Shown piece after piece: positions 1-64,000 of a stretch of 64,000 bases of DNA. Each line of letters opens with the position of its first letter. Position 1 is the stretch's first letter. A model generated the notes under the pieces. The model was not told the origin of the DNA and ran no database searches. It worked only from the letters and a program-made list of their open reading frames with translations. The stretch comes from Eubacteriales bacterium (GTDB lineage Bacteria > Bacillota > Clostridia > Lachnospirales > Lachnospiraceae), in contig JAUNSC010000014.1 in NCBI GenBank assembly GCA_030539395.1, forward strand, positions 16,721-80,720. Reading direction: 5' to 3'. The position numbers were made by a program, and so were the translations under genes.

Positions 1-1
1 T

Positions 2-319
2 CTTAAACATGGTGGCTATATTTATATTGCCATTCCCGGAATGAAAAAAGATTGTCATAATAATCTGCCACCAGAGCTACTTCTCTCATGGACGCCGGAT
101 CAGCTTGATTATATGCACGATATAATGTATTGGGAAAATATTATCCGCCACTGCAAAGGGGCCAGGGTAATTTCTATTCATGAGATGGAAAGCAATGAGG
201 AAGTATGGAACGACTGGCTAAAACAAGAAAACGAGTATGCAATCAGTGACCGTAAAGCTATGGAGGCTGGAGGAGGTAAATATTTGAATTTTATTTCTAT
301 TGTTCTTCAAAGATTATAG
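2..319 (+). CDS. C-terminal part of a SAM-dependent methyltransferase (truncated by window edge)
   Basis: The reading frame is open from base 2, so the gene begins upstream of the window; the first ATG at 41 is internal. The visible 105 residues start with a hydrophobic strand (GGYIYIAIPG) followed by a WENIIRHCKG segment, which resembles the C-terminal part of UbiE-like class I methyltransferases. The SAM-binding motif is not visible because it lies upstream. The substrate cannot be told. The frame stops at 319 and is followed by a 230-base gap. The family call is moderate and rests on overall pattern rather than on catalytic residues. Confidence 0.55.
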   Translation, partial: LKHGGYIYIAIPGMKKDCHNNLPPELLLSWTPDQLDYMHDIMYWENIIRHCKGARVISIHEMESNEEVWNDWLKQENEYAISDRKAMEAGGGKYLNFISIVLQRL

Positions 320-551
320 CAATAAAATCAAGCGACGGCCGAGTTTGATTATGAAGAAGCCGGATGCTGCCTTGATACTTCACCGGGAAGAGTTATGTGC
401 TTTTTTATGATCCGGGACAGTATTTTAAGTATATAAGGCCGGTGCGAAAAGGGTAGGGGCATAAAATCCGGGTAAGGCGTCATTGCACAAAAAAGACATA
501 AAATATGACAGACTGTTGTCATATTTATGGTTTATCATAGATTGCTGAAGG
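320..551. other. Intergenic stretch with a palindrome and short unrecognised coding-like remnant
   Basis: No convincing gene is seen. Around 395-450 a short frame (reading YFTGKSY then FYDPGQYFKYIRPVRKG) ends at a stop near 455 and looks like a decayed 3' end of an unidentified gene. The only structured element is the palindrome at 501-526, listed separately. Confidence 0.35.
501..526. promoter_or_regulatory. Perfect 10-bp inverted repeat, likely operator of the downstream regulator
   Basis: AAATATGACA (501-510) and TGTCATATTT (517-526) are perfect inverted arms around a 6-base spacer. It lies 26-51 bases upstream of the ATG of the winged-helix regulator and has no following T-run, so an operator is more likely than a terminator. 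Autoregulation is inferred from position only. Confidence 0.5.
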
Positions 552-1091
552 ATGGAGGGTTGTAAAAGAAACGGAGGTGATACCATTGGGAAATTAGCTG
601 TATTGGAAATATCTGAGCCGGGAGATAAAATCGGAGAGAAGCTGCTTATGCTGTTGGATGCAAGACAGCGGCAGGAGCTAGTAAACTATCTTCTTGGCAA
701 AGAAAACCAGAATGGCGGTTTAGCTGATAACCTGTGTATCCGCTCCAAAGCTTATGAACTGTTGACAGAGAATGAAGGTATCTTCACAGAGATTCATATA
801 GATGATTTATACTTTTGCCTGGAGCAGCGGCTGGTACGTGTGGATGGACAAGTGGTAAATCTGACGGCGAAAGAATTTGATATTCTTGCCCTGCTGATCA
901 CGCATCCCCAGCGGGTGTTCACCTACGAGCTGATCATGGAACTGGTCTGGGATGAGGATGCTGCCTGTTACTCACGCAAAGCGGTAAGCAATCATATGAG
1001 CAATCTGCGGAAGAAATTGAAGAGAACACCGGACAGCCTGGAATATATCAAAAATATTGTCGGTGTAGGTTATAAATTTGAAATACCATAA
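552..1091 (+). CDS. OmpR-type winged-helix regulator lacking a receiver domain
   Basis: The C-terminal ~100 residues form a Trans_reg_C winged helix: VVNLTAKEFDILALL, then a recognition helix with SNHMSNLRKKLK and the wing IVGVGYKFEIP. The N-terminal ~75 residues do not contain the receiver-domain aspartates, so this is not a normal response regulator. It may be controlled by abundance or by an unknown ligand. The ATG at 552 has a poor ribosome site. A very strong one (GGAGGTGA, 573-580) sits just before an in-frame ATT at 585, so initiation at AUU giving a protein starting GKLAVLEI is a real alternative. It is followed by a terminator at 1096-1136. Confidence 0.75.
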   Translation: MEGCKRNGGDTIGKLAVLEISEPGDKIGEKLLMLLDARQRQELVNYLLGKENQNGGLADNLCIRSKAYELLTENEGIFTEIHIDDLYFCLEQRLVRVDGQVVNLTAKEFDILALLITHPQRVFTYELIMELVWDEDAACYSRKAVSNHMSNLRKKLKRTPDSLEYIKNIVGVGYKFEIP

Positions 1092-1095
1092 CAAA

Positions 1096-1136
1096 GATCA
1101 CAAGGATTTTACTTCCCTTGTGGTCTTGTTTTGTTT
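1096..1136 (+). terminator. Intrinsic terminator after the winged-helix regulator
   Basis: GATCACAAGG (1096-1105) pairs with CCTTGTGGTC (1116-1125) with one G-T pair, followed by TTGTTTTGTTT. A 62-codon frame through this hairpin (1078-1266) is therefore treated as spurious. Confidence 0.75.
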
Positions 1137-1209
1137 ATGCTCCTTTTCCAGAGAACAGATCCCATTTGTTATTGTTCTCATAAGAATTTTGCCATTTGCC
1201 ATTACTCTA

Positions 1210-1263
1210 TTGACAATTGTGCTTGAAGTTGATATAATGTACTTGTTCAATAAGTACATTATA
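1210..1263 (+). promoter_or_regulatory. Sigma-A promoter overlapped by a 12-bp operator for the GntR/YtrA-like repressor
   Basis: A consensus promoter, TTGACA (1210-1215), 17-bp spacer and TATAAT (1233-1238), drives the GntR-ABC operon. A perfect 12-bp inverted repeat (1233-1244 and 1252-1263, arms TATAATGTACTT / AAGTACATTATA) overlaps the -10 box and start site. This is the expected arrangement for an autorepressing YtrA-type GntR protein. Confidence 0.85.
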
Positions 1264-1282
1264 TAGCGGTTGGAGGGATCCC

Positions 1283-1660
1283 GTGGAAATTATTATAAGC
1301 AGTAATACGAGTAAACCCATTTATGAGCAGATTACCTCACAGATAAAAGCTATGATTATGAGCGGCGAACTGCAGACGGGCGATCCGATCCCCTCTATGC
1401 GGGCATTGGCAAAGTCAATCCATGTAAGCGTTATTACCGTTCAAAAGGCATATGAGGATCTGCAAAGGGACGGATTTATCGAGACAACAGTCGGGCGTGG
1501 AAGTTTTGTAGCAGCACAGAATAAGGACTTTTATCAGGAGGAACAGCAGCGGTTAGCGGAAGAACATTTACAGGAAGCTGCTGATATTGGAAGGACCAGT
1601 GGAATTTCGTTGGGAAAATTAGTTGAGCTTTTGACTATGTTTTATCAAGAGGAGGAGTGA
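1283..1660 (+). CDS. GntR family (YtrA-like) transcriptional repressor
   Basis: The protein is 125 residues. It begins with the typical GntR winged helix (PIYEQITSQIKAMIMSGEL, then RALAKSIHVSVITVQKAYEDL and the GRGSFV wing at about 68-73) and has only a short C-terminal helical tail. That is the size and layout of the YtrA subfamily, which controls ABC exporters encoded next to it. The start is GTG after GGAGG. Its stop is followed within three bases by the ATPase ATG (1663), so the two are translationally linked. The operator at 1233-1263 lies in its own promoter. The inducer is unknown; YtrA relatives respond to cell-wall antibiotics, which is an inference here. Confidence 0.85.
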   Translation: MEIIISSNTSKPIYEQITSQIKAMIMSGELQTGDPIPSMRALAKSIHVSVITVQKAYEDLQRDGFIETTVGRGSFVAAQNKDFYQEEQQRLAEEHLQEAADIGRTSGISLGKLVELLTMFYQEEE

Positions 1661-1662
1661 CT

Positions 1663-2523
1663 ATGGATACAATCTTACAGGTGGAAAATTTAACGAAACA
1701 GTATGAAGGCTTTCAGCTGGACCACGTTTCGTTTGACCTTCCGAAAGGAATGATTATGGGACTGATTGGCGAGAATGGAGCCGGAAAGAGTACAACGATC
1801 AATGCAATTCTTGATCTGATTAAAAAAGATGACGGTACGGTTACTTTTTGGGGGCAGGAATTAGCCTCATCAAAACAACTGAAAGAGGACATAGGCGTTG
1901 TGTTCGACGGAATCAATTTCTATGAAACATTGACGCCTGCGAAAGTGGGTAAGATCTCCGGAGCAGCCTATAAGCAATGGGATGAATACCTGTATCAGGA
2001 TTATCTGAAGCGTTTCGGGCTTCCTTTGGATAAAGAGATCAAAACACTTTCTAAAGGCATGAAAATGAAATTGTGTATCGCTGTGGCGCTTTCCCATAAA
2101 CCGAAGCTGTTGATTTTGGACGAGGCGACCAGCGGTCTTGACCCGGTTATGCGGGATGATATTCTTGATGTCTTTTTGGATTTCGTGCAGGATGAAAACC
2201 ATTCCATCCTGATGTCCTCCCATATCACCACGGATTTGGAAAAGGTTGCCGACTATATTACTTTTATTCATCAGGGAAAAGTCCTGTTTTGCAAGACAAA
2301 GGATGAACTGCGCTACAAATATGGAATCATCCGCTGCGGTGCAGCCGTTTTCGACCAGATTGATAAAGCGGAGATCCTCGCTTACCGCAAAGACGATTAC
2401 CAGTGGAATGTACTGGTAGCTGATAAAGAAAAGGCCAGGAAAAAATATAAAGCGGCCGTCGTTGATGATGCTACGATTGACGATATTCTGCTGCTGTATG
2501 TGAAAGGAGAGCGGGCGAAATGA
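1663..2523 (+). CDS. ABC transporter ATP-binding protein (YtrB-like)
   Basis: This is a 286-residue nucleotide-binding subunit with Walker A GENGAGKST (residues ~37-45), a signature region LSKGMKMKL, Walker B LLILDEATSGLD and the H-loop SSHI. The Q-loop position reads VVFDGINFYE, so the usual glutamine is absent. It partners the permease whose ATG overlaps its stop (ATGA at 2520-2523). The ATG at 1663 is preferred over the GTG at 1657 because GGAGG ends 7 bases before it. A drug- or peptide-export role under the adjacent GntR repressor is inferred; the substrate cannot be read from sequence. Confidence 0.85.
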   Translation: MDTILQVENLTKQYEGFQLDHVSFDLPKGMIMGLIGENGAGKSTTINAILDLIKKDDGTVTFWGQELASSKQLKEDIGVVFDGINFYETLTPAKVGKISGAAYKQWDEYLYQDYLKRFGLPLDKEIKTLSKGMKMKLCIAVALSHKPKLLILDEATSGLDPVMRDDILDVFLDFVQDENHSILMSSHITTDLEKVADYITFIHQGKVLFCKTKDELRYKYGIIRCGAAVFDQIDKAEILAYRKDDYQWNVLVADKEKARKKYKAAVVDDATIDDILLLYVKGERAK

Positions 2524-3167
2524 AAAGTCTTATATTGAAAGATTTATATAATATCGGACACAATACAAAATCTATGCTGTTTATACTTGCGGTGTTTGCT
2601 GTGGCTTTTATTCCTACCTCTGGTGTGGGAGCATATATTTTCATCTGCGGCATCTTATGCAGTATGATGATCGTAACCACTTTTTCTTTTGACGATAACT
2701 CCAAATGGGCGCGATATGCTATGATAATGCCCATTTCAAAAAGAGATTTAGTGATTGGAAAGTTTATTGTCTTAGCAATCTTTTGTGCGATTGGAAGTGT
2801 ATTCGGCTTGGCTGTAGGCTTGGTCGGCGGAGGCATAGCAGGCAAAATTACATTCAGCCCTGCCGCTATTGTGGAACTGCTGTTTTTAACCTTAGCGGCA
2901 ACAGTAATTTCCCTCATTTTTGGAAGTATGTCAATCCCGCTGGTGTTTAAATTTGGAGCCGAAAAAGGGCGCGTTTTGCTTCTGGTATCGTTCCTCATTC
3001 CGGCAGCAATTTGTTTTGGGGCATATAAGCTGCTTGCAATACTGGGCGTGGAGTTGACAGATCAGACGGTGTTTATCCTTTTATGCTGTTCCCCGCTTAT
3101 CGCGTTGGTTTGGGGTTATGGAATGTATCAGATCAGTTATCGGATTTTTTTGAAACAAGAATTGTAA
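2520..3167 (+). CDS. ABC-2 type transporter permease
   Basis: The protein is 215 residues with about six hydrophobic segments (for example FILAVFAVAFIPTSGVGAYIF, VLAIFCAIGSVFGLAVGLVGG and VELLFLTLAATVISLIF) and a cytoplasmic N-terminus MKSLILKDLYN. This layout is common in Clostridial ABC-2 permeases of the ABC2_membrane_5 type. It overlaps the ATPase stop by four bases. One ATPase with one permease suggests a homodimeric permease complex. Confidence 0.8.
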   Translation: MKSLILKDLYNIGHNTKSMLFILAVFAVAFIPTSGVGAYIFICGILCSMMIVTTFSFDDNSKWARYAMIMPISKRDLVIGKFIVLAIFCAIGSVFGLAVGLVGGGIAGKITFSPAAIVELLFLTLAATVISLIFGSMSIPLVFKFGAEKGRVLLLVSFLIPAAICFGAYKLLAILGVELTDQTVFILLCCSPLIALVWGYGMYQISYRIFLKQEL

Positions 3168-3179
3168 GGAGAGGTTGCT

Positions 3180-3365
3180 ATGAAAAAATATGAGTATGTT
3201 AATATCGAATATTCGGCAAAAGGCGTGGTGTTTTCTTATGTTGAAAAGCATAGGGAAATCATTAACAGTTACGCAGAGAAAGGTTTTCGATACGTCGGTT
3301 TTGTCCCTACGGAAGTTGGAGCAAATGGCTGCATTAGAAAAATTGATCTGATTTTTGAAAAATAG
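3180..3365 (+). CDS. DUF4177-like small protein
   Basis: A 61-residue protein (MKKYEYVNIEY ... FRYVGFVPTEV ... IDLIFEK) with the short alternating beta pattern of DUF4177 proteins. It sits 12 bases after the permease behind an AGGAGAGG site and is probably the last gene of the GntR/ABC operon. Its function is unknown. The 12-bp hairpin at 3370-3400 follows it. Confidence 0.65.
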   Translation: MKKYEYVNIEYSAKGVVFSYVEKHREIINSYAEKGFRYVGFVPTEVGANGCIRKIDLIFEK

Positions 3366-3369
3366 AAAA

Positions 3370-3400
3370 GCGGTGACTTTGTTTTTGTCAAAGTCACCGC
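3370..3400. terminator. Hairpin terminator between convergent genes
   Basis: GCGGTGACTTTG (3370-3381) pairs perfectly with CAAAGTCACCGC (3389-3400). A U-rich tail follows only when read on the minus strand (CTTTTCTATTTTT), so it best serves the leftward operon ending at 3433, though it may also stop the rightward one. Confidence 0.75.
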
Positions 3401-3432
3401 AAAGACGTATTTAATACTATTTATGGTTATCA

Positions 3433-3639
3433 TCAATCAGAGCCATTAAAAAAGTTCGCAAGTGAACGGAATATATTGTCCGTTGCTTCTGCAAGACTAT
3501 CAAAAAAATTGTCTTTTGCTTCCACTAAATTCTCAATAACAATGTCTGTGTCATATGCTAAATCTCTGCATGTATTGGAGCAACCCGTCATTAGCATAAG
3601 GCATACCAAACACAGAAAAAGTGATAAATATTTTTTCAT
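3433..3639 (-). CDS. Small lipoprotein
   Basis: The 68-residue product has a lysine-containing n-region, a hydrophobic core (YLSLFLCLVCLMLMTGC) and a lipobox LMTGC with Cys20 as the predicted lipidation site. The mature part is about 48 residues, acidic and helical (EAKDNFFDSLAEATDN). It is the distal gene of the leftward transporter operon, after the YxeA-like gene. A membrane-anchored helper of peptide resistance, comparable in position to LanI/LanH-type accessory proteins, is an inference from context only. Confidence 0.6.
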   Translation of the reverse strand: MKKYLSLFLCLVCLMLMTGCSNTCRDLAYDTDIVIENLVEAKDNFFDSLAEATDNIFRSLANFFNGSD

Positions 3640-3671
3640 TTGATTTATCTCCGTTTGGAAGGGCCTCTGAA

Positions 3672-4013
3672 CTACTGGTTATAATACTGCTGAACCTTAG
3701 CAGGCAATTCCTCATATTTTACTTCCGCCCAGGTCACCACACCCCGAATAAAATTGACTTTCAGACATAGGAACGCATCATCGGTCAAAATACGGCTTGT
3801 TTCAAACACAACGTCCTTTTCGTTTCCGTTCTCATCGTAGGCCGTCAGCGTGTATTTATAATTCATATCTCCATGTGGCGCGATCTCCTGTACCCATCTG
3901 TTATCAATTTGCGTATAGTAATCGTCATTTTGGGTCGCAAGAAAAGCTACTCCCATGCAGACGACAACTAATATTGCTGCAATAATGCCTACTACAACTT
4001 TTTTTGATTTCAT
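3672..4013 (-). CDS. YxeA family (DUF1093-like) membrane-anchored protein
   Basis: The protein is 113 residues with one N-terminal membrane segment (VVVGIIAAILVVVCMGVAFLA, about 6-26) and an extracellular domain beginning DDYYTQIDN, then YKYTLTAYDENGNEK, FLCLKVNF and VKYEELP. This matches the YxeA/DUF1093 pattern often found beside ABC transporters and two-component systems. Its AGGAGG site overlaps the stop of the 29-codon gene just upstream (4026), pointing to coupled translation. It is probably an accessory sensor or protection protein of the transporter. Confidence 0.75.
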   Translation of the reverse strand: MKSKKVVVGIIAAILVVVCMGVAFLATQNDDYYTQIDNRWVQEIAPHGDMNYKYTLTAYDENGNEKDVVFETSRILTDDAFLCLKVNFIRGVVTWAEVKYEELPAKVQQYYNQ

Positions 4014-4025
4014 TTGAAAATCCTC

Positions 4026-4115
4026 CTATGCAATTTCTTTTTCTTTGCTGCTCATTTTTACAAAGAGCAGAATTGAGGCAAAAATAATACCCAATACAAT
4101 CATCGCTTTTTTCAT
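4026..4115 (-). CDS. 29-residue single-pass membrane peptide
   Basis: A short frame encodes MKKAMIVLGIIF, SILLFVKM and the charged tail SSKEKEIA: one membrane helix then a short charged end. It has its own GAGGTAG ribosome site, fits exactly between the second permease (stop at 4122) and the YxeA-like gene, and its stop overlaps the next ribosome site. The tight fit supports a real gene. A role as a small transporter subunit is inferred. Confidence 0.6.
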   Translation of the reverse strand: MKKAMIVLGIIFASILLFVKMSSKEKEIA

Positions 4116-4121
4116 AACTGG

Positions 4122-4916
4122 CTACCTCGCACTATGATTTCTTTTTTGAACCGTTTTCCCAGAATTTTTCTTCTTTTTCTTTGCGTTGGTTACTTCACGA
4201 TTTTTCGCTGTGAAAACGATAATGAATGTCACGGCCAGTATAAACAGGATAGATGCTACGCTCAACAAGATGTTTCCTGTTGGATCACTGCTTCCATCCT
4301 GATAACCAATTACGGTAAGGCCTGCTGTAATAGGATATAGATCACGCAGGCCGTGGCCGGAGGCCATCATTCCCACAAAACCATAAAAGAAAGCAAAGCC
4401 AACACCGGCCATAAAGCTGCCACTTCTCTGTGCGGTAAATGCGATAATAGGCATGACCGCAATATAAGAAATCATATTGATCCCGATCATCTGAAAAAGC
4501 ACCTGTACCATACCGCCGATAGAAAATCCGGGAAATCCGCTGGCAAAGAAAACAATGAGCGTGAACAGGAATTCGATAACGGAAAGTGCTACCGCCATAC
4601 ATCCAACAGCAATCAGTTTCCCAATCAGCATTTTCCGAAAGGAAACAGGGATTGTGAGAATATTTTTCAGCGTGTCGTCTGTACGCTCCCGGTCAATGAT
4701 ATATCCGGCGATCAATGCGATTGTTGCAGGATATATTAGAACTAAATTGTTCCAAATCACACTGGAAGAAAAGTTCACGAGCGTATGGGTTGCCCCGTCA
4801 GAGGCCGTTGCCATAAACCGGGCAAGCAGCACGACGGTAAACATCGTTGCTACGCCAATCCAGATTACGGAGTACCGCTTCATTTTGTAAAATTCTGTCC
4901 TTATAATACTTGTCAT
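4122..4916 (-). CDS. ABC-2 permease of an antimicrobial-peptide (LanG/CprC-like) transporter
   Basis: The product is about 264 residues with six membrane segments, starting MTSIIRTEFYKMKRYSVIW. The ATG at 4916 is chosen because GAGGTGAGG lies just upstream and just after the previous stop (4927); the longer frame to 4982 would run into the upstream gene. LanG/MutG-type permeases begin this way with a short amphipathic RTEFYKMKR segment. The second half carries a large hydrophobic core, and the tail is lysine-rich (NAKKKKKNSGK). It works with the permease at 4927-5712 and the E-loop ATPase. Confidence 0.8.
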   Translation of the reverse strand: MTSIIRTEFYKMKRYSVIWIGVATMFTVVLLARFMATASDGATHTLVNFSSSVIWNNLVLIYPATIALIAGYIIDRERTDDTLKNILTIPVSFRKMLIGKLIAVGCMAVALSVIEFLFTLIVFFASGFPGFSIGGMVQVLFQMIGINMISYIAVMPIIAFTAQRSGSFMAGVGFAFFYGFVGMMASGHGLRDLYPITAGLTVIGYQDGSSDPTGNILLSVASILFILAVTFIIVFTAKNREVTNAKKKKKNSGKTVQKRNHSAR

Positions 4917-4926
4917 TTTCCTCACC

Positions 4927-5712
4927 TCAACTTTCACGCTTACTGTAAATTCTGATAATTGCCAGATAGGACAATACCCCAATAATGATAATGGTTAATG
5001 TGACAAGCCAAAAGGGCATAAAATAAGGCTCCATTGCAGAATACGCAGGGGTTCCGGGAGCAGCAAACAGGGCAGCTTGCCAACGGTAAATGATAGGGGC
5101 TGGCAGGATGCTTGTAATCAGCCGCATCATGGGGTCAGTCGTGGCAAACATTCCTCCATACGCAAGCATAAAATCAAACATCGTATAGAAAAATGTTAAG
5201 ATAACCGAGAAAATATAGGAACGGTTAAAGCCGACAATCGCAATGACAACGGGTAAAATGCTTGTAGTGTAGAGTAGTGCCGTAAGGATTGCTATGCTAA
5301 AGTTTTCTGCTACGTTTGTCAGCTCGCTTCCGGCAATCAGGCCGCCAACCATTGACGAAACCATAGTGGCAAAGGCAAAAATCAGTCCCAAAATATAAAG
5401 CACAGCGATTTTTGCGGTAGCAATCTTAGCTGGGGAAGTAGGGATAATGCGTAGGTTTTTCAAAGTATCGTTATCCCGTTCCATGAAAAATAGCATGGCC
5501 GCAATGATACCTAAAACCGCCGGAAGCATGATGGGCATACCCATAGTAGCCAACAAGCCGAAAACTGCTTCAAAGCCGGTAAAGTTACCCATGCTTCCAG
5601 CCAGTACAAGAGCCGTAAACGGAATTGGGAACAGAAGTGCGGCGAAAATCACAAATGATACAAAGTGTTTCCGCTTTAACTTCCGCATCTCGCATTGGAT
5701 CAGTTTAAGCAA
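4927..5712 (-). CDS. ABC-2 permease of an antimicrobial-peptide (LanE/CprB-like) transporter
   Basis: The permease has six hydrophobic segments and an N-terminus LLKLIQCEMRKLKRKHF, typical of LanE/MutE-type subunits. The start is uncertain: TTG at 5712 overlaps the ATPase stop (5705-5707) and follows a GGGGGTGAGGGG site, while GTG at 5721 is the alternative. A start at 5799 would lie deep inside the ATPase gene and is unlikely. With the other permease and the ATPase it forms a three-gene LanFEG-like exporter expected to expel lantibiotic-like peptides from the membrane. Confidence 0.8.
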   Translation of the reverse strand: MLKLIQCEMRKLKRKHFVSFVIFAALLFPIPFTALVLAGSMGNFTGFEAVFGLLATMGMPIMLPAVLGIIAAMLFFMERDNDTLKNLRIIPTSPAKIATAKIAVLYILGLIFAFATMVSSMVGGLIAGSELTNVAENFSIAILTALLYTTSILPVVIAIVGFNRSYIFSVILTFFYTMFDFMLAYGGMFATTDPMMRLITSILPAPIIYRWQAALFAAPGTPAYSAMEPYFMPFWLVTLTIIIIGVLSYLAIIRIYSKRES

Positions 5713-6628
5713 TCCCCTCACCCCCTGTAATTCTCTTGAAGTAATCCTCCAAAGTATCTTCGCAGAGATGGGCTTCCCAAACGTCAATGCCAGCTTCAAT
5801 AAATGTGCGGTTAATTCTCGCTACAGGCAGGGCTGTATCATAAAGATACAGATTCTTGTCATCCATAAGCTGGATGTTTTTGCTCTGAAATGTTGCGGCA
5901 ATAATCTGTGCAGCCTTTTGTGCATCCGATACGCAGAAATGGATGTACTTCGCGTTTTTACTCTCCAGCGCTTTTAGGCTTTCTTCCTCCAGCAAATTAC
6001 CGTGGTCGATAATTCCAACATCATCAGCCAACAGGGAAATTTCCGAAAGGATGTGGCTGGAAATCAAGATCGTTTTCCCTGTGGCATCGCACAATTCCCG
6101 GATAAAATCGCGCACCTCTGCAATACCGATGGGGTCAAGGCCGTTGATCGGTTCATCCAAAATCAACAGTTCGGGATTGTGCATGACGGCCAATGCAATA
6201 GCTAAACGCTGCTTCATACCGAGAGAATATTGCGAAAATAATTTCTTGTCCCGGTAAGGCTGGTTGACAACTTCCAAAGCATTTTTGATGTATTGCGGGC
6301 TTTTCAATCCCCGCAGGTCGGCAAAAATTTTCAGGTTTTCTGTTCCTGTCAAATTGGGATAAAAACCCGGTGACTCGATCAGACAGCCAATTCGGGGCAG
6401 GATTTCCTTTTCATTGCCATGAATTGGCTTACCGAAAATCTCCACTTCACCGGACGTGGGAGCTGTCAGTCCCAGCAGCATCCGCATGGTCGTTGTCTTG
6501 CCTGCACCATTGCGTCCCAGAAGTCCATAGATACGACCTTTTTTTACATGAATATTCAGATGGGAAACGCTGTTCTGATTTCCGTATTTTTTCGTCAGAT
6601 CATGCGTTTCAATAATGTAATCACTCAT
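5705..6628 (-). CDS. ABC transporter ATPase with E-loop (LanF/CprA-like)
   Basis: The 307-residue ATPase has Walker A GRNGAGKTT (~38-46), signature YSLGMKQRL, Walker B LLILDEPINGLDP and H-loop SSHI. At the Q-loop position it reads CLIESPGFY with Glu85 instead of glutamine. That E-loop is the established hallmark of lantibiotic-immunity LanF ATPases. An AAGGAGG site precedes the ATG. The gene is first in the leftward operon, behind four 11-bp-spaced repeats (6675-6714) that are probable sites for the adjacent response regulator. Antimicrobial-peptide resistance is therefore well supported; the actual peptide is unknown. Confidence 0.88.
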   Translation of the reverse strand: MSDYIIETHDLTKKYGNQNSVSHLNIHVKKGRIYGLLGRNGAGKTTTMRMLLGLTAPTSGEVEIFGKPIHGNEKEILPRIGCLIESPGFYPNLTGTENLKIFADLRGLKSPQYIKNALEVVNQPYRDKKLFSQYSLGMKQRLAIALAVMHNPELLILDEPINGLDPIGIAEVRDFIRELCDATGKTILISSHILSEISLLADDVGIIDHGNLLEEESLKALESKNAKYIHFCVSDAQKAAQIIAATFQSKNIQLMDDKNLYLYDTALPVARINRTFIEAGIDVWEAHLCEDTLEDYFKRITGGEGIA

Positions 6629-6674
6629 ATAGCTTGCGCCTCCTTTTTGTTTTCGTTATCAGCATAGCACATCA

Positions 6675-6714
6675 ACTTTGAGATAACTTTGAGCCAACTT
6701 TGAATTTACTTTGA
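6675..6714 (-). promoter_or_regulatory. Four ACTTTGA direct repeats at exact 11-bp period (response-regulator binding array)
   Basis: ACTTTGA starts at 6675, 6686, 6697 and 6708, all four copies perfect. The array lies just upstream of the leftward LanFEG-like operon, where a -35 box would be, with TATGCT / GATAAC candidates for -10 downstream. The divergent two-component genes start at 6785. Eleven-base tandem sites are typical for OmpR/PhoB-type regulators. Confidence 0.75.
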
Positions 6715-6753
6715 GATTTCAAGGCCAGAATAGTCAATCTGTCCATCTTGCGG

Positions 6754-6759
6754 TATAAT
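6754..6759 (+). promoter_or_regulatory. -10 box of the two-component promoter
   Basis: TATAAT at 6754-6759 lies about 25 bases before the ATG of the response regulator, and AAAGGTGG follows. The -35 position (TAGTCA, 6731-6736) is weak. The ACTTTGA array starts just upstream, so the promoter may be regulated by it. Confidence 0.55.
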
Positions 6760-6784
6760 ATAAACAGAAAAAAGGTGGTGACTT

Positions 6785-7480
6785 ATGAACGATAGAATGA
6801 TTCTTGTGGTAGACGATGAAACTGAGCTGTTGGAAATGGTGAGATCCATTTTTATGAGAGCCGGCTTTACGCAAGTGTTGACGGTATCCTCTGGTGAAGC
6901 TGCTCTGAAAGTATGTAAAGAGAAGCAGCCGGATATGGTGATCCTTGATGTTATGATGCCAGGCATGGATGGATTTGCCACACTAAAAGAATTGCGAAAG
7001 ATAAGCAAAATCCCGGTTCTCATGCTGACAGCTCGCGGTGAAGCGGAGGACAAATTTGCGGGTTTTGAAAATGGAGCGGACGATTACCTGTTGAAACCAT
7101 TTCTGCCGAAGGAATTATTATTCCGGGTGCAGGCCATATTGAAGCGGGCCTATCCTGGGAAGGATCGCAAAGTGTTCTTTGATACAGCAACCGTTGATTT
7201 GGAAAAAGCAATGGTTCAACGAAATGGGGAAAGTATCTCACTGACGGCCAAGGAGTTCCAACTTTTTGAAAAGCTGTATGAAAACGCAGGCCGAATCGTT
7301 ACTACCGGCGCACTGTGTCAGGCGATTTGCGGCGACTTCTGGCAGGGATATGAGAGTACGTTAGCAACCCATATCCGGCATTTGAGGGAAAAGATTGAAG
7401 AAAATCCCTCAAAGCCGATTGCCCTTGTGACGATTAAGGGGATCGGGTACCGCCTGAATATTAAGGGGGCGCAGACGTGA
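6785..7480 (+). CDS. OmpR family response regulator (CprR-like)
   Basis: The 231-residue protein has a receiver domain with Asp10/Asp11, phospho-acceptor Asp55 (VILDVMMPG) and Lys104 (LLKPF), then a winged helix (SISLTAKEFQLFEKL ... ATHIRHLREKIEENP ... IKGIGYRLN). It is cotranscribed with the kinase: the GTG start of the kinase overlaps its stop. It is divergent from the LanFEG-like operon and probably binds the ACTTTGA array between them. The position and partner genes resemble the CprR/CprK-CprABC and NisRK/LanFEG arrangements. Confidence 0.9.
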   Translation: MNDRMILVVDDETELLEMVRSIFMRAGFTQVLTVSSGEAALKVCKEKQPDMVILDVMMPGMDGFATLKELRKISKIPVLMLTARGEAEDKFAGFENGADDYLLKPFLPKELLFRVQAILKRAYPGKDRKVFFDTATVDLEKAMVQRNGESISLTAKEFQLFEKLYENAGRIVTTGALCQAICGDFWQGYESTLATHIRHLREKIEENPSKPIALVTIKGIGYRLNIKGAQT

Positions 7481-8844
7481 ACACATCAGAACGATTTTTT
7501 CGCCGTTATATATTTTCCACAGTTAGGATTATAGTTCTTTTTCTGGCTGTCAATGCACTGTTAGTAGCTTCCTATTTTGTAATAGCTTATTTAGGTAATG
7601 TGGCAACATCCAAATTTCCAATCGAGGATTTTTCAAATCATATCATGGCAACAGATGGGGAATTCAGTGCAGATACACAAGCGAAAGAAATGCTGAATAA
7701 TTTTGAAGCGTGGGCTATGATCTTAGATGATGATGGCACTGTCGTTTGGGAAGAAAATCTGCCGGAAGAATTACCACGCCATTATTCCTCAATGGATATT
7801 GCCATGTTTAGTCGCTGGTATCTTGATGATTATCCGACCAATATTGCAAAACGACAGGATGGGCTTTTGGTGATCGGCTTGCCTCCAGAAAGCGTTGTGA
7901 ATTACTATTTTTCTTTCAAGGCGCAATATATTTGGCCTATGCTATTCGGATTAACGGCGGTATTCTGTATCAATATTTTTTTGATGATATATTTGTTTAT
8001 CCGCAATGCCCGCCGGGTAGAAAAAGCTATGGCGCCGATTTTGAGAGGCATTCGGCATCTATCAGTTGGAAAGCCTGTCCATCTGGAAGAAACCGGCGAG
8101 TTAGCAGAAATCAATGCTGGTTTGAATAAGGCCGGTGACTATTTGCTGAAAAAGGATAATACCCGTGCAGACTGGATCAGGGGAATTTCCCATGATATAC
8201 GCACACCGCTTTCTGTGATTTTGGGATATGCAAGCGAAATAGAAGACACTTCTTCTTTGCCGGAAGCTGTCCGAAACCAGGTTGGGATAATCCGGAGACA
8301 CAGTGAACGGCTAAAAGATTTAGTGGCTGATTTGAATTTGACAACTAAATTAGAATATTCCATGCAGCCTATGCAAAAACAAAGCCTTGACCCGATAGAA
8401 TTAGCACGTCAGGTTGTCAGTGAGGTATTGAATGATGGTCTATCAGAACTTTACGAGTTGGAATTATCAGAAGATAATCCCGGTAAAAACATCTCGATTT
8501 TCGGGGATCAGGTTTTACTTAATCGGATGCTGAATAATTTGATAAGAAATTGTATTGTCCATAATCCCGATGGGTGTAAAATACAGATTTCTGTTGGCAG
8601 TAATGATGCAAGCTGTACTTTTTCCGTTATGGACAATGGTTATGGAGTGAGTGAACTGCAATTAAACGCCTTGAACAGTGACGAGGATATTTCCAGTACA
8701 CAAAAACAGACAGATGAAGCGGAACATGGTTTGGGTCTTAAAATTGTGCGGCAGATTGTGAAAGCACATCATGGGGATGTTTTCTTTTCTGGTGCGATCC
8801 CACATGGATTGATCGTCAGTATTCACCTGCCTATGAAACTATAA
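7477..8844 (+). CDS. Sensor histidine kinase (CprK-like)
   Basis: This 455-residue kinase has TM1 at about 17-40, an extracellular domain of ~110 residues, TM2 at about 152-175, and a HAMP-like linker. His239 is in RGISHDIRTPLS. The ATPase domain has an N-box NRMLNNLIRNC, a DNGYGVS G1 box and HGLGLKIV. The start is GTG overlapping the regulator stop. The sizeable extracellular sensor suits direct sensing of a peptide antibiotic. It forms a two-component system with the gene before it. Confidence 0.9.
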   Translation: MNTSERFFRRYIFSTVRIIVLFLAVNALLVASYFVIAYLGNVATSKFPIEDFSNHIMATDGEFSADTQAKEMLNNFEAWAMILDDDGTVVWEENLPEELPRHYSSMDIAMFSRWYLDDYPTNIAKRQDGLLVIGLPPESVVNYYFSFKAQYIWPMLFGLTAVFCINIFLMIYLFIRNARRVEKAMAPILRGIRHLSVGKPVHLEETGELAEINAGLNKAGDYLLKKDNTRADWIRGISHDIRTPLSVILGYASEIEDTSSLPEAVRNQVGIIRRHSERLKDLVADLNLTTKLEYSMQPMQKQSLDPIELARQVVSEVLNDGLSELYELELSEDNPGKNISIFGDQVLLNRMLNNLIRNCIVHNPDGCKIQISVGSNDASCTFSVMDNGYGVSELQLNALNSDEDISSTQKQTDEAEHGLGLKIVRQIVKAHHGDVFFSGAIPHGLIVSIHLPMKL

Positions 8845-9111
8845 AATCTTTACTGTTTACTCTGCTAAAAATTCACAAAAAATAGGACAATAGAAGGATA
8901 CATCGGGAAAGAAAGCAGAATCCTCCCTGTTACAATTTACACAACAAACGCAGATGGAAGAAGTCCACTGCTTAGTCAGGTGAATTGAAGGGGAGGAGGT
9001 GCAGTATCCTTATAGAGGGAATAAAAATTCTCCTTACACTGTTGTCCGTGGTTGAACATAAGTCTTACAACTGAATATTGTTTGGCGGCCTGTTCAAAAG
9101 CGTAAACAACA
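8845..9111. other. Intergenic stretch, no recognised gene
   Basis: A strong GGAGGAGGTG ribosome-like site near 8990-9000 leads only to an 18-codon frame starting at GTG (QYPYRGNKNS ...). Apart from that and the terminator at 9112-9151 nothing is recognisable here. Confidence 0.4.
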
Positions 9112-9151
9112 AAAGCACCGATGCCTGATATTATATCGGTATCGGTGCTTT
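9112..9151. terminator. Bidirectional hairpin terminator
   Basis: AAAGCACCGAT (9112-9122) pairs with ATCGGTGCTTT (9141-9151). It is U-rich on both sides, so it can end both the two-component transcript and the leftward XRE gene. Confidence 0.75.
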
Positions 9152-9153
9152 CT

Positions 9154-9756
9154 TCATTGCTGTTCAGGATAAAAAGCAAGCCATTTGGCTCCGTAAGTGT
9201 CCAAATAAAACCGATTCCCATACTCATTTTGGACAAAATGCTTTTTGACCTGATACCAGCCCCGCAATTCATTCCGCAAATCTGAGTCTGGAGAGATTGG
9301 CTCCAGCCATATCCGGGTAAACTGCTGGATCTCAGATAAGATTAGCGGCTTTCCGGATGGCAGGCTCGGTTCGGAAAATAACTGGGGCAGCGTAAACAGC
9401 CTTTTGGCGTCAGCAAACGGAACGGTCTGTCCATTTGAGAGCATTAGAGTATGATTGCCGGCATCAACCAGCATCCATCCGTACTCCGCAGACCAGACCG
9501 GTTTTCCATGAAAGACTGGAAGGGTTTCCGGAGCAATCGGTACAGATTGGACCGAGATCCCCTGCTCTGACCGTCCGAGGAGAAAATCCGTTGTTACACC
9601 ATAGAGATCAGACATTTTCTCAAGTCCGTCAATGGAAGGAGACTTGCGTTCTCCCTCCCATGCGCTTAGGGTCGGCTGAGAGATGCCGAGTTTTTCGGCA
9701 GCCTCTGTCATCTTTAATTTGTTGATTAGCCGTGCTTGTTTGAATTGTCTTGGCAT
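9154..9756 (-). CDS. XRE family transcriptional regulator with C-terminal domain
   Basis: Residues ~5-60 form a helix-turn-helix of the Cro/C1 type (LINKLKMTEAAEKLGISQPT, then LSAWEGERKSPSIDGLEKMS). About 130 residues follow, with many Trp/Tyr residues and no clear family. The length of 200 residues is typical of element-borne XRE regulators. The ATG follows AAAGGTGGTGG. Upstream lies an array of three TTTGCAGT-like repeats (9815-9845), a likely operator. The regulated genes are not certain; it is leftward and monocistronic. Confidence 0.75.
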   Translation of the reverse strand: MPRQFKQARLINKLKMTEAAEKLGISQPTLSAWEGERKSPSIDGLEKMSDLYGVTTDFLLGRSEQGISVQSVPIAPETLPVFHGKPVWSAEYGWMLVDAGNHTLMLSNGQTVPFADAKRLFTLPQLFSEPSLPSGKPLILSEIQQFTRIWLEPISPDSDLRNELRGWYQVKKHFVQNEYGNRFYLDTYGAKWLAFYPEQQ

Positions 9757-9814
9757 CTGTCCACCACCTTTGGTTTTTTGCTTGTATGAATACCGTCAGT
9801 TGCTTATAATACAA

Positions 9815-9845
9815 TTTACAGTTCGTTTGCAGTCTTATTTGCAGT
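9815..9845 (-). promoter_or_regulatory. Three tandem TTT[GA]CAGT repeats upstream of the XRE gene
   Basis: TTTACAGT (9815-9822), TTTGCAGT (9826-9833) and TTTGCAGT (9838-9845) lie at 11 and 12 bp spacing, with TTCGTTT conserved after two of them. They sit in the promoter region of the leftward XRE gene, next to TATTAT / TATAAG -10 candidates. A repressor array is inferred. Confidence 0.55.
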
Positions 9846-9862
9846 TCGTTTTTTGCTGGAAT

Positions 9863-10618
9863 TTAATTTGCTATGTACATGTTATTGTAGATGTCGAGAA
9901 TCGAATCTTTTGAACGGTGAATTCCGATATCTTCCAGCCGGATGTCCGTTTCGCGCATTTGCGCAATAAAGTTTTGGATGTCCGCTCCAACAGAGTGTGG
10001 TACTGAAACCTTCAGGTCTTCCCGGATTAGCGGAAAAAGACGGAATACATCCAGACGGTGCTTACGGATATCACGGGAATTTACATGAAGCCCTTGTTCC
10101 TTTTTATCCTTTAGATCAAGCCACGCTTTCATTTTTAGGGGAATGATGTGTTCGGCATCCAGAATAGAGATACCATCCGTGATGGTTCTTCCATCCAAAA
10201 GGAAATGATAGTAGTCGTCATTCAGAAGGATAGCCGACAGGCTGGACACTTCGTCATCAATATGCAGGGGCATGAGATAGGAATCTGGCTGAAGCTTCAC
10301 ATGATTCTGCGGCCTTGAGAAAAGCTCTATCATTTTAGGATAAGATGGGTTGGCAGGGTCAATAAAGCGATAGAACTCAGGCTGGCCAGTGCTTCGCTGC
10401 CTGGCGTGGTAGCCTCCGGCTTCAATGAAATCCCAGAATGCTTTTGCAAATTCTGTAGTCAGGGCTTCCACGGTAATTACCATGTCGATATCAACGGTCT
10501 GGCGGAAGTCAAGTCCGGCGTCTGACATAAGCAGGTCGCAGGCGAATCCACCGATAACCGTATACTGGTCCTTAAAATTGTTAAAATGCTCTCTGAAAAT
10601 ATCTATTCCTTTTACCAT
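9863..10618 (-). CDS. Nucleotidyltransferase-like protein, probable toxin of an AbiE-like pair
   Basis: The 251-residue product has a nucleotidyltransferase core: YTVIGGFACDLLMSD (the GG motif), then TVDIDMVI carrying the metal-binding Asp-x-Asp pair, and MIELFSRP further on. It also has the LKMKAWLDLKDKK segment seen in AbiEii/AbiGii-type enzymes. It lies 15 bases downstream of a winged-helix regulator, the same order as AbiEi-AbiEii type IV toxin-antitoxin systems. Classic AbiEii proteins are somewhat longer, so this is a relative rather than a standard member. A tRNA or nucleotide target is inferred from the family only. Confidence 0.65.
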   Translation of the reverse strand: MVKGIDIFREHFNNFKDQYTVIGGFACDLLMSDAGLDFRQTVDIDMVITVEALTTEFAKAFWDFIEAGGYHARQRSTGQPEFYRFIDPANPSYPKMIELFSRPQNHVKLQPDSYLMPLHIDDEVSSLSAILLNDDYYHFLLDGRTITDGISILDAEHIIPLKMKAWLDLKDKKEQGLHVNSRDIRKHRLDVFRLFPLIREDLKVSVPHSVGADIQNFIAQMRETDIRLEDIGIHRSKDSILDIYNNMYIAN

Positions 10619-10633
10619 AAGTGTTTCTCCCTG

Positions 10634-11614
10634 TTATTCCTCATACTTGATAGGAAGTTCGTGCTTTTCCCTTATAACATCCAGTCCCATTTGAATCCGT
10701 TCATTTGGATTGTCCTCCAAACTTAACAGCAACGAGATGTCATCAACCCGACCGCCGTTTGCCAGCAAGGTCGGATCGTAGCGCCACACTTCGAGGATGC
10801 GTCCTCCGAAATCCCGGAAATCCTGTTCAGAAATAATTTCTGCAGCCAGTATCCCAGTGCCGCCCTTTTTTGAGATGGCAGCAGCTCCGTCCTGTTCATC
10901 TGCACCGACCATTGAGATATCTGCCAGGGCAATGACGCCGCTTTTCGGCAATGCTGCATCATAAAAGGATGATTTCACATATATAAGCCTTTCCACCGGT
11001 GATTTCAAGCGGGGATAACCTTTCTTTAGAAATTCAGGCTTTTCAAAGGCCGGAGTAACCCATTTGTTTGTTCCCTCTGCCTTGCAGGTAATGAGGCCGG
11101 ATGCAGTAAGATCGTCGATTGCCCTGGTGCAGGTTGCTTTGGAAAGTGAAAGCTCCTTGGATATCTGTGTCAAATTTGTTGCATTAGCGGTCTTCAAATA
11201 ATACAAATACAAGAATACAAGCTGGGTTCCGGGAGCCATTTTATCCGGGACAGTTGTTTCCGCTTTGAATTTTTCCAAAAAGGAGCAGCCCCAGAAAGGA
11301 AGATAGACCTGCTGTGACGGTGAAATAAATGGTATATTACTTTCAATCAGGTTGCGCCGCTGCTTGGATGTGATGTTTTCAAGGCACAGCGCACAGGGAA
11401 AATCACAGATCTCCTGAAATTTTGTCAGCTGTTTTTTTAATGTTGGAAGCCTCCAGGAAGAATCAATGGGAGACAGCAGCACACACTGGCTTTTTTTCCA
11501 GGACAGGATTTGGATTTTATATCCATCACGGATAAAAAAGGGCGTTTTGTCTGGATAATCAAGTTCTGAAACATCAATATTGGCCCCAAATATCGTTTTC
11601 AAAAAATCAAACAT
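10634..11614 (-). CDS. MarR-like winged-helix protein, probable antitoxin/regulator of the AbiE-like pair
   Basis: The 326-residue protein has an unassigned N-terminal half, then a winged helix (TNLTQISKELSLSKATCTRA, then DDLTASGLITCKAEG; about 150-190) and a C-terminal domain ending with IREKHELPIKYEE. It is transcribed just before the nucleotidyltransferase gene. Its promoter region holds GTTTCATTG / CAATGAAAC repeats (11646-11703), consistent with autoregulation. It differs from the standard AbiEi at 51315 in this window. The antitoxin role is inferred from the operon. Confidence 0.6.
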   Translation of the reverse strand: MFDFLKTIFGANIDVSELDYPDKTPFFIRDGYKIQILSWKKSQCVLLSPIDSSWRLPTLKKQLTKFQEICDFPCALCLENITSKQRRNLIESNIPFISPSQQVYLPFWGCSFLEKFKAETTVPDKMAPGTQLVFLYLYYLKTANATNLTQISKELSLSKATCTRAIDDLTASGLITCKAEGTNKWVTPAFEKPEFLKKGYPRLKSPVERLIYVKSSFYDAALPKSGVIALADISMVGADEQDGAAAISKKGGTGILAAEIISEQDFRDFGGRILEVWRYDPTLLANGGRVDDISLLLSLEDNPNERIQMGLDVIREKHELPIKYEE

Positions 11615-11645
11615 GGGTTCCTCCTTTCATGGCTTCTGCCAGTTC

Positions 11646-11703
11646 GTTTCATTGGAAAGTCATTATACCACAAACAATGAAACATGTCAAATTTTAATGA
11701 AAC
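11646..11703 (-). promoter_or_regulatory. GTTTCATTG / CAATGAAAC operator repeats
   Basis: A 9-bp inverted repeat has arms at 11646-11654 and 11675-11683, and a further copy AATGAAAC lies at 11696-11703. All are upstream of the leftward winged-helix gene that starts at 11614. The layout suits binding of that protein to its own promoter. Confidence 0.6.
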
Positions 11704-11860
11704 AATATAGGTCATCTGAGCGCGTTTGGAATAAATAAGCCCCGACTTATATAATATGCGCTGGGCGAACAGGAATTATTAGCCAGTCATTTTGATTTGC
11801 TGAGTTTTCAATGCCATTTATAACATCATTTTGAAAAAATGGAGAGAGTCGTTAAATTGG

Positions 11861-11889
11861 TTGTAGATTGTCCTGCCGAATCGTGTAAT
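11861..11889 (+). promoter_or_regulatory. Promoter of the TTGTA / AATCGTGTAATG class (sortase)
   Basis: TTGTAG (11861-11866), a 17-base spacer ending AATCG, then TGTAAT (11884-11889) and G. The same 12 bases AATCGTGTAATG and the same spacing recur at 38779-38807 and 61919-61947. The transcript would start close to the sortase ribosome site at 11896. Confidence 0.6.
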
Positions 11890-11911
11890 GAAAATAAGGA
11901 GGAGAATGGAC

Positions 11912-12688
11912 ATGAAGAAAAAAAGAATAATTTGCATCATGCTGATTTTAATATTTACTAGCGGCATTGTGATAGGCGCCATTCAGTTATATAAGCAGTA
12001 CCATGAGTATTCTGAAGGAGAGGACTCCTATACTGATTTGGAGGACTATGTGAAGCTGCCGGAGGAACCGGCGGCTCCTTCCTCATCCCCAGTGGATGAG
12101 GAAACTGAGTCTGGGGGACGGGAGTGGCCGGCTGTAGATTTTGCTTCCCTGCAGGAAATCAATCCGGATATCGTAGGATGGATTTATATTGAAGGGACAG
12201 AAATCAATTATCCGGTTGTTCAGGGTAACGATAACCAGTATTACCTGAAGCATTTGTTCAGCGGTGAGTGGAACGGATCCGGCTGCATCTTTCTGGACAG
12301 CAGAAACAGAGCGGATTTCTCAGACCGGCACAGCATCATCTATGGGCATCATATGAAAAATGGCAGCATGTTTTCCGGGCTTACGGAATATAAGAAGCAG
12401 GAGTTTTATGATTCACATTCTGCAGCTTTGCTGCTGACGCCGGATAAAAATTATGAGATAGAAATTTTCGCCGGGTATGTGGCCAGTGTCCAGGATAAGG
12501 CCTGGGAATTGGCTTTCCCCTCAGACCCGGATTTTACAGAGTGGCTGGATAAGACAAAAGAACGCTCGTGTTTCACCAGCGGAATTACTCCGGCAGTCAC
12601 AGACCGGATCCTGACGCTCTCCACCTGCAGCTACGAGTTTAACAATGCCAGGTTTGTATTGCTTGGCGTATTAAAGCCGGAAGAGTAA
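11912..12688 (+). CDS. srtB: Class B sortase
   Basis: The 258-residue protein has an N-terminal membrane anchor (RIICIMLILIFTSGIVIGA), a ~60-residue linker, and a sortase domain with NPDIVGWIYIEGTEINYPVV. The catalytic His is in IIYGHHM, the Cys in TLSTCSYE and the Arg in NARFVLLG. The longer spacing between His and Cys fits class B. ATG 11912 is preferred because AAGGAGGAG ends 7 bases before it; ATG 11906 and 11888 are alternatives. Sortases on conjugative elements anchor surface proteins that aid mating or attachment. No sorting-signal substrate is encoded in this window. Confidence 0.88.
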   Translation: MKKKRIICIMLILIFTSGIVIGAIQLYKQYHEYSEGEDSYTDLEDYVKLPEEPAAPSSSPVDEETESGGREWPAVDFASLQEINPDIVGWIYIEGTEINYPVVQGNDNQYYLKHLFSGEWNGSGCIFLDSRNRADFSDRHSIIYGHHMKNGSMFSGLTEYKKQEFYDSHSAALLLTPDKNYEIEIFAGYVASVQDKAWELAFPSDPDFTEWLDKTKERSCFTSGITPAVTDRILTLSTCSYEFNNARFVLLGVLKPEE

Positions 12689-13005
12689 CGGATTCAGAAG
12701 AAAATAGAATAATGGATTGAATCGGGGGATGCTATTACGAAAAAAGGTGCGATTCCCCGATAATTCGTAATGAAAACTATCTACTCCTATATCAAGTGCA
12801 GATTACGTTTCATTTCTATAGTGAATGTTTAAATTTCGACCGGGTTATGATAAATAAAAAGAGGAAGCTATGTGGAAATTATCTTTTTCTGTGTTTTAAT
12901 ATCTTTTTTATATTTACAGGAGTCATGATGCGTAAACTAAGATTATTATGGGCTGACATTCTTTTTTTGTGTTGATATATTTGGGAGTTGTCCTATTTTA
13001 TTCGT
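12689..13005. other. Intergenic stretch with interleaved inverted repeats
   Basis: ATCGGGG (12721-12727) can pair with CCCCGAT (12755-12761), and ATTACGAA (12734-12741) with TTCGTAAT (12764-12771). The two stems interleave, so they exclude each other or form a pseudoknot. A 16-codon frame (MMRKLRLLWADILFLC) after AGGAG near 12917 is too short to call. Confidence 0.4.
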
Positions 13006-13043
13006 TGTAACATTTTGCGGACATTTTCCTGTTATACTAATTG
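13006..13043 (+). promoter_or_regulatory. Promoter and response-regulator site of the Bce-like two-component operon
   Basis: TGTAACATTTTGCGG at 13006-13020 and ACATTTTC from 13021 give two ACATTT copies 11 bp apart (13010 and 13021). They are followed by a TATACT-type -10 near 13036. A nearly identical site recurs at 14890-14910 before the ATPase gene, so the regulator probably controls both. Confidence 0.65.
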
Positions 13044-13066
13044 CAAAAAACAAAGGAAGTGACGAG

Positions 13067-13759
13067 ATGAAGCAGATTTTAATTGTCGAGGATGACAGTT
13101 TTTTGAATAAGATGTTAGCCTATAACCTGACCGCAGATGGGTACGGCGTGACCTCTGCCCTGAATGCCAGAACCGCCGCCGAAGCCCTGCGCCAGCGTGA
13201 ATTTGATTTAGTGCTGCTGGATATTAACCTGCCTGACGGCAATGGTTATGACTTATGCAAACTCATTAAGCCGGAACAACCGGACACCATTGTAATCTTC
13301 CTGACCGCTAACGATCAGGAGAGCGACCAGATACGGGGCTATGAAGTCGGTGCGGTGGACTATATCACAAAGCCTTTTGTTATAGGAGCCTTGCAGCGAA
13401 AAATCAAGGCCATGTTTGCCATGCTGGAACATCATAAACCAGCAAAAGATATTTATGACGATGGGCGGCTGTATTTGAACTTCTCTGAACAGGCAGCAAC
13501 CTTAAACGGCAAGCCCCTGGCTTTATCTCCGATGGAATTTAAGATGCTGAATCTGTTCCGCAAAAATCCCCGACAAGTGCTGACCCGTGGGCAGCTCTTG
13601 GAAAAGCTATGGGATATAGATGAGAAATTTGTGGATGAGCATACACTGACAACTTCTATCAGTCGGATTCGCAGCAAGATCGAAGCAGCCGGAGGCACCC
13701 CCTACATCAAGACCGTTTACGGTATGGGTTATCAATGGACAGGAGGCGAGGCAAAATGA
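13067..13759 (+). CDS. OmpR family response regulator (Bce-like)
   Basis: The 230-residue regulator has acidic pocket Glu8-Asp9-Asp10, phospho-acceptor Asp52 (VLLDINLPDGNG), Lys in YITKPF, and a winged helix (ALSPMEFKMLNLFRKNP ... TLTTSISRIRSKIE ... VYGMGYQW). Its stop overlaps the kinase ATG (ATGA). It starts an operon of regulator, kinase, ATPase and FtsX permease, the standard BceRS-BceAB order. Candidate binding sites with ACATTT repeats precede both the regulator and the ATPase. Confidence 0.9.
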   Translation: MKQILIVEDDSFLNKMLAYNLTADGYGVTSALNARTAAEALRQREFDLVLLDINLPDGNGYDLCKLIKPEQPDTIVIFLTANDQESDQIRGYEVGAVDYITKPFVIGALQRKIKAMFAMLEHHKPAKDIYDDGRLYLNFSEQAATLNGKPLALSPMEFKMLNLFRKNPRQVLTRGQLLEKLWDIDEKFVDEHTLTTSISRIRSKIEAAGGTPYIKTVYGMGYQWTGGEAK

Positions 13760-14787
13760 AGCTCAAAGACCTTTCAGTAAAGCGGCTGTTTTGCTGGATA
13801 GTGGCAGGGCTGTTACTGTCTATGGCGGCAATTATTATAACGGTATTCTTTATCACAAAACAGATGGCGGTGCTACTGGCAGGCGGAATGCTGCTGCTCT
13901 GCGCCCTTGTCTGGCTCTTTGTCCTGATGCAGGCATTTGGAAAACGGCTGACACTGTTCACTTCTGATCTGTGCCAGACCCTCGACCACATGATGAACGG
14001 AAACGAAGCACCGAAGCGCCCGGAGGACAGCGAAACACAGCTTGCCCGTATCGGCCACAGGTTGGTCCGGCTCTATCAGATCATGCAGGAGAACCGCCGA
14101 CAGGCATCCGAAGAACGCCAGGAGCTTCAAATGCTGGTGTCGGATATTTCGCATCAGGTGAAAACGCCGGTAAGCAATCTGAAAATGGCGACAGATACCT
14201 TGCTTGATAGATCTATGACCGAAATGGAACGCACGGAATTTATTCGTGGGATTCGTGCCCAGACGGATAAGCTGGACTTTCTCTTTCAGGCGCTTGTGAA
14301 ATCCTCCCGATTAGAAACCGGCGTCATTCGGCTGGAAAAGAAACCATGCCATTTATTCGATACAGTAGCGCAGGCCATGGGTGGGATTGTGTATGCAGCC
14401 GAGAAAAAACAAATCGTTGTGTCGGTGGATTGCCCGGAAGATCTAATCCTCTCCCATGACGGCAAGTGGACAGCGGAGGCGCTTTTTAATCTGCTGGACA
14501 ATGCGGTTAAGTATACCCCAGCAGAAGGAATAATTTCCGTTTCGGTGGTTCAATGGGAAATGTATGTGGAAATCAAAGTAGCAGATACCGGCAAGGGTAT
14601 TTCCGAAAGCAATCAGGCTGCCATCTTCCGGCGCTTCTACCGGGAGGAAGAAGTACACGACCAACAGGGCGTGGGCATTGGCCTATATCTGGCCCGCGAC
14701 ATCGTGACGCGGCAGGGCGGCTACATCAAAGTGGTTTCAGAGCCGGGGGAAGGTTCGGAATTTTCTATCATGCTTCCTGCAAAATAA
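13756..14787 (+). CDS. Intramembrane-sensing histidine kinase (BceS-like)
   Basis: A 343-residue kinase. Two membrane helices (about 11-33 and 38-60) are separated by only a few residues, so there is almost no extracellular sensor; BceS kinases look like this and sense through their transporter. His133 lies in DISHQVKTPVSNLKM, the N-box is LFNLLDNAVKY, and G boxes DTGKGIS and GVGIGLYLAR follow. ATG 13756 overlaps the regulator stop and has AGGAGG 9 bases upstream; the track start at 13735 is not needed. Confidence 0.88.
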   Translation: MKLKDLSVKRLFCWIVAGLLLSMAAIIITVFFITKQMAVLLAGGMLLLCALVWLFVLMQAFGKRLTLFTSDLCQTLDHMMNGNEAPKRPEDSETQLARIGHRLVRLYQIMQENRRQASEERQELQMLVSDISHQVKTPVSNLKMATDTLLDRSMTEMERTEFIRGIRAQTDKLDFLFQALVKSSRLETGVIRLEKKPCHLFDTVAQAMGGIVYAAEKKQIVVSVDCPEDLILSHDGKWTAEALFNLLDNAVKYTPAEGIISVSVVQWEMYVEIKVADTGKGISESNQAAIFRRFYREEEVHDQQGVGIGLYLARDIVTRQGGYIKVVSEPGEGSEFSIMLPAK

Positions 14788-14848
14788 AACACGGTGGACG
14801 GCCATTCCTGGCTGCCTGCCGTAAATTTTTTTAAAATGTCCGAGAATC

Positions 14849-14910
14849 GTAACATTTCACCCCCATTTTCAATGATATTTTATGGTCGCTGTAACATTTC
14901 GCGGATATTT
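14849..14910 (+). promoter_or_regulatory. ACATTT-type regulator sites before the ABC operon
   Basis: TGTAACATTTCGCGG followed by ATATTT (14890-14910) nearly repeats the site at 13006-13026. A weaker copy, GTAACATTTC then CCATTT, is at 14849-14868. AAATGTCCG at 14834-14842 is the reverse complement of part of the motif. Spacing between half-sites is 11 bp. The sites sit 55-115 bases before the ATPase ATG. Confidence 0.65.
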
Positions 14911-14964
14911 GGGTTTTACAATACCCTTATCAACAGACAGGAAGCATTGAAAGGAGTTTTGAAT

Positions 14965-15630
14965 ATGAGCATTTTACAGACCATTGATTTGAAAAAACAT
15001 TATGGCACAGAGCCGAACATTACCCGCGCCCTTGACGGCGTGAACTTCGATCTGGACGAAGGTGAATTTGTGGCCGTTGTCGGGACCTCAGGCAGCGGAA
15101 AGTCTACCCTGCTTCACATGATGGGCGGGCTGGACACCCCCACCAGCGGAACCGTGATCGTCCGGGGAGAAGAGCTGGCAAAGAAGAATGATGAGCAGCT
15201 TACCATCTTCCGCCGCCGCAACATCGGTTTTATTTTCCAGAACTATAACCTTGTTCCCATTTTGAATGTGTATGAGAACATCGTCCTGCCGGTGGAGCTG
15301 GACGGGGACACGGTAGACCAGCAGTTTTTGAACGAGATCGTTCATCTGCTGGGGCTGGAAGATAAGTTAAAAAATATGCCGAACAATCTTTCCGGCGGCC
15401 AGCAGCAGCGTGTGGCGATTGCCCGTGCCCTGATTACCAAGCCGGCAATCGTATTGGCAGATGAGCCGACGGGCAATCTTGACAGCAAGACCAGCACCGA
15501 GGTGCTGGGGCTTATCAAGCGCACCAGCGCGGAATTCCACCAAACCGTAGTCATGATTACCCACAACAATGATATTGCCCGTCTTGCAGATCGGATCATC
15601 CGTATTGAGGACGGCAGGATTGTGGACTAA
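14965..15630 (+). CDS. ABC transporter ATPase (BceA/MacB-like)
   Basis: The 221-residue ATPase has Walker A GTSGSGKST (40-48), Q-loop IFQNYNLVP, signature LSGGQQQRVAIARAL, Walker B IVLADEPTGNLD and H-loop ITHN. Size and motifs match the LolD/MacB/BceA group. The ATG at 14965 follows GAAAGGAG and gives the normal length; the longer upstream frame is leader. It works with the FtsX permease that starts 15 bases after its stop. Confidence 0.9.
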   Translation: MSILQTIDLKKHYGTEPNITRALDGVNFDLDEGEFVAVVGTSGSGKSTLLHMMGGLDTPTSGTVIVRGEELAKKNDEQLTIFRRRNIGFIFQNYNLVPILNVYENIVLPVELDGDTVDQQFLNEIVHLLGLEDKLKNMPNNLSGGQQQRVAIARALITKPAIVLADEPTGNLDSKTSTEVLGLIKRTSAEFHQTVVMITHNNDIARLADRIIRIEDGRIVD

Positions 15631-15644
15631 GGGGGTGACGGACA

Positions 15645-18068
15645 ATGATATGGCCTTTTGAAAATGACACCAGCGGCATAACTAAGAAGCTGGCGAAAAA
15701 CAGCTTGAAGTCTGGAAAAATGAGAAACATTTTGATTATCCTGACGATTTCACTTTCTATTGCACTAATGTCTGGGCTGGCGCTCTATGTCGCCTCCATG
15801 CAGACCGCAAATAATCGGCAGTTGGAAAATGTGCAGCAGGTATTTTTTTATGACATTACAAAACAGCAATGTGATACACTTCGGCAGGACAATCGGATTT
15901 CAGAAATGAGGGTCACAAAGTACGGTAAACGTTCCGAAATAGAAAACTATGTAATTTGGCCAATGTATATTGAACAATCCGAGGGGAAAATTCAAAGTGC
16001 AAAGATTTCCGAGGGACAATACCCGTCGGCCGAAAACGAGGTTGCTGTTGATGTATCTTACTTGGAACGGATTGGAGAAAACCTCGAAATTGGCGATACA
16101 GTTTCGTTTTCTTTTTATGACGGGACACAGGAATCCTTTGTGCTTTCTGGTCTTACAGACACAGGATCTACTTCTGATGTGTACCCGGTTTATTTCTCTG
16201 AACAATATGCGGAAACCGGAAGTCAACTGAAAGACACTTTGTTTGTTGCCGCTACACAGATACACGAAGCAAAAAGCATGACACCAGATGAATTTCTTGA
16301 TACCATTCATGCAATCGGAGCGGATTGCGGCATTGACCGTCCGAGTATTGGAGAAAACAGCGCTTTTGTCCAGTCCTTGACCTTTAATCCAAAAAATATG
16401 CTGATTGCCGTTTGTATTGGTCTCGTAGTCCTGTTTGCTGGTGTGGTGGTAATATACAGTATTTTCTATATCTCCATCATTAATCGTATTCAATATTTTG
16501 GACAGTTAAGAACAATCGGAACAACTGGGAAACAGATTAAAAGAATCGTCAAACGAGAAGGTACGTTACTATTCTGCGTAGGCGCTCCATTAGGGTTAGC
16601 TATTGGTTCAATTTTTGCATGGATGCTTAATTCCCAGGGTTGGTCATGGATAAACTTTGCTATTTGGGGCAGCTTGATTCTCTTATTAGAGTATGTAGCC
16701 ATTCTATATTCCATAAGTAAACCAGCTAAAATTGCAAGCCAAGTGTCGCCTATTGAAGCGTATAAAACAAAAGGGGTTTTACAAAACTGTAAGACACCGA
16801 AGCACCTGTTCAGAAAGATTACTCCTTTTTCAATGGCAAAAATGAACACTTCCCGCAATAGAAAAAAGTTCCTTATGACGTCTTTCTCTCTGGCGATCAG
16901 TGGTATTATCTTTATGGTTGGCGCTACCTTTTTGACCTCCTTTAGTCAGGAAGCGTATGCTCGAAACGGAATTATGGAACATGGTGAAGTTAGGATTTAT
17001 TTATCAGAAAATGCCGCACAAGTAAATGAGCATGGATATGCAGGAGTACAGATCAACAATCCGCTCAATGATACTTTTATGCAGCAAATTTCTCAAGTAG
17101 ACGGAGTAAAACAAATTATACCTTTTGAGAAGCTGTACTGCACATTTGAATATAATAGCCGCCGCGATGATGATTTTATTGTTCCATTTACAGAAGAAGA
17201 ATTTACACATCTATCAAAGTACATGGAAACAAAGGACAGGAGTTATTCGGATATTGTAAAAAACAAGGAAATCTTTGTCTTAAAGAATGACGCTGTGGAA
17301 GAAATATACGGCTGGAAATTCCAACCCGGAGATACTATAAAATTTGAATGGTTTGACGGTACAGAATATCGTGAAGATGTATTTACCATTGGCGGAGAGA
17401 TTACAAGTGAAAAAGCATATGGCGACTCGGCTTGCTTTACTGCTCTCGGTGTATCTGGATGGTTTTTAGCACCTGACGATCTCGTTCATACGATGTTGCC
17501 AGAAGGCTGCAATATCAATTCAGAGTTACTTCTCTCGACTGAATGGGATTCTAAAGAAGCAGAGATAACGCAACAGTTGAATACGATTATTGATGACTCG
17601 GAAGATTTGCAAATGCGTACTTTGAGGGATTCCATCAATAGCAAGGCGGGAATGTATAACACACTTTTAACCTCTATCATTGGCATTAGCATTTTTATTA
17701 TGATGTTCAGCCTAATTAGCCTTATCAATACTCTGGTGACAAATATTATGACCCGAAAGCAGGAATTGTCTGTTTTACAGTCTATTGGAATGACAAAGCG
17801 ACAGCTTAATAACATGGTTCAGTATGAAGCCGGAATGATTGCTGTTTGGAACATCATTATCACTTTGTTAGCAGGCGGATTCTTAGGGGTTATGCTTATT
17901 CGGGGCCTGAACAGTATTGGTATGAATTATTTAAACTGGATTTATCCGATATGGTTTGCGCTCTTGTATGCTGTTGTTGTTATCGTCATGCCAGCGATTA
18001 TTACAAAGGCGTCAATCTATCTTCTCCAAAAAAGATCCATTGTAGAGAGATTACGGGAAATTGAATAA
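15645..18068 (+). CDS. FtsX-type ABC transporter permease
   Basis: The 807-residue permease holds two FtsX repeats. TM1 at about 28-48 is followed by a ~200-residue extracellular domain and three helices (about 270-365). A second helix near 410 precedes another large extracellular domain (~430-690) and three more helices (about 690-790). RTIGTTGKQIKRIV and QSIGMTKRQLNNMV are the paired cytoplasmic coupling motifs. Total helix number looks nearer 8 than the 10 of classic BceB, so it may be a MacB-like or VEX-like variant. It should act with the ATPase in sensing or removing cell-envelope antibiotics. Confidence 0.85.
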   Translation: MIWPFENDTSGITKKLAKNSLKSGKMRNILIILTISLSIALMSGLALYVASMQTANNRQLENVQQVFFYDITKQQCDTLRQDNRISEMRVTKYGKRSEIENYVIWPMYIEQSEGKIQSAKISEGQYPSAENEVAVDVSYLERIGENLEIGDTVSFSFYDGTQESFVLSGLTDTGSTSDVYPVYFSEQYAETGSQLKDTLFVAATQIHEAKSMTPDEFLDTIHAIGADCGIDRPSIGENSAFVQSLTFNPKNMLIAVCIGLVVLFAGVVVIYSIFYISIINRIQYFGQLRTIGTTGKQIKRIVKREGTLLFCVGAPLGLAIGSIFAWMLNSQGWSWINFAIWGSLILLLEYVAILYSISKPAKIASQVSPIEAYKTKGVLQNCKTPKHLFRKITPFSMAKMNTSRNRKKFLMTSFSLAISGIIFMVGATFLTSFSQEAYARNGIMEHGEVRIYLSENAAQVNEHGYAGVQINNPLNDTFMQQISQVDGVKQIIPFEKLYCTFEYNSRRDDDFIVPFTEEEFTHLSKYMETKDRSYSDIVKNKEIFVLKNDAVEEIYGWKFQPGDTIKFEWFDGTEYREDVFTIGGEITSEKAYGDSACFTALGVSGWFLAPDDLVHTMLPEGCNINSELLLSTEWDSKEAEITQQLNTIIDDSEDLQMRTLRDSINSKAGMYNTLLTSIIGISIFIMMFSLISLINTLVTNIMTRKQELSVLQSIGMTKRQLNNMVQYEAGMIAVWNIIITLLAGGFLGVMLIRGLNSIGMNYLNWIYPIWFALLYAVVVIVMPAIITKASIYLLQKRSIVERLREIE

Positions 18069-18127
18069 GCGGCTTGTATGCAGTGTGGAGTTTTTCGACA
18101 TCTCTGCTGACCTAAAATGCGTGAATA

Positions 18128-18196
18128 CGCAAAAATATCCAGTAGCACTTGCAATGTCGGTTGAAACGTTGTATAATTCTAATGGATATTTTTGCG
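18128..18196 (+). promoter_or_regulatory. Promoter flanked by a 13-bp perfect inverted repeat
   Basis: TTGCAA (18149-18154), 17-bp spacer, TATAAT (18172-18177). It is bracketed by CGCAAAAATATCC (18128-18140) and GGATATTTTTGCG (18184-18196), a perfect inverted repeat that extends imperfectly outward. This could be a looping operator or the ends of a tiny inverted element. Confidence 0.6.
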
Positions 18197-18234
18197 GAAA
18201 CTCGCAATAATGTTTAGTAGAGGAGGCGCAAGAT

Positions 18235-19488
18235 ATGGAGATTAAAAGAGACACTTATCTAAATAAACTCATTAGCAAAAGAAACAATGGTCTTATTAAG
18301 GTGGTGACAGGAGTACGCAGATGTGGAAAATCCTATTTATTGTTCACTCTGTTTAAGAATTATTTGCTTTCTGCGGGGACAGATGAACAATACATCATTG
18401 AGATTGCCTTTGACGCCTTTGAAAACAGACAGTTTCGTGATCCGGATGTGTTGTACCCATACCTTAAAGAGAAGATTCAAGGCGATGATATGTACTATGT
18501 GCTATTAGATGAGGTACAGCTTCTGGGTGAGTTTGAAGCAGTTCTGAACAGTCTGATTCGCATGAAAAATGTGGATGTGTATGTAACAGGAAGTAATGCA
18601 AAATTCTTGTCTAAGGATGTGATTACAGAGTTCCGTGGCCGTGGGGATGAGGTTCATATGTACCCGCTGAGTTTTGCTGAGTTTATGTCTGTTTATCCAG
18701 GCACGAAGCAAGACGGTTGGAATGAGTATATGATTTACGGTGGACTGCCGTTGGTACTCAGCTTTCAGACCCAGGAAGAAAAAATCACTTTTTTGAAGTC
18801 GCTATTTGAGGAAACATATATTTCAGATATTGTCGGAAGGCATAAGATCCGCAACCGTGCAGAACTGGAGGAGCTTCTGAATGTCCTTTCTTCTGCCATC
18901 GGTTCCCTCACAAATCCATCAAAGCTTTCTGCAACCTTCAAAAGTGTTAAGCAAAAGACGATCAGCAAGACAACCATAAAGAACTATCTTGATTACCTGA
19001 TGGATTCATTTTTGATAGACAGTGCAGTTAGGTATGACATCAAGGGGAAGAAGTATATTGATACGCCCGTAAAATATTATTTTACCGACATGGGACTTCG
19101 CAACGCACGGCTTAATTTCCGTCAGCTAGAAGAGACCCATACCATGGAGAATATCATCTTTAATGAGTTGAAAATTCGTGGATTCAATGTGGATGTAGGT
19201 GTTGTGACGATTAACAGCACGAATGGGAAAGGAAATGGTATACGAAAACAGCTGGAAATTGACTTCGTATGCAACAAAGGTTCCAAGCGCTATTACATTC
19301 AATCTGCCTATGCCATTCCAGACCAGGCAAAGATGGAACAGGAACAGCGAAGCCTGGTAATGACGGGTGATTTCTTCAAAAAAATTATTATTACAAAAGA
19401 TGCACCGGCATCTTATTACAATGATGATGGTGTGTTGATCATGAGCATTTACGACTTTCTGCTAAATTCGGACAGTTTGGAGATGTAA
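18235..19488 (+). CDS. AAA ATPase with C-terminal DUF4143
   Basis: The 417-residue protein has Walker A GVRRCGKS (26-33), Walker B YYVLLDEVQLL, a sensor VTGSNAKFLS, and a C-terminal DUF4143-type half (GGLPLVLS, KLSATFKSVKQKTISKTTIK, then a nuclease-like IDFVCNKGSKRYYIQ stretch). The family is common in Bacteroidetes and Firmicutes and on mobile elements; its true role is unknown. It starts behind GAGGAGG and appears monocistronic with its own promoter. The EIDFVxN-K spacing suggests a PD-(D/E)xK-like fold. Confidence 0.8.
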   Translation: MEIKRDTYLNKLISKRNNGLIKVVTGVRRCGKSYLLFTLFKNYLLSAGTDEQYIIEIAFDAFENRQFRDPDVLYPYLKEKIQGDDMYYVLLDEVQLLGEFEAVLNSLIRMKNVDVYVTGSNAKFLSKDVITEFRGRGDEVHMYPLSFAEFMSVYPGTKQDGWNEYMIYGGLPLVLSFQTQEEKITFLKSLFEETYISDIVGRHKIRNRAELEELLNVLSSAIGSLTNPSKLSATFKSVKQKTISKTTIKNYLDYLMDSFLIDSAVRYDIKGKKYIDTPVKYYFTDMGLRNARLNFRQLEETHTMENIIFNELKIRGFNVDVGVVTINSTNGKGNGIRKQLEIDFVCNKGSKRYYIQSAYAIPDQAKMEQEQRSLVMTGDFFKKIIITKDAPASYYNDDGVLIMSIYDFLLNSDSLEM

Positions 19489-19616
19489 ATACGAGGGAAA
19501 GGAAATAAAAGGCTTTTGCTGAGTTGCGACGGTAAAAAGTTGATTGGGGGTAAAATTCTAATCTGTTCATTGCGGTGATAAGCATGGGGCTCATTTTGCC
19601 AAATTGTTGCCAACTC

Positions 19617-19737
19617 TTGAAAAACAGGAACAGATATGCTATACTGCTTATATCAGTATCAGTAATTGCTTTCGAGCGATTAGAGTTTTTCCGGTTACAC
19701 AGTGTCTGAGAGTATATACTTTCAGGCACTTTTTTTG
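19617..19737 (+). ncRNA. Leader cassette copy A: promoter, ~80-nt RNA, intrinsic terminator
   Basis: TTGAAA (19617-19622), 17-bp spacer, TATACT (19640-19645), conserved start region CTTATATCAGTATCAG, then stem AGTGTCTGA (19701-19709) with TCAGGCACT (19722-19730) and seven T. Copies B (40037) and C (53815) share spacing, start region and the AGTGTC...GGCACTTTTTTTGTTT terminator. It could be a small RNA or an attenuator for the methylase/ligA operon. Confidence 0.65.
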
Positions 19738-19839
19738 TTTCTTCTGCTTCTTTTCCAAGAAGCACAGAATGGGGAGTCCGGAGGCATGAGCCCTCCGCCC
19801 ATCTGCTACAATTTCATATCAGGCCCTCGGGCAATAAAG

Positions 19840-19876
19840 GCACTCAGAGAATTTCGGTTCTTTGGGTGCTTTTTTT
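19840..19876 (+). terminator. Second terminator in the leader of the methylase/ligA operon
   Basis: A 12-bp stem (19840-19851 with 19858-19869, two wobble pairs) with loop TTTCGG is followed by seven T. It comes before the first gene of the operon, so read-through or antitermination would be needed from promoter A. Confidence 0.75.
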
Positions 19877-19885
19877 ATATAGATC

Positions 19886-19925
19886 GGAGCTTTTGCGGCT
19901 CCCCCAATCTTTGTTCCGGGGAGCC
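19886..19925 (+). promoter_or_regulatory. Mutually exclusive hairpins before the first gene of the operon
   Basis: GGAGC (19886-19890) can pair with GCTCC (19898-19902). Alternatively GGCTCCCC (19897-19904) can pair with GGGGAGCC (19918-19925) ahead of TTTC. The two share bases, an attenuator-like arrangement. Confidence 0.45.
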
Positions 19926-19983
19926 TTTCGGCATACCCGTGTATATAGATAAAACCACGCAGGAATGCAGAAAGGAAATGCCT

Positions 19984-20355
19984 ATGATTCTTTATTTGAG
20001 TGCCAGAACTACCGTCAAGGATCTGATGATTGACTATATTGAGGTGGAACTGGTAAACGGAGAAACCATATCCCTTAATTGGGATGAGAGTGATATTGGG
20101 CGTACTGGCGACGGTTTCAGCGCCCGGTACAAAGGGGTGTATTTTGGAGAGGTCTATGCCAATGGCAGACTGGAGCAGCTGCAGGATATGAAAATAACCG
20201 ATATCGGTTTGTATTCTGAAAGCGATACTCCTCTCAATATCTGTATCACTTTAATGGAGTTTGAAGACGATGGCAGACGACTGGCGTTTGAAACTCCAAA
20301 TTTACATGGAAACATTGTTTGTCAGAACGAAAGTGGTGAGGTGATCGCATGTTGA
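19984..20355 (+). CDS. Conserved-type hypothetical protein
   Basis: The 123-residue protein is not recognised. It is acidic and beta-rich (YIEVELVNGETISLNWDES ... GVYFGEVYANGRLEQL ... NICITLMEFEDDGRR). ATG 19984 is chosen because GAAAGG lies 7-8 bases upstream; the frame continues upstream through the leader and is not coding there. It is the first gene after the leader cassette and overlaps the next gene by 7 bases. Confidence 0.6.
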   Translation: MILYLSARTTVKDLMIDYIEVELVNGETISLNWDESDIGRTGDGFSARYKGVYFGEVYANGRLEQLQDMKITDIGLYSESDTPLNICITLMEFEDDGRRLAFETPNLHGNIVCQNESGEVIAC

Positions 20356-20669
20356 AAAGCGGAAACTATATCGCCGAACACGATAACGGAATATTTGACC
20401 AATACCGGATTGTTATGTCCGTAAAGGAAACGAAGAGGTCATATATTTTTGAATTGCTTGAGTATGTAAGCCGGTATAGTCCGGCACAGATGGACAGGCT
20501 GTTCGACAAAAGTAAGCGGGTCCTGATTTCAAAGTTCAAGTGCGGCCATGCAATGCACATATGGAGTGACCATGACTTTACACTTTATCCATATCAAGCC
20601 GGGATTCCGTTTCATTTTGAGCGGGTCAATGAAGGCGGCAGTGCGGAAGGAAGTGGCGTCTATGGGTAA
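20349..20669 (+). CDS. Hypothetical protein
   Basis: A 106-residue unrecognised protein with a basic middle (DRLFDKSKRVLISKFKCGH) and a Gly/Ser-rich end. It overlaps the previous gene by 7 bases and the methylase-like gene by 8, showing tight translational coupling in the operon. No domain is recognised. Confidence 0.55.
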   Translation: MLKSGNYIAEHDNGIFDQYRIVMSVKETKRSYIFELLEYVSRYSPAQMDRLFDKSKRVLISKFKCGHAMHIWSDHDFTLYPYQAGIPFHFERVNEGGSAEGSGVYG

Positions 20670-21372
20670 GAAAAAAACATACAGGGGCGAGTTGGTTGAT
20701 GAAATCAGAGGTCTGGGGCAGTCACAAGGGTTGAATCATGTCTTCACTACTTTTTTGGAGGTTGCAGCAACCTGTATCTCTGCAGAGATGGATCCGTCAA
20801 ACGCAGAAGAACGCGAGAAGCGGTATGAGGAAATGGCATCTGCTATGGATCCTAAAACCCTCAACTGCTATGCACATATGCTCGCTCTGCTTGCGCTTGC
20901 TATTCATGAGCATGAGGAGGATCCCTGCGACATTCTTGGCAGTATCTATCATGAGCTTCGCTTAAATAACGAGTGGAACGGACAGTATTTCACTCCCGAT
21001 AATATTTGCCGGATGATGGCACAGCTTGTGAACCCAGTGGATGAGCGTCCTGAAGCGGAAGATCCCATCATGATCAACGAGCCTACTTGCGGTTCGGGTA
21101 CGATGGTGATTGGTGCAGTATGGGCCATGAAGCAGAAAGATTTCGATTTTCGGCACAAGAGTTTTTTTGTTGCCCAGGATATTGACATCCGCTGTGTGTG
21201 GATGGCATATATCCAGCTCAGTCTGTATGGAATTCCGGCGGTGGTCATTCATGGCGACACCTTAGCAATGAAAGAATGGTCCCGGTGGTACACTCCGTTG
21301 GCGTCTGTTCCTTTCATAAAAAGAGAATGCACTCTCAATAGCACAGAGAAAGGGGCGGCGACAAGTGGATAA
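20662..21372 (+). CDS. Short N-6 adenine DNA methylase-like protein lacking the NPPY motif
   Basis: The 236-residue product has the HsdM-type N-terminal signature GQYFTPDNICRMM and the SAM-binding motif NEPTCGSGTMVIGA (normally DPACGSG), then FVAQDIDIRCVWMAYIQLSLYG. It stops soon after HGDTLAMKEW and has no NPPF/Y catalytic motif. Without it, base methylation is unlikely; it may bind SAM or DNA, or need a partner. ATG 20662 follows GGAAGG; the longer frame to 20548 overlaps the preceding gene. It lies two genes upstream of small proteins leading to ligA. Confidence 0.75.
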   Translation: MGKKKTYRGELVDEIRGLGQSQGLNHVFTTFLEVAATCISAEMDPSNAEEREKRYEEMASAMDPKTLNCYAHMLALLALAIHEHEEDPCDILGSIYHELRLNNEWNGQYFTPDNICRMMAQLVNPVDERPEAEDPIMINEPTCGSGTMVIGAVWAMKQKDFDFRHKSFFVAQDIDIRCVWMAYIQLSLYGIPAVVIHGDTLAMKEWSRWYTPLASVPFIKRECTLNSTEKGAATSG

Positions 21373-21835
21373 TACAGAAAAATCTTTGGACCATTTGACC
21401 TTTGCTGATCTGCGAGTCCATTACGGAACCGGACGTGCTTTTCTGATCAGACAGGAGTATAGAAGGAATGTTTACGGCTACCGAAAAGGCGTTAAGACAG
21501 ATCTGGGAGACCTGGAGGAAAAAGATTGGATACAGCTGGCCACGGGTTTGATTCAAAAAAGCGGAGAGCAACAGCTGCAGAAAAATCTGTTGGAATGGGA
21601 GCAGGAGCATAATTATTGCAATAGTTCCCCCAAAGAGATGGAGATGACTGCACTGGAACTTCACATGGCCAGAATTTTTGATGATCCGCTCTGGGTGGCC
21701 TATATCCCGTTCAACCGCAAGTATCGGCCGGAGGTTCTGGAGTCTGCCAGACTGGTATGGGTTCAAACAGAATGCTGCGGGATACCCGGCAAATTACACA
21801 GGAGCAGCTGGATCAGTCTGCCGGAAACGCTTTAG
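21365..21835 (+). CDS. Hypothetical protein
   Basis: A 156-residue unrecognised protein, GTG start, overlapping the methylase-like stop by 8 bases. It is charged and helical in the first half (LRVHYGTGRAFLIRQEYRRN ... DWIQLATGLIQKSGEQQ). Two cysteines near the end (TECCG) are the only notable residues. Confidence 0.5.
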   Translation: MDNTEKSLDHLTFADLRVHYGTGRAFLIRQEYRRNVYGYRKGVKTDLGDLEEKDWIQLATGLIQKSGEQQLQKNLLEWEQEHNYCNSSPKEMEMTALELHMARIFDDPLWVAYIPFNRKYRPEVLESARLVWVQTECCGIPGKLHRSSWISLPETL

Positions 21836-21912
21836 GGATTACATGCCCGATATGCGGCCGGTGTTCCCAGTTTCAGGTCTGCGCGCCCAAGGAGGTGAGC
21901 GGAAATGGATAA
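21772..21912 (+). CDS. Small 46-residue protein with a CPxCGxC motif
   Basis: An ATG-initiated frame overlaps the end of the previous gene in a different frame and ends at a stop overlapping the next ATG (ATGGATAA). It encodes MLRDTRQITQEQLDQSAG and then ITCPICGRCSQFQVCAPKE. The cysteine cluster looks like a partial zinc ribbon. No strong ribosome site is visible. It could also be the frame-shifted end of the 21365 gene. Confidence 0.4.
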   Translation: MLRDTRQITQEQLDQSAGNALGITCPICGRCSQFQVCAPKEVSGNG

Positions 21913-22087
21913 GCTGTTTATCATTGTAAAAGGCGGCAGGGTAGAAGAAATCTACAGCACAAAAACAGAAAATGAGCTGTATGCGGAAATTCTTGATTTT
22001 GACTCAATGGAACGGACGGAAGAGATGGAAAAAGATCTTCAGTTCCGGTATGAGGCGATTCGGGAATTGATGTACAGAATTGACTGA
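21905..22087 (+). CDS. Small acidic hypothetical protein
   Basis: A 60-residue protein (MDKLFIIVKGGRVEEIYSTK ... YEAIRELMYRID) with an AAGGAGGTGAG site just upstream. It is 13 bases before the LigA start. The pattern (a short strand, then helices) is often seen in small element proteins, but no family is recognised. Confidence 0.6.
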   Translation: MDKLFIIVKGGRVEEIYSTKTENELYAEILDFDSMERTEEMEKDLQFRYEAIRELMYRID

Positions 22088-22100
22088 AAGGAGAATGCAC

Positions 22101-24071
22101 ATGAGTGCGAAATATAAAACAAACCATGAGCGTATGCTTGAGCTGATCGAGCAGCTCACAAAGGCAGATATTGCCTATTATCGGGATGATAATCCCATTA
22201 TGACAGACCGGGATTACGATATCCTGATGGACGAATTGAAAGACATTGAGAGCCGAACCGGGTTGGTTCTTTCCGGTTCCCCGACCCAAAAGGTGTCTGG
22301 AGAAATATTGGAAAGCCTGGCCGAGGTACGCCACAGCAAACCTATGCTTTCAGCGGATAAAACAAAATCTGTTGAGGATCTGGTGAAGTTTGCTGCCAAA
22401 CAGCCGGTGCTGATAAGCTGGAAAATGGACGGTCTGACACTGGTACTTCGTTATGAACACGGAGAACTGGTTCAGGCGATCACCCGCGGGCGTGAAGGGA
22501 TCATTGGTGAGGATGTAACACATACGGTGCGCACGTTTCTCAATGTGCCTCTGACCATACCCACCAAAGATTCGTTTGAGGTCCGGGGTGAGGGCGTCAT
22601 CTCATGGGCAAACTTTGAGAAAATCAATTCCGGTCTGGAGGAGCCCTATACTCACCCGAGAAATCTCGCATCCGGCAGCACGCGTAAGCTCGACGCCGGC
22701 GAAGCTAAAAAGCGATTGCTTGAGTTTTGGGCATTTGAGCTTGTGAGCGATTATCTGGAGCCGGAGAGTAAGCTTGCTCAGCAGCAGTTTTTGGTACATA
22801 ACGGTTTTTCTGTTGTGCCCTATATCTATCTGGATGCGATTCACGATGAAACAATGGTGCGTGATGCAATTTCTGCTATGGATCCGAAGAAGTTCCCTTA
22901 CCCGGTAGACGGAATTATCATGGAATATGATGATGTTGCCTACGGAAAAGGTCTGGGAGCCACAGGGCATCATGAAAACCGTTTGATTGCATTGAAGTGG
23001 GAAGATGAACTGTATGAAACCACATTCATTGGTCTGGATGTGGCAGTCACTCGCACTGGGATGGTCAGTCTGACAGGCATCTTTGAGCCGGTGTCTATTG
23101 ACGGCACTCAAGTCAGCCGGGCGTATCTGCATAACTACGAGAATTATCTGGACCTTGCATTAGGGCGTGGTGATAAGATCCGCGTGTATAAGGCGAACAT
23201 GATCATTCCGCAGATTGCAGAGAACCTTAATAAGACCGGAACCTGCTGTGTTCCGCTCAATTGTCCCTGCTGTGGCAAGATGCTGAGTTTCCGGAAAAGC
23301 AGCGGCGGTATTCGCCAGCTGTTCTGTGAAAATCCGCATTGTTCTGCCAAACTGGTGCGAAAATTTGTCCACTTTTGTGAGAAAACGAGGATGAATATCG
23401 AGGGCCTGTCGGAAAAAACTCTGGAGCAGTTTGTAAGTCATGGCTGGATTCGGACGTTTGCAGATCTTTATGCGCTGGATCAACACCGTGATGAGATTAT
23501 CCAGACGGAAGGCTTTGGGGAGAAATCCTTTGAGCGTCTGCAGGCATCCATTGAGAAAAGCCGCCATTGCACGTTGGCAAAATTTATTGCAGGCTTGGGT
23601 ATTCCCATGGTGGGAAGACATGCCGGGCGTGATTTGGACAGCTATTTCCATGGATCGTGGGAAGCGTTTGAACAGGCGATTCAGGATGGCTTCGACTTCA
23701 CACAGCTTCCTGATTTCGGCGGGACGATGCACAACAACATTTATACATGGTATGCGGATACAGAGGAAGAAAAACTCTGGCGCCCGCTGCTTGAAAAAAT
23801 TGAATTTGAAAAGGAGAATTTTGATATGAATACAAATACAGCGAATCCCTTCTACGGCAAGACCGTAGTGGCAACCGGCAAACTGGAGAATTACACCCGT
23901 GACGGCATCCAGATGAAGCTGATGCAGCTGGGGGCAAAACCGGCAAGCTCGGTGACGAAAAAGACCGATTATCTGATTGTTGGTGAAAAGGCCGGCAGTA
24001 AGCTTACGAAAGCGCAGCAGCTCGGTATCAAGACGCTGACAGAGGAAGAATTTGAGGCAATGCTGGCGTAA
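22101..24071 (+). CDS. ligA: NAD-dependent DNA ligase
   Basis: The 656-residue enzyme has the full LigA layout: N-terminal Ia domain, adenylation domain with the active-site Lys108 in KMDG, GEDVTHTVRTF, and HPRNLASGSTRKLD. An OB fold, a four-cysteine zinc finger (CPCC and ENPHC) and helix-hairpin-helix repeats (LIAGLGIPMVGRHAG) follow. A C-terminal BRCT domain runs from about 585 (FYGKTVVATGKLENYTRDG). It seals nicks in an NAD-dependent way. ATG 22101 is chosen for AAAGGAG 7 bases upstream. A ligase in such an element must be additional to the chromosomal one. Confidence 0.95.
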   Translation: MSAKYKTNHERMLELIEQLTKADIAYYRDDNPIMTDRDYDILMDELKDIESRTGLVLSGSPTQKVSGEILESLAEVRHSKPMLSADKTKSVEDLVKFAAKQPVLISWKMDGLTLVLRYEHGELVQAITRGREGIIGEDVTHTVRTFLNVPLTIPTKDSFEVRGEGVISWANFEKINSGLEEPYTHPRNLASGSTRKLDAGEAKKRLLEFWAFELVSDYLEPESKLAQQQFLVHNGFSVVPYIYLDAIHDETMVRDAISAMDPKKFPYPVDGIIMEYDDVAYGKGLGATGHHENRLIALKWEDELYETTFIGLDVAVTRTGMVSLTGIFEPVSIDGTQVSRAYLHNYENYLDLALGRGDKIRVYKANMIIPQIAENLNKTGTCCVPLNCPCCGKMLSFRKSSGGIRQLFCENPHCSAKLVRKFVHFCEKTRMNIEGLSEKTLEQFVSHGWIRTFADLYALDQHRDEIIQTEGFGEKSFERLQASIEKSRHCTLAKFIAGLGIPMVGRHAGRDLDSYFHGSWEAFEQAIQDGFDFTQLPDFGGTMHNNIYTWYADTEEEKLWRPLLEKIEFEKENFDMNTNTANPFYGKTVVATGKLENYTRDGIQMKLMQLGAKPASSVTKKTDYLIVGEKAGSKLTKAQQLGIKTLTEEEFEAMLA

Positions 24072-24090
24072 ATTCGCCGGAATAACAGTG

Positions 24091-24117
24091 GCGGGGCAGA
24101 TTTTCTGCTCCGCTTTT
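24091..24117 (+). terminator. Terminator after ligA
   Basis: GCGGGGCAGA (24091-24100) pairs with TCTGCTCCGC (24104-24113, one G-T) followed by TTTT. The next gene starts at 24143 with no visible promoter between, so it is an intra-operon terminator. Confidence 0.7.
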
Positions 24118-24142
24118 CACTTTTTATAGAAAGGAAAAGAAG

Positions 24143-24382
24143 ATGAATCCAAAATATCGCTGTCCTGCTTGCGGAGCAGAAAGCTTTGAGGTGACAGCTC
24201 ATGTCACGCAGGACTGGAAGATCGACTGTAACGGAACCTTTCTGGAATCTCTAAATGAGTGCGTGGAGGTTACGCATTATCCTGATGAGAATGACATCTG
24301 GGATTGTGCCAATTGTGGCTTCAGCGTAGCGGGATGTGAGTTCCGAAATCAGTCTGAAAGACAGAAAGGGGCGACAACATGA
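24143..24382 (+). CDS. Small zinc-ribbon protein
   Basis: A 79-residue protein with two CxxC knuckles, CPAC near the N-terminus (YRCPACGAES) and CANC later (DIWDCANCGFSV). The spacing suits one zinc. Between them are acidic residues. It overlaps the next gene by four bases (ATGA). The role is unknown; such ribbons in phage and element operons often bind nucleic acid or protein. Confidence 0.7.
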   Translation: MNPKYRCPACGAESFEVTAHVTQDWKIDCNGTFLESLNECVEVTHYPDENDIWDCANCGFSVAGCEFRNQSERQKGATT

Positions 24383-24829
24383 GACGCAAGAAAATTGGCG
24401 TTATGGATTTTCATGGCAGCGTGGATATCACGGATCCTTGTTACGACAGGGATACCTGGTGCCGGATGAACGATGTGAAGATCAAAGAGGGTCAGTATAC
24501 CTGCATGGTCTGGTATCAAACTGACAGAGGTGAGTGTGACGGAAAGCCATATTCATATAGACTGGTTGGAATCATCGGTATCTATCTTAACGGCGTAATC
24601 CCTGCACAAAAATCAATGAAAGAAATCGGCTGTATTGGCGTTGATGCGGGACTTGCCGGATTCTTCCATAACAAACCGGATTACAGCGATGAACAGAATC
24701 TCCCGTGGAGATGCCTGGCTTACAAAAGATGGCTTTTACAGCTCGTCTGGGTATGGTGATGGCGGCTATGGAGTGTTCGCATATCAGCAGGACGATGAAA
24801 TCGCTGCACTGGAAATCAGATTTATATAA
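24379..24829 (+). pseudogene. DUF4241-like gene interrupted by a frameshift
   Basis: The first frame (24379-24759) reads VMDFHGSVDITDPCYDR ... IGCIGVDAGLAGFFHNKPDY, then continues as an implausible KRWLLQLVWVW and stops. The +1 frame continues naturally from about 24690 with RGDAWLTKDGFYSSSGYGDG ... FAYQQDDEIAALEIRF to a stop at 24829. DUF4241-type proteins contain a VDAG-AGFF motif followed by a SGYGDGGY motif in one chain. The two halves therefore belong together, so the gene is broken, carries a sequencing indel, or uses a frameshift. Confidence 0.65.
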
Positions 24830-24843
24830 AGGAGGCAATGGAT

Positions 24844-25053
24844 ATGAACCCACAAAAAAAGAATCTTGAAATCACTGGCAGGCTTATCTGTCCACTGTCT
24901 GTTGGAGCAGCAGCTTTTATTGCAGAAAATGGCGGGATGCGCAGGACAAGTAAGGTCCTTCGGATGGAGAGGATTTCTCCTGATGAGATCCATTTTGAGA
25001 CCTGTAATACCAACTACCGCCTGCATCTTATCCGGCAGGAGGTGACGGCATGA
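24844..25053 (+). CDS. Small hypothetical protein
   Basis: A 69-residue protein (MNPQKKNLEITGRLICPL ... FETCNTNYRLHLI). It starts at ATG 24844, 8 bases after GGAGG; the frame also has ATG 24838. Four bases overlap the next gene. It is unrecognised. Confidence 0.55.
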   Translation: MNPQKKNLEITGRLICPLSVGAAAFIAENGGMRRTSKVLRMERISPDEIHFETCNTNYRLHLIRQEVTA

Positions 25054-25796
25054 GCAGTGAAATTTTTTATGACAAGGCATTCATCCTTGTTGGGGAGAAA
25101 TATATCCCCGTTGTAAATCATGGCTCGTCAAACTGCTTTGACTTTGATAGTCGGGGCCGTGAGATCCCGGAAAAGCATTGGTCGGTTCTGAACTACCCTC
25201 ATACCGGGAGGATGCTGTTTACTGCAGAAGAAATGCAGGAGATAGCAGCCGTCCATGAGAAAGCCAATAGGAATAACCGGGGCGGGACACGCAAAAGCCG
25301 AAATCGGTCTTTTGAAGAAGGCGAATTTGGGCGCTGGATCCTAGCAGGGATGAAATCGGCACATACCGTGGAGGACTACAAAAAACACGGGAATACCGTG
25401 ACAGTGGTTGATTATGACCGTGACTATTGGCAAAGGCACTGTGTGTCTACGACAGAGGAATTGCTGGATAAGATCAAGGAGCTTTCGGGCCACAGCATTA
25501 CAGTATCTTTCTGGGACGACCGCCATATTACCCACCCGCCCATGCGGCGCAAGGGAACGCCCTTTGATTTCGGCACACTGCCGGAGTTTTATGTGCTGCG
25601 GGCAGCGCAGGGGTATTTTGTGAAGCGGAGCAGCCGAAAGATCTGGTTTGCAAGGTTTCAAAAGCCACAGTCTCAGATGATTCGGAAGTTCAAGACCGAG
25701 AAGGCGGCACAGAATTACTTAGACAGCAATCAAAAATTTTTCTCAGGATACACATTTGAAATCGAATGTGTGCAGAACGGAGGTGTCACAGCATGA
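25050..25796 (+). CDS. Hypothetical protein
   Basis: A 248-residue protein, unrecognised. It has an N-terminal strand-rich part (IFYDKAFILVGEKYIPVVNH), a charged linker with RGGTRKSRNRSFEEG, and a later basic and aromatic part (FVKRSSRKIWFARFQKPQ). It is coupled to neighbours on both sides by ATGA overlaps. Confidence 0.6.
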   Translation: MSSEIFYDKAFILVGEKYIPVVNHGSSNCFDFDSRGREIPEKHWSVLNYPHTGRMLFTAEEMQEIAAVHEKANRNNRGGTRKSRNRSFEEGEFGRWILAGMKSAHTVEDYKKHGNTVTVVDYDRDYWQRHCVSTTEELLDKIKELSGHSITVSFWDDRHITHPPMRRKGTPFDFGTLPEFYVLRAAQGYFVKRSSRKIWFARFQKPQSQMIRKFKTEKAAQNYLDSNQKFFSGYTFEIECVQNGGVTA

Positions 25797-26287
25797 GAGA
25801 GTCAAGGCCAGACCGCTTCCGCCGTGTGGCAGAAGCCCGGGTCAACAAGATTATCAAAATGGTAAGACTGCTTGGAAATTGTTCCAATCCTGCCGTATAT
25901 GCTTTTACGCAAGAGCAGGTACAGCAGATTTTTGCTACATTGCGGGATGAACTGGATAGAGCGCAGAAGCGATATACCCGGTCTTACAAGAAAAGGTTTT
26001 CGCTGTCGGACGAACAGTATGCTTCCCTGCCGAAATATCCGACCATCGTGCTGCCTCTGCCGGATGGAAGCAGTCTTAGGGCAGTTGCAATCGATGATGA
26101 GAATTTTCCTGCAATCAATGTTTACTGGGATACAGAAAAGCCGGAGATTGATGGGCCAATCTGTTTTGCAGAATACAATCCTGAATGCGGCCCCTGCCAC
26201 GAGGTCTGCATTGGAGCTTACCAGTCTGACAAGGAAGACACAGTTTATTACAAGCCATATATGGCAGAAAGGGAATCAAATGAGTAA
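25793..26287 (+). CDS. Hypothetical protein, element-conserved type
   Basis: A 164-residue protein starting MRESRPDRFRRVAEARVNKI. The N-terminal helical stretch (IIKMVRLLGNCSNPAVYAFT, EQVQQIFATLRDEL) is followed by a beta-rich part. The ATG at 25793 overlaps the previous stop (ATGA). The pattern is familiar from Clostridial element operons but has no known function. Confidence 0.6.
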   Translation: MRESRPDRFRRVAEARVNKIIKMVRLLGNCSNPAVYAFTQEQVQQIFATLRDELDRAQKRYTRSYKKRFSLSDEQYASLPKYPTIVLPLPDGSSLRAVAIDDENFPAINVYWDTEKPEIDGPICFAEYNPECGPCHEVCIGAYQSDKEDTVYYKPYMAERESNE

Positions 26288-27080
26288 TTACACATACTGC
26301 CGCACGCTCAAACTGGACTGGATAGAAGTATCCAGGCTGATTGGAGAATGTGCAGGCGAAATTTTAGACAGAACGATTCATGGCACAGCGAGCTATGAGG
26401 ACGATCATTACTGGGGCTTTCAGGCTACCGCCGGTCGGTTTACCATTGCCGAAATAGACAAGCTTATCCGGTTTGTTAATGGGGATGAGGAGATGCAAAA
26501 GGAAGCAATTCCTCAGGATTCAGACAAATCAGCTGCAATCGGAGAACGTTTGTCCCGTGCTCTGCTGAAAAAAGCATTAAGGCAGTCGTGGTGCCATGAG
26601 AGTACCACGGAATCGGCACTTTGGCTGGTCAACATCCGGGAGAATCGGCCTGTGGTTTATAAAAGATTCATTGCGGTTGGACCGTATGACATTTATCTGG
26701 ACAACCTCAGGAGCAAAAGTGAATTGATTGCTTATCTCCATAAAAACGGTCCAACGCATTCCGCACTGATGGATTTCTGCGCAGATTACAGGGAGAGGTA
26801 TCACAACGAACTCTGCTGGAACTATCCAATCTCTGATGGGCTGCATCTTGGCACGTTTTTTGTTCTCGTAAAGGAAGGCGTTCTGGCTCTTCCTTATGAC
26901 GATGCGGATAAGGTGGACTATGAGCTGCTTTGTCTGGACGATGCCAAAATGTGTGACAGAGAATCTATGGAGAATCTCATAACGGAGTGGGATAGCTTCG
27001 ACCGGGATTTACGCTTTGCCATGCGGGGTATGAGGGCGTTTTACCGCAGAGAGGAGGAGCATCATGAATCAGAAAATTGA
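26280..27080 (+). CDS. Hypothetical protein
   Basis: A 266-residue unrecognised protein (MSNYTYCRTLKLDWIEVSRL ... SAIGERLSRALLKKALRQSW ... SKSELIAYLHKNGPTHSAL). The start at 26280 overlaps the preceding gene by 8 bases; the long upstream frame is not coding. Its end overlaps the next start by 17 bases. The acidic end includes RREEEHHESEN. Confidence 0.55.
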   Translation: MSNYTYCRTLKLDWIEVSRLIGECAGEILDRTIHGTASYEDDHYWGFQATAGRFTIAEIDKLIRFVNGDEEMQKEAIPQDSDKSAAIGERLSRALLKKALRQSWCHESTTESALWLVNIRENRPVVYKRFIAVGPYDIYLDNLRSKSELIAYLHKNGPTHSALMDFCADYRERYHNELCWNYPISDGLHLGTFFVLVKEGVLALPYDDADKVDYELLCLDDAKMCDRESMENLITEWDSFDRDLRFAMRGMRAFYRREEEHHESEN

Positions 27081-27492
27081 CTGGCTCATTCATCTGGTGG
27101 CCAACGGCGCCTGCGATGAATGTGGTGAGGTAGAAACAGACTTTTTGCCCTATATGTGTAATGCCCACACCCACGGGCTGGAACGCTATGGGCACTTGGA
27201 TTTCCAAATGGTACTTTTTTTGCCGACGGAGGAGATTGGACGAATCCTCAATACTTTGGGGTTAAGAGTTCAGTCTGGAGAACGCTTCCGGTCTGGAGAT
27301 ATGGTTTCCGGAATTTATGAGGACTGCGATGTGCGCTTGGATGAGTATGAGGAAACCGGGCGCAAAGTTTTGCGGGTCATCATACCGGATGCGAACAATA
27401 TCTTCCCAGGGGAAGGAGACTGTATGCTCCCATACTGTCTGCAACTTTTGAAGACAGATGAGCTCTGCGTAGAAAGGGGGATACCATCATGA
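27064..27492 (+). CDS. DUF4262-like protein
   Basis: A 142-residue protein with NAHTHGLERYGHLDFQMVLF, then GRILNTLGLRVQSGERF and a VRLDEYEETGRKVLRVIIP strand. The HTHGL motif and the ILN-lg-V-G-F pattern fit DUF4262. Early cysteines (CDEC) may bind metal. It overlaps the next gene by four bases. Confidence 0.65.
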   Translation: MNQKIDWLIHLVANGACDECGEVETDFLPYMCNAHTHGLERYGHLDFQMVLFLPTEEIGRILNTLGLRVQSGERFRSGDMVSGIYEDCDVRLDEYEETGRKVLRVIIPDANNIFPGEGDCMLPYCLQLLKTDELCVERGIPS

Positions 27493-27866
27493 AAATCACG
27501 TTGTATCAAATCATCCCGGAACTGGAAAACAGATACTTGATATTCAGCGATCTGAGAAGCATCCGGGCGGCAAGCGGAGGACATGTCCCGGCTGAGATTT
27601 ACGAAGCAGTATTCAGCGGGGATCTGGACATCGACGTGCCCAGGAATGTCAAAAACAAAATGGATCAAGAACTTGCCGAACTGGAAGCGGTATATGTACG
27701 TTTTAACGTATCGCATCCGGAAGGCTTCCGTGGACGGCCCATGACCATGTCGGATGTAGTCGAGGTCATCCGTTCCGAAAAGGGAAGCAGGTTTTTCTTC
27801 TGCGACCGGTTCGGGTTTGAGGAGATTGCGTTTGAAAAGGAAAAAGCTGATTTTGGGCGCCTGTAG
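27489..27866 (+). CDS. YodL-like domain protein
   Basis: A 125-residue protein starting MKITLYQIIPELENRYLIF with a C-terminal MTMSDVVEVI ... SRFFFCDRFGFEEIAF. That end is the usual YodL signature. YodL-like proteins are common on Clostridial conjugative elements; the function is unknown. Confidence 0.7.
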   Translation: MKITLYQIIPELENRYLIFSDLRSIRAASGGHVPAEIYEAVFSGDLDIDVPRNVKNKMDQELAELEAVYVRFNVSHPEGFRGRPMTMSDVVEVIRSEKGSRFFFCDRFGFEEIAFEKEKADFGRL

Positions 27867-27886
27867 GGCGCAGAAAGGATACAATC

Positions 27887-28099
27887 ATGAAGAAACTGAT
27901 ATTGAACTATAAAGGGCGCGATAGCTGGGACAGGCCGGTTTATGAATCGGATGGCCGGCTGTATGTGGATGTGGATCCACGCAAAGGCTGGAAACCGAAT
28001 ATCTGTACGAAATACAACAATGAGTTTGATGGAGAGCCAGATACGCCGATTGCCGAAGATACCGTTGTGGAGTTTGTTCCGTGCCGGGATATCTGGTAA
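27887..28099 (+). CDS. Small hypothetical protein
   Basis: A 70-residue protein (KLILNYKGRDSWDRPVYES ... NNEFDGEPDTPIAE) with an AAGGATAC site. Proteins with this YKGRDSWDRPVY pattern commonly follow YodL genes. It is 13 bases before the first YkgJ-type gene. The function is unknown. Confidence 0.6.
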   Translation: MKKLILNYKGRDSWDRPVYESDGRLYVDVDPRKGWKPNICTKYNNEFDGEPDTPIAEDTVVEFVPCRDIW

Positions 28100-28112
28100 G
28101 CGAGGAGGACGT

Positions 28113-28793
28113 ATGAAAGAATTTATGACAAAAATGGTTCCTGTCAATCTGTCAGACCGATTTCCATTCAAATGCAGGATGTGCGGCGCTTGCTGCCGGC
28201 ATGTCAGGGAAAGCGTGCCGCTGGAGAGTCTGGATGCTTTTCGGCTTGCCAAATATCTGAGGGACAAAGGTGAAAATGTGAGCTGTGTGGAAGATGTGCT
28301 TGCTGCCTACGCAGAGCCTGTCTTACTTAGTGAAAACGGGTATACGGTATTTATGCTGAAAACGGTTGGAGCCGATGATGCGTGCATTTTTCTGAAAGAT
28401 AATCGGTGTACGATTCATTCGGTTCATCCGCGGGCGTGCCGTACATATCCCATTGCTGTCGGGCCATATGAACTTGGCGGGTATGAACAGTATCTCAGTA
28501 TGGAGCAGCCACATCACTATTCGGGTCCGCAGATGTCCGTGAAAAAATGGATTCAAAAGCGCTGTAGTAAACAGGATTTTGAATTTTTGAACACGGACAT
28601 CGGTTCGGTACAGGAGATAGAAAAATTACTGAAGAAGATTCCTGAGCATAACCGGACAAGGGCCGTGATGATGTTCCTTTTCTACAAGTATTCGGATTAC
28701 GATCTGGATAAGTCTTTCCTTCCACAGTTTAAAAGCAATAACGATAAGCTGCTGGAGGTTCTGCGCAAAATGGCAAATGACAAAGACAACTAA
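28113..28793 (+). CDS. YkgJ-type cysteine-cluster protein, copy 1
   Basis: The 226-residue product has an N-terminal CRMCGACC cluster (CxxCxxCC), then CIFLKDNRCTIHSVHPRACR with further cysteines; together eight cysteines suitable for a metal or Fe-S centre. The ATG at 28113 follows GAGGAGG. YkgJ-type proteins are suspected to bind zinc or an iron-sulfur cluster. A second member lies 74 bases downstream with low identity (28867). Confidence 0.8.
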   Translation: MKEFMTKMVPVNLSDRFPFKCRMCGACCRHVRESVPLESLDAFRLAKYLRDKGENVSCVEDVLAAYAEPVLLSENGYTVFMLKTVGADDACIFLKDNRCTIHSVHPRACRTYPIAVGPYELGGYEQYLSMEQPHHYSGPQMSVKKWIQKRCSKQDFEFLNTDIGSVQEIEKLLKKIPEHNRTRAVMMFLFYKYSDYDLDKSFLPQFKSNNDKLLEVLRKMANDKDN

Positions 28794-28820
28794 ATTATCA
28801 AGTCAGTATGACACAACAAC

Positions 28821-28850
28821 AAGGCGTCGAAATTCGGCGCCTTAATTATT
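28821..28850 (+). terminator. Hairpin between the two YkgJ-type genes
   Basis: AAGGCG (28821-28826) pairs with CGCCTT (28838-28843), with a CG/CG inner pairing, followed by AATTATTTTTA. It is a weak terminator inside the operon. Confidence 0.5.
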
Positions 28851-28866
28851 TTTAGGAGGAAATACC

Positions 28867-29598
28867 ATGGATGAAAGATTAAAAAATATCGTAGACAATT
28901 TTGAGGCAATGAAGATCGGTGTGGATGAGCCGTTTCCGTTTCACTGCACCATGTGCGGCAAATGCTGCATCAATCGGGAGGATATCCTTTTGACGCCGAG
29001 AGATATCTATAACATGGCAAAGGAGCTTGGGATAACGACTAAAGAGTTGTTTGAAACCTATTGTGAGACTTATATTGGCTGCGACTCCCGTATGCCCATA
29101 GTCAGATTGAAGCCTCGTGGCTCCATAAGAAGGTGCCCGCTGCTGAAAGACAGAAAATGCTCTGTCCATAAGGCAAAACCGGCGGTATGCGCGCTGTTCC
29201 CGATAGGAAGATGCCTGATGTTTAAAAAGGATTCAAATCCTTCAGAGAAAATTTCAGCAAGCCAGATACAGTATATTTTTACCAATCCTGGGTGTGGTGA
29301 CAATGCTGAAACCCATACGGTGCGGGAATGGCTTGGAGAATTTGGAATGTCACTGGAAGATGAATTTTTTGTCCAGTGGCAGCAGGCAGTCATGGAATTC
29401 GGGCAGTTTTTCCGTGAAGCGGAAAAGACGGCCAGTGAGCGTATCATGGAGCTGTCATGGACAGCAGCTTTTGTCGGCTTATATCTGCATTATGAAACTG
29501 ATCAGGAATTTCTGCCGCAGTTTGAACAGAATGTCCGGGAAATCACTGCACTGCTGCAGATGGCGCCCATAAAGGAAGGCGGTAGAGCAAATGAATGA
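28867..29598 (+). CDS. YkgJ-type cysteine-cluster protein, copy 2
   Basis: The 243-residue protein has CTMCGKCC near residue 25, then RCPLLKDRKCSVHKAKPAVC and CLMF/NPGCG cysteines. It starts with an AGGAGG site. It is related in pattern to copy 1 but has distinct sequence around the cluster. The C-terminal half is helical (ELSWTAAFVGLYLHYETDQEFLP). Two in a row suggest heteromeric or divergent duplicated functions. Confidence 0.8.
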   Translation: MDERLKNIVDNFEAMKIGVDEPFPFHCTMCGKCCINREDILLTPRDIYNMAKELGITTKELFETYCETYIGCDSRMPIVRLKPRGSIRRCPLLKDRKCSVHKAKPAVCALFPIGRCLMFKKDSNPSEKISASQIQYIFTNPGCGDNAETHTVREWLGEFGMSLEDEFFVQWQQAVMEFGQFFREAEKTASERIMELSWTAAFVGLYLHYETDQEFLPQFEQNVREITALLQMAPIKEGGRANE

Positions 29599-30256
29599 GG
29601 ATCGTAACCAGCATCAGATTATCCGAAAGGATGCTCGCAACTGCTTTGTGGAGAGCCTGAATGACGCTTTTGAGATTGGGAGAATTCATCTTGCTTTTGC
29701 GACCTACGATCTGAGCCGTCCGATTGGGCAACGGCAGACAAACAACATCCATATTTACATTGCGGTGGACGAGTTTCTGGAATTATGCCGCAAGCTGGAA
29801 GGCGGGGAACTTCGCTATCTGCTGAAGAATAAGAAGACAAGTGGGGATAAAACACCGCTTTATCAGTGCCTGGGTGGTACTTCTGCCGAGAAGCTTGCAA
29901 AATACGGGCGTTCTCGGGCAGATGGAAAAAGCCTGTCCAGAACAGCACAGCTATTGGCAGGAAGCAAATCGGATTTCCTGTTTGTAGCGGACAGCGGACC
30001 TGGTGAAACAGATCAGAAAGGTTTAATCGTTCCCAAGTTCGGAAGTAAGCCGGAAAATCATGTGGCAGTCAGTATGACATTTGAAACATTCAGTGAACTG
30101 CTGCTTATGACAAGATTGCACTATTCAGCATGGCTGAGTGCATGGTATGCAAACCAATATCATCCGGGTAGCCAGCGAACAGCACAGGCACAGGAGAACC
30201 CACAGTATCAGGAGAACAGTAACGAAGCGGCGTATGCTTCGGATCCGATGTTCTAA
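29591..30256 (+). CDS. Hypothetical protein; last gene before the cargo island
   Basis: A 221-residue protein overlapping the previous gene by 8 bases. A middle KLEGGELRYLLKNKK segment and a beta-rich part (FLFVADSGPGETDQKGLIVP) are followed by a Gln/Ala-rich tail ending YASDPMF. The acidic hydrophobic tail is loosely reminiscent of SSB tails, but this is weak. A degraded copy of its 3' end and terminator lies at 37640-37720, at the other end of the cargo island. Confidence 0.6.
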   Translation: MNEDRNQHQIIRKDARNCFVESLNDAFEIGRIHLAFATYDLSRPIGQRQTNNIHIYIAVDEFLELCRKLEGGELRYLLKNKKTSGDKTPLYQCLGGTSAEKLAKYGRSRADGKSLSRTAQLLAGSKSDFLFVADSGPGETDQKGLIVPKFGSKPENHVAVSMTFETFSELLLMTRLHYSAWLSAWYANQYHPGSQRTAQAQENPQYQENSNEAAYASDPMF

Positions 30257-30303
30257 AGTAGAGGATGGAAAAGCGGTGCAGTCTGATGATTGCACCGCTT
30301 TTT
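30202..30303 (+). repeat. Left copy of a ~100-bp imperfect direct repeat flanking the cargo island
   Basis: The repeat covers the last codons of the 29591 gene and its terminator. It shares CAGTATCAGGAGAA, TTCGGATCC, ATGTTCTAAA and GCAGTCTG with 37640-37720. The left copy is intact and coding. Confidence 0.7.
30273..30303 (+). terminator. Terminator of the methylase/ligA operon
   Basis: GCGGTGCA (30273-30280) pairs perfectly with TGCACCGC (30291-30298), then five T. It closes the 20-30 kb operon. Confidence 0.85.
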
Positions 30304-30372
30304 GCGCCTTGAGGCACATGTTTCTATATCATAGTGCTGATAGCAATAGAGCATATTATTCATATCAGTTTC

Positions 30373-30443
30373 TTGATTTTATTCGCCTGTCTGTATATAA
30401 TTGATGGAATAGAAAGGGCGTATCAGCTATATGTGGCTGATAC
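30373..30443 (+). promoter_or_regulatory. Promoter and leader hairpin of the third two-component operon
   Basis: TTGATT (30373-30378), 17-bp spacer, TATAAT (30396-30401). The leader contains GTATCAGC (30420-30427) and GCTGATAC (30436-30443), a perfect 8-bp hairpin, and a smaller GCGG/CCGC hairpin near 30453-30466. Confidence 0.7.
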
Positions 30444-30510
30444 CAAAAGACGCGGAAAAACCCGCTGATGGGCGGCAAAAAGAATTTTTCAAAGGAAAGA
30501 GTGAATTTGT

Positions 30511-31176
30511 ATGGCTATTATTTTGATTGCAGAAGATGAAAAAAATATGCAGGATATTATTGTAGAGTATATGAAGCGTGGTGGTCATTCCTGCATTACG
30601 GCAGATGACGGCATAGACGCTGTTACGATTTTGAAAAACAATCCCGTGGATTTGGCGATTTTAGATATTATGATGCCGCACTTGGACGGCTTTTCTGTCT
30701 GTAAGATAGCGAGAGAAATGTATAATCTCCCTATTATCTTTCTTACGGCCAAGGAGGGGGAGGAGGACAAGTTAAAGGGATATGACATAGGTGCAGACGA
30801 TTACATGACAAAGCCATTTAGCCCAAAGGTGTTGTTAGCAAAGGTCAACGCTTTACTGCGCCGTTCCTCGACAGAAAATACACAGTCAACCTTAACGGTT
30901 GGCAACTTGACTTTGGTACCAACTTCACACAGTGTTATAGTCGCGGGTGACGACATTGATTTAACCTATAAGGAATTTGAATTGCTGCGTTTTTTCATGC
31001 AGAACAGAAATCAAGTATTTTCCCGTGAACAGCTATTAAATCGAATTTGGGGCTATGATTTTGAGGGAAACAGTCGAACCGTGGACACCCATATTAAAAC
31101 CCTGCGACAAAAACTTGGTGCAGAGGGACGATATATCGTCACGTTGATACGTTCCGGCTATAAGTTTGAGGTGTGA
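30511..31176 (+). CDS. OmpR family response regulator (third system)
   Basis: The 221-residue regulator has acidic pocket Glu8-Asp9-Glu10, Asp52 (AILDIMMPHLDG), Lys in YMTKPFSP, and a winged helix (DLTYKEFELLRFFMQN ... TVDTHIKTLRQKLG ... LIRSGYKFEV). It forms an operon with the kinase, whose ATG lies 3 bases after its stop. It probably acts on the TTTCAC repeats at 32317-32355 before the ABC genes. Confidence 0.9.
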   Translation: MAIILIAEDEKNMQDIIVEYMKRGGHSCITADDGIDAVTILKNNPVDLAILDIMMPHLDGFSVCKIAREMYNLPIIFLTAKEGEEDKLKGYDIGADDYMTKPFSPKVLLAKVNALLRRSSTENTQSTLTVGNLTLVPTSHSVIVAGDDIDLTYKEFELLRFFMQNRNQVFSREQLLNRIWGYDFEGNSRTVDTHIKTLRQKLGAEGRYIVTLIRSGYKFEV

Positions 31177-31178
31177 TT

Positions 31179-32267
31179 ATGAAGAAAATGAATGAATGGT
31201 TTGCCCTCAATACGGTTAGAAAAAAAGTTCTCCTGCTTTCAAAACTGGCGGGCGGTATTATCGTTTTGTTTTATGTGTTCACATCAGAATTACCGACCAA
31301 TCGAAATATAACCTTTGTGATTTGGTTTGCACTATTGGTAGCGGTTATTTTGGGCGTAGACATTATGCTTGGGCGTTTCATTTCAAAGCCGCTTGAGGAA
31401 ATCAACCACACGGCGGGACAAATGGCAATGCTCGATTTATCGGCGCATTGCAATATTCACACAGATGATGAATTTGGGGAGCTTTCTGGGAACCTAAATA
31501 CTATGTTTTCTAATCTGCAAGAAGCTCTTGAAAAATTGGAAGCCGCAAACAAACAGCTTGAAAAAGATGTGACACAGGAGCATTTACTACTGACACAGAG
31601 AAAAGAATTGGTTGACAGCTTATCCCATGAAATGAAAACGCCGCTTGGAATTGTACGAGCCTATGTCGAGGGGCTTAAGGACGAAATGGACGAGCAAAAA
31701 AAGCAGCACTATATGGACGTTATTTTATCTGCAACAGACCGTATGAACACTATGATAGTGTCTTTGCTTGATTTATCTGCATTGGAAGCGGGGGCCGTAA
31801 AACTAACAGAAGAACGCTTTGACTTTATAGAATTGGTTGAAACGGTCGCCGGGCGTTTGCTGATAGACACGCCAAATGCAAATTATCGCTTTACTTTTGA
31901 GCTGCCAGAGGGCAAGGCTTTTATTCGTGCGGATAAGTACCGTATAGAACAAGTCCTTAACAATTTGATAGTGAACGCAAAAAACCACGTTAGTGATGAC
32001 GGTGAAATTCATTTAGCTGTTATCTACCGGGAAAGCAAACTGCAATTTTCGATCTTCAATCAGGGGGAACAGATACCGCCGCAGGACATTTCAAAGGTTT
32101 GGCAAAAGTTTTATCGTGGGGAAACCTCACAGAAAGATACACATAGCGGCTCTGGTCTTGGGCTTTCTATCATTGCTCAAATTCTCTCCATGTACCACAC
32201 CACTTACAGCGTCCAAAACCTACCGAATGGCGTTGAATTTTCTTTTGATTTTCCCACAATTGAATAA
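31179..32267 (+). CDS. Sensor histidine kinase (third system)
   Basis: The 362-residue kinase has membrane helices at about 18-36 and 45-66, with a short ~8-residue external loop, a HAMP domain (PLEEINHTAGQMAMLDL), a coiled linker, His150 in SLSHEMKTPLG, N-box VLNNLIVNAKNHV, and GSGLGLSII. The small loop again suggests intramembrane sensing or sensing by a partner. ATG 31179 is preferred over GTG 31173. Confidence 0.88.
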   Translation: MKKMNEWFALNTVRKKVLLLSKLAGGIIVLFYVFTSELPTNRNITFVIWFALLVAVILGVDIMLGRFISKPLEEINHTAGQMAMLDLSAHCNIHTDDEFGELSGNLNTMFSNLQEALEKLEAANKQLEKDVTQEHLLLTQRKELVDSLSHEMKTPLGIVRAYVEGLKDEMDEQKKQHYMDVILSATDRMNTMIVSLLDLSALEAGAVKLTEERFDFIELVETVAGRLLIDTPNANYRFTFELPEGKAFIRADKYRIEQVLNNLIVNAKNHVSDDGEIHLAVIYRESKLQFSIFNQGEQIPPQDISKVWQKFYRGETSQKDTHSGSGLGLSIIAQILSMYHTTYSVQNLPNGVEFSFDFPTIE

Positions 32268-32282
32268 AATTAATTTTGAAAC

Positions 32283-32320
32283 GCCTTGCTTTTATAAACG
32301 GAGCAAGGCATTTTTATTTC
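32283..32320 (+). terminator. Terminator after the kinase
   Basis: GCCTTGCT (32283-32290) pairs with AGCAAGGC (32302-32309) followed by ATTTTTATTT. It separates the two-component operon from the ABC operon, which then needs its own promoter. Confidence 0.8.
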
Positions 32321-32355
32321 ACTTCGATTTCACAGCCGCCGCACTTCAATTTCAC
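32317..32355 (+). promoter_or_regulatory. TTTCAC repeats at exact 11-bp period before the ABC operon
   Basis: TTTCAC starts at 32317, 32328 and 32350, with a degenerate CCGCAC at 32339, so the period is exactly 11. The array lies between the kinase terminator and the ABC operon (first ATG 32405), as expected for binding by the adjacent response regulator. Confidence 0.7.
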
Positions 32356-32404
32356 CGCATTTTCTTAAACTGACCTTATCAAAAGACAAGGAGGTAAAAG
32401 CTAT

Positions 32405-32545
32405 ATGTTTTTAGGATTGGAATGGTATTGGTGGTTAATTATCGTTGTTGTGGTGGCTCTCTCTATCCCGTTCAAAGTCAAGTTTATGAAATGGTGGAGC
32501 AAACGTCAAAAAGAGCAGAAAGATAAATGGGGTGGTGAAGAATGA
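32405..32545 (+). CDS. 46-residue membrane protein in the ABC operon
   Basis: Starts with ATG 9 bases after AAGGAGG and encodes MFLGLEWYWWLIIVVVVALS, then IPFKVKFMKWWSKRQ and a polar tail. It has one membrane helix with a basic C-terminal side. Its stop overlaps the ATPase ATG (ATGA), which supports a real gene. The role is probably a small transporter subunit. Confidence 0.75.
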   Translation: MFLGLEWYWWLIIVVVVALSIPFKVKFMKWWSKRQKEQKDKWGGEE

Positions 32546-33387
32546 TAACGGTTGAAAACTTGACTTTCTCCTATCAAAAGCAAAAACAAACCTTGCACGG
32601 GCTGACCTTTTCCGTAGCTGACGGGGAGATATTCGGTTTTTTGGGACCTAATGGCTCGGGTAAGTCTACCACGCAAAAAATTCTAACGGGTATTTTGCGT
32701 GGATATGGTGGAAGCACCTGCTTGTTTGGTGAACCTTTGGAAAATCAGCAAAAGAATTTTCAAGAAAAAATTGGTGTGCTGTTTGAGTTCCCGTACCTCT
32801 ATACAAATTTGAGCGCAATCGACAATCTTAACTATTTTGCTTCGTTCTACCCCTCCGAAAGACGGCGTGATGTAAACGAGCTGCTTACTATGTTGGAGTT
32901 CAAAAAGGACTTTATAAATAAACCCGTGTCCTCATACTCCAAAGGAATGAGGCAGCGCGTTAGTATGGCAAGAGCGTTGTTGAACAGCCCAGAGCTGCTG
33001 TTCTTGGACGAGCCGACCAGCGGCCTTGACCCGCAAGGTGCAGTGCTATTCCGTAATATCATTGAGGAAGAACGAAAGAAAGGCACAACAGTTTTCCTAA
33101 CTACCCATAATATGACGGACGCAGATTTACTTTGTGACCGGGTAGCTTTTATTGCAGACGGTGAAATTAAGGCAATCGACACGCCGAAGAAACTGAAAGA
33201 AAAAAACAGCAATCATCAGGTCGAAATTGAAACGCTGTATCAAGGAAAACGCAGGTTGACAATCATTGAAACCCCGGAGCTAAAGGCGGGTATTCCGTTC
33301 CCGTATGACGAGATTATCAGTATTCACTCGAAAGAGCCGACACTTGAAGATATGTTTATCCAATATACAGGGAGGGGGTTAGCGTAA
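32542..33387 (+). CDS. ABC transporter ATPase
   Basis: The 281-residue ATPase has Walker A GPNGSGKST (35-43), signature YSKGMRQRVSMARAL, Walker B LLFLDEPTSGLDP and H-loop TTHN. The Q-loop region reads GVLFEFPYLY, with Glu where Gln is usual, as in the LanF-like ATPase of this window. One base overlaps the next gene. It forms a set with two permeases and a small membrane protein. Confidence 0.88.
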   Translation: MITVENLTFSYQKQKQTLHGLTFSVADGEIFGFLGPNGSGKSTTQKILTGILRGYGGSTCLFGEPLENQQKNFQEKIGVLFEFPYLYTNLSAIDNLNYFASFYPSERRRDVNELLTMLEFKKDFINKPVSSYSKGMRQRVSMARALLNSPELLFLDEPTSGLDPQGAVLFRNIIEEERKKGTTVFLTTHNMTDADLLCDRVAFIADGEIKAIDTPKKLKEKNSNHQVEIETLYQGKRRLTIIETPELKAGIPFPYDEIISIHSKEPTLEDMFIQYTGRGLA

Positions 33388-34379
33388 TGCGAAGAGGTTT
33401 TCTTTCTTTGCTGAAAAAGGACTTCAAACTGATGTTGTCAAGCAAGTTCCTGTTGCTTGCACTTGGCTCCCTTATTCTGTACTCTTGCTACATCAATTTT
33501 ATCTATGTGGGAATAGAGCAGGACATTTACCCGGTGTTTCTTTACGACCCGCTTCATACGCAAGGTGCGGTATCTTCCGAAATAACCGAAGTCGAGAGCT
33601 TGGAGGAACTGAAAAAGGAAAGCGAGGACGGTTACGCTGTTGGTATTGACGCTTCAAGCGGAACGCCGGAAATCATTATGGTTTCATCAAGCATACACAG
33701 CACCGATAGGTATCGTGCCGCCTACGCCTTATCTTTGTTGTCAACCGCAAATCCCACCACCGCAGAAGTGATAGGCACGGACAACAAGGAAATGAAAAGC
33801 CGCAGGGAAATCACTTGCGAATTTCTGTTTTTTGAATTGGCGGCGGTTGGCTTTTTAGGACTTGCTTCTATGTTGTTCAAGGAAAAGCAGATGGGTATTA
33901 TCCGTGTTCATGGGGTACTGCCTGTAAGTAAAAGTGCTTTTATCCTTTCAAAGCTCTGCCTGTTTCTGCTGTCTGACCTTGTATTTTCAGCACTCTTGAC
34001 TGTCATAAATTTAGGCGTTTCAGAAGGCTTGGCAGTATTACCTTACGTTTTACTGCAAGCGGGTATTTTATCCCTGCTAATGGCTTTGGTTGGCTTTTTC
34101 TGCGCGGTGTTATTGCCCAACTTCAAACAATTTTCCTTGCTGTATCTCGTATTAGCGGTTTTCATTACAACGCCTGTTTTCCTTGCAGGGCAGACCGGGA
34201 TTGCTTGGGAATGGATAAAATATCATCCTGTGTATCATCTGTTTATGGCAATGAAAAATGCGTATTGGGGTGTATCATTTGCAAACGGCATTTATTACAC
34301 GATCTGCGGATTGACAATCGTACTGTTATTCCTGCTTGTGCGCCGGGTGCTTATTCGTGAAATGGCAAAGGAGGGATAG
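33387..34379 (+). CDS. ABC-2 permease, first subunit
   Basis: The 330-residue permease has TM1 near residues 22-40, a ~110-residue extracellular domain (DPLHTQGAVSSEITEVESL ...), then five helices (for example AAVGFLGLASMLF, GILSLLMALVGFFCAVLLP, LLYLVLAVFITTPVFLAG). This long first loop is typical of ABC-2 YhgE/LanE-like exporters. It overlaps the ATPase stop by one base. Confidence 0.85.
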   Translation: MRRGFLSLLKKDFKLMLSSKFLLLALGSLILYSCYINFIYVGIEQDIYPVFLYDPLHTQGAVSSEITEVESLEELKKESEDGYAVGIDASSGTPEIIMVSSSIHSTDRYRAAYALSLLSTANPTTAEVIGTDNKEMKSRREITCEFLFFELAAVGFLGLASMLFKEKQMGIIRVHGVLPVSKSAFILSKLCLFLLSDLVFSALLTVINLGVSEGLAVLPYVLLQAGILSLLMALVGFFCAVLLPNFKQFSLLYLVLAVFITTPVFLAGQTGIAWEWIKYHPVYHLFMAMKNAYWGVSFANGIYYTICGLTIVLLFLLVRRVLIREMAKEG

Positions 34380-34380
34380 C

Positions 34381-35397
34381 GTGAAAGGGTTAAGGTATCA
34401 GCTTAAAAACATTCGCCGGGACAAAATGTGTATTCTATCTTTTTTGCTGCCTATCCTTGTAGGATTGGCAATCAACCTACTTTCGGGGGTAAGTTTTTCA
34501 TCTCTTGGTGAAACGGCTTTCTGCATTTTGGAAAACGACCTTTCCGACAGTACAGTAGAGTGGCTGCAAACAAACGGAAGCGTTACAATGCTGCCCGATA
34601 TGGCTTCTTTGAAAAATGCTGTGAATGACCCTGCGACACAGGCGATTGGTGTAATGCAAGACGGGAACGGAATTAAAACGCTGCTATCGGGCGATGAACT
34701 GCAAGTAAATACAGTGATTGGTAACACGCTTCCACAACTCTACGCTGAACGGGAAATGGCGGCTTTATCAAAAGTAACCATTATCCCGACTGCGGATAAC
34801 AGCGACGCACTTAAATCCCTGCTCATTGTGATAACAATGGTTACTGCTATGTTCATGGGCTGTACGTTTAATGCCATGAGCATTATTGGAGAAAAAGAAG
34901 ATGGCATTGCGCTTATCAACGAAGTTTTGCCTATGACAAAAAAAGAGTATGTCGTTCAAAAAATCACTTTGGGGTTTGTGGGAAGTGTTCTATCCACGCT
35001 CTTAACTTCCCTCGTCTGTATGAAAATCACGGTCAGTCAAGCCTTGCCGCTACTGCTGTTAATTGTTCTATCTGCTTTTGTGGCTGCGTTGGTCGGGTTG
35101 TTTATAGGTCGCTTTTCAAACGGGCTTATAGTGGGAATTGTTTATATCAAAATTGTTATGATTTTCTTCCTCGCTCCACCCATTCTGTTTTATTTACTTA
35201 TCCCGGCAGACAGCATATTACATGCTCTGTCCTATTTGCTCCCATCAAGTGCGACTTTTTACGGATTAATGGACTTGTTAAGCGGAGAAACGCAAGGCAT
35301 TGGAATAAATCTTGTCGCGCTGTCGGCACATTGCCTTGTATGGCTGCTACTGTTTTTTGTCGTAGAGCATGGCAAGCACAAGAAAGTACTTGCGTAA
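34381..35397 (+). CDS. ABC-2 permease, second subunit
   Basis: The 338-residue permease is built like the previous one: TM1 at about 18-35, an extracellular domain of ~110 residues, then five helices, ending WLLLFFVVEHGKHKKVLA. The start is GTG 34381, one base after the previous stop, following GGAGGG. The frame upstream to 34336 lies inside the previous gene. Confidence 0.83.
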   Translation: MKGLRYQLKNIRRDKMCILSFLLPILVGLAINLLSGVSFSSLGETAFCILENDLSDSTVEWLQTNGSVTMLPDMASLKNAVNDPATQAIGVMQDGNGIKTLLSGDELQVNTVIGNTLPQLYAEREMAALSKVTIIPTADNSDALKSLLIVITMVTAMFMGCTFNAMSIIGEKEDGIALINEVLPMTKKEYVVQKITLGFVGSVLSTLLTSLVCMKITVSQALPLLLLIVLSAFVAALVGLFIGRFSNGLIVGIVYIKIVMIFFLAPPILFYLLIPADSILHALSYLLPSSATFYGLMDLLSGETQGIGINLVALSAHCLVWLLLFFVVEHGKHKKVLA

Positions 35398-35450
35398 TAT
35401 CACATAAAGCTGTGGCCTACGATTGAATTTATAGTAGCAAGCAATGTGAA

Positions 35451-35492
35451 GGCGGCAGCTTTGAATAACAATCAAAGCCGCCGTTTTCCTTT
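35451..35492. terminator. Terminator after the ABC permease genes
   Basis: GGCGGCAGCTTTGA pairs with TCAAAGCCGCC, with one bulged base, in 35451-35484, followed by GTTTTCCTTTTT. It is placed between convergent genes and may work in both directions. Confidence 0.75.
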
Positions 35493-35502
35493 TTACCTCT
35501 TC

Positions 35503-36057
35503 TTATTGTGTTTCATAATAATCGGTTCTCGTCATACCATATAAATAGTAATCGCAATAGGTATTCACCATTTTTCCGTCGCGGATATGTCCCTCACGCT
35601 TAAACCCTGCTTTTTCCAGTGTTTTATATGATGGGATATTTAGAACATGGACATCAGTCCATAATCGTTGTAATTCTGTTTTTTCAAAACAGAAAATCAC
35701 TACTTCTGTTAATGCTTCTGCCATAAGCCCATTTCCTTGATAAATCGGGGAAAGCCGGAACGCCACCTTTGCCATACGATCATTTTCAATGAGATATACC
35801 CACATCTCACCAATTACTTTATTGTCCTTTTTATAAACAATTCCCCAATGAAAGCTCTTTGTAGGCCTTTCTTTTTTTTGAAATAACAATTCCGGGTTTA
35901 AGTCACTTTTTCCGGGACGTTTCCCCCAATATTGATACAATGATTTGTCGCCCAACCATTCTTTCAAATCATCAATATCGTCATACTGCAAAGGACGTAA
36001 TAGGAGCCTTTCTGTATCAAGTATCGGTTTGTTCTGAATATAATCTTGTAGTTTCAT
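35503..36057 (-). CDS. GNAT family N-acetyltransferase (RimJ/RimL-like)
   Basis: The 184-residue enzyme has the RimJ/RimL layout: ILDTERLLLRPLQYDDI at the start, then VIGEMWVYLIE, the acetyl-CoA loop SPIYQGNGLMAEAL, and NIPSYKTLEKAGFKREGHIR near the end. The acceptor is not known; such enzymes acetylate protein N-termini or small molecules. It follows the TrmO-like gene by 9 bases in a leftward group. Confidence 0.88.
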   Translation of the reverse strand: MKLQDYIQNKPILDTERLLLRPLQYDDIDDLKEWLGDKSLYQYWGKRPGKSDLNPELLFQKKERPTKSFHWGIVYKKDNKVIGEMWVYLIENDRMAKVAFRLSPIYQGNGLMAEALTEVVIFCFEKTELQRLWTDVHVLNIPSYKTLEKAGFKREGHIRDGKMVNTYCDYYLYGMTRTDYYETQ

Positions 36058-36066
36058 AAAGCCCCC

Positions 36067-36543
36067 TTAGAAATTGAATACTTGTTCCCAATTAAAGCAG
36101 CCGGATGCTTCTGTGCTTTTCGGCCATTCGCTGCACCATACGGGAACGCCGGGGGTCTCCACTCTGTCAAAACTCGGCGTATATGGCTTTATATCCAATA
36201 CGGGAGTGTTGTCGTTCGCGTCAATAAAAGTAAGCCGAATAATTCCCCTGTTAAGATCAATATTGATAATTTCTGATGTTGTTAAAGCAATAGGGTTAGG
36301 GCGGGCGGGCGATCTTGTGGCGAAAACGCCCATTACTGCTGGTGCATTTTTATAGGGCTGTTCGGTTTGTAACAATTTACGGTCTGCTTGGTTATCACAA
36401 TCGCTAAACCACCAGATTACATTGATATGACTAAATCCCTCCAATGCTTGCAGTCCGGGAATATATTCCGGCTCTAATTCTATAAATGCTCCGTTGTGAT
36501 CATTCTTTACCTTTCCAATAGGTTTTAATTGATAATCGTTCAT
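36067..36543 (-). CDS. TrmO family tRNA methyltransferase-like protein
   Basis: A 158-residue protein beginning MNDYQLKPIGKVKND with FSHINVIWWFSDCDN, GVFATRSPARPNPIALTT and NTPVLDIKPYTPSFD. These are the TsaA/TrmO motifs of the enzyme that N6-methylates t6A37 of tRNA. ATG 36543 has AGGAGG 7 bases before it; the longer frame is not needed. It lies between MerR and GNAT genes. Element-borne TrmO-like copies exist; whether it modifies tRNA here is inferred. Confidence 0.85.
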   Translation of the reverse strand: MNDYQLKPIGKVKNDHNGAFIELEPEYIPGLQALEGFSHINVIWWFSDCDNQADRKLLQTEQPYKNAPAVMGVFATRSPARPNPIALTTSEIINIDLNRGIIRLTFIDANDNTPVLDIKPYTPSFDRVETPGVPVWCSEWPKSTEASGCFNWEQVFNF

Positions 36544-36644
36544 ATCGTACCTCCTGTTTTTCGTTGTGAGTTCAGTATAATACCTCACATCATGTGAGAT
36601 ACAAGAGGGAAAATAAAAATGCCCTGCATTTTTGCAGGACATTA

Positions 36645-37457
36645 CTACCTTAATTCCAAAGGTATTTGTATTTCAGTCAGGTACTTTGCCGGATTACTTT
36701 CATTCCACGACCCTCTATGCACAATTTGGCGCATAGGATTGGACATTCGATATTCACTGTTTTTTTGCAGCCATTCAGCAAAAGCAATATATGCTCCTTT
36801 GATATTTGAAAAATCACCATACACCATCGTACAGGCCATAACAGGTACAGGCTCAATAGTACGGAAACAGAATGGAGCTATATTTTTACACGGTTTATTT
36901 ACAGGAACGCATAACTCAATATCTACATTTTGTTCTTTATACTCTGTGTCGTGATAAACGGAAAATGTATGATTGGACATTTCTATTTTCTGCTCTTTGG
37001 CAAAAGCAGAAAGTTCATTCCATAAATCACCCTCGGAGTAATATGTCGGAACAACTCTACGCAAAGATAACACTTGATACTCTGGTATCGCCTTAATAGA
37101 AATATTGTAATGAAGTTCCCCTTTGCTTTCTTGTATCTCGTTTTTTGCTATCGCAATCTTCCGTATTTTCTCCTGCTCGTTTTGTATAGTCTGCTCGATT
37201 TCTAATCGCTTTTTATCAAGGGTTTCAAGAAGTAAACGATCATTCATTTCAAGCGCAAGCGCAATTTCAGAAACAAGAAAGCCACTGTCACGCAAATACA
37301 ATATTCTGTTCAGACGGGGGATTTGAGTTACAGAGTACATTCGGTGTCCCGTCCATTTATCGACTTCTGCTGGTTTCAACAGCCCCACTTCATCATAATA
37401 TCGAAGCATACGAATAGATACTTGTGTCAGCTTTGAAAACTCACCTATTCTAAACAT
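36645..37457 (-). CDS. MerR family regulator with GyrI-like effector domain
   Basis: The 270-residue regulator starts with a MerR winged helix (MFRIGEFSKLTQVSIRMLRY, then YDEVGLLKPAE, RMYSVTQIPRLNRILYLRDS), followed by a coiled coil and a C-terminal GyrI/AraC-effector-like domain (ISIKAIPEYQVLSLRRVVPTY). It is similar in layout to BmrR/TipA-like drug sensors. It probably controls itself, TrmO-like and GNAT genes through the inverted repeat at 37483-37507. Confidence 0.87.
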   Translation of the reverse strand: MFRIGEFSKLTQVSIRMLRYYDEVGLLKPAEVDKWTGHRMYSVTQIPRLNRILYLRDSGFLVSEIALALEMNDRLLLETLDKKRLEIEQTIQNEQEKIRKIAIAKNEIQESKGELHYNISIKAIPEYQVLSLRRVVPTYYSEGDLWNELSAFAKEQKIEMSNHTFSVYHDTEYKEQNVDIELCVPVNKPCKNIAPFCFRTIEPVPVMACTMVYGDFSNIKGAYIAFAEWLQKNSEYRMSNPMRQIVHRGSWNESNPAKYLTEIQIPLELR

Positions 37458-37482
37458 CTTATCACCTCTTGTATATCATTAT

Positions 37483-37507
37483 ACTTGAAGTTTTGTACAC
37501 TTCAAGT
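37483..37507 (-). promoter_or_regulatory. MerR-type inverted repeat before the MerR gene
   Basis: ACTTGAAG (37483-37490) and CTTCAAGT (37500-37507) are perfect arms with a 9-base spacer, 25 bases upstream of the MerR ATG. MerR regulators bind such dyads. Confidence 0.7.
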
Positions 37508-37639
37508 CGATTTTGCACATATCCATAACGGAGAAACGGCATAGCCCCAAAAGCTGCGCCGTTTTCCGAAAACAATTCTTTATGCTGTTCCAAAAAAATG
37601 TTTTGAAACCAAAATACTTGTTCCCATGGCGACACACAG
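37508..37639. other. Decayed sequence at the right edge of the cargo island
   Basis: A leftward frame (37479-37668) encodes a plausible WEQVFWFQNIFLEQ ... AAFGAMPFLRYGYVQNRLEV stretch but has no ribosome site and runs into the repeat. It may be a gene remnant. An imperfect hairpin CGGAGAAACGGC / GCCGTTTTCCG spans 37529-37568. AATACTTGTTCCCA recurs near the end of the TrmO-like gene (36078). Confidence 0.4.
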
Positions 37640-37720
37640 GGCACAGTATCAGGAGAATCAGAATACACTTCGGATCCAATGTTCTAAAATTAAGAATAAA
37701 AAAGCGATGCAGTCTGTTTG
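37640..37720 (+). repeat. Right, degenerate copy of the direct repeat flanking the cargo island
   Basis: It matches the 3' end of the 29591 gene and its terminator (CAGTATCAGGAGAA, TTCGGATCC, ATGTTCTAAA, GCAGTCTG), but carries gaps that break the frame. The terminator part is preserved as GCGATGCA (37703-37710) with TGCATCGC (37719-37726) and six T. Confidence 0.7.
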
Positions 37721-37732
37721 CATCGCTTTTTT
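37703..37732 (+). terminator. Duplicated terminator at the island's right edge
   Basis: GCGATGCA pairs with TGCATCGC, followed by TTTTTT. It is the counterpart of the terminator at 30273-30303 with matching base-pair-preserving changes, implying that the stem is selected. Confidence 0.7.
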
Positions 37733-37747
37733 CGCTGCTGATAGATT

Positions 37748-38017
37748 TTATTTTAGCTTTGTCTCGTCTGTATCACTAACCAGCCATTCCATTGAAACAT
37801 GCAAGGCTTTTGCCAGCATAAGCAATTCTGCATCACAGACATGGCGCTGGTTCTTCTCTATACGTGAGATGATCAGAGGCGTCATATCCTCCATACCCAT
37901 AAACTGAATCCTTTGGGCAAGCTCCTCTTGTGTAATCGGAGGCTTTTGCAGTGCGCGGCCCAATCTTACTTTATCAGAGCATATATTTCCTTTTATTGCA
38001 AACATGCTTCTACCCAT
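37748..38017 (-). CDS. XRE-type helix-turn-helix regulator
   Basis: An 89-residue leftward protein with a Cro/C1 helix-turn-helix (PPITQEELAQRIQFMGM, then EDMTPLIISRIEKNQRHVCD, LLMLAKALHVSMEWLV). The ATG at 38017 follows GGAG 8 bases upstream. It is the only leftward gene of the right half and is divergent from the zinc-ribbon operon at 38373. It may be an element regulator. Confidence 0.75.
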   Translation of the reverse strand: MGRSMFAIKGNICSDKVRLGRALQKPPITQEELAQRIQFMGMEDMTPLIISRIEKNQRHVCDAELLMLAKALHVSMEWLVSDTDETKLK

Positions 38018-38274
38018 TCATAAATCTCCATTTTCTCTGTCTTATTTAGATATTTTTTATCGCGTCTATTGATTTTATACTGAAACAAGATATAATGTTG
38101 GATAGAGTAGATATTTATTATCTTGTTTAGATAGAAGCATGCTTTTTTGATGATTGTCCGAGACCAATGCGGTTTATGCTTTGATAATGGCCATATAGTG
38201 AGATTGCGTAGTGAAGAACTTCTTTGGCGTGGTATGGCAGATAAAATGGCACAAAAGTGGCATAGGAAATGCCG
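38018..38274. other. Intergenic region between the XRE gene and leader cassette D
   Basis: An A/T-rich stretch. TATATTATTGATTT-like pieces around 38060-38130 could hold the leftward XRE promoter, but no clear -35/-10 pair is convincing. A frame from 38211 runs into the zinc-ribbon gene and is not taken as coding. Confidence 0.35.
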
Positions 38275-38347
38275 ATGACATGGAAAAGAAAATCTGTTAT
38301 ACTTATATCGTCTACAAGTGGGTTCTCAGGAATCTGCTTGTTTTTTT
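38275..38347 (+). ncRNA. Leader cassette copy D (short, diverged)
   Basis: ATGACA (38275-38280), 17-bp spacer, TATACT (38298-38303), then TTATATC as in the other copies. A 7-bp stem (CAAGTGG, 38315-38321, with CTGCTTG, 38334-38340; two wobble pairs) with a T-run follows. It lies just before the AGGAAAGGAG site of the zinc-ribbon gene, the layout of a transcription attenuator. Confidence 0.5.
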
Positions 38348-38372
38348 ATTTTCAGGAAAGGAGTTCGATATT

Positions 38373-38762
38373 ATGAAATACTGTCCATATTGCGGCGGAG
38401 AACTTGCAAATCCGTCAGCCTCCTTTTGTACGGAATGCGGGGGATCGTTATCCTCTGCGGTCCCGGAGGAAGCGCCGGTTGCTGAAGCGCACCGGGAGAA
38501 GAAAAAGAGCAGCAAGAAACATGTAAAGAAAAGAAGATATGCAGGCAAAACAAAAAGACCAGCTGTTCCTGCGAAAGCTGGTGAGGCATCTGAGCCGGTA
38601 AGAGAAGATGATTATGACGGCTATTATGATGATGTCCGTCCCTTTGATGAAGGGGGAGGCCGTGAGGAGATTGACAAGGCGCTGGTTAAAAAGATTATAT
38701 TGGTCGTGGCATGCGTTCTCTTAATTGCCGGAGCTTGTGTTGCACTTATGTACTTGATATAA
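38373..38762 (+). CDS. Zinc-ribbon membrane protein
   Basis: The 129-residue protein starts MKYCPYCGGELANPSASFC with a C-x2-C...C-x2-C zinc ribbon (FCTECGG), then a Lys/Arg-rich linker (KKKSSKKHVKKRRY), an acidic DDYDGYYDDVRP segment and a C-terminal membrane helix (KKIILVVACVLLIAGACVAL). Small zinc-ribbon/TM proteins like this are common in Firmicutes. ATG 38373 follows AGGAAAGGAG. Confidence 0.75.
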   Translation: MKYCPYCGGELANPSASFCTECGGSLSSAVPEEAPVAEAHREKKKSSKKHVKKRRYAGKTKRPAVPAKAGEASEPVREDDYDGYYDDVRPFDEGGGREEIDKALVKKIILVVACVLLIAGACVALMYLI

Positions 38763-38778
38763 ACAGCGAAATAAAATG

Positions 38779-38807
38779 TTGTAAATCACCTTATCCAATC
38801 GTGTAAT
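38779..38807 (+). promoter_or_regulatory. Promoter of the TTGTA / AATCGTGTAATG class
   Basis: TTGTAA (38779-38784), a 17-base spacer ending CAATCG, TGTAAT (38802-38807) then G. It matches the sortase and parM promoters in spacing and in 12 contiguous bases. Confidence 0.65.
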
Positions 38808-38836
38808 GTAATTGAAAGGTCAAAGAGGTGATGAAC

Positions 38837-39400
38837 ATGATTTATTTGTCCAAAGGGATTGTAAAAGAAAACTCCACGGAACATCTTCTCCAGGTGGCGA
38901 GATGTGGTCAGGAATATAGCTTATCCGGAGAACAGGCGGCATTGTGGCTGAACGGGAGGTTTGGATTTTCAGAGGCTAAAACAGAATCGGAGAAGCGGAC
39001 ACTGAAGCATTTGGTAAGAATAGGTCTGGCAGAAACGGGAGCAGAAAATACTGATGTGGCAAGGTACAGAATCCTGACGCAGTGCATATGCTGCCCGGCG
39101 GTCAATGCAAAACCTGAGTGCTTTTTGAGTCATACGGAAAAGGAAATATTAGTCTGGCTTCGGAATGCCGGAATTCGACTGACGGTAGCAGAAATTATTT
39201 TTCTTAGAGAGCATAAGATCAAACCTGAATCCCGATATCTCCATGCTGAAAACCGACAGACGTTGGTGGAGGTAATCTACACAAAGAATACCATCGCAGA
39301 TAATTGTCTGGAGCAGATCATGGAATGCGCCGAATGCAGGGATGAAACCATAAGGATATTGCTCGGCCTGCTGAAGAAAAAGAAACTAATCGTATTGTGA
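38837..39400 (+). CDS. Hypothetical protein (possible winged-helix)
   Basis: A 187-residue protein starting MIYLSKGIVKENSTEHLLQV. A segment YSLSGEQAALWLNGRF ... LKHLVRIGLAE could be a winged-helix domain, and CICCPAV contains cysteines. A later ILVWLRNAGIRLTVAEIIFL may be a second helical domain. ATG 38837 is chosen for spacing to AGAGGTG. It is not recognised. Confidence 0.55.
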   Translation: MIYLSKGIVKENSTEHLLQVARCGQEYSLSGEQAALWLNGRFGFSEAKTESEKRTLKHLVRIGLAETGAENTDVARYRILTQCICCPAVNAKPECFLSHTEKEILVWLRNAGIRLTVAEIIFLREHKIKPESRYLHAENRQTLVEVIYTKNTIADNCLEQIMECAECRDETIRILLGLLKKKKLIVL

Positions 39401-39410
39401 GGTGAAGCAG

Positions 39411-39875
39411 ATGAAGGAAAAGTTTTATGGATTGCCAGTGCCGTTACAGAAACAGATCGCCATAAGAATTGTAGGGGGCGCGGTTTTCCTGCTGTTGTTT
39501 GTTATCATCTTGCTTGGTTTCCGAGATTTCTATTTCAGCCTTCCCTGTCTATTATTGTCCGGGTTTCTGTTTATAAACGGGATTCGATTATGCTATAATA
39601 GTTTTGCCGGAAACTATATGTGCATCCAGGGAACCTGCGAGAAAATTGAAACGGTCGGGCTCCGAAAAAGAACTAAAGGGATCTGGGTTCAACTGGAGGG
39701 AAACGTAGTGAAAATTCCTATTCGGCAAAGAATGAAGGCGCTCTCTATTGGCGATACTGTTATTATATACTTATCAGACAAAACCCCGGTATATGAGCAT
39801 GAGGGCAATTATATGATATGCAGCTACTATGCACTGGGAACAGAAAAGAGAGGTAATCAAAATGGAAGCAGATAA
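39411..39875 (+). CDS. Membrane protein with C-terminal cytosolic domain
   Basis: The 154-residue protein has two helices (IAIRIVGGAVFLLLFVIILL near 17-36, and FSLPCLLLSGFLFINGI) and then a beta-rich soluble part (MCIQGTCEKIETVGLRKRT ... LSIGDTVIIYLSDK). This OB-like end may interact with partner proteins. It overlaps the next small gene by 14 bases. It is unrecognised. Confidence 0.6.
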   Translation: MKEKFYGLPVPLQKQIAIRIVGGAVFLLLFVIILLGFRDFYFSLPCLLLSGFLFINGIRLCYNSFAGNYMCIQGTCEKIETVGLRKRTKGIWVQLEGNVVKIPIRQRMKALSIGDTVIIYLSDKTPVYEHEGNYMICSYYALGTEKRGNQNGSR

Positions 39876-40023
39876 GGAGATGTTGAATCGGCTCTTGAAC
39901 GAAATACACGAGTTGGTCAAGGAAAACGAAAATGAAGACGGCACCTACCGATTTGACTTGCTGAAGGCAGTCATTGCTTTGGATTTCGCAAAAACGGAGA
40001 TTGAAAAAGCTATTTTCAAGTGA
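39862..40023 (+). CDS. Small helical acidic protein
   Basis: A 53-residue protein (MEADKEMLNRLLNEIHELVK ... LLKAVIALDFAKTEIEKAIF). It has AGAGAGGT upstream of ATG 39862 and ends just before leader cassette B. It is unrecognised. Confidence 0.55.
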   Translation: MEADKEMLNRLLNEIHELVKENENEDGTYRFDLLKAVIALDFAKTEIEKAIFK

Positions 40024-40036
40024 TTTTTCAGATGGA

Positions 40037-40161
40037 TTGACTATTGAAGCTGCATATGCTATAATACTTATATCAGTTTCAAGATTTCCAAAGAGAAATC
40101 ACGAGTTTCAGAGTTTTCAAAGTGTCAATTAGCACAATTGTGTTGGTTGGCACTTTTTTTG
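40037..40161 (+). ncRNA. Leader cassette copy B upstream of ssb
   Basis: TTGACT (40037-40042), 17-bp spacer, TATAAT (40060-40065), start region CTTATATCAGTTTCAAG. The terminator stem is AGTGTCAA (40121-40128) with TTGGCACT (40147-40154), then seven T. It contains a 10-bp palindrome CACAATTGTG in the loop. Confidence 0.7.
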
Positions 40162-40235
40162 TTTCTTTTGGTTTCTGCCTGCAAAGCAGGTTTGAAATAA
40201 ATATTTTTTATAGCAGGTAGCCCCTGCGAGAAAGG
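40162..40235 (+). promoter_or_regulatory. Further hairpins between cassette B and ssb
   Basis: CCTGCAAAGCAGG near 40177-40190, and GCAGG ... CCTGC near 40213-40228 close to the ribosome site AAAGGAG. The repeated CCTGC/GCAGG sequences can pair in alternative ways, as in the leader of cassette A. Confidence 0.4.
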
Positions 40236-40243
40236 AGATTTCC

Positions 40244-40741
40244 ATGTTAAAAGTTTTTGCAACACAAGTCGTCGTATCCAAGGGTTATGACAATGCGCCA
40301 GCTCTTCGCTTTTCTGAGAATGGTGATTCTGTGAGGTTCCGTATCGGCAAGAAGGTCTATGATCCTCATGCTGAAAACGACAGCCGCTGGATCAACCTTC
40401 CGGTCAAAGCGTTTAACGGCGTATGCGAACGCATCAAGAAGATGCAGCTGAAAGAGGGTTCCTTTGTGAATCTGATTGGCAGGCTGGACGAAGATTCCTG
40501 GGAAGATAAGGATACCAAAGAAACCAGAAAAATGATGGTTATTATTCTGGATGACATTGAGTATGCTTCCGGTGGAGGTAAGTCCAAGGAAAACCAGGCA
40601 ACTGCAGGACAGCAGAATGCGGCTCCCCAGAATACTGCTCCGCAAAATGCTGCTTCAACTCCTGCGACAGGCGCTGAAGCATCCGGAAATTTTACCGGGT
40701 ATGAGGCATTTGGCGGCGGATCATTCTTTGATGAGAATTGA
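40244..40741 (+). CDS. ssb: Single-stranded DNA-binding protein
   Basis: The 165-residue protein has an OB-fold N-terminal half (FATQVVVSKGYDNAPALRFSEN ..., VRFRIGKKVYDP, WINLPVKAFNG, FVNLIGRLDEDSW) and a Gln/Ala/Pro-rich linker with a short acidic end (FFDEN). It would coat ssDNA in replication or transfer. It follows cassette B, behind GAAAGGAG, and a strong terminator follows it. Confidence 0.85.
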   Translation: MLKVFATQVVVSKGYDNAPALRFSENGDSVRFRIGKKVYDPHAENDSRWINLPVKAFNGVCERIKKMQLKEGSFVNLIGRLDEDSWEDKDTKETRKMMVIILDDIEYASGGGKSKENQATAGQQNAAPQNTAPQNAASTPATGAEASGNFTGYEAFGGGSFFDEN

Positions 40742-40772
40742 TTGGAGCAACAATTGAATCGGGCGTATTAAG

Positions 40773-40816
40773 GCGCACATGAGTTACAGACACTGTATGC
40801 TCATGTGCGCTTTTTT
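40773..40816 (+). terminator. Strong terminator after ssb
   Basis: GCGCACATGAG (40773-40783) pairs perfectly with CTCATGTGCGC (40800-40810), then six T. The next gene starts at 40838 with no visible promoter, so some read-through or antitermination is needed. Confidence 0.85.
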
Positions 40817-40837
40817 GCGTTTCAAAGGAGGTGTCTT

Positions 40838-41218
40838 ATGACAAATGAAACCTTTTGCCTTCTCTCTGAGGAGGAGAAACACACAAAATTTAAGGCTGCA
40901 ATGAAGGGCAAGACAAAAGGATGTCTGAATGAAGAAGAACTTCATAGCATCTTGATGAGCATTTCCCTGAACAGGCAGTATGCTATTTCGGTTTACCGAG
41001 ATGGGGAGGAGTTTTGCCGCGTTTTGACAGCGACGAATGGTCTCAAAAGAAGAACCATTCTTGGTCATGCAGCCGCAGGTATTGGAGAAATACCGGGAGA
41101 ACAATTTGACTCATCGCAGGCGGCGGCAGTAATTTTGCATGATGCTGTTGACTGCAGCGATGTAAACTGCCTCTATATCTTTATTCCAAAGGAACGAAGT
41201 CAGAAAGGAACAGAGTGA
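40838..41218 (+). CDS. Hypothetical protein
   Basis: A 126-residue protein (MTNETFCLLSEEEKHTKFK ... HAAAGIGEIPGEQFDSSQ). An AAAGGAGG site precedes ATG 40838. Its stop overlaps the next start. It is unrecognised. Confidence 0.55.
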   Translation: MTNETFCLLSEEEKHTKFKAAMKGKTKGCLNEEELHSILMSISLNRQYAISVYRDGEEFCRVLTATNGLKRRTILGHAAAGIGEIPGEQFDSSQAAAVILHDAVDCSDVNCLYIFIPKERSQKGTE

Positions 41219-41973
41219 TGAATAAGAAAGATCAAAAAAGGCACATGGCATATGAGGCGCTGGTACTGTTGGGTATGCTGGCTTTGCTCACTTTTATATG
41301 CCGGCTATGGCCCATCCTGTTATTGATTATTCTCGGTATTTTTGCAGCGGTGATAAGACTGCTTTTTCTTTCGTCCAGAAAGATTGAAGTAATTGTACCA
41401 CTTCCTCTTTTGCCGGAGCCGGTAAAAGAAGCGACCGAGAAGGATGTACAGGTACTTGCATATTCCGTCATACTCAGACGGGTTACAGAGCTTGTGCTAT
41501 CTGAGTATCCGGAAGCAAGATGGATCTGGGAGGCCCCGAATGCCGAAAGGCTCATCCGGGAAAACCAGGAGGTATTCATCCTGCTGAACCGTGCCGGCGG
41601 ATACCGCCGTGCCAGGGTCGTGATCCAAAACCTGCAGGTGGTTGGAATTGAGTATAATCCGCCGGTTGAGGAGAATGTGGTTTTGGAGCCGGAGGATAAT
41701 GCCCCGGAACCTGAAGAAGAACCAGAGGTACAAAATTACGAGCTGCTGGCCTTTGAGTGGGCAGATGCTCATATTTTTGAGCTGAATGCCAGATGCAATG
41801 AAGCAATTGGGGAAAATCTCTCAGAATTGATTTTGCTTGCGGAAGAACTTCCGGTCCGGGAGAGTTGGGTAGATATCTGCCGGGAACTGATGAGAGCCGG
41901 GCTTACGGATGTTCAGTGTGTATCTGAGGGAATCAAAATTAATCTTACGCAGTCAAATGCAGAAAGGAAATAA
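41218..41973 (+). CDS. Membrane-anchored hypothetical protein
   Basis: A 251-residue protein with two adjacent N-terminal helices (ALVLLGMLALLTFICRLW and PILLLIILGIFAAVIRLLF), a soluble part with a 30-residue Glu/Pro-rich linker (EPEDNAPEPEEEPEVQNYE) and a C-terminal helical domain. ATG 41218 is chosen over GTG 41215. It directly precedes the MoxR-like gene (3 bases), so it may anchor that complex. Confidence 0.6.
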   Translation: MNKKDQKRHMAYEALVLLGMLALLTFICRLWPILLLIILGIFAAVIRLLFLSSRKIEVIVPLPLLPEPVKEATEKDVQVLAYSVILRRVTELVLSEYPEARWIWEAPNAERLIRENQEVFILLNRAGGYRRARVVIQNLQVVGIEYNPPVEENVVLEPEDNAPEPEEEPEVQNYELLAFEWADAHIFELNARCNEAIGENLSELILLAEELPVRESWVDICRELMRAGLTDVQCVSEGIKINLTQSNAERK

Positions 41974-41976
41974 CGT

Positions 41977-43851
41977 ATGAGTGCATACATGAACAACATC
42001 TTTAATTATAGCCGTCCCTTACCGGAACCGTTTGACACACTGACGAACAAAAAGGTGTCAGTATCATCGAAATATGGAGATGGGACAAATGCAACTTTGT
42101 GTTCAACAGTCATAAAAGCGGTACATGCAGTTTGCCGCTGCATGGATGGCAGCGCCGAAGGAGCTGTCGGGGTCATCGACCACAGGACGGTTGCTGAATA
42201 CAAATCGTCCATGGGGCCTGATGAGTATCATCTGGTAGTATATGACAGCAACTCCGGTTCGTTAATGGCAAGCGTGTATGACAAGAACACGGAAACTTTT
42301 GAAAACTATGTGCTGAACGCATCAGGGCGTGACGGAGCTGCCGTTATGATGGCACTGTTTCCGGTGCTTATGAATGACGAGGAATTCAATGATAATTTTG
42401 AATTGTACCGCGATCAGTTCAGTCATGGATTTTCGGATTTACGCTCGGCTACGGAGTACATGGCAATGCTATGTGACAACGCCTACAGGCGCATCAAAGA
42501 TACCTCTTGCTCAGCAGCCGTCAAGGTGAGTGTGGACAAGGCCGGAAATCTGATGCGTGTATCTCAGGTGCAGCTGGATTCCGGCGCTTTTGAGCCTACC
42601 CATGTGATTGCGGGGGAATTTACGATTTTTGCAAAAACAGCGAGGGTTATTGTGAAGAGCGCAGACGCCATTGTGGAACACACGGATTTTGTCGGCAAGT
42701 ACGAACTGCATCCAAGGACTATGAGCAGTCAGGAAAAACAGCTGATACCGGTGCTTCCGGAATGGTACATCATTCCACAGGAGGTCGTTGATATCTGTAA
42801 ACATGCTCAGGCCACTACCGGGAAACCGACACAGATGAGGAATTTCCTCCTCCGTGGACCAGCGGGAACCGGAAAGACCATGAGCGCAAAGGCGATTGCC
42901 GCAGGGCTGGGGCTTCCGTATATGGCATACACCTGCTCGGCAGGCACAGAGATATTTGACTTCATCGGTCAGATATTTCCGGACTCGGATTCGTGTTCTA
43001 CCGGAGATGCCCAGCTGGATCACGAAAAAGCAATTTTGACGAGTATGGGCGGCATCAATTATGCCAATGTGTCCAAGATGATGAACCTTCCCGATTTGGA
43101 TGATATGGACTACGATCCGGCGGGGGTATATCAGGCACTGACGGGTATAGAGAATGCGGCTGCCACATCTCAGGATTGCATGAGCATTGTGCTGGATCGT
43201 GTAACAGAGAAAGTACGTGCTCTGTCCAGACGGGATGAAAATTCCAAGAGCAGCGGTCAGACCTATACCTACACGGAAACTGATTTTATCAAGGCTCTGA
43301 AGAATGGGTATGTCATTGAGATCCAGGAACCTTCCACAATTGTTCAGCCAGGCGTTCTGGTAGGACTGAATTCCCTGTTGGAGCAGACCGGGACAATCAC
43401 CCTTCCCACAGGAGAGGTGATAAAGCGTCATCCGGATGCAGTCGTAGTAGTAACAACCAACATCGAATACGAAGGGTGCCGAGGCATGAACCAGTCCGTT
43501 ATCGACAGAATGAGTCTGGTGCGGGACGTGGAGCTGCCGACGCCTGAAGTGATGGTGCATCGTGCCATGTCAGTTACAGGTGCAACAGATGAGTACCAGA
43601 TTTCCCAGATGGTGCAGGTGGTCAATGATCTGTCGGAGTATTGCCGAAAAAACAGTATTACAGACGGTTCGTATGGTATGCGCAGTCTGATCGACTGGAT
43701 CGTAAGCAGCGAGATTACCGGCGATGTATATGAGTCGGCACTATATACGATCATCAGCAAGGCGACAACGGATGAAGTAGACCGTGAGGCGCTGGTCAGT
43801 GCAGTTCTGGAACCGATTTTCACAAAGAAGCGAAAGAAAGCAACTGCATAA
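41977..43851 (+). CDS. MoxR-type AAA+ ATPase
   Basis: The 624-residue protein has Walker A GPAGTGKT (294-301), pore-loop-like YTCSAGTEIFDFIGQ, a long insert with two helical blocks, and sensor residues in VVVVTTNIEYEGCRGMN. A C-terminal helical lid (YGMRSLIDWIVSSE) follows. The first 280 residues form an unassigned N-terminal domain. MoxR-family ATPases act with VWA-domain partners; such a partner is encoded 28 bases downstream. They act as a chaperone or remodelling machine in known families. Confidence 0.85.
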   Translation: MSAYMNNIFNYSRPLPEPFDTLTNKKVSVSSKYGDGTNATLCSTVIKAVHAVCRCMDGSAEGAVGVIDHRTVAEYKSSMGPDEYHLVVYDSNSGSLMASVYDKNTETFENYVLNASGRDGAAVMMALFPVLMNDEEFNDNFELYRDQFSHGFSDLRSATEYMAMLCDNAYRRIKDTSCSAAVKVSVDKAGNLMRVSQVQLDSGAFEPTHVIAGEFTIFAKTARVIVKSADAIVEHTDFVGKYELHPRTMSSQEKQLIPVLPEWYIIPQEVVDICKHAQATTGKPTQMRNFLLRGPAGTGKTMSAKAIAAGLGLPYMAYTCSAGTEIFDFIGQIFPDSDSCSTGDAQLDHEKAILTSMGGINYANVSKMMNLPDLDDMDYDPAGVYQALTGIENAAATSQDCMSIVLDRVTEKVRALSRRDENSKSSGQTYTYTETDFIKALKNGYVIEIQEPSTIVQPGVLVGLNSLLEQTGTITLPTGEVIKRHPDAVVVVTTNIEYEGCRGMNQSVIDRMSLVRDVELPTPEVMVHRAMSVTGATDEYQISQMVQVVNDLSEYCRKNSITDGSYGMRSLIDWIVSSEITGDVYESALYTIISKATTDEVDREALVSAVLEPIFTKKRKKATA

Positions 43852-43879
43852 ATGTATTTAGAAAGGAGGTCAACCCTGT

Positions 43880-46150
43880 ATGGCGAGGGTGAATCACAAG
43901 TTAGTAAAACAGCGGCTCAATGAGCAGCGCAGTAAAATTTCAGACCGACAATTCTTCTCGTCCCGTCTTTTGGCGGGACATTTTGAAGATCTGGCGGCGG
44001 CACAGACAAGGCGGTATCGCTATAACCGCCGGGTCCGCGTCAATCTGTACTGGAAACCGAGAGAAAAGCATGTGGCGTCAACGGACAATATGTTTGTGCG
44101 TATCAATACCGGTAATTCCCTGGTTACAAAGGTAAAAGGGCGGGAAAACCGTTACCAGATTGTGTGCGGTTTGTTTGCACACGAACTGGGACATGTCCTT
44201 TATACGGACTTTCTGGCAGCACAGACACATACCAACTATTTAGGAAGCGGTCGCTGGTATCCCTATCCGCCAGACCTGAAGACAACGGCGGATGCGCGGA
44301 ACGAGAAAGCATTCTGGAATTATGTGAAAACTGATCCGAAAAATCTGGAGATGGTGCAGATGATTGCCCATCATATCTCCAATGTAATTGAGGATGGGTA
44401 TATTGAAAACAGGATGCTGAACAATTTTCCAGGTACTTTGGGGTACGGTCTTGAAAAGCTGCGGGAGCAGCATTTTGAGCATATTGAAACGGTGACGCAG
44501 ATGATTGAGAGTGAGGATGAAGGAAAGCATATTTTTGAAAGCATTCTTCAGATCATGCTCTCTTATGCTAAGTTTGGTGAAATCAAATACGGGGACGAAC
44601 CGCTCAGTGATGAAAGAATTCAGGCGGTGTTTGGTTTGATTACCGATATTGACAGCGCTTTACTGAGCAGGTCCGGAAAAGACCGGTTGAATGTTGTCAA
44701 CATGGTACTGGTAAGGTGCTGGGACTATATCGAATCTTTTTGTGAAGAATGCAAAAAGCGTCAGGAAGAGGCAGTAGCCTCCGGCGGTTCCACCAGCCTT
44801 GCAGAAACCTTGTCGGAAGTGTTGGGTGCAATTGCCGGTGGTTCCGAAATGGGTGAAGGAAGTAGTACACCGGTGCCGGAAGCCTCCGGCGGGTCAGAAG
44901 AATCTGCGACGGCCGGCAAACGGGCACAGACCCATGCAGATGCCGACAGTGAGGATGACGCTGAGGAAACAGACAGCTCCCAGACTGACTCTGAAACGGA
45001 AGAAAATCCATCTGGGTCTGGGGGAAGCGATAATTCTTCAGACGAAGATGCCGCCCCGATAGATGGTGGCAGTTCCGGTTCAGGGAAACAGGAAACTTCG
45101 GATACTGAGCAGGGGCGTATTCCTTATCACCAGTCAGAATCACTTTCCGAACCTGTTGGCGGTTCCGTGGAAAAAAACGAAGATTATGAGCGGGAGCATT
45201 ACGACAGTGCGGCTGCCGATATTGAACGTCTTCTGGATAAGATGGCAGAAAAGGCGGCCTGTGAGCAACTGGAGAATGAAAGGATTCAGGAGCTTAACGA
45301 TGTCGCTCAGAACATTTCCTATGGGAATATCCATGAAGGAGTACCTATCCGAATCAACCGGATTGCCTCTGTGGATGAGGAACTTATGGAACAGTACGAT
45401 GCTATTTCAGGACCTTTGCTGAATATTTCCCGCCAGCTGCAGAAGAGTTTGCTCAAGCAGCTCAAGGAAAACCGGAGAGGCGGTAAACAGACAGGGCTTA
45501 TCATGGGCCGCCGTCTGGATGCGCACGCACTGTGCAGGAATGACGGCAAGGTGTTTTATAAGAACAACCTGCCCAATGAGATCCCGGAGCTGGCAGTCGG
45601 TCTGCTTCTGGATGAGTCAGGGTCTATGTGTTCCTGTGACCGCTGTACTTATGCCAGAGCTTCGGCCATCATTCTGTATGATTTCTGCCAGAGTTTGGAC
45701 ATTCCGGTAATGGTCTATGGTCATTCCACCGATTATACCGATGTCGGAAATACGGTGGCATTGTATTCCTATGCGGAATTTGATGGTTTTGACCATGATG
45801 ATAAATACCGCATGATGGATATTGCGGCCAGAGGCAGTAACCGTGACGGGGCGGCACTTCGTTTTGTTGCGGAGCAGCTGTCTAAGCGGCCGGAAGCAGT
45901 AAAAATCCTCATACTGGTTTCTGACGGACAGCCTGCTGACAGTGGGTATGGAGGTTCCGCAGCTGAGGAGGACCTTCGCGGCATCAAGCAGGAGTATCAA
46001 CGTAAAGGTATTTTGTTTGTCGCTGCGGCAATCGGAGATGACAAGCAGAACATTGAGAGAATCTACGGAGACTCATTCCTGGATATCTCGGATTTAAACC
46101 AACTGCCCACAAAACTGACCGCTGTTGTGAAGCGGCATGTGAGGGTATAA
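43880..46150 (+). CDS. VWA domain protein with HELGH motif, partner of the MoxR-like ATPase
   Basis: The 756-residue protein has a metallopeptidase-like HELGH (101-105) in LFAHELGHVLYTD, followed by NVIEDGYIENRM (ED at 171-172), then an acidic, Ser/Glu-rich low-complexity region (about 330-450), and a C-terminal VWA domain with MIDAS DESGSM at about 577-582 and LVSDGQPADSG. Similar HExxH-plus-VWA proteins pair with MoxR ATPases (NorQ/NorD, CobS/CobT-like). It may be a substrate or adaptor of the ATPase. A role on this element is not known. Confidence 0.82.
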   Translation: MARVNHKLVKQRLNEQRSKISDRQFFSSRLLAGHFEDLAAAQTRRYRYNRRVRVNLYWKPREKHVASTDNMFVRINTGNSLVTKVKGRENRYQIVCGLFAHELGHVLYTDFLAAQTHTNYLGSGRWYPYPPDLKTTADARNEKAFWNYVKTDPKNLEMVQMIAHHISNVIEDGYIENRMLNNFPGTLGYGLEKLREQHFEHIETVTQMIESEDEGKHIFESILQIMLSYAKFGEIKYGDEPLSDERIQAVFGLITDIDSALLSRSGKDRLNVVNMVLVRCWDYIESFCEECKKRQEEAVASGGSTSLAETLSEVLGAIAGGSEMGEGSSTPVPEASGGSEESATAGKRAQTHADADSEDDAEETDSSQTDSETEENPSGSGGSDNSSDEDAAPIDGGSSGSGKQETSDTEQGRIPYHQSESLSEPVGGSVEKNEDYEREHYDSAAADIERLLDKMAEKAACEQLENERIQELNDVAQNISYGNIHEGVPIRINRIASVDEELMEQYDAISGPLLNISRQLQKSLLKQLKENRRGGKQTGLIMGRRLDAHALCRNDGKVFYKNNLPNEIPELAVGLLLDESGSMCSCDRCTYARASAIILYDFCQSLDIPVMVYGHSTDYTDVGNTVALYSYAEFDGFDHDDKYRMMDIAARGSNRDGAALRFVAEQLSKRPEAVKILILVSDGQPADSGYGGSAAEEDLRGIKQEYQRKGILFVAAAIGDDKQNIERIYGDSFLDISDLNQLPTKLTAVVKRHVRV

Positions 46151-46175
46151 CAATATCAAATCATAAAAAAGACGA

Positions 46176-46204
46176 CGGGCAGCTGGGATTTCTACAGCTG
46201 CCCG
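46176..46204 (+). terminator. Hairpin after the VWA gene
   Basis: CGGGCAGCTG (46176-46185) pairs perfectly with CAGCTGCCCG (46195-46204). The following bases CCTGTTATTC are weakly U-rich, so it is a partial terminator or an mRNA stability element. Confidence 0.5.
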
Positions 46205-46230
46205 CCTGTTATTCAGAAAGGAAGGTAATT

Positions 46231-47355
46231 ATGCACTTTTTAACATTAGCAGCTTTAGAAATCTCTCAGATACAGGAAGACAAGGAATTGGACAACCAGA
46301 TTGCAGAGGCGCTGAAGGAATTGGAGCTTCAGAAGCAAATTGAAACAAAGAATTTTATGCTGGATTTTGCAATTGGGAGATGTCAAAATCTTCAGTCATC
46401 GTTCTCCCGTGCAGTGAATGACGGCGTTTCTGAGTTGATGTATCCTTATTGTGAGTCGCTGGAGGATCCGGAATATCTGGAATTTGAAGATCGGACAGAA
46501 AAACTGCGTGAGGAATATGAGGACGCGGTTGATTGCATAAAGCTGCCTCAAGGAACAATTGTGGAGCAGTATGGCGATCCACTCTGGGGCAGATTTGTTG
46601 TCCGTGACGGAAAAGTGTTCCAAAGGGATGCAGGACCGCTACATCATGAAAAGCGTACAAAGAAAGCAAAACGAATGGTGGCTCTGCCTAATTATCCCCG
46701 CAAAAAGCTCTATAAGAGTTTTGAGAAATATGCAGAAGAAAGGTGTGGTTTTTCTTTTGATGAAAAGCATCAAGGCTATGGATATTATTATAATCCAAAC
46801 GCCATATGGGACTGGTATTCCATTGGCGGGCGATGGCCGGAGATGTTTCTGGTAAAGGATACCTGCACGGAGTATTCCATTGGCGAAAGAAGCTGGTGCA
46901 ATTCAGACAGAAAAGAAGAATCACCGGACGGATATGTATGGGTTTGTGCCGCCAGAAAAGAAGATATCGCATGGGAAGAGATACGGGATTGGAGAAATCA
47001 GAAAGCAAAAGAGCGTTTTTATAAGCTTGAGCAAATGTTTCTGGCAGGAAAGACCGATTCCGACTTTCACGGAGAAATCGTTCCAGACGGAATTATCCGC
47101 TGGGGCAGATACGTCTACCGAAAAGGCTCTACATTGGAAGAATACCTTGAGGAGTATGGAATTCCAAGCAGCTGGAAGTACCCGGTAGGCACGCATGATA
47201 TTGTGGATGCAGACCAGTGGCTGAGCAAAGATGACAGTGTGCTGGATGCAGAATCTGAAAAATATGTTCCGGTAGACTGGCGCAGCTGCATAGATGGCTA
47301 CATTGATGATGTGGATGAGGATACGGTACTGGTTGCCGTAGATTATCATATGTGA
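46231..47355 (+). CDS. Hypothetical protein with GGRW motif
   Basis: A 374-residue protein with a coiled-coil-like N-terminal part (DKELDNQIAEALKELELQKQ) and a later NPNAIWDWYSIGGRW stretch, a motif common in phage and element hypothetical proteins. Rich in Trp and charged residues. No enzymatic motif is recognised. Confidence 0.6.
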   Translation: MHFLTLAALEISQIQEDKELDNQIAEALKELELQKQIETKNFMLDFAIGRCQNLQSSFSRAVNDGVSELMYPYCESLEDPEYLEFEDRTEKLREEYEDAVDCIKLPQGTIVEQYGDPLWGRFVVRDGKVFQRDAGPLHHEKRTKKAKRMVALPNYPRKKLYKSFEKYAEERCGFSFDEKHQGYGYYYNPNAIWDWYSIGGRWPEMFLVKDTCTEYSIGERSWCNSDRKEESPDGYVWVCAARKEDIAWEEIRDWRNQKAKERFYKLEQMFLAGKTDSDFHGEIVPDGIIRWGRYVYRKGSTLEEYLEEYGIPSSWKYPVGTHDIVDADQWLSKDDSVLDAESEKYVPVDWRSCIDGYIDDVDEDTVLVAVDYHM

Positions 47356-47366
47356 GGAGGATTCAG

Positions 47367-47624
47367 ATGAATACATATGTTATTTGTATGGACTCTGTAT
47401 GGGTTCGTGACTCAGAAATGTTTGATATTGTCGGTATGACAGATGAAGAACTGACGGATATTGATATGTGCGGCACAGATAACGAAGGCAGATGGCATGA
47501 TATGGAGCCGACTCCATTTATCGCAGTCATAAAGGCGGAAAGCGAGGAGGAAGCCTGCAAAAAGGCGGCCACCCAAATGCGCTATGATCCACGCTGTCTG
47601 TTTGCAATAAAAGTTTCAGAATAA
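47367..47624 (+). CDS. Small hypothetical protein
   Basis: An 85-residue acidic protein (MNTYVICMDSVWVRDSEMFD ... EEEACKKAATQMRYDPRCLFA), start after GAGGAGG. Unrecognised; the C-terminal half has a ferredoxin-like strand-helix-strand pattern. Confidence 0.55.
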   Translation: MNTYVICMDSVWVRDSEMFDIVGMTDEELTDIDMCGTDNEGRWHDMEPTPFIAVIKAESEEEACKKAATQMRYDPRCLFAIKVSE

Positions 47625-47638
47625 AGGAGGTATTAAAA

Positions 47639-48622
47639 ATGATTATCAATCGAATCGGTGCTGAATTTGAATATGAAGGCAAAACCTATGTTGTCGGTGC
47701 TCCCATTGTGGGGACGCCAGAAAGCGAGTATGAGGGACTTTATGGGACGATTACGGAAATCCGTGATGGAGAGGATAAGGAAACGGAAAATGAAACGCCG
47801 GATCTGTACTGCTCTTTTGAGGTTCCTGCACTGCCCTGTGAAGTAAAAAAGCTGGAAGAGGTTTTTTCTGAACTGTATGACCAGAAAAAGACCATTGACG
47901 ACATCATTCTGGATTTTGTCATCATGGCTCCGTCTATGGTGGAGTTGCTTGACGATCTGGAAGAGTGCCGCCAGCATCCGAGGATTTATATTCTTTTGGA
48001 AGATTGGGCGGTAGATGGCGAACAAGGGAATTCTTCAGAAGTCTATACAGATTTTAATGATGCAAAACACTTATTGGAACAGAAGCTGAAGGAAGAACAG
48101 GAAAGCGGTTGTATTCCTCAATGGACAGATAAGGAGAAGTTTGTGGAGTATTCTGCAGACTCCCTCTATGAATGTTACATTGACGGTGAATACTGCGAAA
48201 ACCACTATCATATTGCAATCATATCCCAGCAGCTTTGTGTCTCCAATCGGTTTGTCAGAGAAATGGGGTGGATTTACAAGGCATCCTGCCAGCTTGAGGA
48301 TTTTGTATCACAGGTGTCAGACTGGGATGAACTGGATCAGCTTACCGATGAGCAATACAACCGTATGGTTCAGGATCCTCGCTTTCCGGAAAGGCTTCAC
48401 AGTGCATTGGGGAAAAATGATTCCTATTGGGAGGCTTACTGGGAAACGGTTTCTGAGGTGGCTCATGCGTTTGTGGATGAGTATCTGAAAGAAAATGCGC
48501 ATCCGGACTGTTATACGCCGGAACAGGACAATCCATACCCGCTGTGTGTCGGAAATGGAAGTGCGGCATGTAAAGAATGCTGTCTGTATGCAGAAATGGA
48601 GGCAAAGCCATGGGAACCATAA
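47639..48622 (+). CDS. Hypothetical protein with C-terminal cysteine cluster
   Basis: A 327-residue protein. The N-terminal part is beta-rich (IGAEFEYEGKTYVVGAPIVG), the middle is acidic, and the end holds five cysteines (CYTPEQDNPYPLCVGNG, ACKECCLYA) that could bind a metal. Start after AAAGGAGG. Overlaps the next gene by 13 bases. Confidence 0.55.
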   Translation: MIINRIGAEFEYEGKTYVVGAPIVGTPESEYEGLYGTITEIRDGEDKETENETPDLYCSFEVPALPCEVKKLEEVFSELYDQKKTIDDIILDFVIMAPSMVELLDDLEECRQHPRIYILLEDWAVDGEQGNSSEVYTDFNDAKHLLEQKLKEEQESGCIPQWTDKEKFVEYSADSLYECYIDGEYCENHYHIAIISQQLCVSNRFVREMGWIYKASCQLEDFVSQVSDWDELDQLTDEQYNRMVQDPRFPERLHSALGKNDSYWEAYWETVSEVAHAFVDEYLKENAHPDCYTPEQDNPYPLCVGNGSAACKECCLYAEMEAKPWEP

Positions 48623-48960
48623 ATACAAGAATCAGCTATCTTTACAGAGATGCTGACAATTATAAAATGCAAAATTCCTGCGTGATAATGGGCGTGATAA
48701 CCGAAACGCAGATTGCAGAAATCATTTCCTGTCTGGACTGTGGGGAATATTTTATTCCCCGACAGGTGGGGCTTCCTGAAAAACGCTTTGACAGGTTTGA
48801 CGAGGAAGCAGACCATTGCTGGTTTGAATTAAATGCGGATGGATTTGAAGTTACAGAAGATATTTCCAACATTGACATGACTGTGGGCCAGCTCTTGGAG
48901 TTGTTTCATAGTGCAAAAAACAACTGGCATGATGAGGTGCCGTTAGGGGGCGCAGTATGA
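48610..48960 (+). CDS. Hypothetical protein
   Basis: A 116-residue protein (MGTINTRISYLYRDADNYK ... IISCLDCGEYFIPRQVGL), with a DADNYK stretch also frequent in element proteins. It overlaps neighbours on both sides. Confidence 0.55.
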   Translation: MGTINTRISYLYRDADNYKMQNSCVIMGVITETQIAEIISCLDCGEYFIPRQVGLPEKRFDRFDEEADHCWFELNADGFEVTEDISNIDMTVGQLLELFHSAKNNWHDEVPLGGAV

Positions 48961-49394
48961 GTTATTCAACATGGCTTACCTACGGCTACGGGATCTGTGT
49001 TTCCGATATTAAGGAGGCGTCTCTGGAACGCTTGCAGAAGTTGATTTCCATGGCGCCAGAATACCAGAAGAAAATTCAGGAATGGCTGGATGACTGCGAG
49101 ATATCTGAGCCGGCCTATGAGGATTATCTGGAATTTGACCAGGACTATATGCTTGGCCTGGCAACCATTCTGAAAGAGGTGATCCTTGAGGCAGAGGACA
49201 TTGACCTTGTGGCGTGCGACAGTCATGATGGCACAGATTATCTGATTTATGTGCCCGACTATCCATGGAATCAGGGAAAACACCGGCAGATCAAGACAGA
49301 GAAAGCTGTCGAAGAGCTTATCCAAAAATATGTATCCATCTTAACGGACGAAGTGGTAGAGATAGATTATCAGTCCGTTGAAAATGGAGGTTAG
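48957..49394 (+). CDS. Hypothetical protein
   Basis: A 145-residue protein (MSYSTWLTYGYGICVSDI ... YLIYVPDYPWNQGK). Its ATGA overlap with the previous gene shows coupling. It has an acidic, aromatic-rich composition and no recognised domain. Confidence 0.55.
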   Translation: MSYSTWLTYGYGICVSDIKEASLERLQKLISMAPEYQKKIQEWLDDCEISEPAYEDYLEFDQDYMLGLATILKEVILEAEDIDLVACDSHDGTDYLIYVPDYPWNQGKHRQIKTEKAVEELIQKYVSILTDEVVEIDYQSVENGG

Positions 49395-49400
49395 GAGGCG

Positions 49401-49787
49401 ATGAAAGTGTTGCATAACCAAACAAATGCGAAAGCAGGGCAAATGAGTATTGTCCTGGAAAATCTCAGTATCACGAAAGATAAAATATCTGCAGTTCTAA
49501 AGAGGAGATGGCTGGCTTGTTATATGCTCTATGACTGGAATTACCGTCATGCAGAGCATACGTTTGCCGCAAATGAAATGGAGCGATTCCAAAAGGCTAT
49601 TGAGACCCTTAACAGACATCCATGTGCTGCTTCTGAACTGGATCAAAAGCTGACCAAAGCCTACAACAGAGTCTTGATGGAAGATGTAGAATCTTTTATC
49701 AGACAGCACATGAAAGTCTGGTCTGCGGATCGTACTGTGGTAGAGTTAGAACTTGCACGAGCGGAAGCAGAAATGCTTCAGTGTTAG
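49401..49787 (+). CDS. Helical hypothetical protein
   Basis: A 128-residue helical protein (NLSITKDKISAVLKRRWLA ... NEMERFQKAIETLNRHPC). An AGGAGG site precedes ATG 49401. It lies 15 bases before the methyltransferase-like gene. Confidence 0.5.
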   Translation: MKVLHNQTNAKAGQMSIVLENLSITKDKISAVLKRRWLACYMLYDWNYRHAEHTFAANEMERFQKAIETLNRHPCAASELDQKLTKAYNRVLMEDVESFIRQHMKVWSADRTVVELELARAEAEMLQC

Positions 49788-49802
49788 AGAGGAGGTGGCA
49801 TT

Positions 49803-50735
49803 ATGCCTTATAAAAGCGAATCAAGGCCGTTGACCAGCATTGTTTCCTATCCGGAACGTGGCGAAGGCGGCAATAACCGTTATCGGGGGAACTGTTCTCC
49901 CAGACTGATTGAGGATCTTTTAGGGTTCTTTCGCCCGGGAGAAATCTGTGACTACATGTGCGGCGGCGGGACGACTAAAGCAGCGGCGGACAAATTGGGC
50001 ATTGGCAGTCATCTGTATGACCTGCACAGCGGATTTGATATCATGAACTGCGAAATCCCGGAGCGTCCGGAGTTCATCTTCTGGCATCCTCCATATTGGG
50101 ATATCGTGACCTATTCGGATGTCATGTATAAAGCCTCTGATGTCCAAAAAAAATACGGCTATGACCCGAGACAGTATGATCTGTCGCGCATACCGGACTG
50201 GGAAAGCTTTGTTGATAAAATGAACTATGCCATGATGAAGCAGTTTTCTGCCCTTGAAAAAGGTGGCAGGATGGCGGTTTTAATGGGAGACATTAAGAAA
50301 AGAGGCGTGCTTTACAGTATGCTTTCTGAAATCGTCAAGCCGGGCTCCTTGGAAAACATCATCATCAAGGCTCAACATAACTGCTTTTCAGACAAGATCC
50401 AGTATAGCGGAAAATTCATCCCGATTCTGCATGAATATGTGATGATTGTCCGAAAGGATTCACCGCTTCTGGTTCCGATTATCATGGCAAAGAAAGCGGA
50501 GGTCGATATCCGGGATATGCCGGGAGCGACATGGCGTGATGTAGTTGCTGCCGTTTTGGAACAGTGCAGCGAGCCGGTGACGCTCACGTTTCTCTATGAG
50601 AAAATAGAGCCGCATAAAAAAGCACAGGCAAATAAATGGTGGAAAGAAAAAATCCGCCAAACGCTTCAGATCAATCCTACATACTTCTTACATGATGGCA
50701 GGGGAATGTGGTCTTTGAACAGAAGCGCAGCATAG
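49803..50735 (+). CDS. DNA methyltransferase-like protein with altered catalytic motif
   Basis: The 310-residue protein has YMCGGGTTKAAADKLG at the SAM-binding position (compare GSGTT) and FWHPPYWDIVTYSD at the catalytic position, where the usual first residue of (D/N/S)PPY is His. A wHTH-like C-terminal part (VVAAVLEQCSEPVTLTFLYE) follows. This is a family of phage and element N4/N6-type methyltransferases; activity with HPPY is uncertain. Start after GGAGGTGG. Confidence 0.7.
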   Translation: MPYKSESRPLTSIVSYPERGEGGNNRYRGNCSPRLIEDLLGFFRPGEICDYMCGGGTTKAAADKLGIGSHLYDLHSGFDIMNCEIPERPEFIFWHPPYWDIVTYSDVMYKASDVQKKYGYDPRQYDLSRIPDWESFVDKMNYAMMKQFSALEKGGRMAVLMGDIKKRGVLYSMLSEIVKPGSLENIIIKAQHNCFSDKIQYSGKFIPILHEYVMIVRKDSPLLVPIIMAKKAEVDIRDMPGATWRDVVAAVLEQCSEPVTLTFLYEKIEPHKKAQANKWWKEKIRQTLQINPTYFLHDGRGMWSLNRSAA

Positions 50736-50744
50736 TATCTGCGT

Positions 50745-50785
50745 CTGGGGGATGTCTTTTGTAGGCATCCCTCAGTTGCTTTAAC
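50745..50785 (+). terminator. Terminator after the methyltransferase-like gene
   Basis: CTGGGGGATG (50745-50754) pairs with CATCCCTCAG (50766-50775) with one G-T, followed by TTGCTTT. It closes the ssb-to-methyltransferase operon. Confidence 0.65.
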
Positions 50786-50850
50786 TAGATGTAGAAGAAG
50801 GATGACTTTTTTGCTATAATACAAATATATTTATGGATAGGAGGAGAAAT

Positions 50851-51177
50851 ATGTCTGCTTATTATAATCCGGAAACGTACAGAAAAATTATCAGAAATGG
50901 TGAAGAATGTTGGGTATATGATTGGGGCAAAAATGCTGATATAAATTCGTTCAATTATATGCTGGATCGCTGGGAGGGCACCCAGCAACAATTTTTTATC
51001 AATGGTGAGACTAAGCAATATTTTCTTATTAATAAACAAGAGCGTACTGTCATGGAAATATTAAATCCAGAAGTAATAAGGTTCCTGTATGAGCATCTTT
51101 ATATGGCTGAAATTAACGAAACCTTTATTGAACTGTTTACCTCAATCGGTAGGTTTAAGACAGTGAAGTACGAGTAG
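50851..51177 (+). CDS. Hypothetical protein
   Basis: A 108-residue protein (MSAYYNPETYRKIIRNGEE ... FLYEHLYMAEINETFIELF). Start after AGGAGGAG. It has its own promoter: TATAAT near 50815 with a weak -35. A UUCG-loop terminator follows at 51196. It is unrecognised. Confidence 0.55.
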   Translation: MSAYYNPETYRKIIRNGEECWVYDWGKNADINSFNYMLDRWEGTQQQFFINGETKQYFLINKQERTVMEILNPEVIRFLYEHLYMAEINETFIELFTSIGRFKTVKYE

Positions 51178-51195
51178 GTTCTGATTTTTTCTTGA

Positions 51196-51223
51196 GGATG
51201 TCGCTTCGGCGGCATCCCTTTTT
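51196..51223 (+). terminator. UUCG tetraloop terminator
   Basis: GGATGTCGC (51196-51204) pairs with GCGGCATCC (51209-51217; one G-U) around a TTCG loop, then CTTTTTG. A compact stable terminator. Confidence 0.85.
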
Positions 51224-51268
51224 GCATAATTGTTTTCAATTTGGACATACTAATCTCCGAGAGTTCTA

Positions 51269-51315
51269 TTTACATTCACACTTCAATAGTGTATAATGTG
51301 GAGTACGAATGTAAA
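51269..51315 (+). promoter_or_regulatory. Promoter and inverted-repeat operator of the AbiE pair
   Basis: TTTACA (51269-51274), 17-bp spacer, TATAAT (51292-51297). It is bracketed by TTTACATTC (51269-51277) and GAATGTAAA (51307-51315), perfect 9-bp arms. AbiEi antitoxins repress their own promoter through inverted repeats, so this fits known autoregulation. Confidence 0.75.
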
Positions 51316-51935
51316 TGGAGCCAAGGAGGTGCATTGATACGGACACGATTTGGACTAAAATTCAAACAATTGCAGAAAAAAGCAATGGGTTTGTTAAGAC
51401 TTCTGATATTGAGGCGGCTGGAATCAGCAGACCGATGTTGAAAAAGTATGTTGATATGGGAAAATTAGATCCGGTGCGAAAAGGGTTATATATTTTGACC
51501 GATGAATTTACTGACGAGTTTGCGCTTCTCCAGGCACAAAGTGCAAAGATAATATATTCATATGGCACCGCACTGTTCTTTTGGGGGATGTCGGACAGGG
51601 CGCCGAACATCTTGGATATAACGCTGCCTCGTGGAACGAACATCAGCAGGTTAAGGCGTGATAATCCGAATTTGCGTTGTCATTATGTGCAGACGGAAGT
51701 TTACGATCTTGGAATAACAGAAACAAAATCCCCTCAAGGCGGGATGGTAAAGCTGTATGACAGGGAGCGCTGTATTTGTGATGTGATCCGGGATAAGGAT
51801 CAAATTGAGTTGCAGCTATTTACGCAGGCAATTAAGGACTATTTTAAGACAAATCCAAATAATCGAAAATTGCTGAAATATGGCAAGATATTTGGAATTG
51901 AAGATAAGATAAGAACATATATGGAGGTTTTATAA
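51315..51935 (+). CDS. AbiEi-type antitoxin/regulator (type IV toxin-antitoxin)
   Basis: The 206-residue protein has an N-terminal winged helix (NGFVKTSDIEAAGISRPMLK, then YVDMGKLDPVRKGLYIL) and the AbiEi_2-like middle (FALLQAQSAKIIYSYGTALF). It pairs with the AbiEii toxin that overlaps its stop by one base. The ATG at 51315 is inside the operator and lacks a ribosome site; AAGGAGGTG at 51323-51331 stands before an in-frame ATT at 51333, a likely AUU start. AbiEi represses the operon and is expected to antagonise the toxin. Confidence 0.88.
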   Translation: MEPRRCIDTDTIWTKIQTIAEKSNGFVKTSDIEAAGISRPMLKKYVDMGKLDPVRKGLYILTDEFTDEFALLQAQSAKIIYSYGTALFFWGMSDRAPNILDITLPRGTNISRLRRDNPNLRCHYVQTEVYDLGITETKSPQGGMVKLYDRERCICDVIRDKDQIELQLFTQAIKDYFKTNPNNRKLLKYGKIFGIEDKIRTYMEVL

Positions 51936-52774
51936 TGAAGACACCGGAACAACTAAAAGGAGCCATTCGCAGCATGGCAGCGAAGAAAAATCTTCGTGCA
52001 CAGGAAGTGCTGCAGATGTTTTTATTTGAAAGAATCATTGATCGTTTGGCAGCCTCATCCTTTCGGGACAATTTTATTTTGAAGGGCGGTCTGCTGATTT
52101 CATCCATGATAGGAATCAGTGAACGAACTACAATGGATATGGACACAACGGTGCGTGGTATTCAAATGGAAGAGGACGAGATTGTTTCTGTAGTCAAAGA
52201 GATTATCGCAATGGATGTGGGAGACGGGATTTCTTTTGAATTTCAGAAAATTGAACCGATCCGCGAGGATGATGCGTACAATAATTTCCGGGTTCATCTG
52301 CGTGCAAAATACGGGAAGATTGACAGTCCAATGAAGATAGACATTACTACCGGAGATATTATTACGCCTGCAGCCATTCGATATGATTTCCCGTTTGTGT
52401 TTGAGGAGAAAACGGTTCCGGTCATGGCATATACGCTTGAGACAGTACTTGCGGAAAAATATGAAACGATTATCCGCAGAAACATTGGAACTACAAGAGC
52501 AAGGGATTATTATGATTTACATACTCTTTACCGCAGCCGTAAAGATGTGGTTCAGATGGATGTTCTGAGGGCAGCAGTTATTCATACTGCGGAAAAAAGA
52601 GATTCGGTTGATGATATCAGGGACTGGAGAGATATTCTGAAGGATATCCGTGAAGAGCCGCAGTTATATCTTCTGTGGGATAACTATGCTGCGGACAACA
52701 AATACATTGGAGATTTGAAATTCAATGAAGTTCTTGATGCGGTGGACGAAATTGCAAAGATTCTTGATTTGTGA
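51935..52774 (+). CDS. AbiEii-type nucleotidyltransferase toxin
   Basis: The 279-residue protein has ILKGGLLISSMIGISERTT, then MDMDTTV (metal-binding Asp-x-Asp) and IDITTGD, PVMAYTLETVLAEKYETII and RARDYYDL. These are the four AbiEii nucleotidyltransferase motifs. Known members act on tRNA 3' ends or bind GTP and cause growth arrest, blocking phage. The ATG overlaps the AbiEi stop by one base and follows GGAGG. Confidence 0.9.
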   Translation: MKTPEQLKGAIRSMAAKKNLRAQEVLQMFLFERIIDRLAASSFRDNFILKGGLLISSMIGISERTTMDMDTTVRGIQMEEDEIVSVVKEIIAMDVGDGISFEFQKIEPIREDDAYNNFRVHLRAKYGKIDSPMKIDITTGDIITPAAIRYDFPFVFEEKTVPVMAYTLETVLAEKYETIIRRNIGTTRARDYYDLHTLYRSRKDVVQMDVLRAAVIHTAEKRDSVDDIRDWRDILKDIREEPQLYLLWDNYAADNKYIGDLKFNEVLDAVDEIAKILDL

Positions 52775-52845
52775 TATTGAGTAAGAAATGAATAAATTTT
52801 GAAAAAGGATACTCATAATAGAAATCGGGATTTGAAAAGGAGATC

Positions 52846-53550
52846 ATGCGCATGGAGAAATATTTGCAAGAAACAAAAATGCTTGATTTTTCCAACAACG
52901 ACATTCAACAGTTGATTGCTGATAAAGGTTGGATTTTGCAAACGGACTTTGAGAAAATCAAAAGTATTTATGAATATGTTCGAGACAAGATTAAATTTGG
53001 CTATAATATAGACGATAGCATACCTGCGTCAAGGGTGCTTTCAGACGGCTATGGACAGTGCAACACAAAAGGAACGCTGTTTATGGCGCTGTTGAGAGCT
53101 GTTCATATACCTTGCCGCGTACATGGCTTTACAATAGATAAAAAATTACAAAAGGGAGCTATGACGGGTATTGTTTATAAGTTTTCCCCCAATAATGTAT
53201 TCCATAGTTGGGTCGAAGTGTATTTAGACGGTGTCTGGTATGAGCTTGAAGCATTTATACTCGATAAGGAGTATCTGCATAAGCTGCAAACAGCAAATTT
53301 AGATTGTGAAGGTGCATTTTGCGGATATGGTGTCGCTGTAAAAGATTTTAAGCATCCGATTATAGACTTTAATAGGAATAATACATATATCCAAAGCGAA
53401 GGTATTAACCAGGATTTTGGAATATATGACTCACCTGATGAATTGTTGCAAGAACACCAGCAAGAGATGTCAATCATAAAGGCATTTGCATATAGAAACC
53501 TTGGACGGCACTTGATGAATAGGAATGTAAGAAAAATCAGAAATATGTAG
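52846..53550 (+). CDS. Transglutaminase-like cysteine protease superfamily protein
   Basis: The 234-residue protein has the transglutaminase-core pattern: Cys in GYGQCNTKGTLFMALLRA, His in FHSWVEVYLDG and an Asp/Glu in WYELEAFILD. YEYVRDKIKFGYN fits the start of the core. The role may be protein cross-linking or cleavage. ATG 52846 or 52852 both follow AAGGAG. It is separated from the AbiE pair by ~70 bases and may be another cargo gene. Confidence 0.8.
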   Translation: MRMEKYLQETKMLDFSNNDIQQLIADKGWILQTDFEKIKSIYEYVRDKIKFGYNIDDSIPASRVLSDGYGQCNTKGTLFMALLRAVHIPCRVHGFTIDKKLQKGAMTGIVYKFSPNNVFHSWVEVYLDGVWYELEAFILDKEYLHKLQTANLDCEGAFCGYGVAVKDFKHPIIDFNRNNTYIQSEGINQDFGIYDSPDELLQEHQQEMSIIKAFAYRNLGRHLMNRNVRKIRNM

Positions 53551-53610
53551 TAAAGCAAATTCTGATTTATCAAATCATAAAGTTTTGAAACAAAAAGAAT
53601 ATTGTAACCC

Positions 53611-53641
53611 AGAGATGTTGATTATAAGCATCTCTTTTTTA
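53611..53641 (+). terminator. Terminator after the transglutaminase-like gene
   Basis: AGAGATG (53611-53617) pairs with CATCTCT (53629-53635), then a T6 run. Confidence 0.75.
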
Positions 53642-53664
53642 TATCACAAAGGAGGTAACACAGT

Positions 53665-53778
53665 ATGGGATGGTTGATAGGTATCCTTAGTTTTATTGGC
53701 GGCAGCATGTTTGGAGTTGTCTTTATGTGTATGTTTCAGATTAACCGAACTTACAGAAATAAGTGCTCGGAGGAATAA
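53665..53778 (+). CDS. DUF3789-like small membrane protein
   Basis: A 37-residue protein (MGWLIGILSFIGGSMFGVVF, then CMFQINRTYRNKCSEE) with one membrane helix and a short basic tail, behind AAAGGAGG. DUF3789 proteins have this size and shape and are found on Clostridial and enterococcal mobile elements. It precedes leader cassette C. Confidence 0.7.
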   Translation: MGWLIGILSFIGGSMFGVVFMCMFQINRTYRNKCSEE

Positions 53779-53814
53779 ACATTTGCGGTAAGAAGGCTCT
53801 TTTCTCCTGGTGGA

Positions 53815-53937
53815 TTGACTATTGCAAACAAATCTGTTATAATATTTACATCAGTATCAAGTTTGGCTACGGCTAAACACAGTTTAACAGAGTTTATCAA
53901 AGTGTCATTTGCAATTTTGCAGATGGCACTTTTTTTG
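53815..53937 (+). ncRNA. Leader cassette copy C upstream of the nuclease operon
   Basis: TTGACT (53815-53820), 17-bp spacer, TATAAT (53838-53843), start region TTTACATCAGTATCAAG. The terminator stem is AGTGTCAT (53901-53908) with ATGGCACT (53923-53930), then seven T and GTTT. It is closest to copy B. Confidence 0.7.
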
Positions 53938-53962
53938 TTTTCCGGCCAATTCATTTGGGCAT

Positions 53963-53994
53963 AAGCCAGCAGTCTTTCGGGATTGCTGGCTTTT
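53963..53994 (+). terminator. Second terminator behind cassette C
   Basis: A 12-bp stem (53963-53974 with 53981-53992, one G-U) with loop TTTCGG, then TTTT. The loop is identical to that of the second terminator after cassette A. A further GGCGG/CCGCC hairpin precedes the ribosome site. Confidence 0.8.
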
Positions 53995-54043
53995 GTTATA
54001 TATCAAGGCGGCAATCCCGCCAAAAAAGAAAGGAGCATGAAAT

Positions 54044-55186
54044 ATGCAAAAACAATGTCAGGATGGTTTCTACACCACATTCAGTTCCTATCCCTTTATG
54101 CTGGATTATCACAAGGAGCAGTCCAAGAACAGCCGCTGGGTGAAAGCCAGGGTCAGTGACCTTGAAATTCAGCCACTGGGCAAAGGCTCTGCTCTGAGCA
54201 CTGATCTGCCGGCATTTGCGTCAGGAACCACACAGGACGCTGTGGATGACACAGCAAACAATCTCGGTCTGGCCATGCGTGTTGACGGGGAACTCTTCCC
54301 CATGCGCATGACAGCCTACAAAAGCCTTTTGGACAGGGCAAAAATTGGTGGCACGGCGCTCCCTAAACTGAGCCGTGAAGTGCTGGCGGAGGTGTTAAAC
54401 GCCTGCCTGCGCCTTTATTCAGCGGATGCACTTTTGCTGATTCGTGATGAAAAAGTTGCGGCGGTTCATTCCGGGGATGCTGTTGATTATTCAGTGCTGC
54501 CGATTGATGAGCTGCTCACTGCGCTGAAGACAAAGCTAGATGCCCGTTTTTCAGGAAACGAGTTTGAGTCCGGCTACTGTGACCATGCGATGGTAAGCGC
54601 AGCATGGACGATGCCAGATCAAAAAGAGGATTTGCTAGGAGCGTACACAAAGCTACTGGATTCTCAAGGAAAAACGGCTATGGCTTCCAAACTGACTCCG
54701 GGTGTCCGTTTTATGAGTTCGGATACTGGAGTGGCTTCGGCAAAGGTCTCTGCCCTACTGGTGAGCGGAAAGCGTTCGATCCATATCGGTGGCTGCATCG
54801 CAGTTGACCACAGGCATCAGTCCAAGGTTTCCGACTTTGATACGGCGTTGGATCAGCTGTTTGCCCAATTTGGGGATAGCATTGCCAAACTGCAGAAACT
54901 GCTGGAGGTCCATTTGGATTATCCGGTAAACGCAATGACCAGGGTATGTAAAAAACTGAGTCTGCCAAAAAAGGCTGCAGTCGAAGCTATCGCCATGTAC
55001 GAGATGGCATACGGAGGCGGCCCGGCGACAGCCCATGACGTATTTCTTGCCATGCAGGAGATCCCGTTTATTTTGAGGACTGAGAACACGCCGGAAAGTA
55101 AGATGCTGGTCATAGAAGAAAATATGGCTCGTGCGCTTTCATTCAGATGGAGTGATTACGACCTTGCAAAGGCGGTGAGTTACTGA
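54044..55186 (+). CDS. Conserved-type hypothetical protein at the head of the nuclease operon
   Basis: A 380-residue protein (MQKQCQDGFYTTFSSYPFML ... ADALLLIRDEKVAAVHSGD ... VMAMYEMAYGGGPATAHDV-like end). Its position directly before a YqaJ-type nuclease with a one-base overlap is where a recombination accessory protein is often found; DUF932-type proteins have similar context. The sequence itself is not recognised with confidence. Start after AAAGGAGC. Confidence 0.5.
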   Translation: MQKQCQDGFYTTFSSYPFMLDYHKEQSKNSRWVKARVSDLEIQPLGKGSALSTDLPAFASGTTQDAVDDTANNLGLAMRVDGELFPMRMTAYKSLLDRAKIGGTALPKLSREVLAEVLNACLRLYSADALLLIRDEKVAAVHSGDAVDYSVLPIDELLTALKTKLDARFSGNEFESGYCDHAMVSAAWTMPDQKEDLLGAYTKLLDSQGKTAMASKLTPGVRFMSSDTGVASAKVSALLVSGKRSIHIGGCIAVDHRHQSKVSDFDTALDQLFAQFGDSIAKLQKLLEVHLDYPVNAMTRVCKKLSLPKKAAVEAIAMYEMAYGGGPATAHDVFLAMQEIPFILRTENTPESKMLVIEENMARALSFRWSDYDLAKAVSY

Positions 55187-56223
55187 TGGCAAAACCGATT
55201 ATTCTTTGTGATACCGCAGGTATGACGAATGACAGATGGCTGGAATGCCGTATGCACGGCCCCAAAGGGGATATTTCCTATACCGTGGGCGGTAGCGATG
55301 TTGCAGCTATTTTTGGTGTATCACCATGGACGACTCCGCTGGAGCTGTGGAAAATCAAAAAAGGGCAAATGAAGCCTGCAAAAAAAGCCAATGCCAATCA
55401 ATTGCAGATGGGTCATCTTTTGGAGCCGATTGCTGCCTATTGGTATGGTGCAAAGACAGGCAATACCGTTACAGAAGACACGAATCTGTATCAGCACGCA
55501 GATCATCCTTACGCTCTTGCCAATTTCGACCGGCGCTTTACACGGGCGTCCGATAACGAACCGGGAATTTTGGAGTGTAAAAGCTGTACTTATCACAAAG
55601 CGGATGAGTGGGCAGATGGAGCGATTCCGCTCTACTATGAACTGCAGCTGAGGTTTTATCTTGCGGTAGCGGATGTGAATATTGGCGCTTTTTCTGCCGT
55701 TTGGGGAAATAATCCGGACAATGATCTGGCAATACCTGAGATTATTCGTGATAAGGCGAAGGAGGATATGATCTTTGAACGCCTGGACGAATGGATCTGG
55801 AGCCTTGAGAATGACAAACCCCCGACAATGGCGGATGTTGCACCAAAGCTTGCTTTGGAGTCACTGGCAAGGATTTATGGTGCAAGTCAGGCGGGACTTC
55901 CAACAATAGAGTTTTCCCGCAAGTATGAATCGCCCTTGCGCAGAATTGCAATGCTTCAAGGGAAAATCTCTGAATGCAACAGAGAAATCAAAACATATGA
56001 AAAGGAGATTGAAGCACATAGTGTGCGAATTGCCGAAGTCATGAAGGAGCATGAGCATGGCGTCTTGGAGACGACCAGTGATAAGCTTCTGATTGATTTC
56101 GTGACAAAAACAACCCGCAGGCCCGATTCCAAAGCCTTGAAAGAAAAGTATCCGGCAATATATACCGATGTTTTGAAAGCGTCGGAAAGCCGTAAGGTAA
56201 AGGTTTCGGTTCAGCCAATTTAG
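55186..56223 (+). CDS. YqaJ-type viral recombinase nuclease
   Basis: The 345-residue protein has the lambda-exonuclease fold motifs: GGSDVAAIFGVSPWTTPLEL, GHLLEPIAAYWY, ANFDRRF with GILECKSC, and YYELQLRFYLAV. These are the YqaJ-family active-site elements (Glu, Asp, Glu-x-Lys, Gln). A C-terminal helical region follows. It probably degrades dsDNA ends to give ssDNA for annealing. It partners a possible annealing-type protein further down (59510). Confidence 0.88.
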   Translation: MAKPIILCDTAGMTNDRWLECRMHGPKGDISYTVGGSDVAAIFGVSPWTTPLELWKIKKGQMKPAKKANANQLQMGHLLEPIAAYWYGAKTGNTVTEDTNLYQHADHPYALANFDRRFTRASDNEPGILECKSCTYHKADEWADGAIPLYYELQLRFYLAVADVNIGAFSAVWGNNPDNDLAIPEIIRDKAKEDMIFERLDEWIWSLENDKPPTMADVAPKLALESLARIYGASQAGLPTIEFSRKYESPLRRIAMLQGKISECNREIKTYEKEIEAHSVRIAEVMKEHEHGVLETTSDKLLIDFVTKTTRRPDSKALKEKYPAIYTDVLKASESRKVKVSVQPI

Positions 56224-56236
56224 GAAGGAGATCATA

Positions 56237-56761
56237 ATGGAAAACATTTATCATGAAGGTTGGGAACAGGAGCTGGTTTATCAGTTTCTCTCATATGACA
56301 GGTGCAAAAAGAGGGCGTATATCTGCTCGCCGCTCAGCGCAGACACGAATGAGGGGATTGCACAGAATATGCAGGCGGCAAGGGCGTATATGTTCTATGC
56401 CATGAAAAGGATGTGCATGAACGCAAGTGCGCCACATGCGTACATCCCGATGATTCTTTGCGACAATATTCCGTCTGATAGAGCACTCGCCCTTCAGTTC
56501 GGCCTGGAATTGCTGAAAGGCAGCGATATCCTGCTGATATGCGGTAACCGGATCAGCAGTGGGATGCGTGGGGAAATTGCCCATGCAATCCGCCTGAAAA
56601 TGCCAATGATTGCTTTTGATGAGGGTATATATCTGGAAGTACAGAAAGAACTGACAAAGCGTGGCTGCGATAAGCGGAAAGTTCGCCTGGACAGGGAGAA
56701 TTTTCTGATGGGTATCTCTGCTCCTTTGTCATATCTTGAAAATGCAGCGATGTTCCGATGA
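56237..56761 (+). CDS. DUF7768/DUF4406-like protein (deoxyribosyltransferase fold)
   Basis: The 174-residue protein has AYICSPLSADTNEGIAQNMQ, HAYIPMILCDN, then KGSDILLICGNRISSGMRGE and PMIAFDEG. This nucleoside-2-deoxyribosyltransferase-like pattern is typical of phage and element DUF4406/DUF7768 proteins. The function is unknown. It is followed by a terminator. Confidence 0.7.
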   Translation: MENIYHEGWEQELVYQFLSYDRCKKRAYICSPLSADTNEGIAQNMQAARAYMFYAMKRMCMNASAPHAYIPMILCDNIPSDRALALQFGLELLKGSDILLICGNRISSGMRGEIAHAIRLKMPMIAFDEGIYLEVQKELTKRGCDKRKVRLDRENFLMGISAPLSYLENAAMFR

Positions 56762-56790
56762 AAGGGCAACTGGCTGCAGCTTCACAAAAA

Positions 56791-56829
56791 ACTCCCGTTG
56801 TATCTTTGGATACGATTCGGGAGTTTTTT
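56791..56829 (+). terminator. Strong terminator directly before the helicase gene
   Basis: ACTCCCG (56791-56797) with CGGGAGT (56818-56824) and the inner pair GTATC / GATAC, then six T. Only ~38 bases separate it from the helicase start and no promoter is seen between. Confidence 0.85.
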
Positions 56830-56866
56830 GTATCTATAACTCGACTCAGAGAAAGGAGTAAAAATT

Positions 56867-59038
56867 TTGCTATGTGAATTTGATAGGCTCATATATCCAC
56901 AAAGTATTACGGCTGTTGATGCCAGCAGTTATATGATTGCACTCTACCATCCATGTGAAAAGATTAAAGATAGCACAGGAAACACGGTTACGCAGGTGAA
57001 AGCAGTGGGATATTGCTTACCTACATCAAGCAATCTGCGCTACGACATGCTTGGGCATTGGAGTAAAAATCCCAAATTTGGCATCCAGTTTGAAGTGGAG
57101 AGTTATAACGAAGTGATAATACCGACGAAGGAAGGCATTATTGCCTATCTTTCTTCCGGGCAGATTAAAGGGATTGGTCCAAAAATAGCGGAGAAAATTT
57201 ACGCAGCTTTTGGTCAGCAGTCACTGGAGATACTGGATAAAGAACCGGAAAGGCTCCTTGCCATACCGGGTATCAGTGAGATAAAACTGAAAAAAATCTA
57301 TGATTCCTATCTGGTCAATCGTGGCGCCCGGGATGTGGTGGCGTTTCTGTCACCACATGGCATTACGCCGAACCGAGCGGTACGCCTGTATAAAGAGTAT
57401 GGGGAAAAGACGATGGATATTGTAAAAAACCATCCCTACCAGCTCTGCGACATGGCCGGGATTGGATTCAAGACGGCAGACCATATCGCTATGAGCATGG
57501 GGTTTGACCAGCTATCGACAGAGCGTGTGGATGAAGGACTTCTGTATACGCTGGCGGATGCGGAAGCCAAAGGTCATCTCTGCATGGAGAAACATGAGTT
57601 TGTGAAAGCCTGCCTAAAAATTCTGGATACGCCTGCGTTAACAGCAGAAATGGTGGCGAACCGTGCCGCCAGGCTGGTTTTCGGCGGACAGTTGGTGTCG
57701 TATCAGGGCAGTGTGTATAGGGCAAAGACCGCACATGTGGAAGAACAGCTTGCCTCCGCCATTCATCAGCAAATGAAGTACCGGAAGATGCACAGCTATG
57801 GGGATTTGGATGCTGCCATAGATGCAGAGGAGCAGAAGCTGAAAATGAAGTTTGCACTGGAGCAGCGCGAAGCGGTAAAGATGGCTCTGACGCAGGGGCT
57901 TTCCATTATCACTGGTGGACCTGGAACAGGAAAGACTTTGATACAACGTGCCATTTTAGATATTTATCAAAAAAACAATCCCAAAAGTGAAATCTGCTGT
58001 TGTGCCCCTACGGGTAGGGCAGCAAGGAGGATGGAGCAGGCAACTGGTGTTTCGGCTTCAACTGTTCATAAAGCCCTTGGGCTGATGGCGGATGAGGACG
58101 GAGACTATGATGGACCCGAAGCGCTTACTGCAGATCTGATTGTGGTAGATGAGATTTCCATGCTGGATGTTTATCTGGCTGAATATCTGTTTGATGCAGT
58201 GAAATATGGCGCCCAGATGGTGCTGATTGGCGATGCAGATCAGCTGCCTTCAGTGGGACCTGGCGCAGTGCTCAGTGAGATGATTGCCAGCGGATGTATT
58301 CCAGTTGTGCGGTTGGACAAGGTATTTCGTCAGAATGCGGGAAGCCGCATTGCGACAAATGCGAAGCTAATCCGCCATGGGAATGTGGGGCTGGAGTATG
58401 GGAATGACTTTCAGTTTATCAATTCTCCCAGGCTTTCTGATTCTGCTGAACTCATTGTCGATCTTTATCTGCAGGAAACGAAAGAATACGGGGTCGATAA
58501 TGTGGCGCTGCTTACGCCATACCGGCAGAAGACGGAAACCGGAGTCAATGCACTGAATGAGCGCTTGCGTGAGAAGGTGAACCCGCCGGATACGCAGAAA
58601 CCGGAAGTTGTTTTCGGAAACCGGAAATTTCGGTGTGGGGACAAGGTCATGCAGATCAAAAACCATGATGATGTAAATAACGGTGATATCGGGTATGTCA
58701 AGAAAATTATTCGCATTGGCGATGACACTACGGTTCATGTGGACTTTGGTGACGGGCGTATGAAAGAGTACGATTCCAGTGAATTGGATATGTTGGATTT
58801 AGGTTATGCCTCTACTATTCATAAATCACAGGGATCGGAGTACCAGTCCGTCATCATCAATCTGCAATGCGCCCATTCCATCATGCTGACAAGGCCTCTT
58901 ATCTATACGGCAATTACACGAGGAAAAGAGCGTGTAACCATTGTCGGGGAAAAAAGGGCGCTTTGTATTTCCATTAAAAGAACTGACACAGAAAAACGCG
59001 GCACCTGCCTTGCTAAGCGGCTGCAGGCGCTTGCTTGA
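56867..59038 (+). CDS. recD2: RecD2-like DNA helicase
   Basis: The 723-residue protein has an N-terminal helix-hairpin-helix region (IKGIGPKIAEKIYAAFG, LLAIPGISEIKLKKIYD), then Walker A GGPGTGKT near residue 350, DEISMLDVYLAEYL, GDADQLPSVGPG, FRQNAGSRI and the C-terminal LGYASTIHKSQGSEYQSVII with TAITRGKERV. That is the RecD2 layout, a 5'-3' helicase. The start is TTG with AAAGGAG 8 bases upstream. It belongs to the replication group of the element. Confidence 0.92.
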   Translation: MLCEFDRLIYPQSITAVDASSYMIALYHPCEKIKDSTGNTVTQVKAVGYCLPTSSNLRYDMLGHWSKNPKFGIQFEVESYNEVIIPTKEGIIAYLSSGQIKGIGPKIAEKIYAAFGQQSLEILDKEPERLLAIPGISEIKLKKIYDSYLVNRGARDVVAFLSPHGITPNRAVRLYKEYGEKTMDIVKNHPYQLCDMAGIGFKTADHIAMSMGFDQLSTERVDEGLLYTLADAEAKGHLCMEKHEFVKACLKILDTPALTAEMVANRAARLVFGGQLVSYQGSVYRAKTAHVEEQLASAIHQQMKYRKMHSYGDLDAAIDAEEQKLKMKFALEQREAVKMALTQGLSIITGGPGTGKTLIQRAILDIYQKNNPKSEICCCAPTGRAARRMEQATGVSASTVHKALGLMADEDGDYDGPEALTADLIVVDEISMLDVYLAEYLFDAVKYGAQMVLIGDADQLPSVGPGAVLSEMIASGCIPVVRLDKVFRQNAGSRIATNAKLIRHGNVGLEYGNDFQFINSPRLSDSAELIVDLYLQETKEYGVDNVALLTPYRQKTETGVNALNERLREKVNPPDTQKPEVVFGNRKFRCGDKVMQIKNHDDVNNGDIGYVKKIIRIGDDTTVHVDFGDGRMKEYDSSELDMLDLGYASTIHKSQGSEYQSVIINLQCAHSIMLTRPLIYTAITRGKERVTIVGEKRALCISIKRTDTEKRGTCLAKRLQALA

Positions 59039-59052
59039 AGAAAGGAGCAGCT

Positions 59053-59496
59053 ATGGCTACAATATTAGATCAATATCTTGAGAAACAAAATACCATCAGA
59101 TCCCAGATTGCTGAGAACAGCCTTCCCCCGGAGGACTTGCTGATTATGCAGGAACTCAATTATCGCATTTGCGTCTTGGAGACATTTCAATCTTTTTGCA
59201 AGTCTGCGCCAATTACACTGGATACAAAGGTCATGGGCTATCACTTTCAGATGGTAGATGCGTATGTGCGCTTCACCTTAAATGAAAGACGATTTGGATT
59301 AAAAGCCGATGCAGAAGGCCAGAAACGACGTGAAACAGCACTGAGCTCTTTTGAGCATGTTGTACAGGACGGCAGAAAGCGGTTTTCCAGCTTTAAGGCA
59401 GGGACGCAGGAGCAGTACAAAACAAGTATCAGTCAATATATCCATACAATTCTGCCAGTTTGGATGCAGTATCGGAACACATATATCAATTTATAA
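59053..59496 (+). CDS. Helical hypothetical protein
   Basis: A 147-residue helical protein (MATILDQYLEKQNTIRSQI ... LNYRICVLETFQSFCK). AAAGGAGC precedes ATG 59053, 15 bases after the helicase stop. Unrecognised, possibly a helicase or nuclease accessory. Confidence 0.55.
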   Translation: MATILDQYLEKQNTIRSQIAENSLPPEDLLIMQELNYRICVLETFQSFCKSAPITLDTKVMGYHFQMVDAYVRFTLNERRFGLKADAEGQKRRETALSSFEHVVQDGRKRFSSFKAGTQEQYKTSISQYIHTILPVWMQYRNTYINL

Positions 59497-59509
59497 GGAG
59501 GCTACAATT

Positions 59510-60268
59510 ATGAGTCAGAATAACTCGAATGAGAAGGCGGCAATGCTCGCCAAAATCGAAACTATTCATCAGGTGGATGGATTTGATCCTACGCCGTTTG
59601 CTGTGGATTATACGGATCTGGGAACCGGAGAGGTGCGTAAGCGCCTCCCGGTCATGATTCAGATGGCGTGGTTCCGTCTGAAATATCCGGAAGGACGCAT
59701 TGCGGTACAGGTGAATTCTGCAAAGGATTGCTTTGTGGCAACAGCCCGCGTGTATCCAAACTATAAGGATGCAGCGGACTGTTATCTGGCAGAAGCGACG
59801 GCCTCCAGAGGATACTGTGAGGAGAAACCTTCGGTTTCACCACGGGAATGGGCCCAGACGGCTGCCGTTGGAATTGCTCTCCGAAATGCAGGTTTTGGAC
59901 TTCAGTTTTCTATGGCAGGTGAAGATTTTGAGCCTTCTGCAGTGGATGAGCTTGGAATCTCCGCCGCTCAACCTCAAACAGAATCAGCAGAAAAACACGA
60001 GGTGTCAGAACCAAAACCGGAACCGGCACAAGAGGAATACACTGTAAATGAACCGGTGCAAAAGGAACTGACTCCAGAAGAAAAGCTGGCACAGGCAATG
60101 AATGTGCCTTGCCCAATCTCAAAATTCAGCGGGAAAACGCTTGGCGAGGTATTATCGCTGGATCCTGGTGCAATTAAATGGGTAGCAACGAAATTCACTG
60201 GCGGCGAGGAAATTAAAGCTGCCGCAAAGCTGATTTGTGAATTTTCCCTTCAACAGACAATTGCATAA
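59510..60268 (+). CDS. Possible single-strand annealing-type protein with ExoX-like tail
   Basis: The 252-residue protein has IQMAWFRLKYPEGRIAVQV, a EATASRGYCEEK segment and EWAQTAAVGIALRNAGFGLQF, the pattern seen in ERF/Rad52-like phage annealing proteins (A-T-A, then AET-GRAL-GFG). A Glu/Pro-rich linker follows, then KFSGKTLGEVLSLDPGAIKW, an ExoX-like C-terminal tail. Start ATG 59510 follows AAGGAGG. Together with the YqaJ nuclease it would make a recombination pair. The annealing role is inferred. Confidence 0.5.
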   Translation: MSQNNSNEKAAMLAKIETIHQVDGFDPTPFAVDYTDLGTGEVRKRLPVMIQMAWFRLKYPEGRIAVQVNSAKDCFVATARVYPNYKDAADCYLAEATASRGYCEEKPSVSPREWAQTAAVGIALRNAGFGLQFSMAGEDFEPSAVDELGISAAQPQTESAEKHEVSEPKPEPAQEEYTVNEPVQKELTPEEKLAQAMNVPCPISKFSGKTLGEVLSLDPGAIKWVATKFTGGEEIKAAAKLICEFSLQQTIA

Positions 60269-60281
60269 CAGGCGCTAAAGA

Positions 60282-60309
60282 CCAGGGGATTCACGCAGTC
60301 ATCCCCTGG
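60282..60309 (+). promoter_or_regulatory. Intra-operon hairpin
   Basis: CCAGGGGAT (60282-60290) and ATCCCCTGG (60301-60309) pair perfectly without a T-run. An mRNA processing or stability hairpin is more likely than a terminator. Confidence 0.5.
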
Positions 60310-60340
60310 CCGGGAACAAGACGAAAAGGAGGACAAATAA

Positions 60341-60718
60341 ATGTGTAAAAAAACGAAAAAGCTTCGTTTCAAATGGGAGTTTGGAGATGAAATGGTCTCA
60401 CTGCATGTCAACCAATATGCCTATGGCGGGCGGCTGCACATCGGTATGATCAATTACGGAGAAGATGGTCCGGAACCCTTTGCAGACATGACGGTCAACC
60501 TACCGGCCTATGATCTGGAGGATAACGAAGCATTTATTAACGGAGATATCAGCAAAGACCTGTTAAGGTTTATCAGGGAGAACAAACTGGGAAAAGTGCT
60601 GCCTTACACCGTGAAATCTGGATACGGCAGATATGCGGCGGTGGCATTCGATCTGGAAAAGCTGGCGGAATACGATCCTTCAGGGGTTGCATCGTTTAAG
60701 GAAAACTGTGGGTTATAA
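60341..60718 (+). CDS. DUF4313-like protein
   Basis: The 125-residue protein has a strand-rich start (FKWEFGDEMVSLHVNQYAYG) and ADMTVNLPAYDLEDNEAFING, SKDLLRFIRENKLGKVLPYT, which fit DUF4313 proteins of Clostridial elements. The function is unknown. It lies between the annealing-like gene and the primase. Confidence 0.65.
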   Translation: MCKKTKKLRFKWEFGDEMVSLHVNQYAYGGRLHIGMINYGEDGPEPFADMTVNLPAYDLEDNEAFINGDISKDLLRFIRENKLGKVLPYTVKSGYGRYAAVAFDLEKLAEYDPSGVASFKENCGL

Positions 60719-60739
60719 GGAAAACAGCAATGAGAAGAG

Positions 60740-60765
60740 GCGGGGGACAGCGTGCTGTTCCCCGC
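60740..60765 (+). promoter_or_regulatory. Intra-operon 12-bp hairpin before the primase gene
   Basis: GCGGGGGACAGC (60740-60751) pairs with GCTGTTCCCCGC (60754-60765; one G-U) around a two-base loop. No T-run follows, so it is not a typical terminator. Confidence 0.55.
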
Positions 60766-60791
60766 AAGTTTGAAAAAGGAAAGGAGGCAGC

Positions 60792-61850
60792 ATGGAAATA
60801 TTTCATATGAGCGACGTTGTTTCGCTGCTGGGAATCCCGATGCCGCCGTCTGGAAGAAGCTCCTATTATGTGCAGTGTCCCTGCTGTGACGAAAACCCAC
60901 GGAAAAAGCATTTGAACATCAATTTGAAAAAAGAAGTGTATCGCTGCCCGCGGTGCGGAATATCTGGTGGTATATTTGATCTGTACTCATTATATACCGG
61001 GGTTCCGCGTGACAAAGTGCGAAAAGCTCTGGTGGAGAAACTGGGAATGCCTGATAACCGGCCTAAACCCCAAAAGAGGATACAGCCGCAGGCAAAGCCT
61101 GAATGCCCAATAACGGATGTTGATACCCGACATGCCACATACAGTGCGCTGCTCGATAAGCTGACGCTGGCGGCAGACCATAAAGAGAACCTGCTTGGCA
61201 GAGGGTTGATGGAGGATGACATTATTCGGCTTGGATACAGGACAACACCTGTGGTCGGTATGACAGCGATTGCCGGCAAACTTCAGTCCGAAGGGATGTA
61301 CTTAGCTGGGGTTCCTGGTTTTTACAGGAATGAAAGCGGTACATGGACTTTCATTCATGAAGAACGCGGTATCTTAATTCCAATGAGGGATAGGCAAGGA
61401 AGGATTCAGGGACTTCAGATACGCAGAGATAAAGTAAAAAAGAGAAAATTTCGCTGGGTATCCAGTACAGAGCGGCCAGATGGCTGCCCTGCAGAAGGGT
61501 GGACACATCTTGCTGGTCCGGTTAGATCTATGCTGGTGCTGACAGAGGGTCCGATGAAGGCTGATGTGATTCATGCACTGACTGGTCTGACAGTGCTGGC
61601 AGTCCCTGGTGTTAATTCTCTGACGCAGCTTGAAATGACCCTTAGCGATCTGCGCACAGAAGGGGTGACAGAGATTAAGACTGCTTTTGATATGGATTTT
61701 GCGACCAACAGTCATGTACAAAACGGTTACAATAATCTTCTCAGCCTTCTTAACAATATGGGATTTCAGTTCGGTACTTACCTGTGGGATCCGCGCTATA
61801 AGGGGCTGGATGATTATATCTGGGAATATTGTTTTCAAAAGAAGCATTAA
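60792..61850 (+). CDS. CHC2 zinc-finger primase with Toprim-like DUF3854 domain
   Basis: The 352-residue protein starts with a zinc-finger of the DnaG type (VQCPCCDENP, then RCPRCGISGG) of CHC2 kind, followed by a Toprim/DUF3854-like part with LVLTEGPMKADVIHAL (the EG-K motif), TAFDMDFATNS (DxD) and PRYKGLDDYIWE. It lacks the helicase part. It would lay down primers for element replication or conjugative strand synthesis. Start after AAAGGAGGC. Confidence 0.85.
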   Translation: MEIFHMSDVVSLLGIPMPPSGRSSYYVQCPCCDENPRKKHLNINLKKEVYRCPRCGISGGIFDLYSLYTGVPRDKVRKALVEKLGMPDNRPKPQKRIQPQAKPECPITDVDTRHATYSALLDKLTLAADHKENLLGRGLMEDDIIRLGYRTTPVVGMTAIAGKLQSEGMYLAGVPGFYRNESGTWTFIHEERGILIPMRDRQGRIQGLQIRRDKVKKRKFRWVSSTERPDGCPAEGWTHLAGPVRSMLVLTEGPMKADVIHALTGLTVLAVPGVNSLTQLEMTLSDLRTEGVTEIKTAFDMDFATNSHVQNGYNNLLSLLNNMGFQFGTYLWDPRYKGLDDYIWEYCFQKKH

Positions 61851-61855
61851 GAACC

Positions 61856-61886
61856 GGGGTGGAGCAAAAATGCTTCACCCTTTTTT
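61856..61886 (+). terminator. Terminator after the primase
   Basis: GGGTGGAGCA pairs with TGCTTCACCC (61857-61880; one mispair) around AAAA, then TTTTTT. It closes the nuclease/helicase/primase operon. Confidence 0.8.
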
Positions 61887-61905
61887 CGTGCGTTTTTTAA
61901 ATCGA

Positions 61906-61947
61906 ATGCGTATAAAAGTTGTAAATACGCATGGCAAATCGTGTAAT
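61906..61947 (+). promoter_or_regulatory. parM promoter (TTGTA / AATCGTGTAATG class) with inverted repeat
   Basis: TTGTAA (61919-61924), 17-base spacer ending AAATCG, TGTAAT (61942-61947) then G. ATGCGTAT (61906-61913) and ATACGCAT (61925-61932) form a perfect 8-bp inverted repeat that covers the -35 region, a likely ParR operator. Confidence 0.7.
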
Positions 61948-61983
61948 GGTAAATAAAGAATAAATTTTGCAGGAGGTATACAT

Positions 61984-62904
61984 ATGTTAATCGCAATCGA
62001 CCATGGCAACTACGCCATTAAGACCACAAGCCATTCTTTTATTTCCGGGCTTTCTGAGCATACGGTCAAGCCGCCCATGACAGATGAGATTTTGGAGTAT
62101 GGAGGAAAATATTGGACTTTGAGTGGACGCCGGCTGAGTTATATGAGGGACAAAACCCAGGATGACCGTTATTTCATCCTGACATTATTTGCAATCGCCA
62201 AAGAGCTGGAGAACAGAGGACATTATACGCCGGTAGAACAGATCCAGCTGGCTGTCGGGCTGCCGCCTGAGCATTTTGGTGCATTAAAAGACAGATTCGC
62301 CAATTATTTCAGAAGAGATGGAATTATCAAATTTGTTTATGGTGACAGGCCATACAGCATTATGATAGACCGCGTCATGGTGTTCCCGCAGGCATATGCC
62401 GCTGTTATTCCCCAGAGCAGTCTGGTGGTTCATACGGTTCGTATGTTTGTCGTTGATATCGGTGGTTATACCACTGACGTGCTGCTCTTGAAGAATGGAA
62501 AACCAGATTTGCAGTTTTGCCGGAGCTTGGAAACTGGTATTATTACCATGAACAATGAAATCATACGAAAGGTTGGTGCGCTTCACGATATGCGTATCGA
62601 AGATGAGCATATTAGTGCGGTGCTTCAGTGCGAGAACACCATTTTACCGGAAGATGTCAAGGAGACAATTCGGGAAGCGACGAAGTTACATGCACAGGAT
62701 ATTCTGAACCAACTCAGAGAATTGCAAGTGGATCTGCGTTCTAATCCGGCTGTTTTTATCGGAGGGGGAAGTATCCTTTTAAAGCCTTTCCTGCTCAATT
62801 CGCCTCTGGTAGCAAAGGCAGATTTTGTGGAATCCCCGAATGCAAATGCACTGGGATATGAAATGCTGGGCAGGAAAACGCTTTCTCTTCGTCCACTTGG
62901 GTAA
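61984..62904 (+). CDS. parM: ParM/StbA-like actin family partition protein
   Basis: The 306-residue protein has the actin-fold phosphate-1 loop AIDHGNYAIKT, phosphate-2 VVDIGGYTTDVLLL, and the adenosine motif FIGGGSILLKPFL. It matches the plasmid ParM/Alp group. These form filaments that push DNA copies apart. Next comes a small ribbon-helix-helix protein as adaptor. AGGAGG precedes the ATG. Confidence 0.9.
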   Translation: MLIAIDHGNYAIKTTSHSFISGLSEHTVKPPMTDEILEYGGKYWTLSGRRLSYMRDKTQDDRYFILTLFAIAKELENRGHYTPVEQIQLAVGLPPEHFGALKDRFANYFRRDGIIKFVYGDRPYSIMIDRVMVFPQAYAAVIPQSSLVVHTVRMFVVDIGGYTTDVLLLKNGKPDLQFCRSLETGIITMNNEIIRKVGALHDMRIEDEHISAVLQCENTILPEDVKETIREATKLHAQDILNQLRELQVDLRSNPAVFIGGGSILLKPFLLNSPLVAKADFVESPNANALGYEMLGRKTLSLRPLG

Positions 62905-62919
62905 GGGACGGAGGGGTAC

Positions 62920-63285
62920 ATGATGAAGAAGGATGGAAAATACCGCTTCTCACTTCAATTTAGTGCGGATTCGGAGGAACAGGTAAGGGCTGGAGAGTTG
63001 CTTGAAAGACTGGGAAATAGGAAAAGTGCAGTTGTTGTTGCAGCCCTGAATGATTATCTTGATTCTAACCCGAATTTACAGGATACACATTGTAAAATAG
63101 AAGTCAAGCTAACACCTGGCTATAATCGGGATGGAATTGAGGAAATCATACGGCGCATTGTTGAGGAAAGGCTTGCAACAGTTCGCAAGGACGAACCCCA
63201 AATAGCTTTTTCAGAGGAGAATAAGACAGATACGCTGGAGGCAGACATTGCACAGATGTTGGACAATCTGGATATGTTTTCATAG
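62920..63285 (+). CDS. ParR-like ribbon-helix-helix adaptor
   Basis: The 121-residue protein starts YRFSLQFSADSEEQVRAGEL (beta strand then helix) and continues RKSAVVVAALNDYL, a ribbon-helix-helix DNA-binding unit, with an acidic C-terminal tail (MLDNLDMFS) typical of ParR that contacts ParM. ATG 62920 or 62923 follow GGAGGGG. It should bind centromere-like repeats and the upstream promoter. Confidence 0.8.
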   Translation: MMKKDGKYRFSLQFSADSEEQVRAGELLERLGNRKSAVVVAALNDYLDSNPNLQDTHCKIEVKLTPGYNRDGIEEIIRRIVEERLATVRKDEPQIAFSEENKTDTLEADIAQMLDNLDMFS

Positions 63286-63453
63286 AAATAAAGCGCATTT
63301 GATATGATAATAATGGTTTTTTAATGTTTAAAAATTAAAAAAGTCCATGAAAAAAATCTGATATTCCACTTATAGTGCGTATATTGGAATTTCAAGTTCT
63401 TCAATTCCATCGCCAGATTATATAAAATAAAAATGTAAGGAGAATGTAGAACC
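63286..63453. promoter_or_regulatory. Intergenic region with promoter and inverted repeat before the XRE gene
   Basis: A TATATA-type -10 near 63418 and an inverted repeat GGAATT / AATTCC (about 63390-63412) lie upstream of the XRE gene. The AATAATGGTTTTTTAATG stretch at 63310-63325 is A/T rich and may act as a terminator for parR. Confidence 0.4.
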
Positions 63454-63798
63454 ATGGACTATGTTATTTTAGGCAAGAATATTCGGAAGTACCGGCAATT
63501 GCGCGGAATGCGCCAGGAAGATCTGGCGGAGATATGTGATTGTGGTAACAGCCATATCGGCCAAATAGAAAATGCGAGAGGGATTCCGAGTCTGGATATG
63601 ATTGTACGGATTGCAAATGCTCTTTCAGTTACAGTAGATCAATTGCTCAGAGAGTACTATACAGAACCTGAGAAGGTCTATTTGCGGGAGATTGCAGAAC
63701 GTATTGAGAATTATCCGGTAAAGCAGCGTGTATATGCTTGCGAAGGTCTGGCTGAATTTTTGAACACCATTGAAAAATTTAGTCAAACAAATGAATGA
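63454..63798 (+). CDS. XRE family transcriptional regulator
   Basis: The 114-residue protein has a Cro/C1 helix-turn-helix (MRQEDLAEICDCGNSHIGQI, then ENARGIPSLDMIVRIANAL) and a C-terminal helical tail (EIAERIENYPVKQRVYACEG). The start follows TAAGGAGA. It ends the partition region and may control the next block of the element, just beyond 63.9 kb. Confidence 0.8.
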   Translation: MDYVILGKNIRKYRQLRGMRQEDLAEICDCGNSHIGQIENARGIPSLDMIVRIANALSVTVDQLLREYYTEPEKVYLREIAERIENYPVKQRVYACEGLAEFLNTIEKFSQTNE

Positions 63799-63838
63799 TG
63801 CGCATATATCCAATCAGAAAAAGTTTACGCTTTATAGA

Positions 63839-63877
63839 ACGGCTATGCTACACGAAAGTGCAGTATGGTCGTTTTTT
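63839..63877 (+). terminator. Long hairpin terminator with GAAA loop
   Basis: ACGGCTATGCT (63839-63849) pairs with AGTATGGTCGT (63862-63872; three G-U), inner CAC/GTG around GAAA, then six T. Confidence 0.75.
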
Positions 63878-63879
63878 GT

Positions 63880-64000
63880 TATCTGAAAATAAGGAGGTGG
63901 TCCCATTGGATTAAACCATTGACAGCTGCAAAAAGGTAACAAGTCGAAATCGAGTAGGAGAAAATTTCTCTAAATGAGAAATTTTCGACCTCTCACACCA
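63880..64000 (+). other. Leader of the next gene at the window edge
   Basis: AGGAGG (63892-63897) is followed by ATT (63905), giving a five-codon frame GLNH then stop. A perfect 11-bp inverted repeat, GAAAATTTCTC (63960-63970) and GAGAAATTTTC (63976-63986), lies near the end. It probably belongs to the leader of a gene beyond 64000. Confidence 0.4.

Follow-up and report, generated by a model that had tools for sequence, protein, structure and literature searches.

Several operons of an integrative element in a Lachnospiraceae genome open with what looks like the same promoter, leader and terminator, which raises the question of (i) whether these units are copies of one RNA; (ii) whether that RNA is confined to this element; and (iii) whether it acts as an attenuator, as a small RNA or in some other way. 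We addressed these questions in a 64,000-nt stretch of contig JAUNSC010000014.1 (hereafter, the window), for which an initial annotation had proposed four copies, at 19617, 40037, 53815 and, in shorter form, 38275.

Three cassettes and a similar fourth site

The sites at 19617, 40037 and 53815 (A, B and C; Table 1) are real: each consists of an extended −10 promoter, with TGn before the −10 box, and a leader of about 95 nt in which a first hairpin (HP1), a conserved linker and a terminator (T1) follow one another. The start region is TATATCAGTWTCA (TACATCAGTATCA in C), and T1 is an AGUGUC/GGCACU stem followed by U7 and GUUU. The proposed repetition thus holds for these three sites with respect to promoter, 17-bp spacer, start region and T1, while the proposed layout needed revision: two conserved hairpins are counted instead of a single stem, and the T1 stem starts about 55 bases past the −10 box (84 from the start of the −35 box in A) rather than after some 80 bases. 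All three leaders fold more stably than their dinucleotide shuffles (z of −3.6, −4.3 and −6.7 for A, B and C), and the exact T1 pattern occurs three times in the host genome, always within this element, and never in the reversed control.

Table 1. Features of the three cassettes, of site D and of the operons behind them (window coordinates; terminators are predictions)
Feature	Position	Strand	Details
Cassette A promoter	19617..19645	+	TTGAAA, 17 bp, TATACT; TGC precedes −10
Cassette A leader RNA	19646..19740	+	starts TATATCAGTATCA; model E 3.2e-15
Leader A parts	HP1 19663-19682; T1 19701-19730	+	linker between them; T-run and GTTT behind T1
T2 of leader A	19837..19872	+	−19.8 kcal/mol
First gene after cassette A	19984..20355	+	~123 aa, no Pfam match
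N6 methylase-like gene, A operon	20548-21372	+
ligA, A operon	22080-24071	+
Terminator directly 3' of ligA	24090..24114	+	−18.4 kcal/mol; next start codon 24143
Cassette D	38275..38341	+	promoter, immediate 12-bp terminator; before zinc-ribbon gene (38373)
Cassette B promoter	40037..40065	+	TTGACT, 17 bp, TATAAT; TGC
Cassette B leader RNA	40066..40164	+	HP1 40083-40100, T1 40119-40156; model E 5.6e-16
ssb, first gene after cassette B	40244..40741	+	PF00436, 2.1e-06
Post-ssb terminator	40770..40813	+	−28 kcal/mol; ~10 bp from T-run to next ribosome-binding site
CobS-like AAA ATPase, B operon	41977-43851	+
CobT-like VWA protein, B operon	43880-46150	+
Cassette C promoter	53815..53843	+	TTGACT, 17 bp, TATAAT; TGT
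Cassette C leader RNA	53844..53940	+	HP1 53861-53878, T1 53899-53932; model E 2.2e-16
T2 of leader C	53963..53992	+	−20.0 kcal/mol
First gene after cassette C	54044..55186	+	380 aa, no Pfam match
Later genes, C operon	55186; 56237; 56867	+	YqaJ nuclease; DUF7768; RecD2
Terminator directly before recD2	56789..56826	+	−19.7 kcal/mol; also predicted on other strand
Further genes, C operon	60792; 61984	+	DUF3854 protein; actin-like, ParM type
Terminator after DUF3854 gene	61856..61881	+	−17.6 kcal/mol

Site D resembles A, B and C in layout and in a few letters, and it too is conserved, in 17 of the 19 other loci compared. As it lacks both HP1 and the linker, and as searches with the two covariance models described below miss it (R1 up to an E of 10, both R1 and R2 up to an E of 1), we dropped it as a fourth copy; judged by its sequence, D is conserved in position but lies outside the RNA family. 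At one locus (L050) cassette B has been lost while ssb is retained behind D, an observation that counts against the explanation we favor.

A covarying RNA family before orthologous operons

Building a covariance model and searching with it, as had been proposed, yielded a covariance-supported RNA family in front of element operons, whose copies recur in related elements throughout the host's class. The family alignment holds 37 copies (36 distinct); 17 of its 21 base pairs are altered on both sides, and 95.1% of the paired cells can pair, compared to 36–45% in slid controls; none of 500 shuffles scored as high. The covariation first noticed in B and C is therefore present, but had been understated, since it spans both helices family-wide. 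A sigma-70-like promoter with at least 9 of 12 matches lies directly upstream of every copy (37/37), 35 of them with TGn, while only 1.4% of 3,205 random positions reach a promoter score of 9. Neither model contains the promoter, and R2 was built without 11 of the 37. The similarity extends beyond the promoter boxes; on the covariation statistics and promoter counts we rejected chance or promoter-only similarity.

Two single-stranded motifs of the leader are conserved, AUCAGUWUCA at the 5' end and the CAGAGUU linker, while the hairpin loop sequences vary among copies (by eye). A U-G wobble at the T1 base is almost invariant (35 of 36 distinct copies). If T1 were merely a stop signal, such a conserved base would be superfluous, a point that also counts against our favored explanation.

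Two R1 matches (L032, L033) lie behind coding sequence and show neither start region nor linker by eye; we judged them chance terminators and excluded them from the alignment. Four further loci (L007, L011, L022, L077), which score near chance with R2, were likewise kept outside it, and we propose that they are deeper relatives: the T1 base and a U7-(G/A)-UUU tail persist where HP1 appears to have been replaced by a multibranched domain, as in L011 and L077. A search of IMG/VR gave two contigs in all, a search of plasmid DNA with cassette B gave no match, and neither pMG2200 nor a Subdoligranulum plasmid stretch contained an R2 match up to an E of 10. At the gathering score, Rfam 15 had no match in the window or in five related loci (L005, L006, L007, L030, L031), and the best sub-threshold hit for the cassette B region alone had an E of 0.22. 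The impression that no such family has been described holds for Rfam 15 and for what searches of one open-access paper library listed; the leader RNA device is apparently undescribed.

The genes behind the cassettes are orthologous in 31 of the 37 copies (ssb in 14, the type found at 54044 in nine, and the methylase/ligA type in eight). The suggestion that cassettes precede replication genes can accordingly be stated as orthologous replication or recombination operons in these 31 copies, with the downstream gene type of the other six unassigned; the DUF3854 protein of the C operon we take to be primase-like. This association bears on the proposal that the cassettes encode a family of small RNAs, which would act in trans from a true 3' end at T1, the operons being expressed by rare read-through. 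Compactness, an own promoter and terminator, and the strong conservation of the T1 base and U tail would suit such RNAs. However, we regard this as improbable, given the tie to orthologous genes, the unconserved hairpin loops, the conservation of T2 and later terminators past the supposed 3' end, and the single further exact ATCAGTWTCA, on the other strand, that a 10-mer search of the window returned.

Predicted terminators in series

T1, T2 and the internal terminators are all predicted from sequence. Of the 13 A-like copies, 12 have a predicted second terminator, T2 (−11.0 to −24.5 kcal/mol), and so do all 10 C-like copies, while none of 14 B-type leaders has a strong T2 before ssb, and one has a weak one. 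All 12 B operons examined carry a strong terminator directly 3' of ssb (−18 to −31 kcal/mol), with a ribosome-binding site no more than about 25 bp past its T-run (distances by eye).

In 35 of the 37 copies the stretch from T1 to the first ORF holds no promoter-like site, the sites in the other two scoring 9 of 12; nor, in the window, does any site of at least 8 of 12 follow the terminators at 24090, 40770 and 56789. Since 35 of 37 copies lack such a site, most genes seem reachable only by read-through of serial terminators. The exception lies behind the terminator at 61856: transcription of the ParM-like gene may start without read-through from a promoter-like site at 61919 (9 of 12). The operons thus show a candidate antitermination trait, several predicted terminators with no promoter behind them, and begin with a structured RNA, the two covarying hairpins lying directly behind the promoter.

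Strong terminators with an immediate ribosome-binding site and ORF number 18 across 166.4 kb of element sequence, from seven loci that are related and with cassette D and C-type T2s included, compared to 4 across 128.7 kb of control sequence, some of which may sit in other mobile elements; there are 4 in 45 kb of pLS20, a plasmid known to use antitermination, and 0 in 49 kb of pMG2200. We left out the terminators at 50745 and 51196, as they flank cargo that has its own promoter. Total strong-terminator density is not clearly higher in the elements (0.30–0.67 per kb) than in the controls (0.20–0.45 per kb), so that the excess is limited to terminators with a gene immediately behind.

These series weigh on a conventional attenuator regulon, in which a trans-acting protein, RNA or ligand of the element would bind the leader (5' motif, HP1 and linker) and block T1 only, later terminators being leaky and merely setting gene ratios. 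Every copy has one T1, conserved single-stranded motifs resemble binding sites, an identical leader type on three operons suits one common factor, and the upstream domain seems replaceable while T1 stays (L011, L077), as in an aptamer with its expression platform. Furthermore, T1 alone precedes ssb in B-type leaders, and as these lack a strong T2, a T1 attenuator would suffice for ssb by itself. Nevertheless, the T2 of 22 of 23 A- and C-like leaders and the post-ssb terminator of 12 of 12 operons would cut expression again, and covariation singles out no alternative antiterminator pairing. The serial terminators point to processive antitermination rather than to one attenuator, and we consider attenuation at T1 alone rather unlikely, if a serious contender.

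The search for such a pairing covered the family alignment: the best-scoring pairs outside both helices are shifts within T1, and the remainder reach at most 0.42. The 5' AGUWUC, which resembles the 5' arm of T1, likewise shows no outstanding covariation as an antiterminator strand. A pairing of linker and U-tract seen in folds of B and C is not supported, as several copies have A for the tail G but keep the linker C (by eye). Leaders A, B and C contain no ATG before the 3' arm of T1 (by eye, ATG starts), and hence no leader peptide of that kind.

Insulation offers another reading, in which constitutive promoters and leaky terminators would merely protect the host against transcription that enters the element, with no read-through device. 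PMC11658703 describes T1 of Tn916 as such an insulator, and the cassette promoters are near consensus. This seems very improbable, as it is the element's own near-consensus promoters that lie upstream of the terminators, and as this reading does not explain why HP1, linker and 5' motif are conserved. Least credible is recognition of a leader hairpin by a NusG paralogue of the LoaP/RfaH type, which a small hairpin upstream of long operons might recall. A search of five carrier genomes (draft assemblies) found one NusG-domain match each in G000, G104, G163 and G136, on another contig or, in G104, about 200 kb away; of the nine in G262, two share a contig with the cassettes, at a distance of 35 kb from cassette C. 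With no paralogue near the cassettes in the first four genomes, this reading is largely refuted.

Processive antitermination as the favored explanation

We favor, with some reservation, the explanation that the cassettes encode a leader RNA for processive antitermination, acting like put, EAR, canT or conAn; the predicted layout suggests a shared RNA device that lets RNA polymerase pass stop signals built into the operons. Each cassette would open an operon that is stopped by default: polymerase would initiate at the near-consensus sigma-70 promoter, transcribe the leader of about 95 nt and, if unmodified, halt at T1 or the next terminator. The nascent leader would provide a cis loading site, comprising AUCAGUWUCA, HP1, the CAGAGUU linker and probably the T1 base, and would, by itself or together with a factor from host or element, make the polymerase terminator-resistant, so that it passes T1, T2 and the terminators between genes. 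Replication and recombination operons would thereby be expressed jointly and spurious transcription filtered out. Termination at T1, T2 and the internal hairpins in vivo, processive read-through caused by the leader, and any signal or factor involved are inferred. A common trans-factor, as initially suggested, may take part, although we identified none for antitermination and detected nothing in the leader that is homologous to a proven antiterminator. Of the two roles first offered, the attenuator half is thus supported in sharpened form, while the small-RNA half gained no positive support; we hold processive antitermination to be more likely than either. More tentatively, and with considerable doubt, the cassettes may represent a new family of processive-antitermination leader RNAs, shared by multiple operons in related integrative elements, whose signal includes the promoter-proximal terminator, polymerase being modified by the same structure that would otherwise halt it. 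The near-invariant U-G wobble, and the persistence of T1 base and tail in the apparent deeper relatives, would suit this reading.

The put RNAs of phage HK022 are two-hairpin RNAs near a promoter, with two sites per phage and terminators downstream. Compared by description, the cassettes are similar in having two hairpins close behind the promoter, but a put unit, unlike the cassette leader with its T1, is not known to hold a terminator. In lambda, nut and N form a common device on more than one operon, and qut and Q act on a default stop near the promoter; these systems use the protein factors N and Q, whereas no such factor was recognised for the cassettes. In pLS20, R2 gave only weak matches: none at E up to 10 in the first 34 kb, within which the start of the conAn operon presumably falls, and the best one (E 0.013), at 34341, was dropped, hairpin 1 being unpaired.

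In PMC11658703, canT of Tn916 is a cis RNA reported to carry RNA polymerase past several intrinsic terminators; like the cassettes, it sits in a Gram-positive integrative element, and the integrase adjoining the cassette region of one carrier (G104) has a Tn916-type integrase DNA-binding domain. By the same description, canT is active in 341- and 452-nt regions, at one site and after excision, whereas the cassettes are of about 95 nt, three in this element, each directly behind its own promoter. The conAn system of pLS20, according to PMC8955417, combines the protein ConAn1 with the RNA conAn2 and resembles the cassettes as an RNA at the start of a long Gram-positive mobile-element operon with internal terminators, but has a single site per plasmid and a protein partner. 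EAR of Bacillus exopolysaccharide operons is also an antitermination leader RNA (PMC11658703), but has no Rfam match in the window or the five relatives.

RNA antiterminators are few, PMC11658703 and PMC8955417 naming put, EAR, conAn2 and canT, and the two described there from Gram-positive mobile elements act from one site. If our explanation is true, an RNA of about 95 nt reused on three operons of one element, with 36 distinct covarying variants, would lend itself to compact comparative work on the RNA features through which RNA polymerase comes to ignore terminators. Such a device would further account for replication and recombination genes that, in this type of integrative element, are silent yet jointly inducible.

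Structure and conservation of the leader

The three full cassettes proposed in the initial annotation, A (methylase/ligA operon), B (ssb operon) and C (54044-type gene/RecD2 operon), were all found in place. Promoter A reads TTGAAA-17-TATACT and promoters B and C read TTGACT-17-TATAAT, with TGn preceding the -10 box in each; each of the leaders (95–99 nt) forms two hairpins and folds more stably than its dinucleotide shuffles (z = -3.6, -4.3 and -6.7). The exact pattern of the first terminator, T1 (an AGUGUC/GGCACU stem and T-run), occurs three times in the host genome and not at all in a reversed control.

Standard pairs fill 95.1% of the cells in an alignment of 37 leader copies (36 distinct, approximately 20 effective at 80% identity), versus 36–45% for slid structures, and 17 of 21 pairs show changes on both sides; shuffles never reach these values, although this alignment was fitted to the model and is thus biased towards the structure. 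The first MAFFT alignment of eight sequences yielded identical helices, with 12 of the 21 predicted pairs compensatory. The outer pairs of T1 are almost invariant; distant copies carry compensatory substitutions (U-A to C-G in four), and the U-G wobble of T1 is retained in 35 of 36. Conserved unpaired parts are the start (AGTWTCA), the linker (roughly CAnAG-TT-nTCnGAGTT-nCA) and the tail (T7-G-TTT). Furthermore, all 37 copies have at least 9 of 12 promoter matches, though neither of our successive covariance models, R1 and R2, includes the promoter (spacers of 16–18 bp were allowed; 1.4% of 3,205 random positions reach 9), and the spacer is 17 bp in 35 copies.

Site D, previously described as a shorter copy, combines a promoter with a 12-bp terminator, lacks both hairpin 1 and the linker, and was unreported by the covariance models. 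Of 19 other loci compared, 17 keep site D at its own position ahead of the zinc-ribbon gene; L044 and L055 do not. Upstream of promoter D, repeated TGGCA and GGCAT...ATGCC motifs, partly retained in relatives by eye, look like a putative operator. In L050, cassette B was not found and ssb sits behind promoter-terminator D through an apparent deletion, so that D may stand in for B.

Coordinates of features in the window and in comparison loci
Feature	Location	Remark
Cassette A	window 19617
Site D	window 38275
Repeats upstream of promoter D	window 38226-38280
Cassette B	window 40037
B-operon cargo	window 49803-53550	promoter-like site at 51269
Cassette C	window 53815
Terminators placed like the post-ssb one	window 24090, 56789
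Terminator with promoter-like site behind it	window 61856
Promoter-like site	window 61919-61947	TTGTAA-17-TGTAAT; between terminator and ParM-like gene
D-ssb junction	L050:8342-8640
Leader before 54044 homologue	L011:1347-1740
Group II intron	L042:6578-8444	Schaedlerella arabinosiphila, NZ_RHJS01000002
R2 match in pLS20	L076:34341-34442
vanG-like ORFs	G104:C1 ~3252700-3258400, minus strand

Occurrence and genomic context

The covariance-model search suggested in the initial annotation recovered leader copies from other genomes of the host's family, order and class. Among 299 genomes of the family, the T1 pattern matched in seven: five (the host's own, G104, G136, G163 and G262) hold cassettes of the A/B/C kind, while G028, G035 and one extra G104 site have only a variant leader, which belongs with the proposed deeper relatives discussed below. 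R1, built from eight leader sequences with promoters excluded, matched five genomes among 392 of the order, the host's being one; two of these matches (L032, L033) look like chance terminators. It also detected the cassette in 16 of 18 public-genome loci reached via the CobS-like ATPase of the B operon (titled Blautia, Schaedlerella, Lachnospiraceae and others, with one MAG titled Bacteroidales); the cassette-less loci are L048, a 5.4-kb contig beginning within CobS, and L050. R2 gave three matches in 38 genomes of another family, two already found by R1 in the order, and four in 341 genomes of the class (own included), the three new ones holding three, four and two copies; the named relatives identify this class as Clostridia. 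Further copies occur on two IMG/VR contigs and on MT837680, a faecal scaffold labelled 'phage'. E-values from both models are rough; an R2 match in the plasmid pLS20 (E 0.013), at a strong terminator ~400 bases upstream of ssb, leaves hairpin 1 unpaired and is probably due to chance.

Within 2.5 kb downstream of the 37 copies we found ssb (14), 54044-type genes (9) and A-type genes (8: methylase 5, ligA 2, first gene 1); six copies, two with little sequence, had no assignment; by leader resemblance, L039 is C-like and the other five (L021, L044, L069, L070, L075) are A-like. As the L044 cassette precedes a metal-chelating-type gene (by eye) and then CobS, cassettes can move between operons. 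In G104, a Tn916-type tyrosine integrase adjoins the cassette region, and ORFs resembling a vanG-type glycopeptide-resistance set, by eye only, lie to the left of the element region. Among the subset of window proteins scanned, Pfam recognised neither a relaxase nor a type IV secretion gene. The B operon also carries genes for a transglutaminase-like protein and for AbiEi/AbiEii, a type IV toxin-antitoxin pair. In L042, a group II intron whose ORF resembles a reverse transcriptase (by eye) lies between leader and ssb, a few tens of bases past the T-run of cassette B's T1; some group II introns are known to target terminators.

Predicted terminators in series

Between 19.5 and 64 kb of the window, 12 terminators of -16 kcal/mol or below are predicted on the plus strand (T1s included) and one on the other. 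A second terminator, T2, is predicted in all 10 C-like and 12 of 13 A-like copies; the thirteenth, L044, was scored against a spurious ORF, and inspection by eye shows a hairpin and T-run there. A weak hairpin ahead of ssb was detected in just one of the 14 B-type copies; directly after ssb, by contrast, a terminator with an energy between -18 and -31 kcal/mol is predicted in each of the 12 B operons examined out of 14. In the window, ~10 bp separate its T-run from the next ribosome-binding site, and two other terminators are comparably placed. No promoter-like site of at least 8/12 lies behind any of these three, nor, in 35 of 37 copies, does one at 9/12 lie between T1 and the first ORF. Strong terminators immediately followed by a ribosome-binding site and ORF number 0.108 per kb in the elements (seven kindred loci, two being adjacent stretches of one contig) as compared with 0.031 in the few controls (seven stretches), 0.089 in pLS20 and 0 in pMG2200; overall strong-terminator density does not clearly differ between elements and controls.

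Most genes behind these predicted terminators appear to be reached only by polymerases that ignore terminators, a logic also reported for conAn of pLS20 and canT of Tn916 (PMC8955417, PMC11658703). Because, in addition, the leader is the sequence common to the operons and is placed where an antitermination signal would be expected, we lean, with modest confidence, towards processive antitermination, by the RNA alone or together with a factor. That confidence is slightly lowered by one promoter-like site (nine matches) behind the terminator at 61856, from which the partition genes may be expressed separately from the C operon. No mutually exclusive antiterminator fold stands out by covariation, and a search for NusG domains gave just one match apiece in four of the five carrier genomes.

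Novelty and proposed deeper relatives

The initial claim that no such family had been described holds against Rfam 15, in which no family matches the window, and against the portion of the open-access literature covered by our searches, where we found no description of this RNA. The leader constitutes a new RNA family whose mode of action most likely resembles that of known antitermination leaders; its presence in several copies per element, and the conserved terminator that each unit contains, are unusual.

Three loci (L007, L011, L022) have a promoter and a ~130-nt leader followed by a T1 whose base and tail match those of the family, as well as a second terminator, possibly representing a second leader class. 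In L011 the leader adopts a multibranched fold, and the gene behind it encodes a homologue (33% identity) of the 54044 protein. In L077, a different multibranched domain and a terminator, GTGTCA...TGGCAC T7 ATTT, precede an SSB-like gene (assigned by eye). R2 scores for these four loci are no better than chance, so their proposed homology rests on position and the letters of T1. If it is correct, T1 would be the most conserved part of the leader and the upstream domain would be exchangeable.
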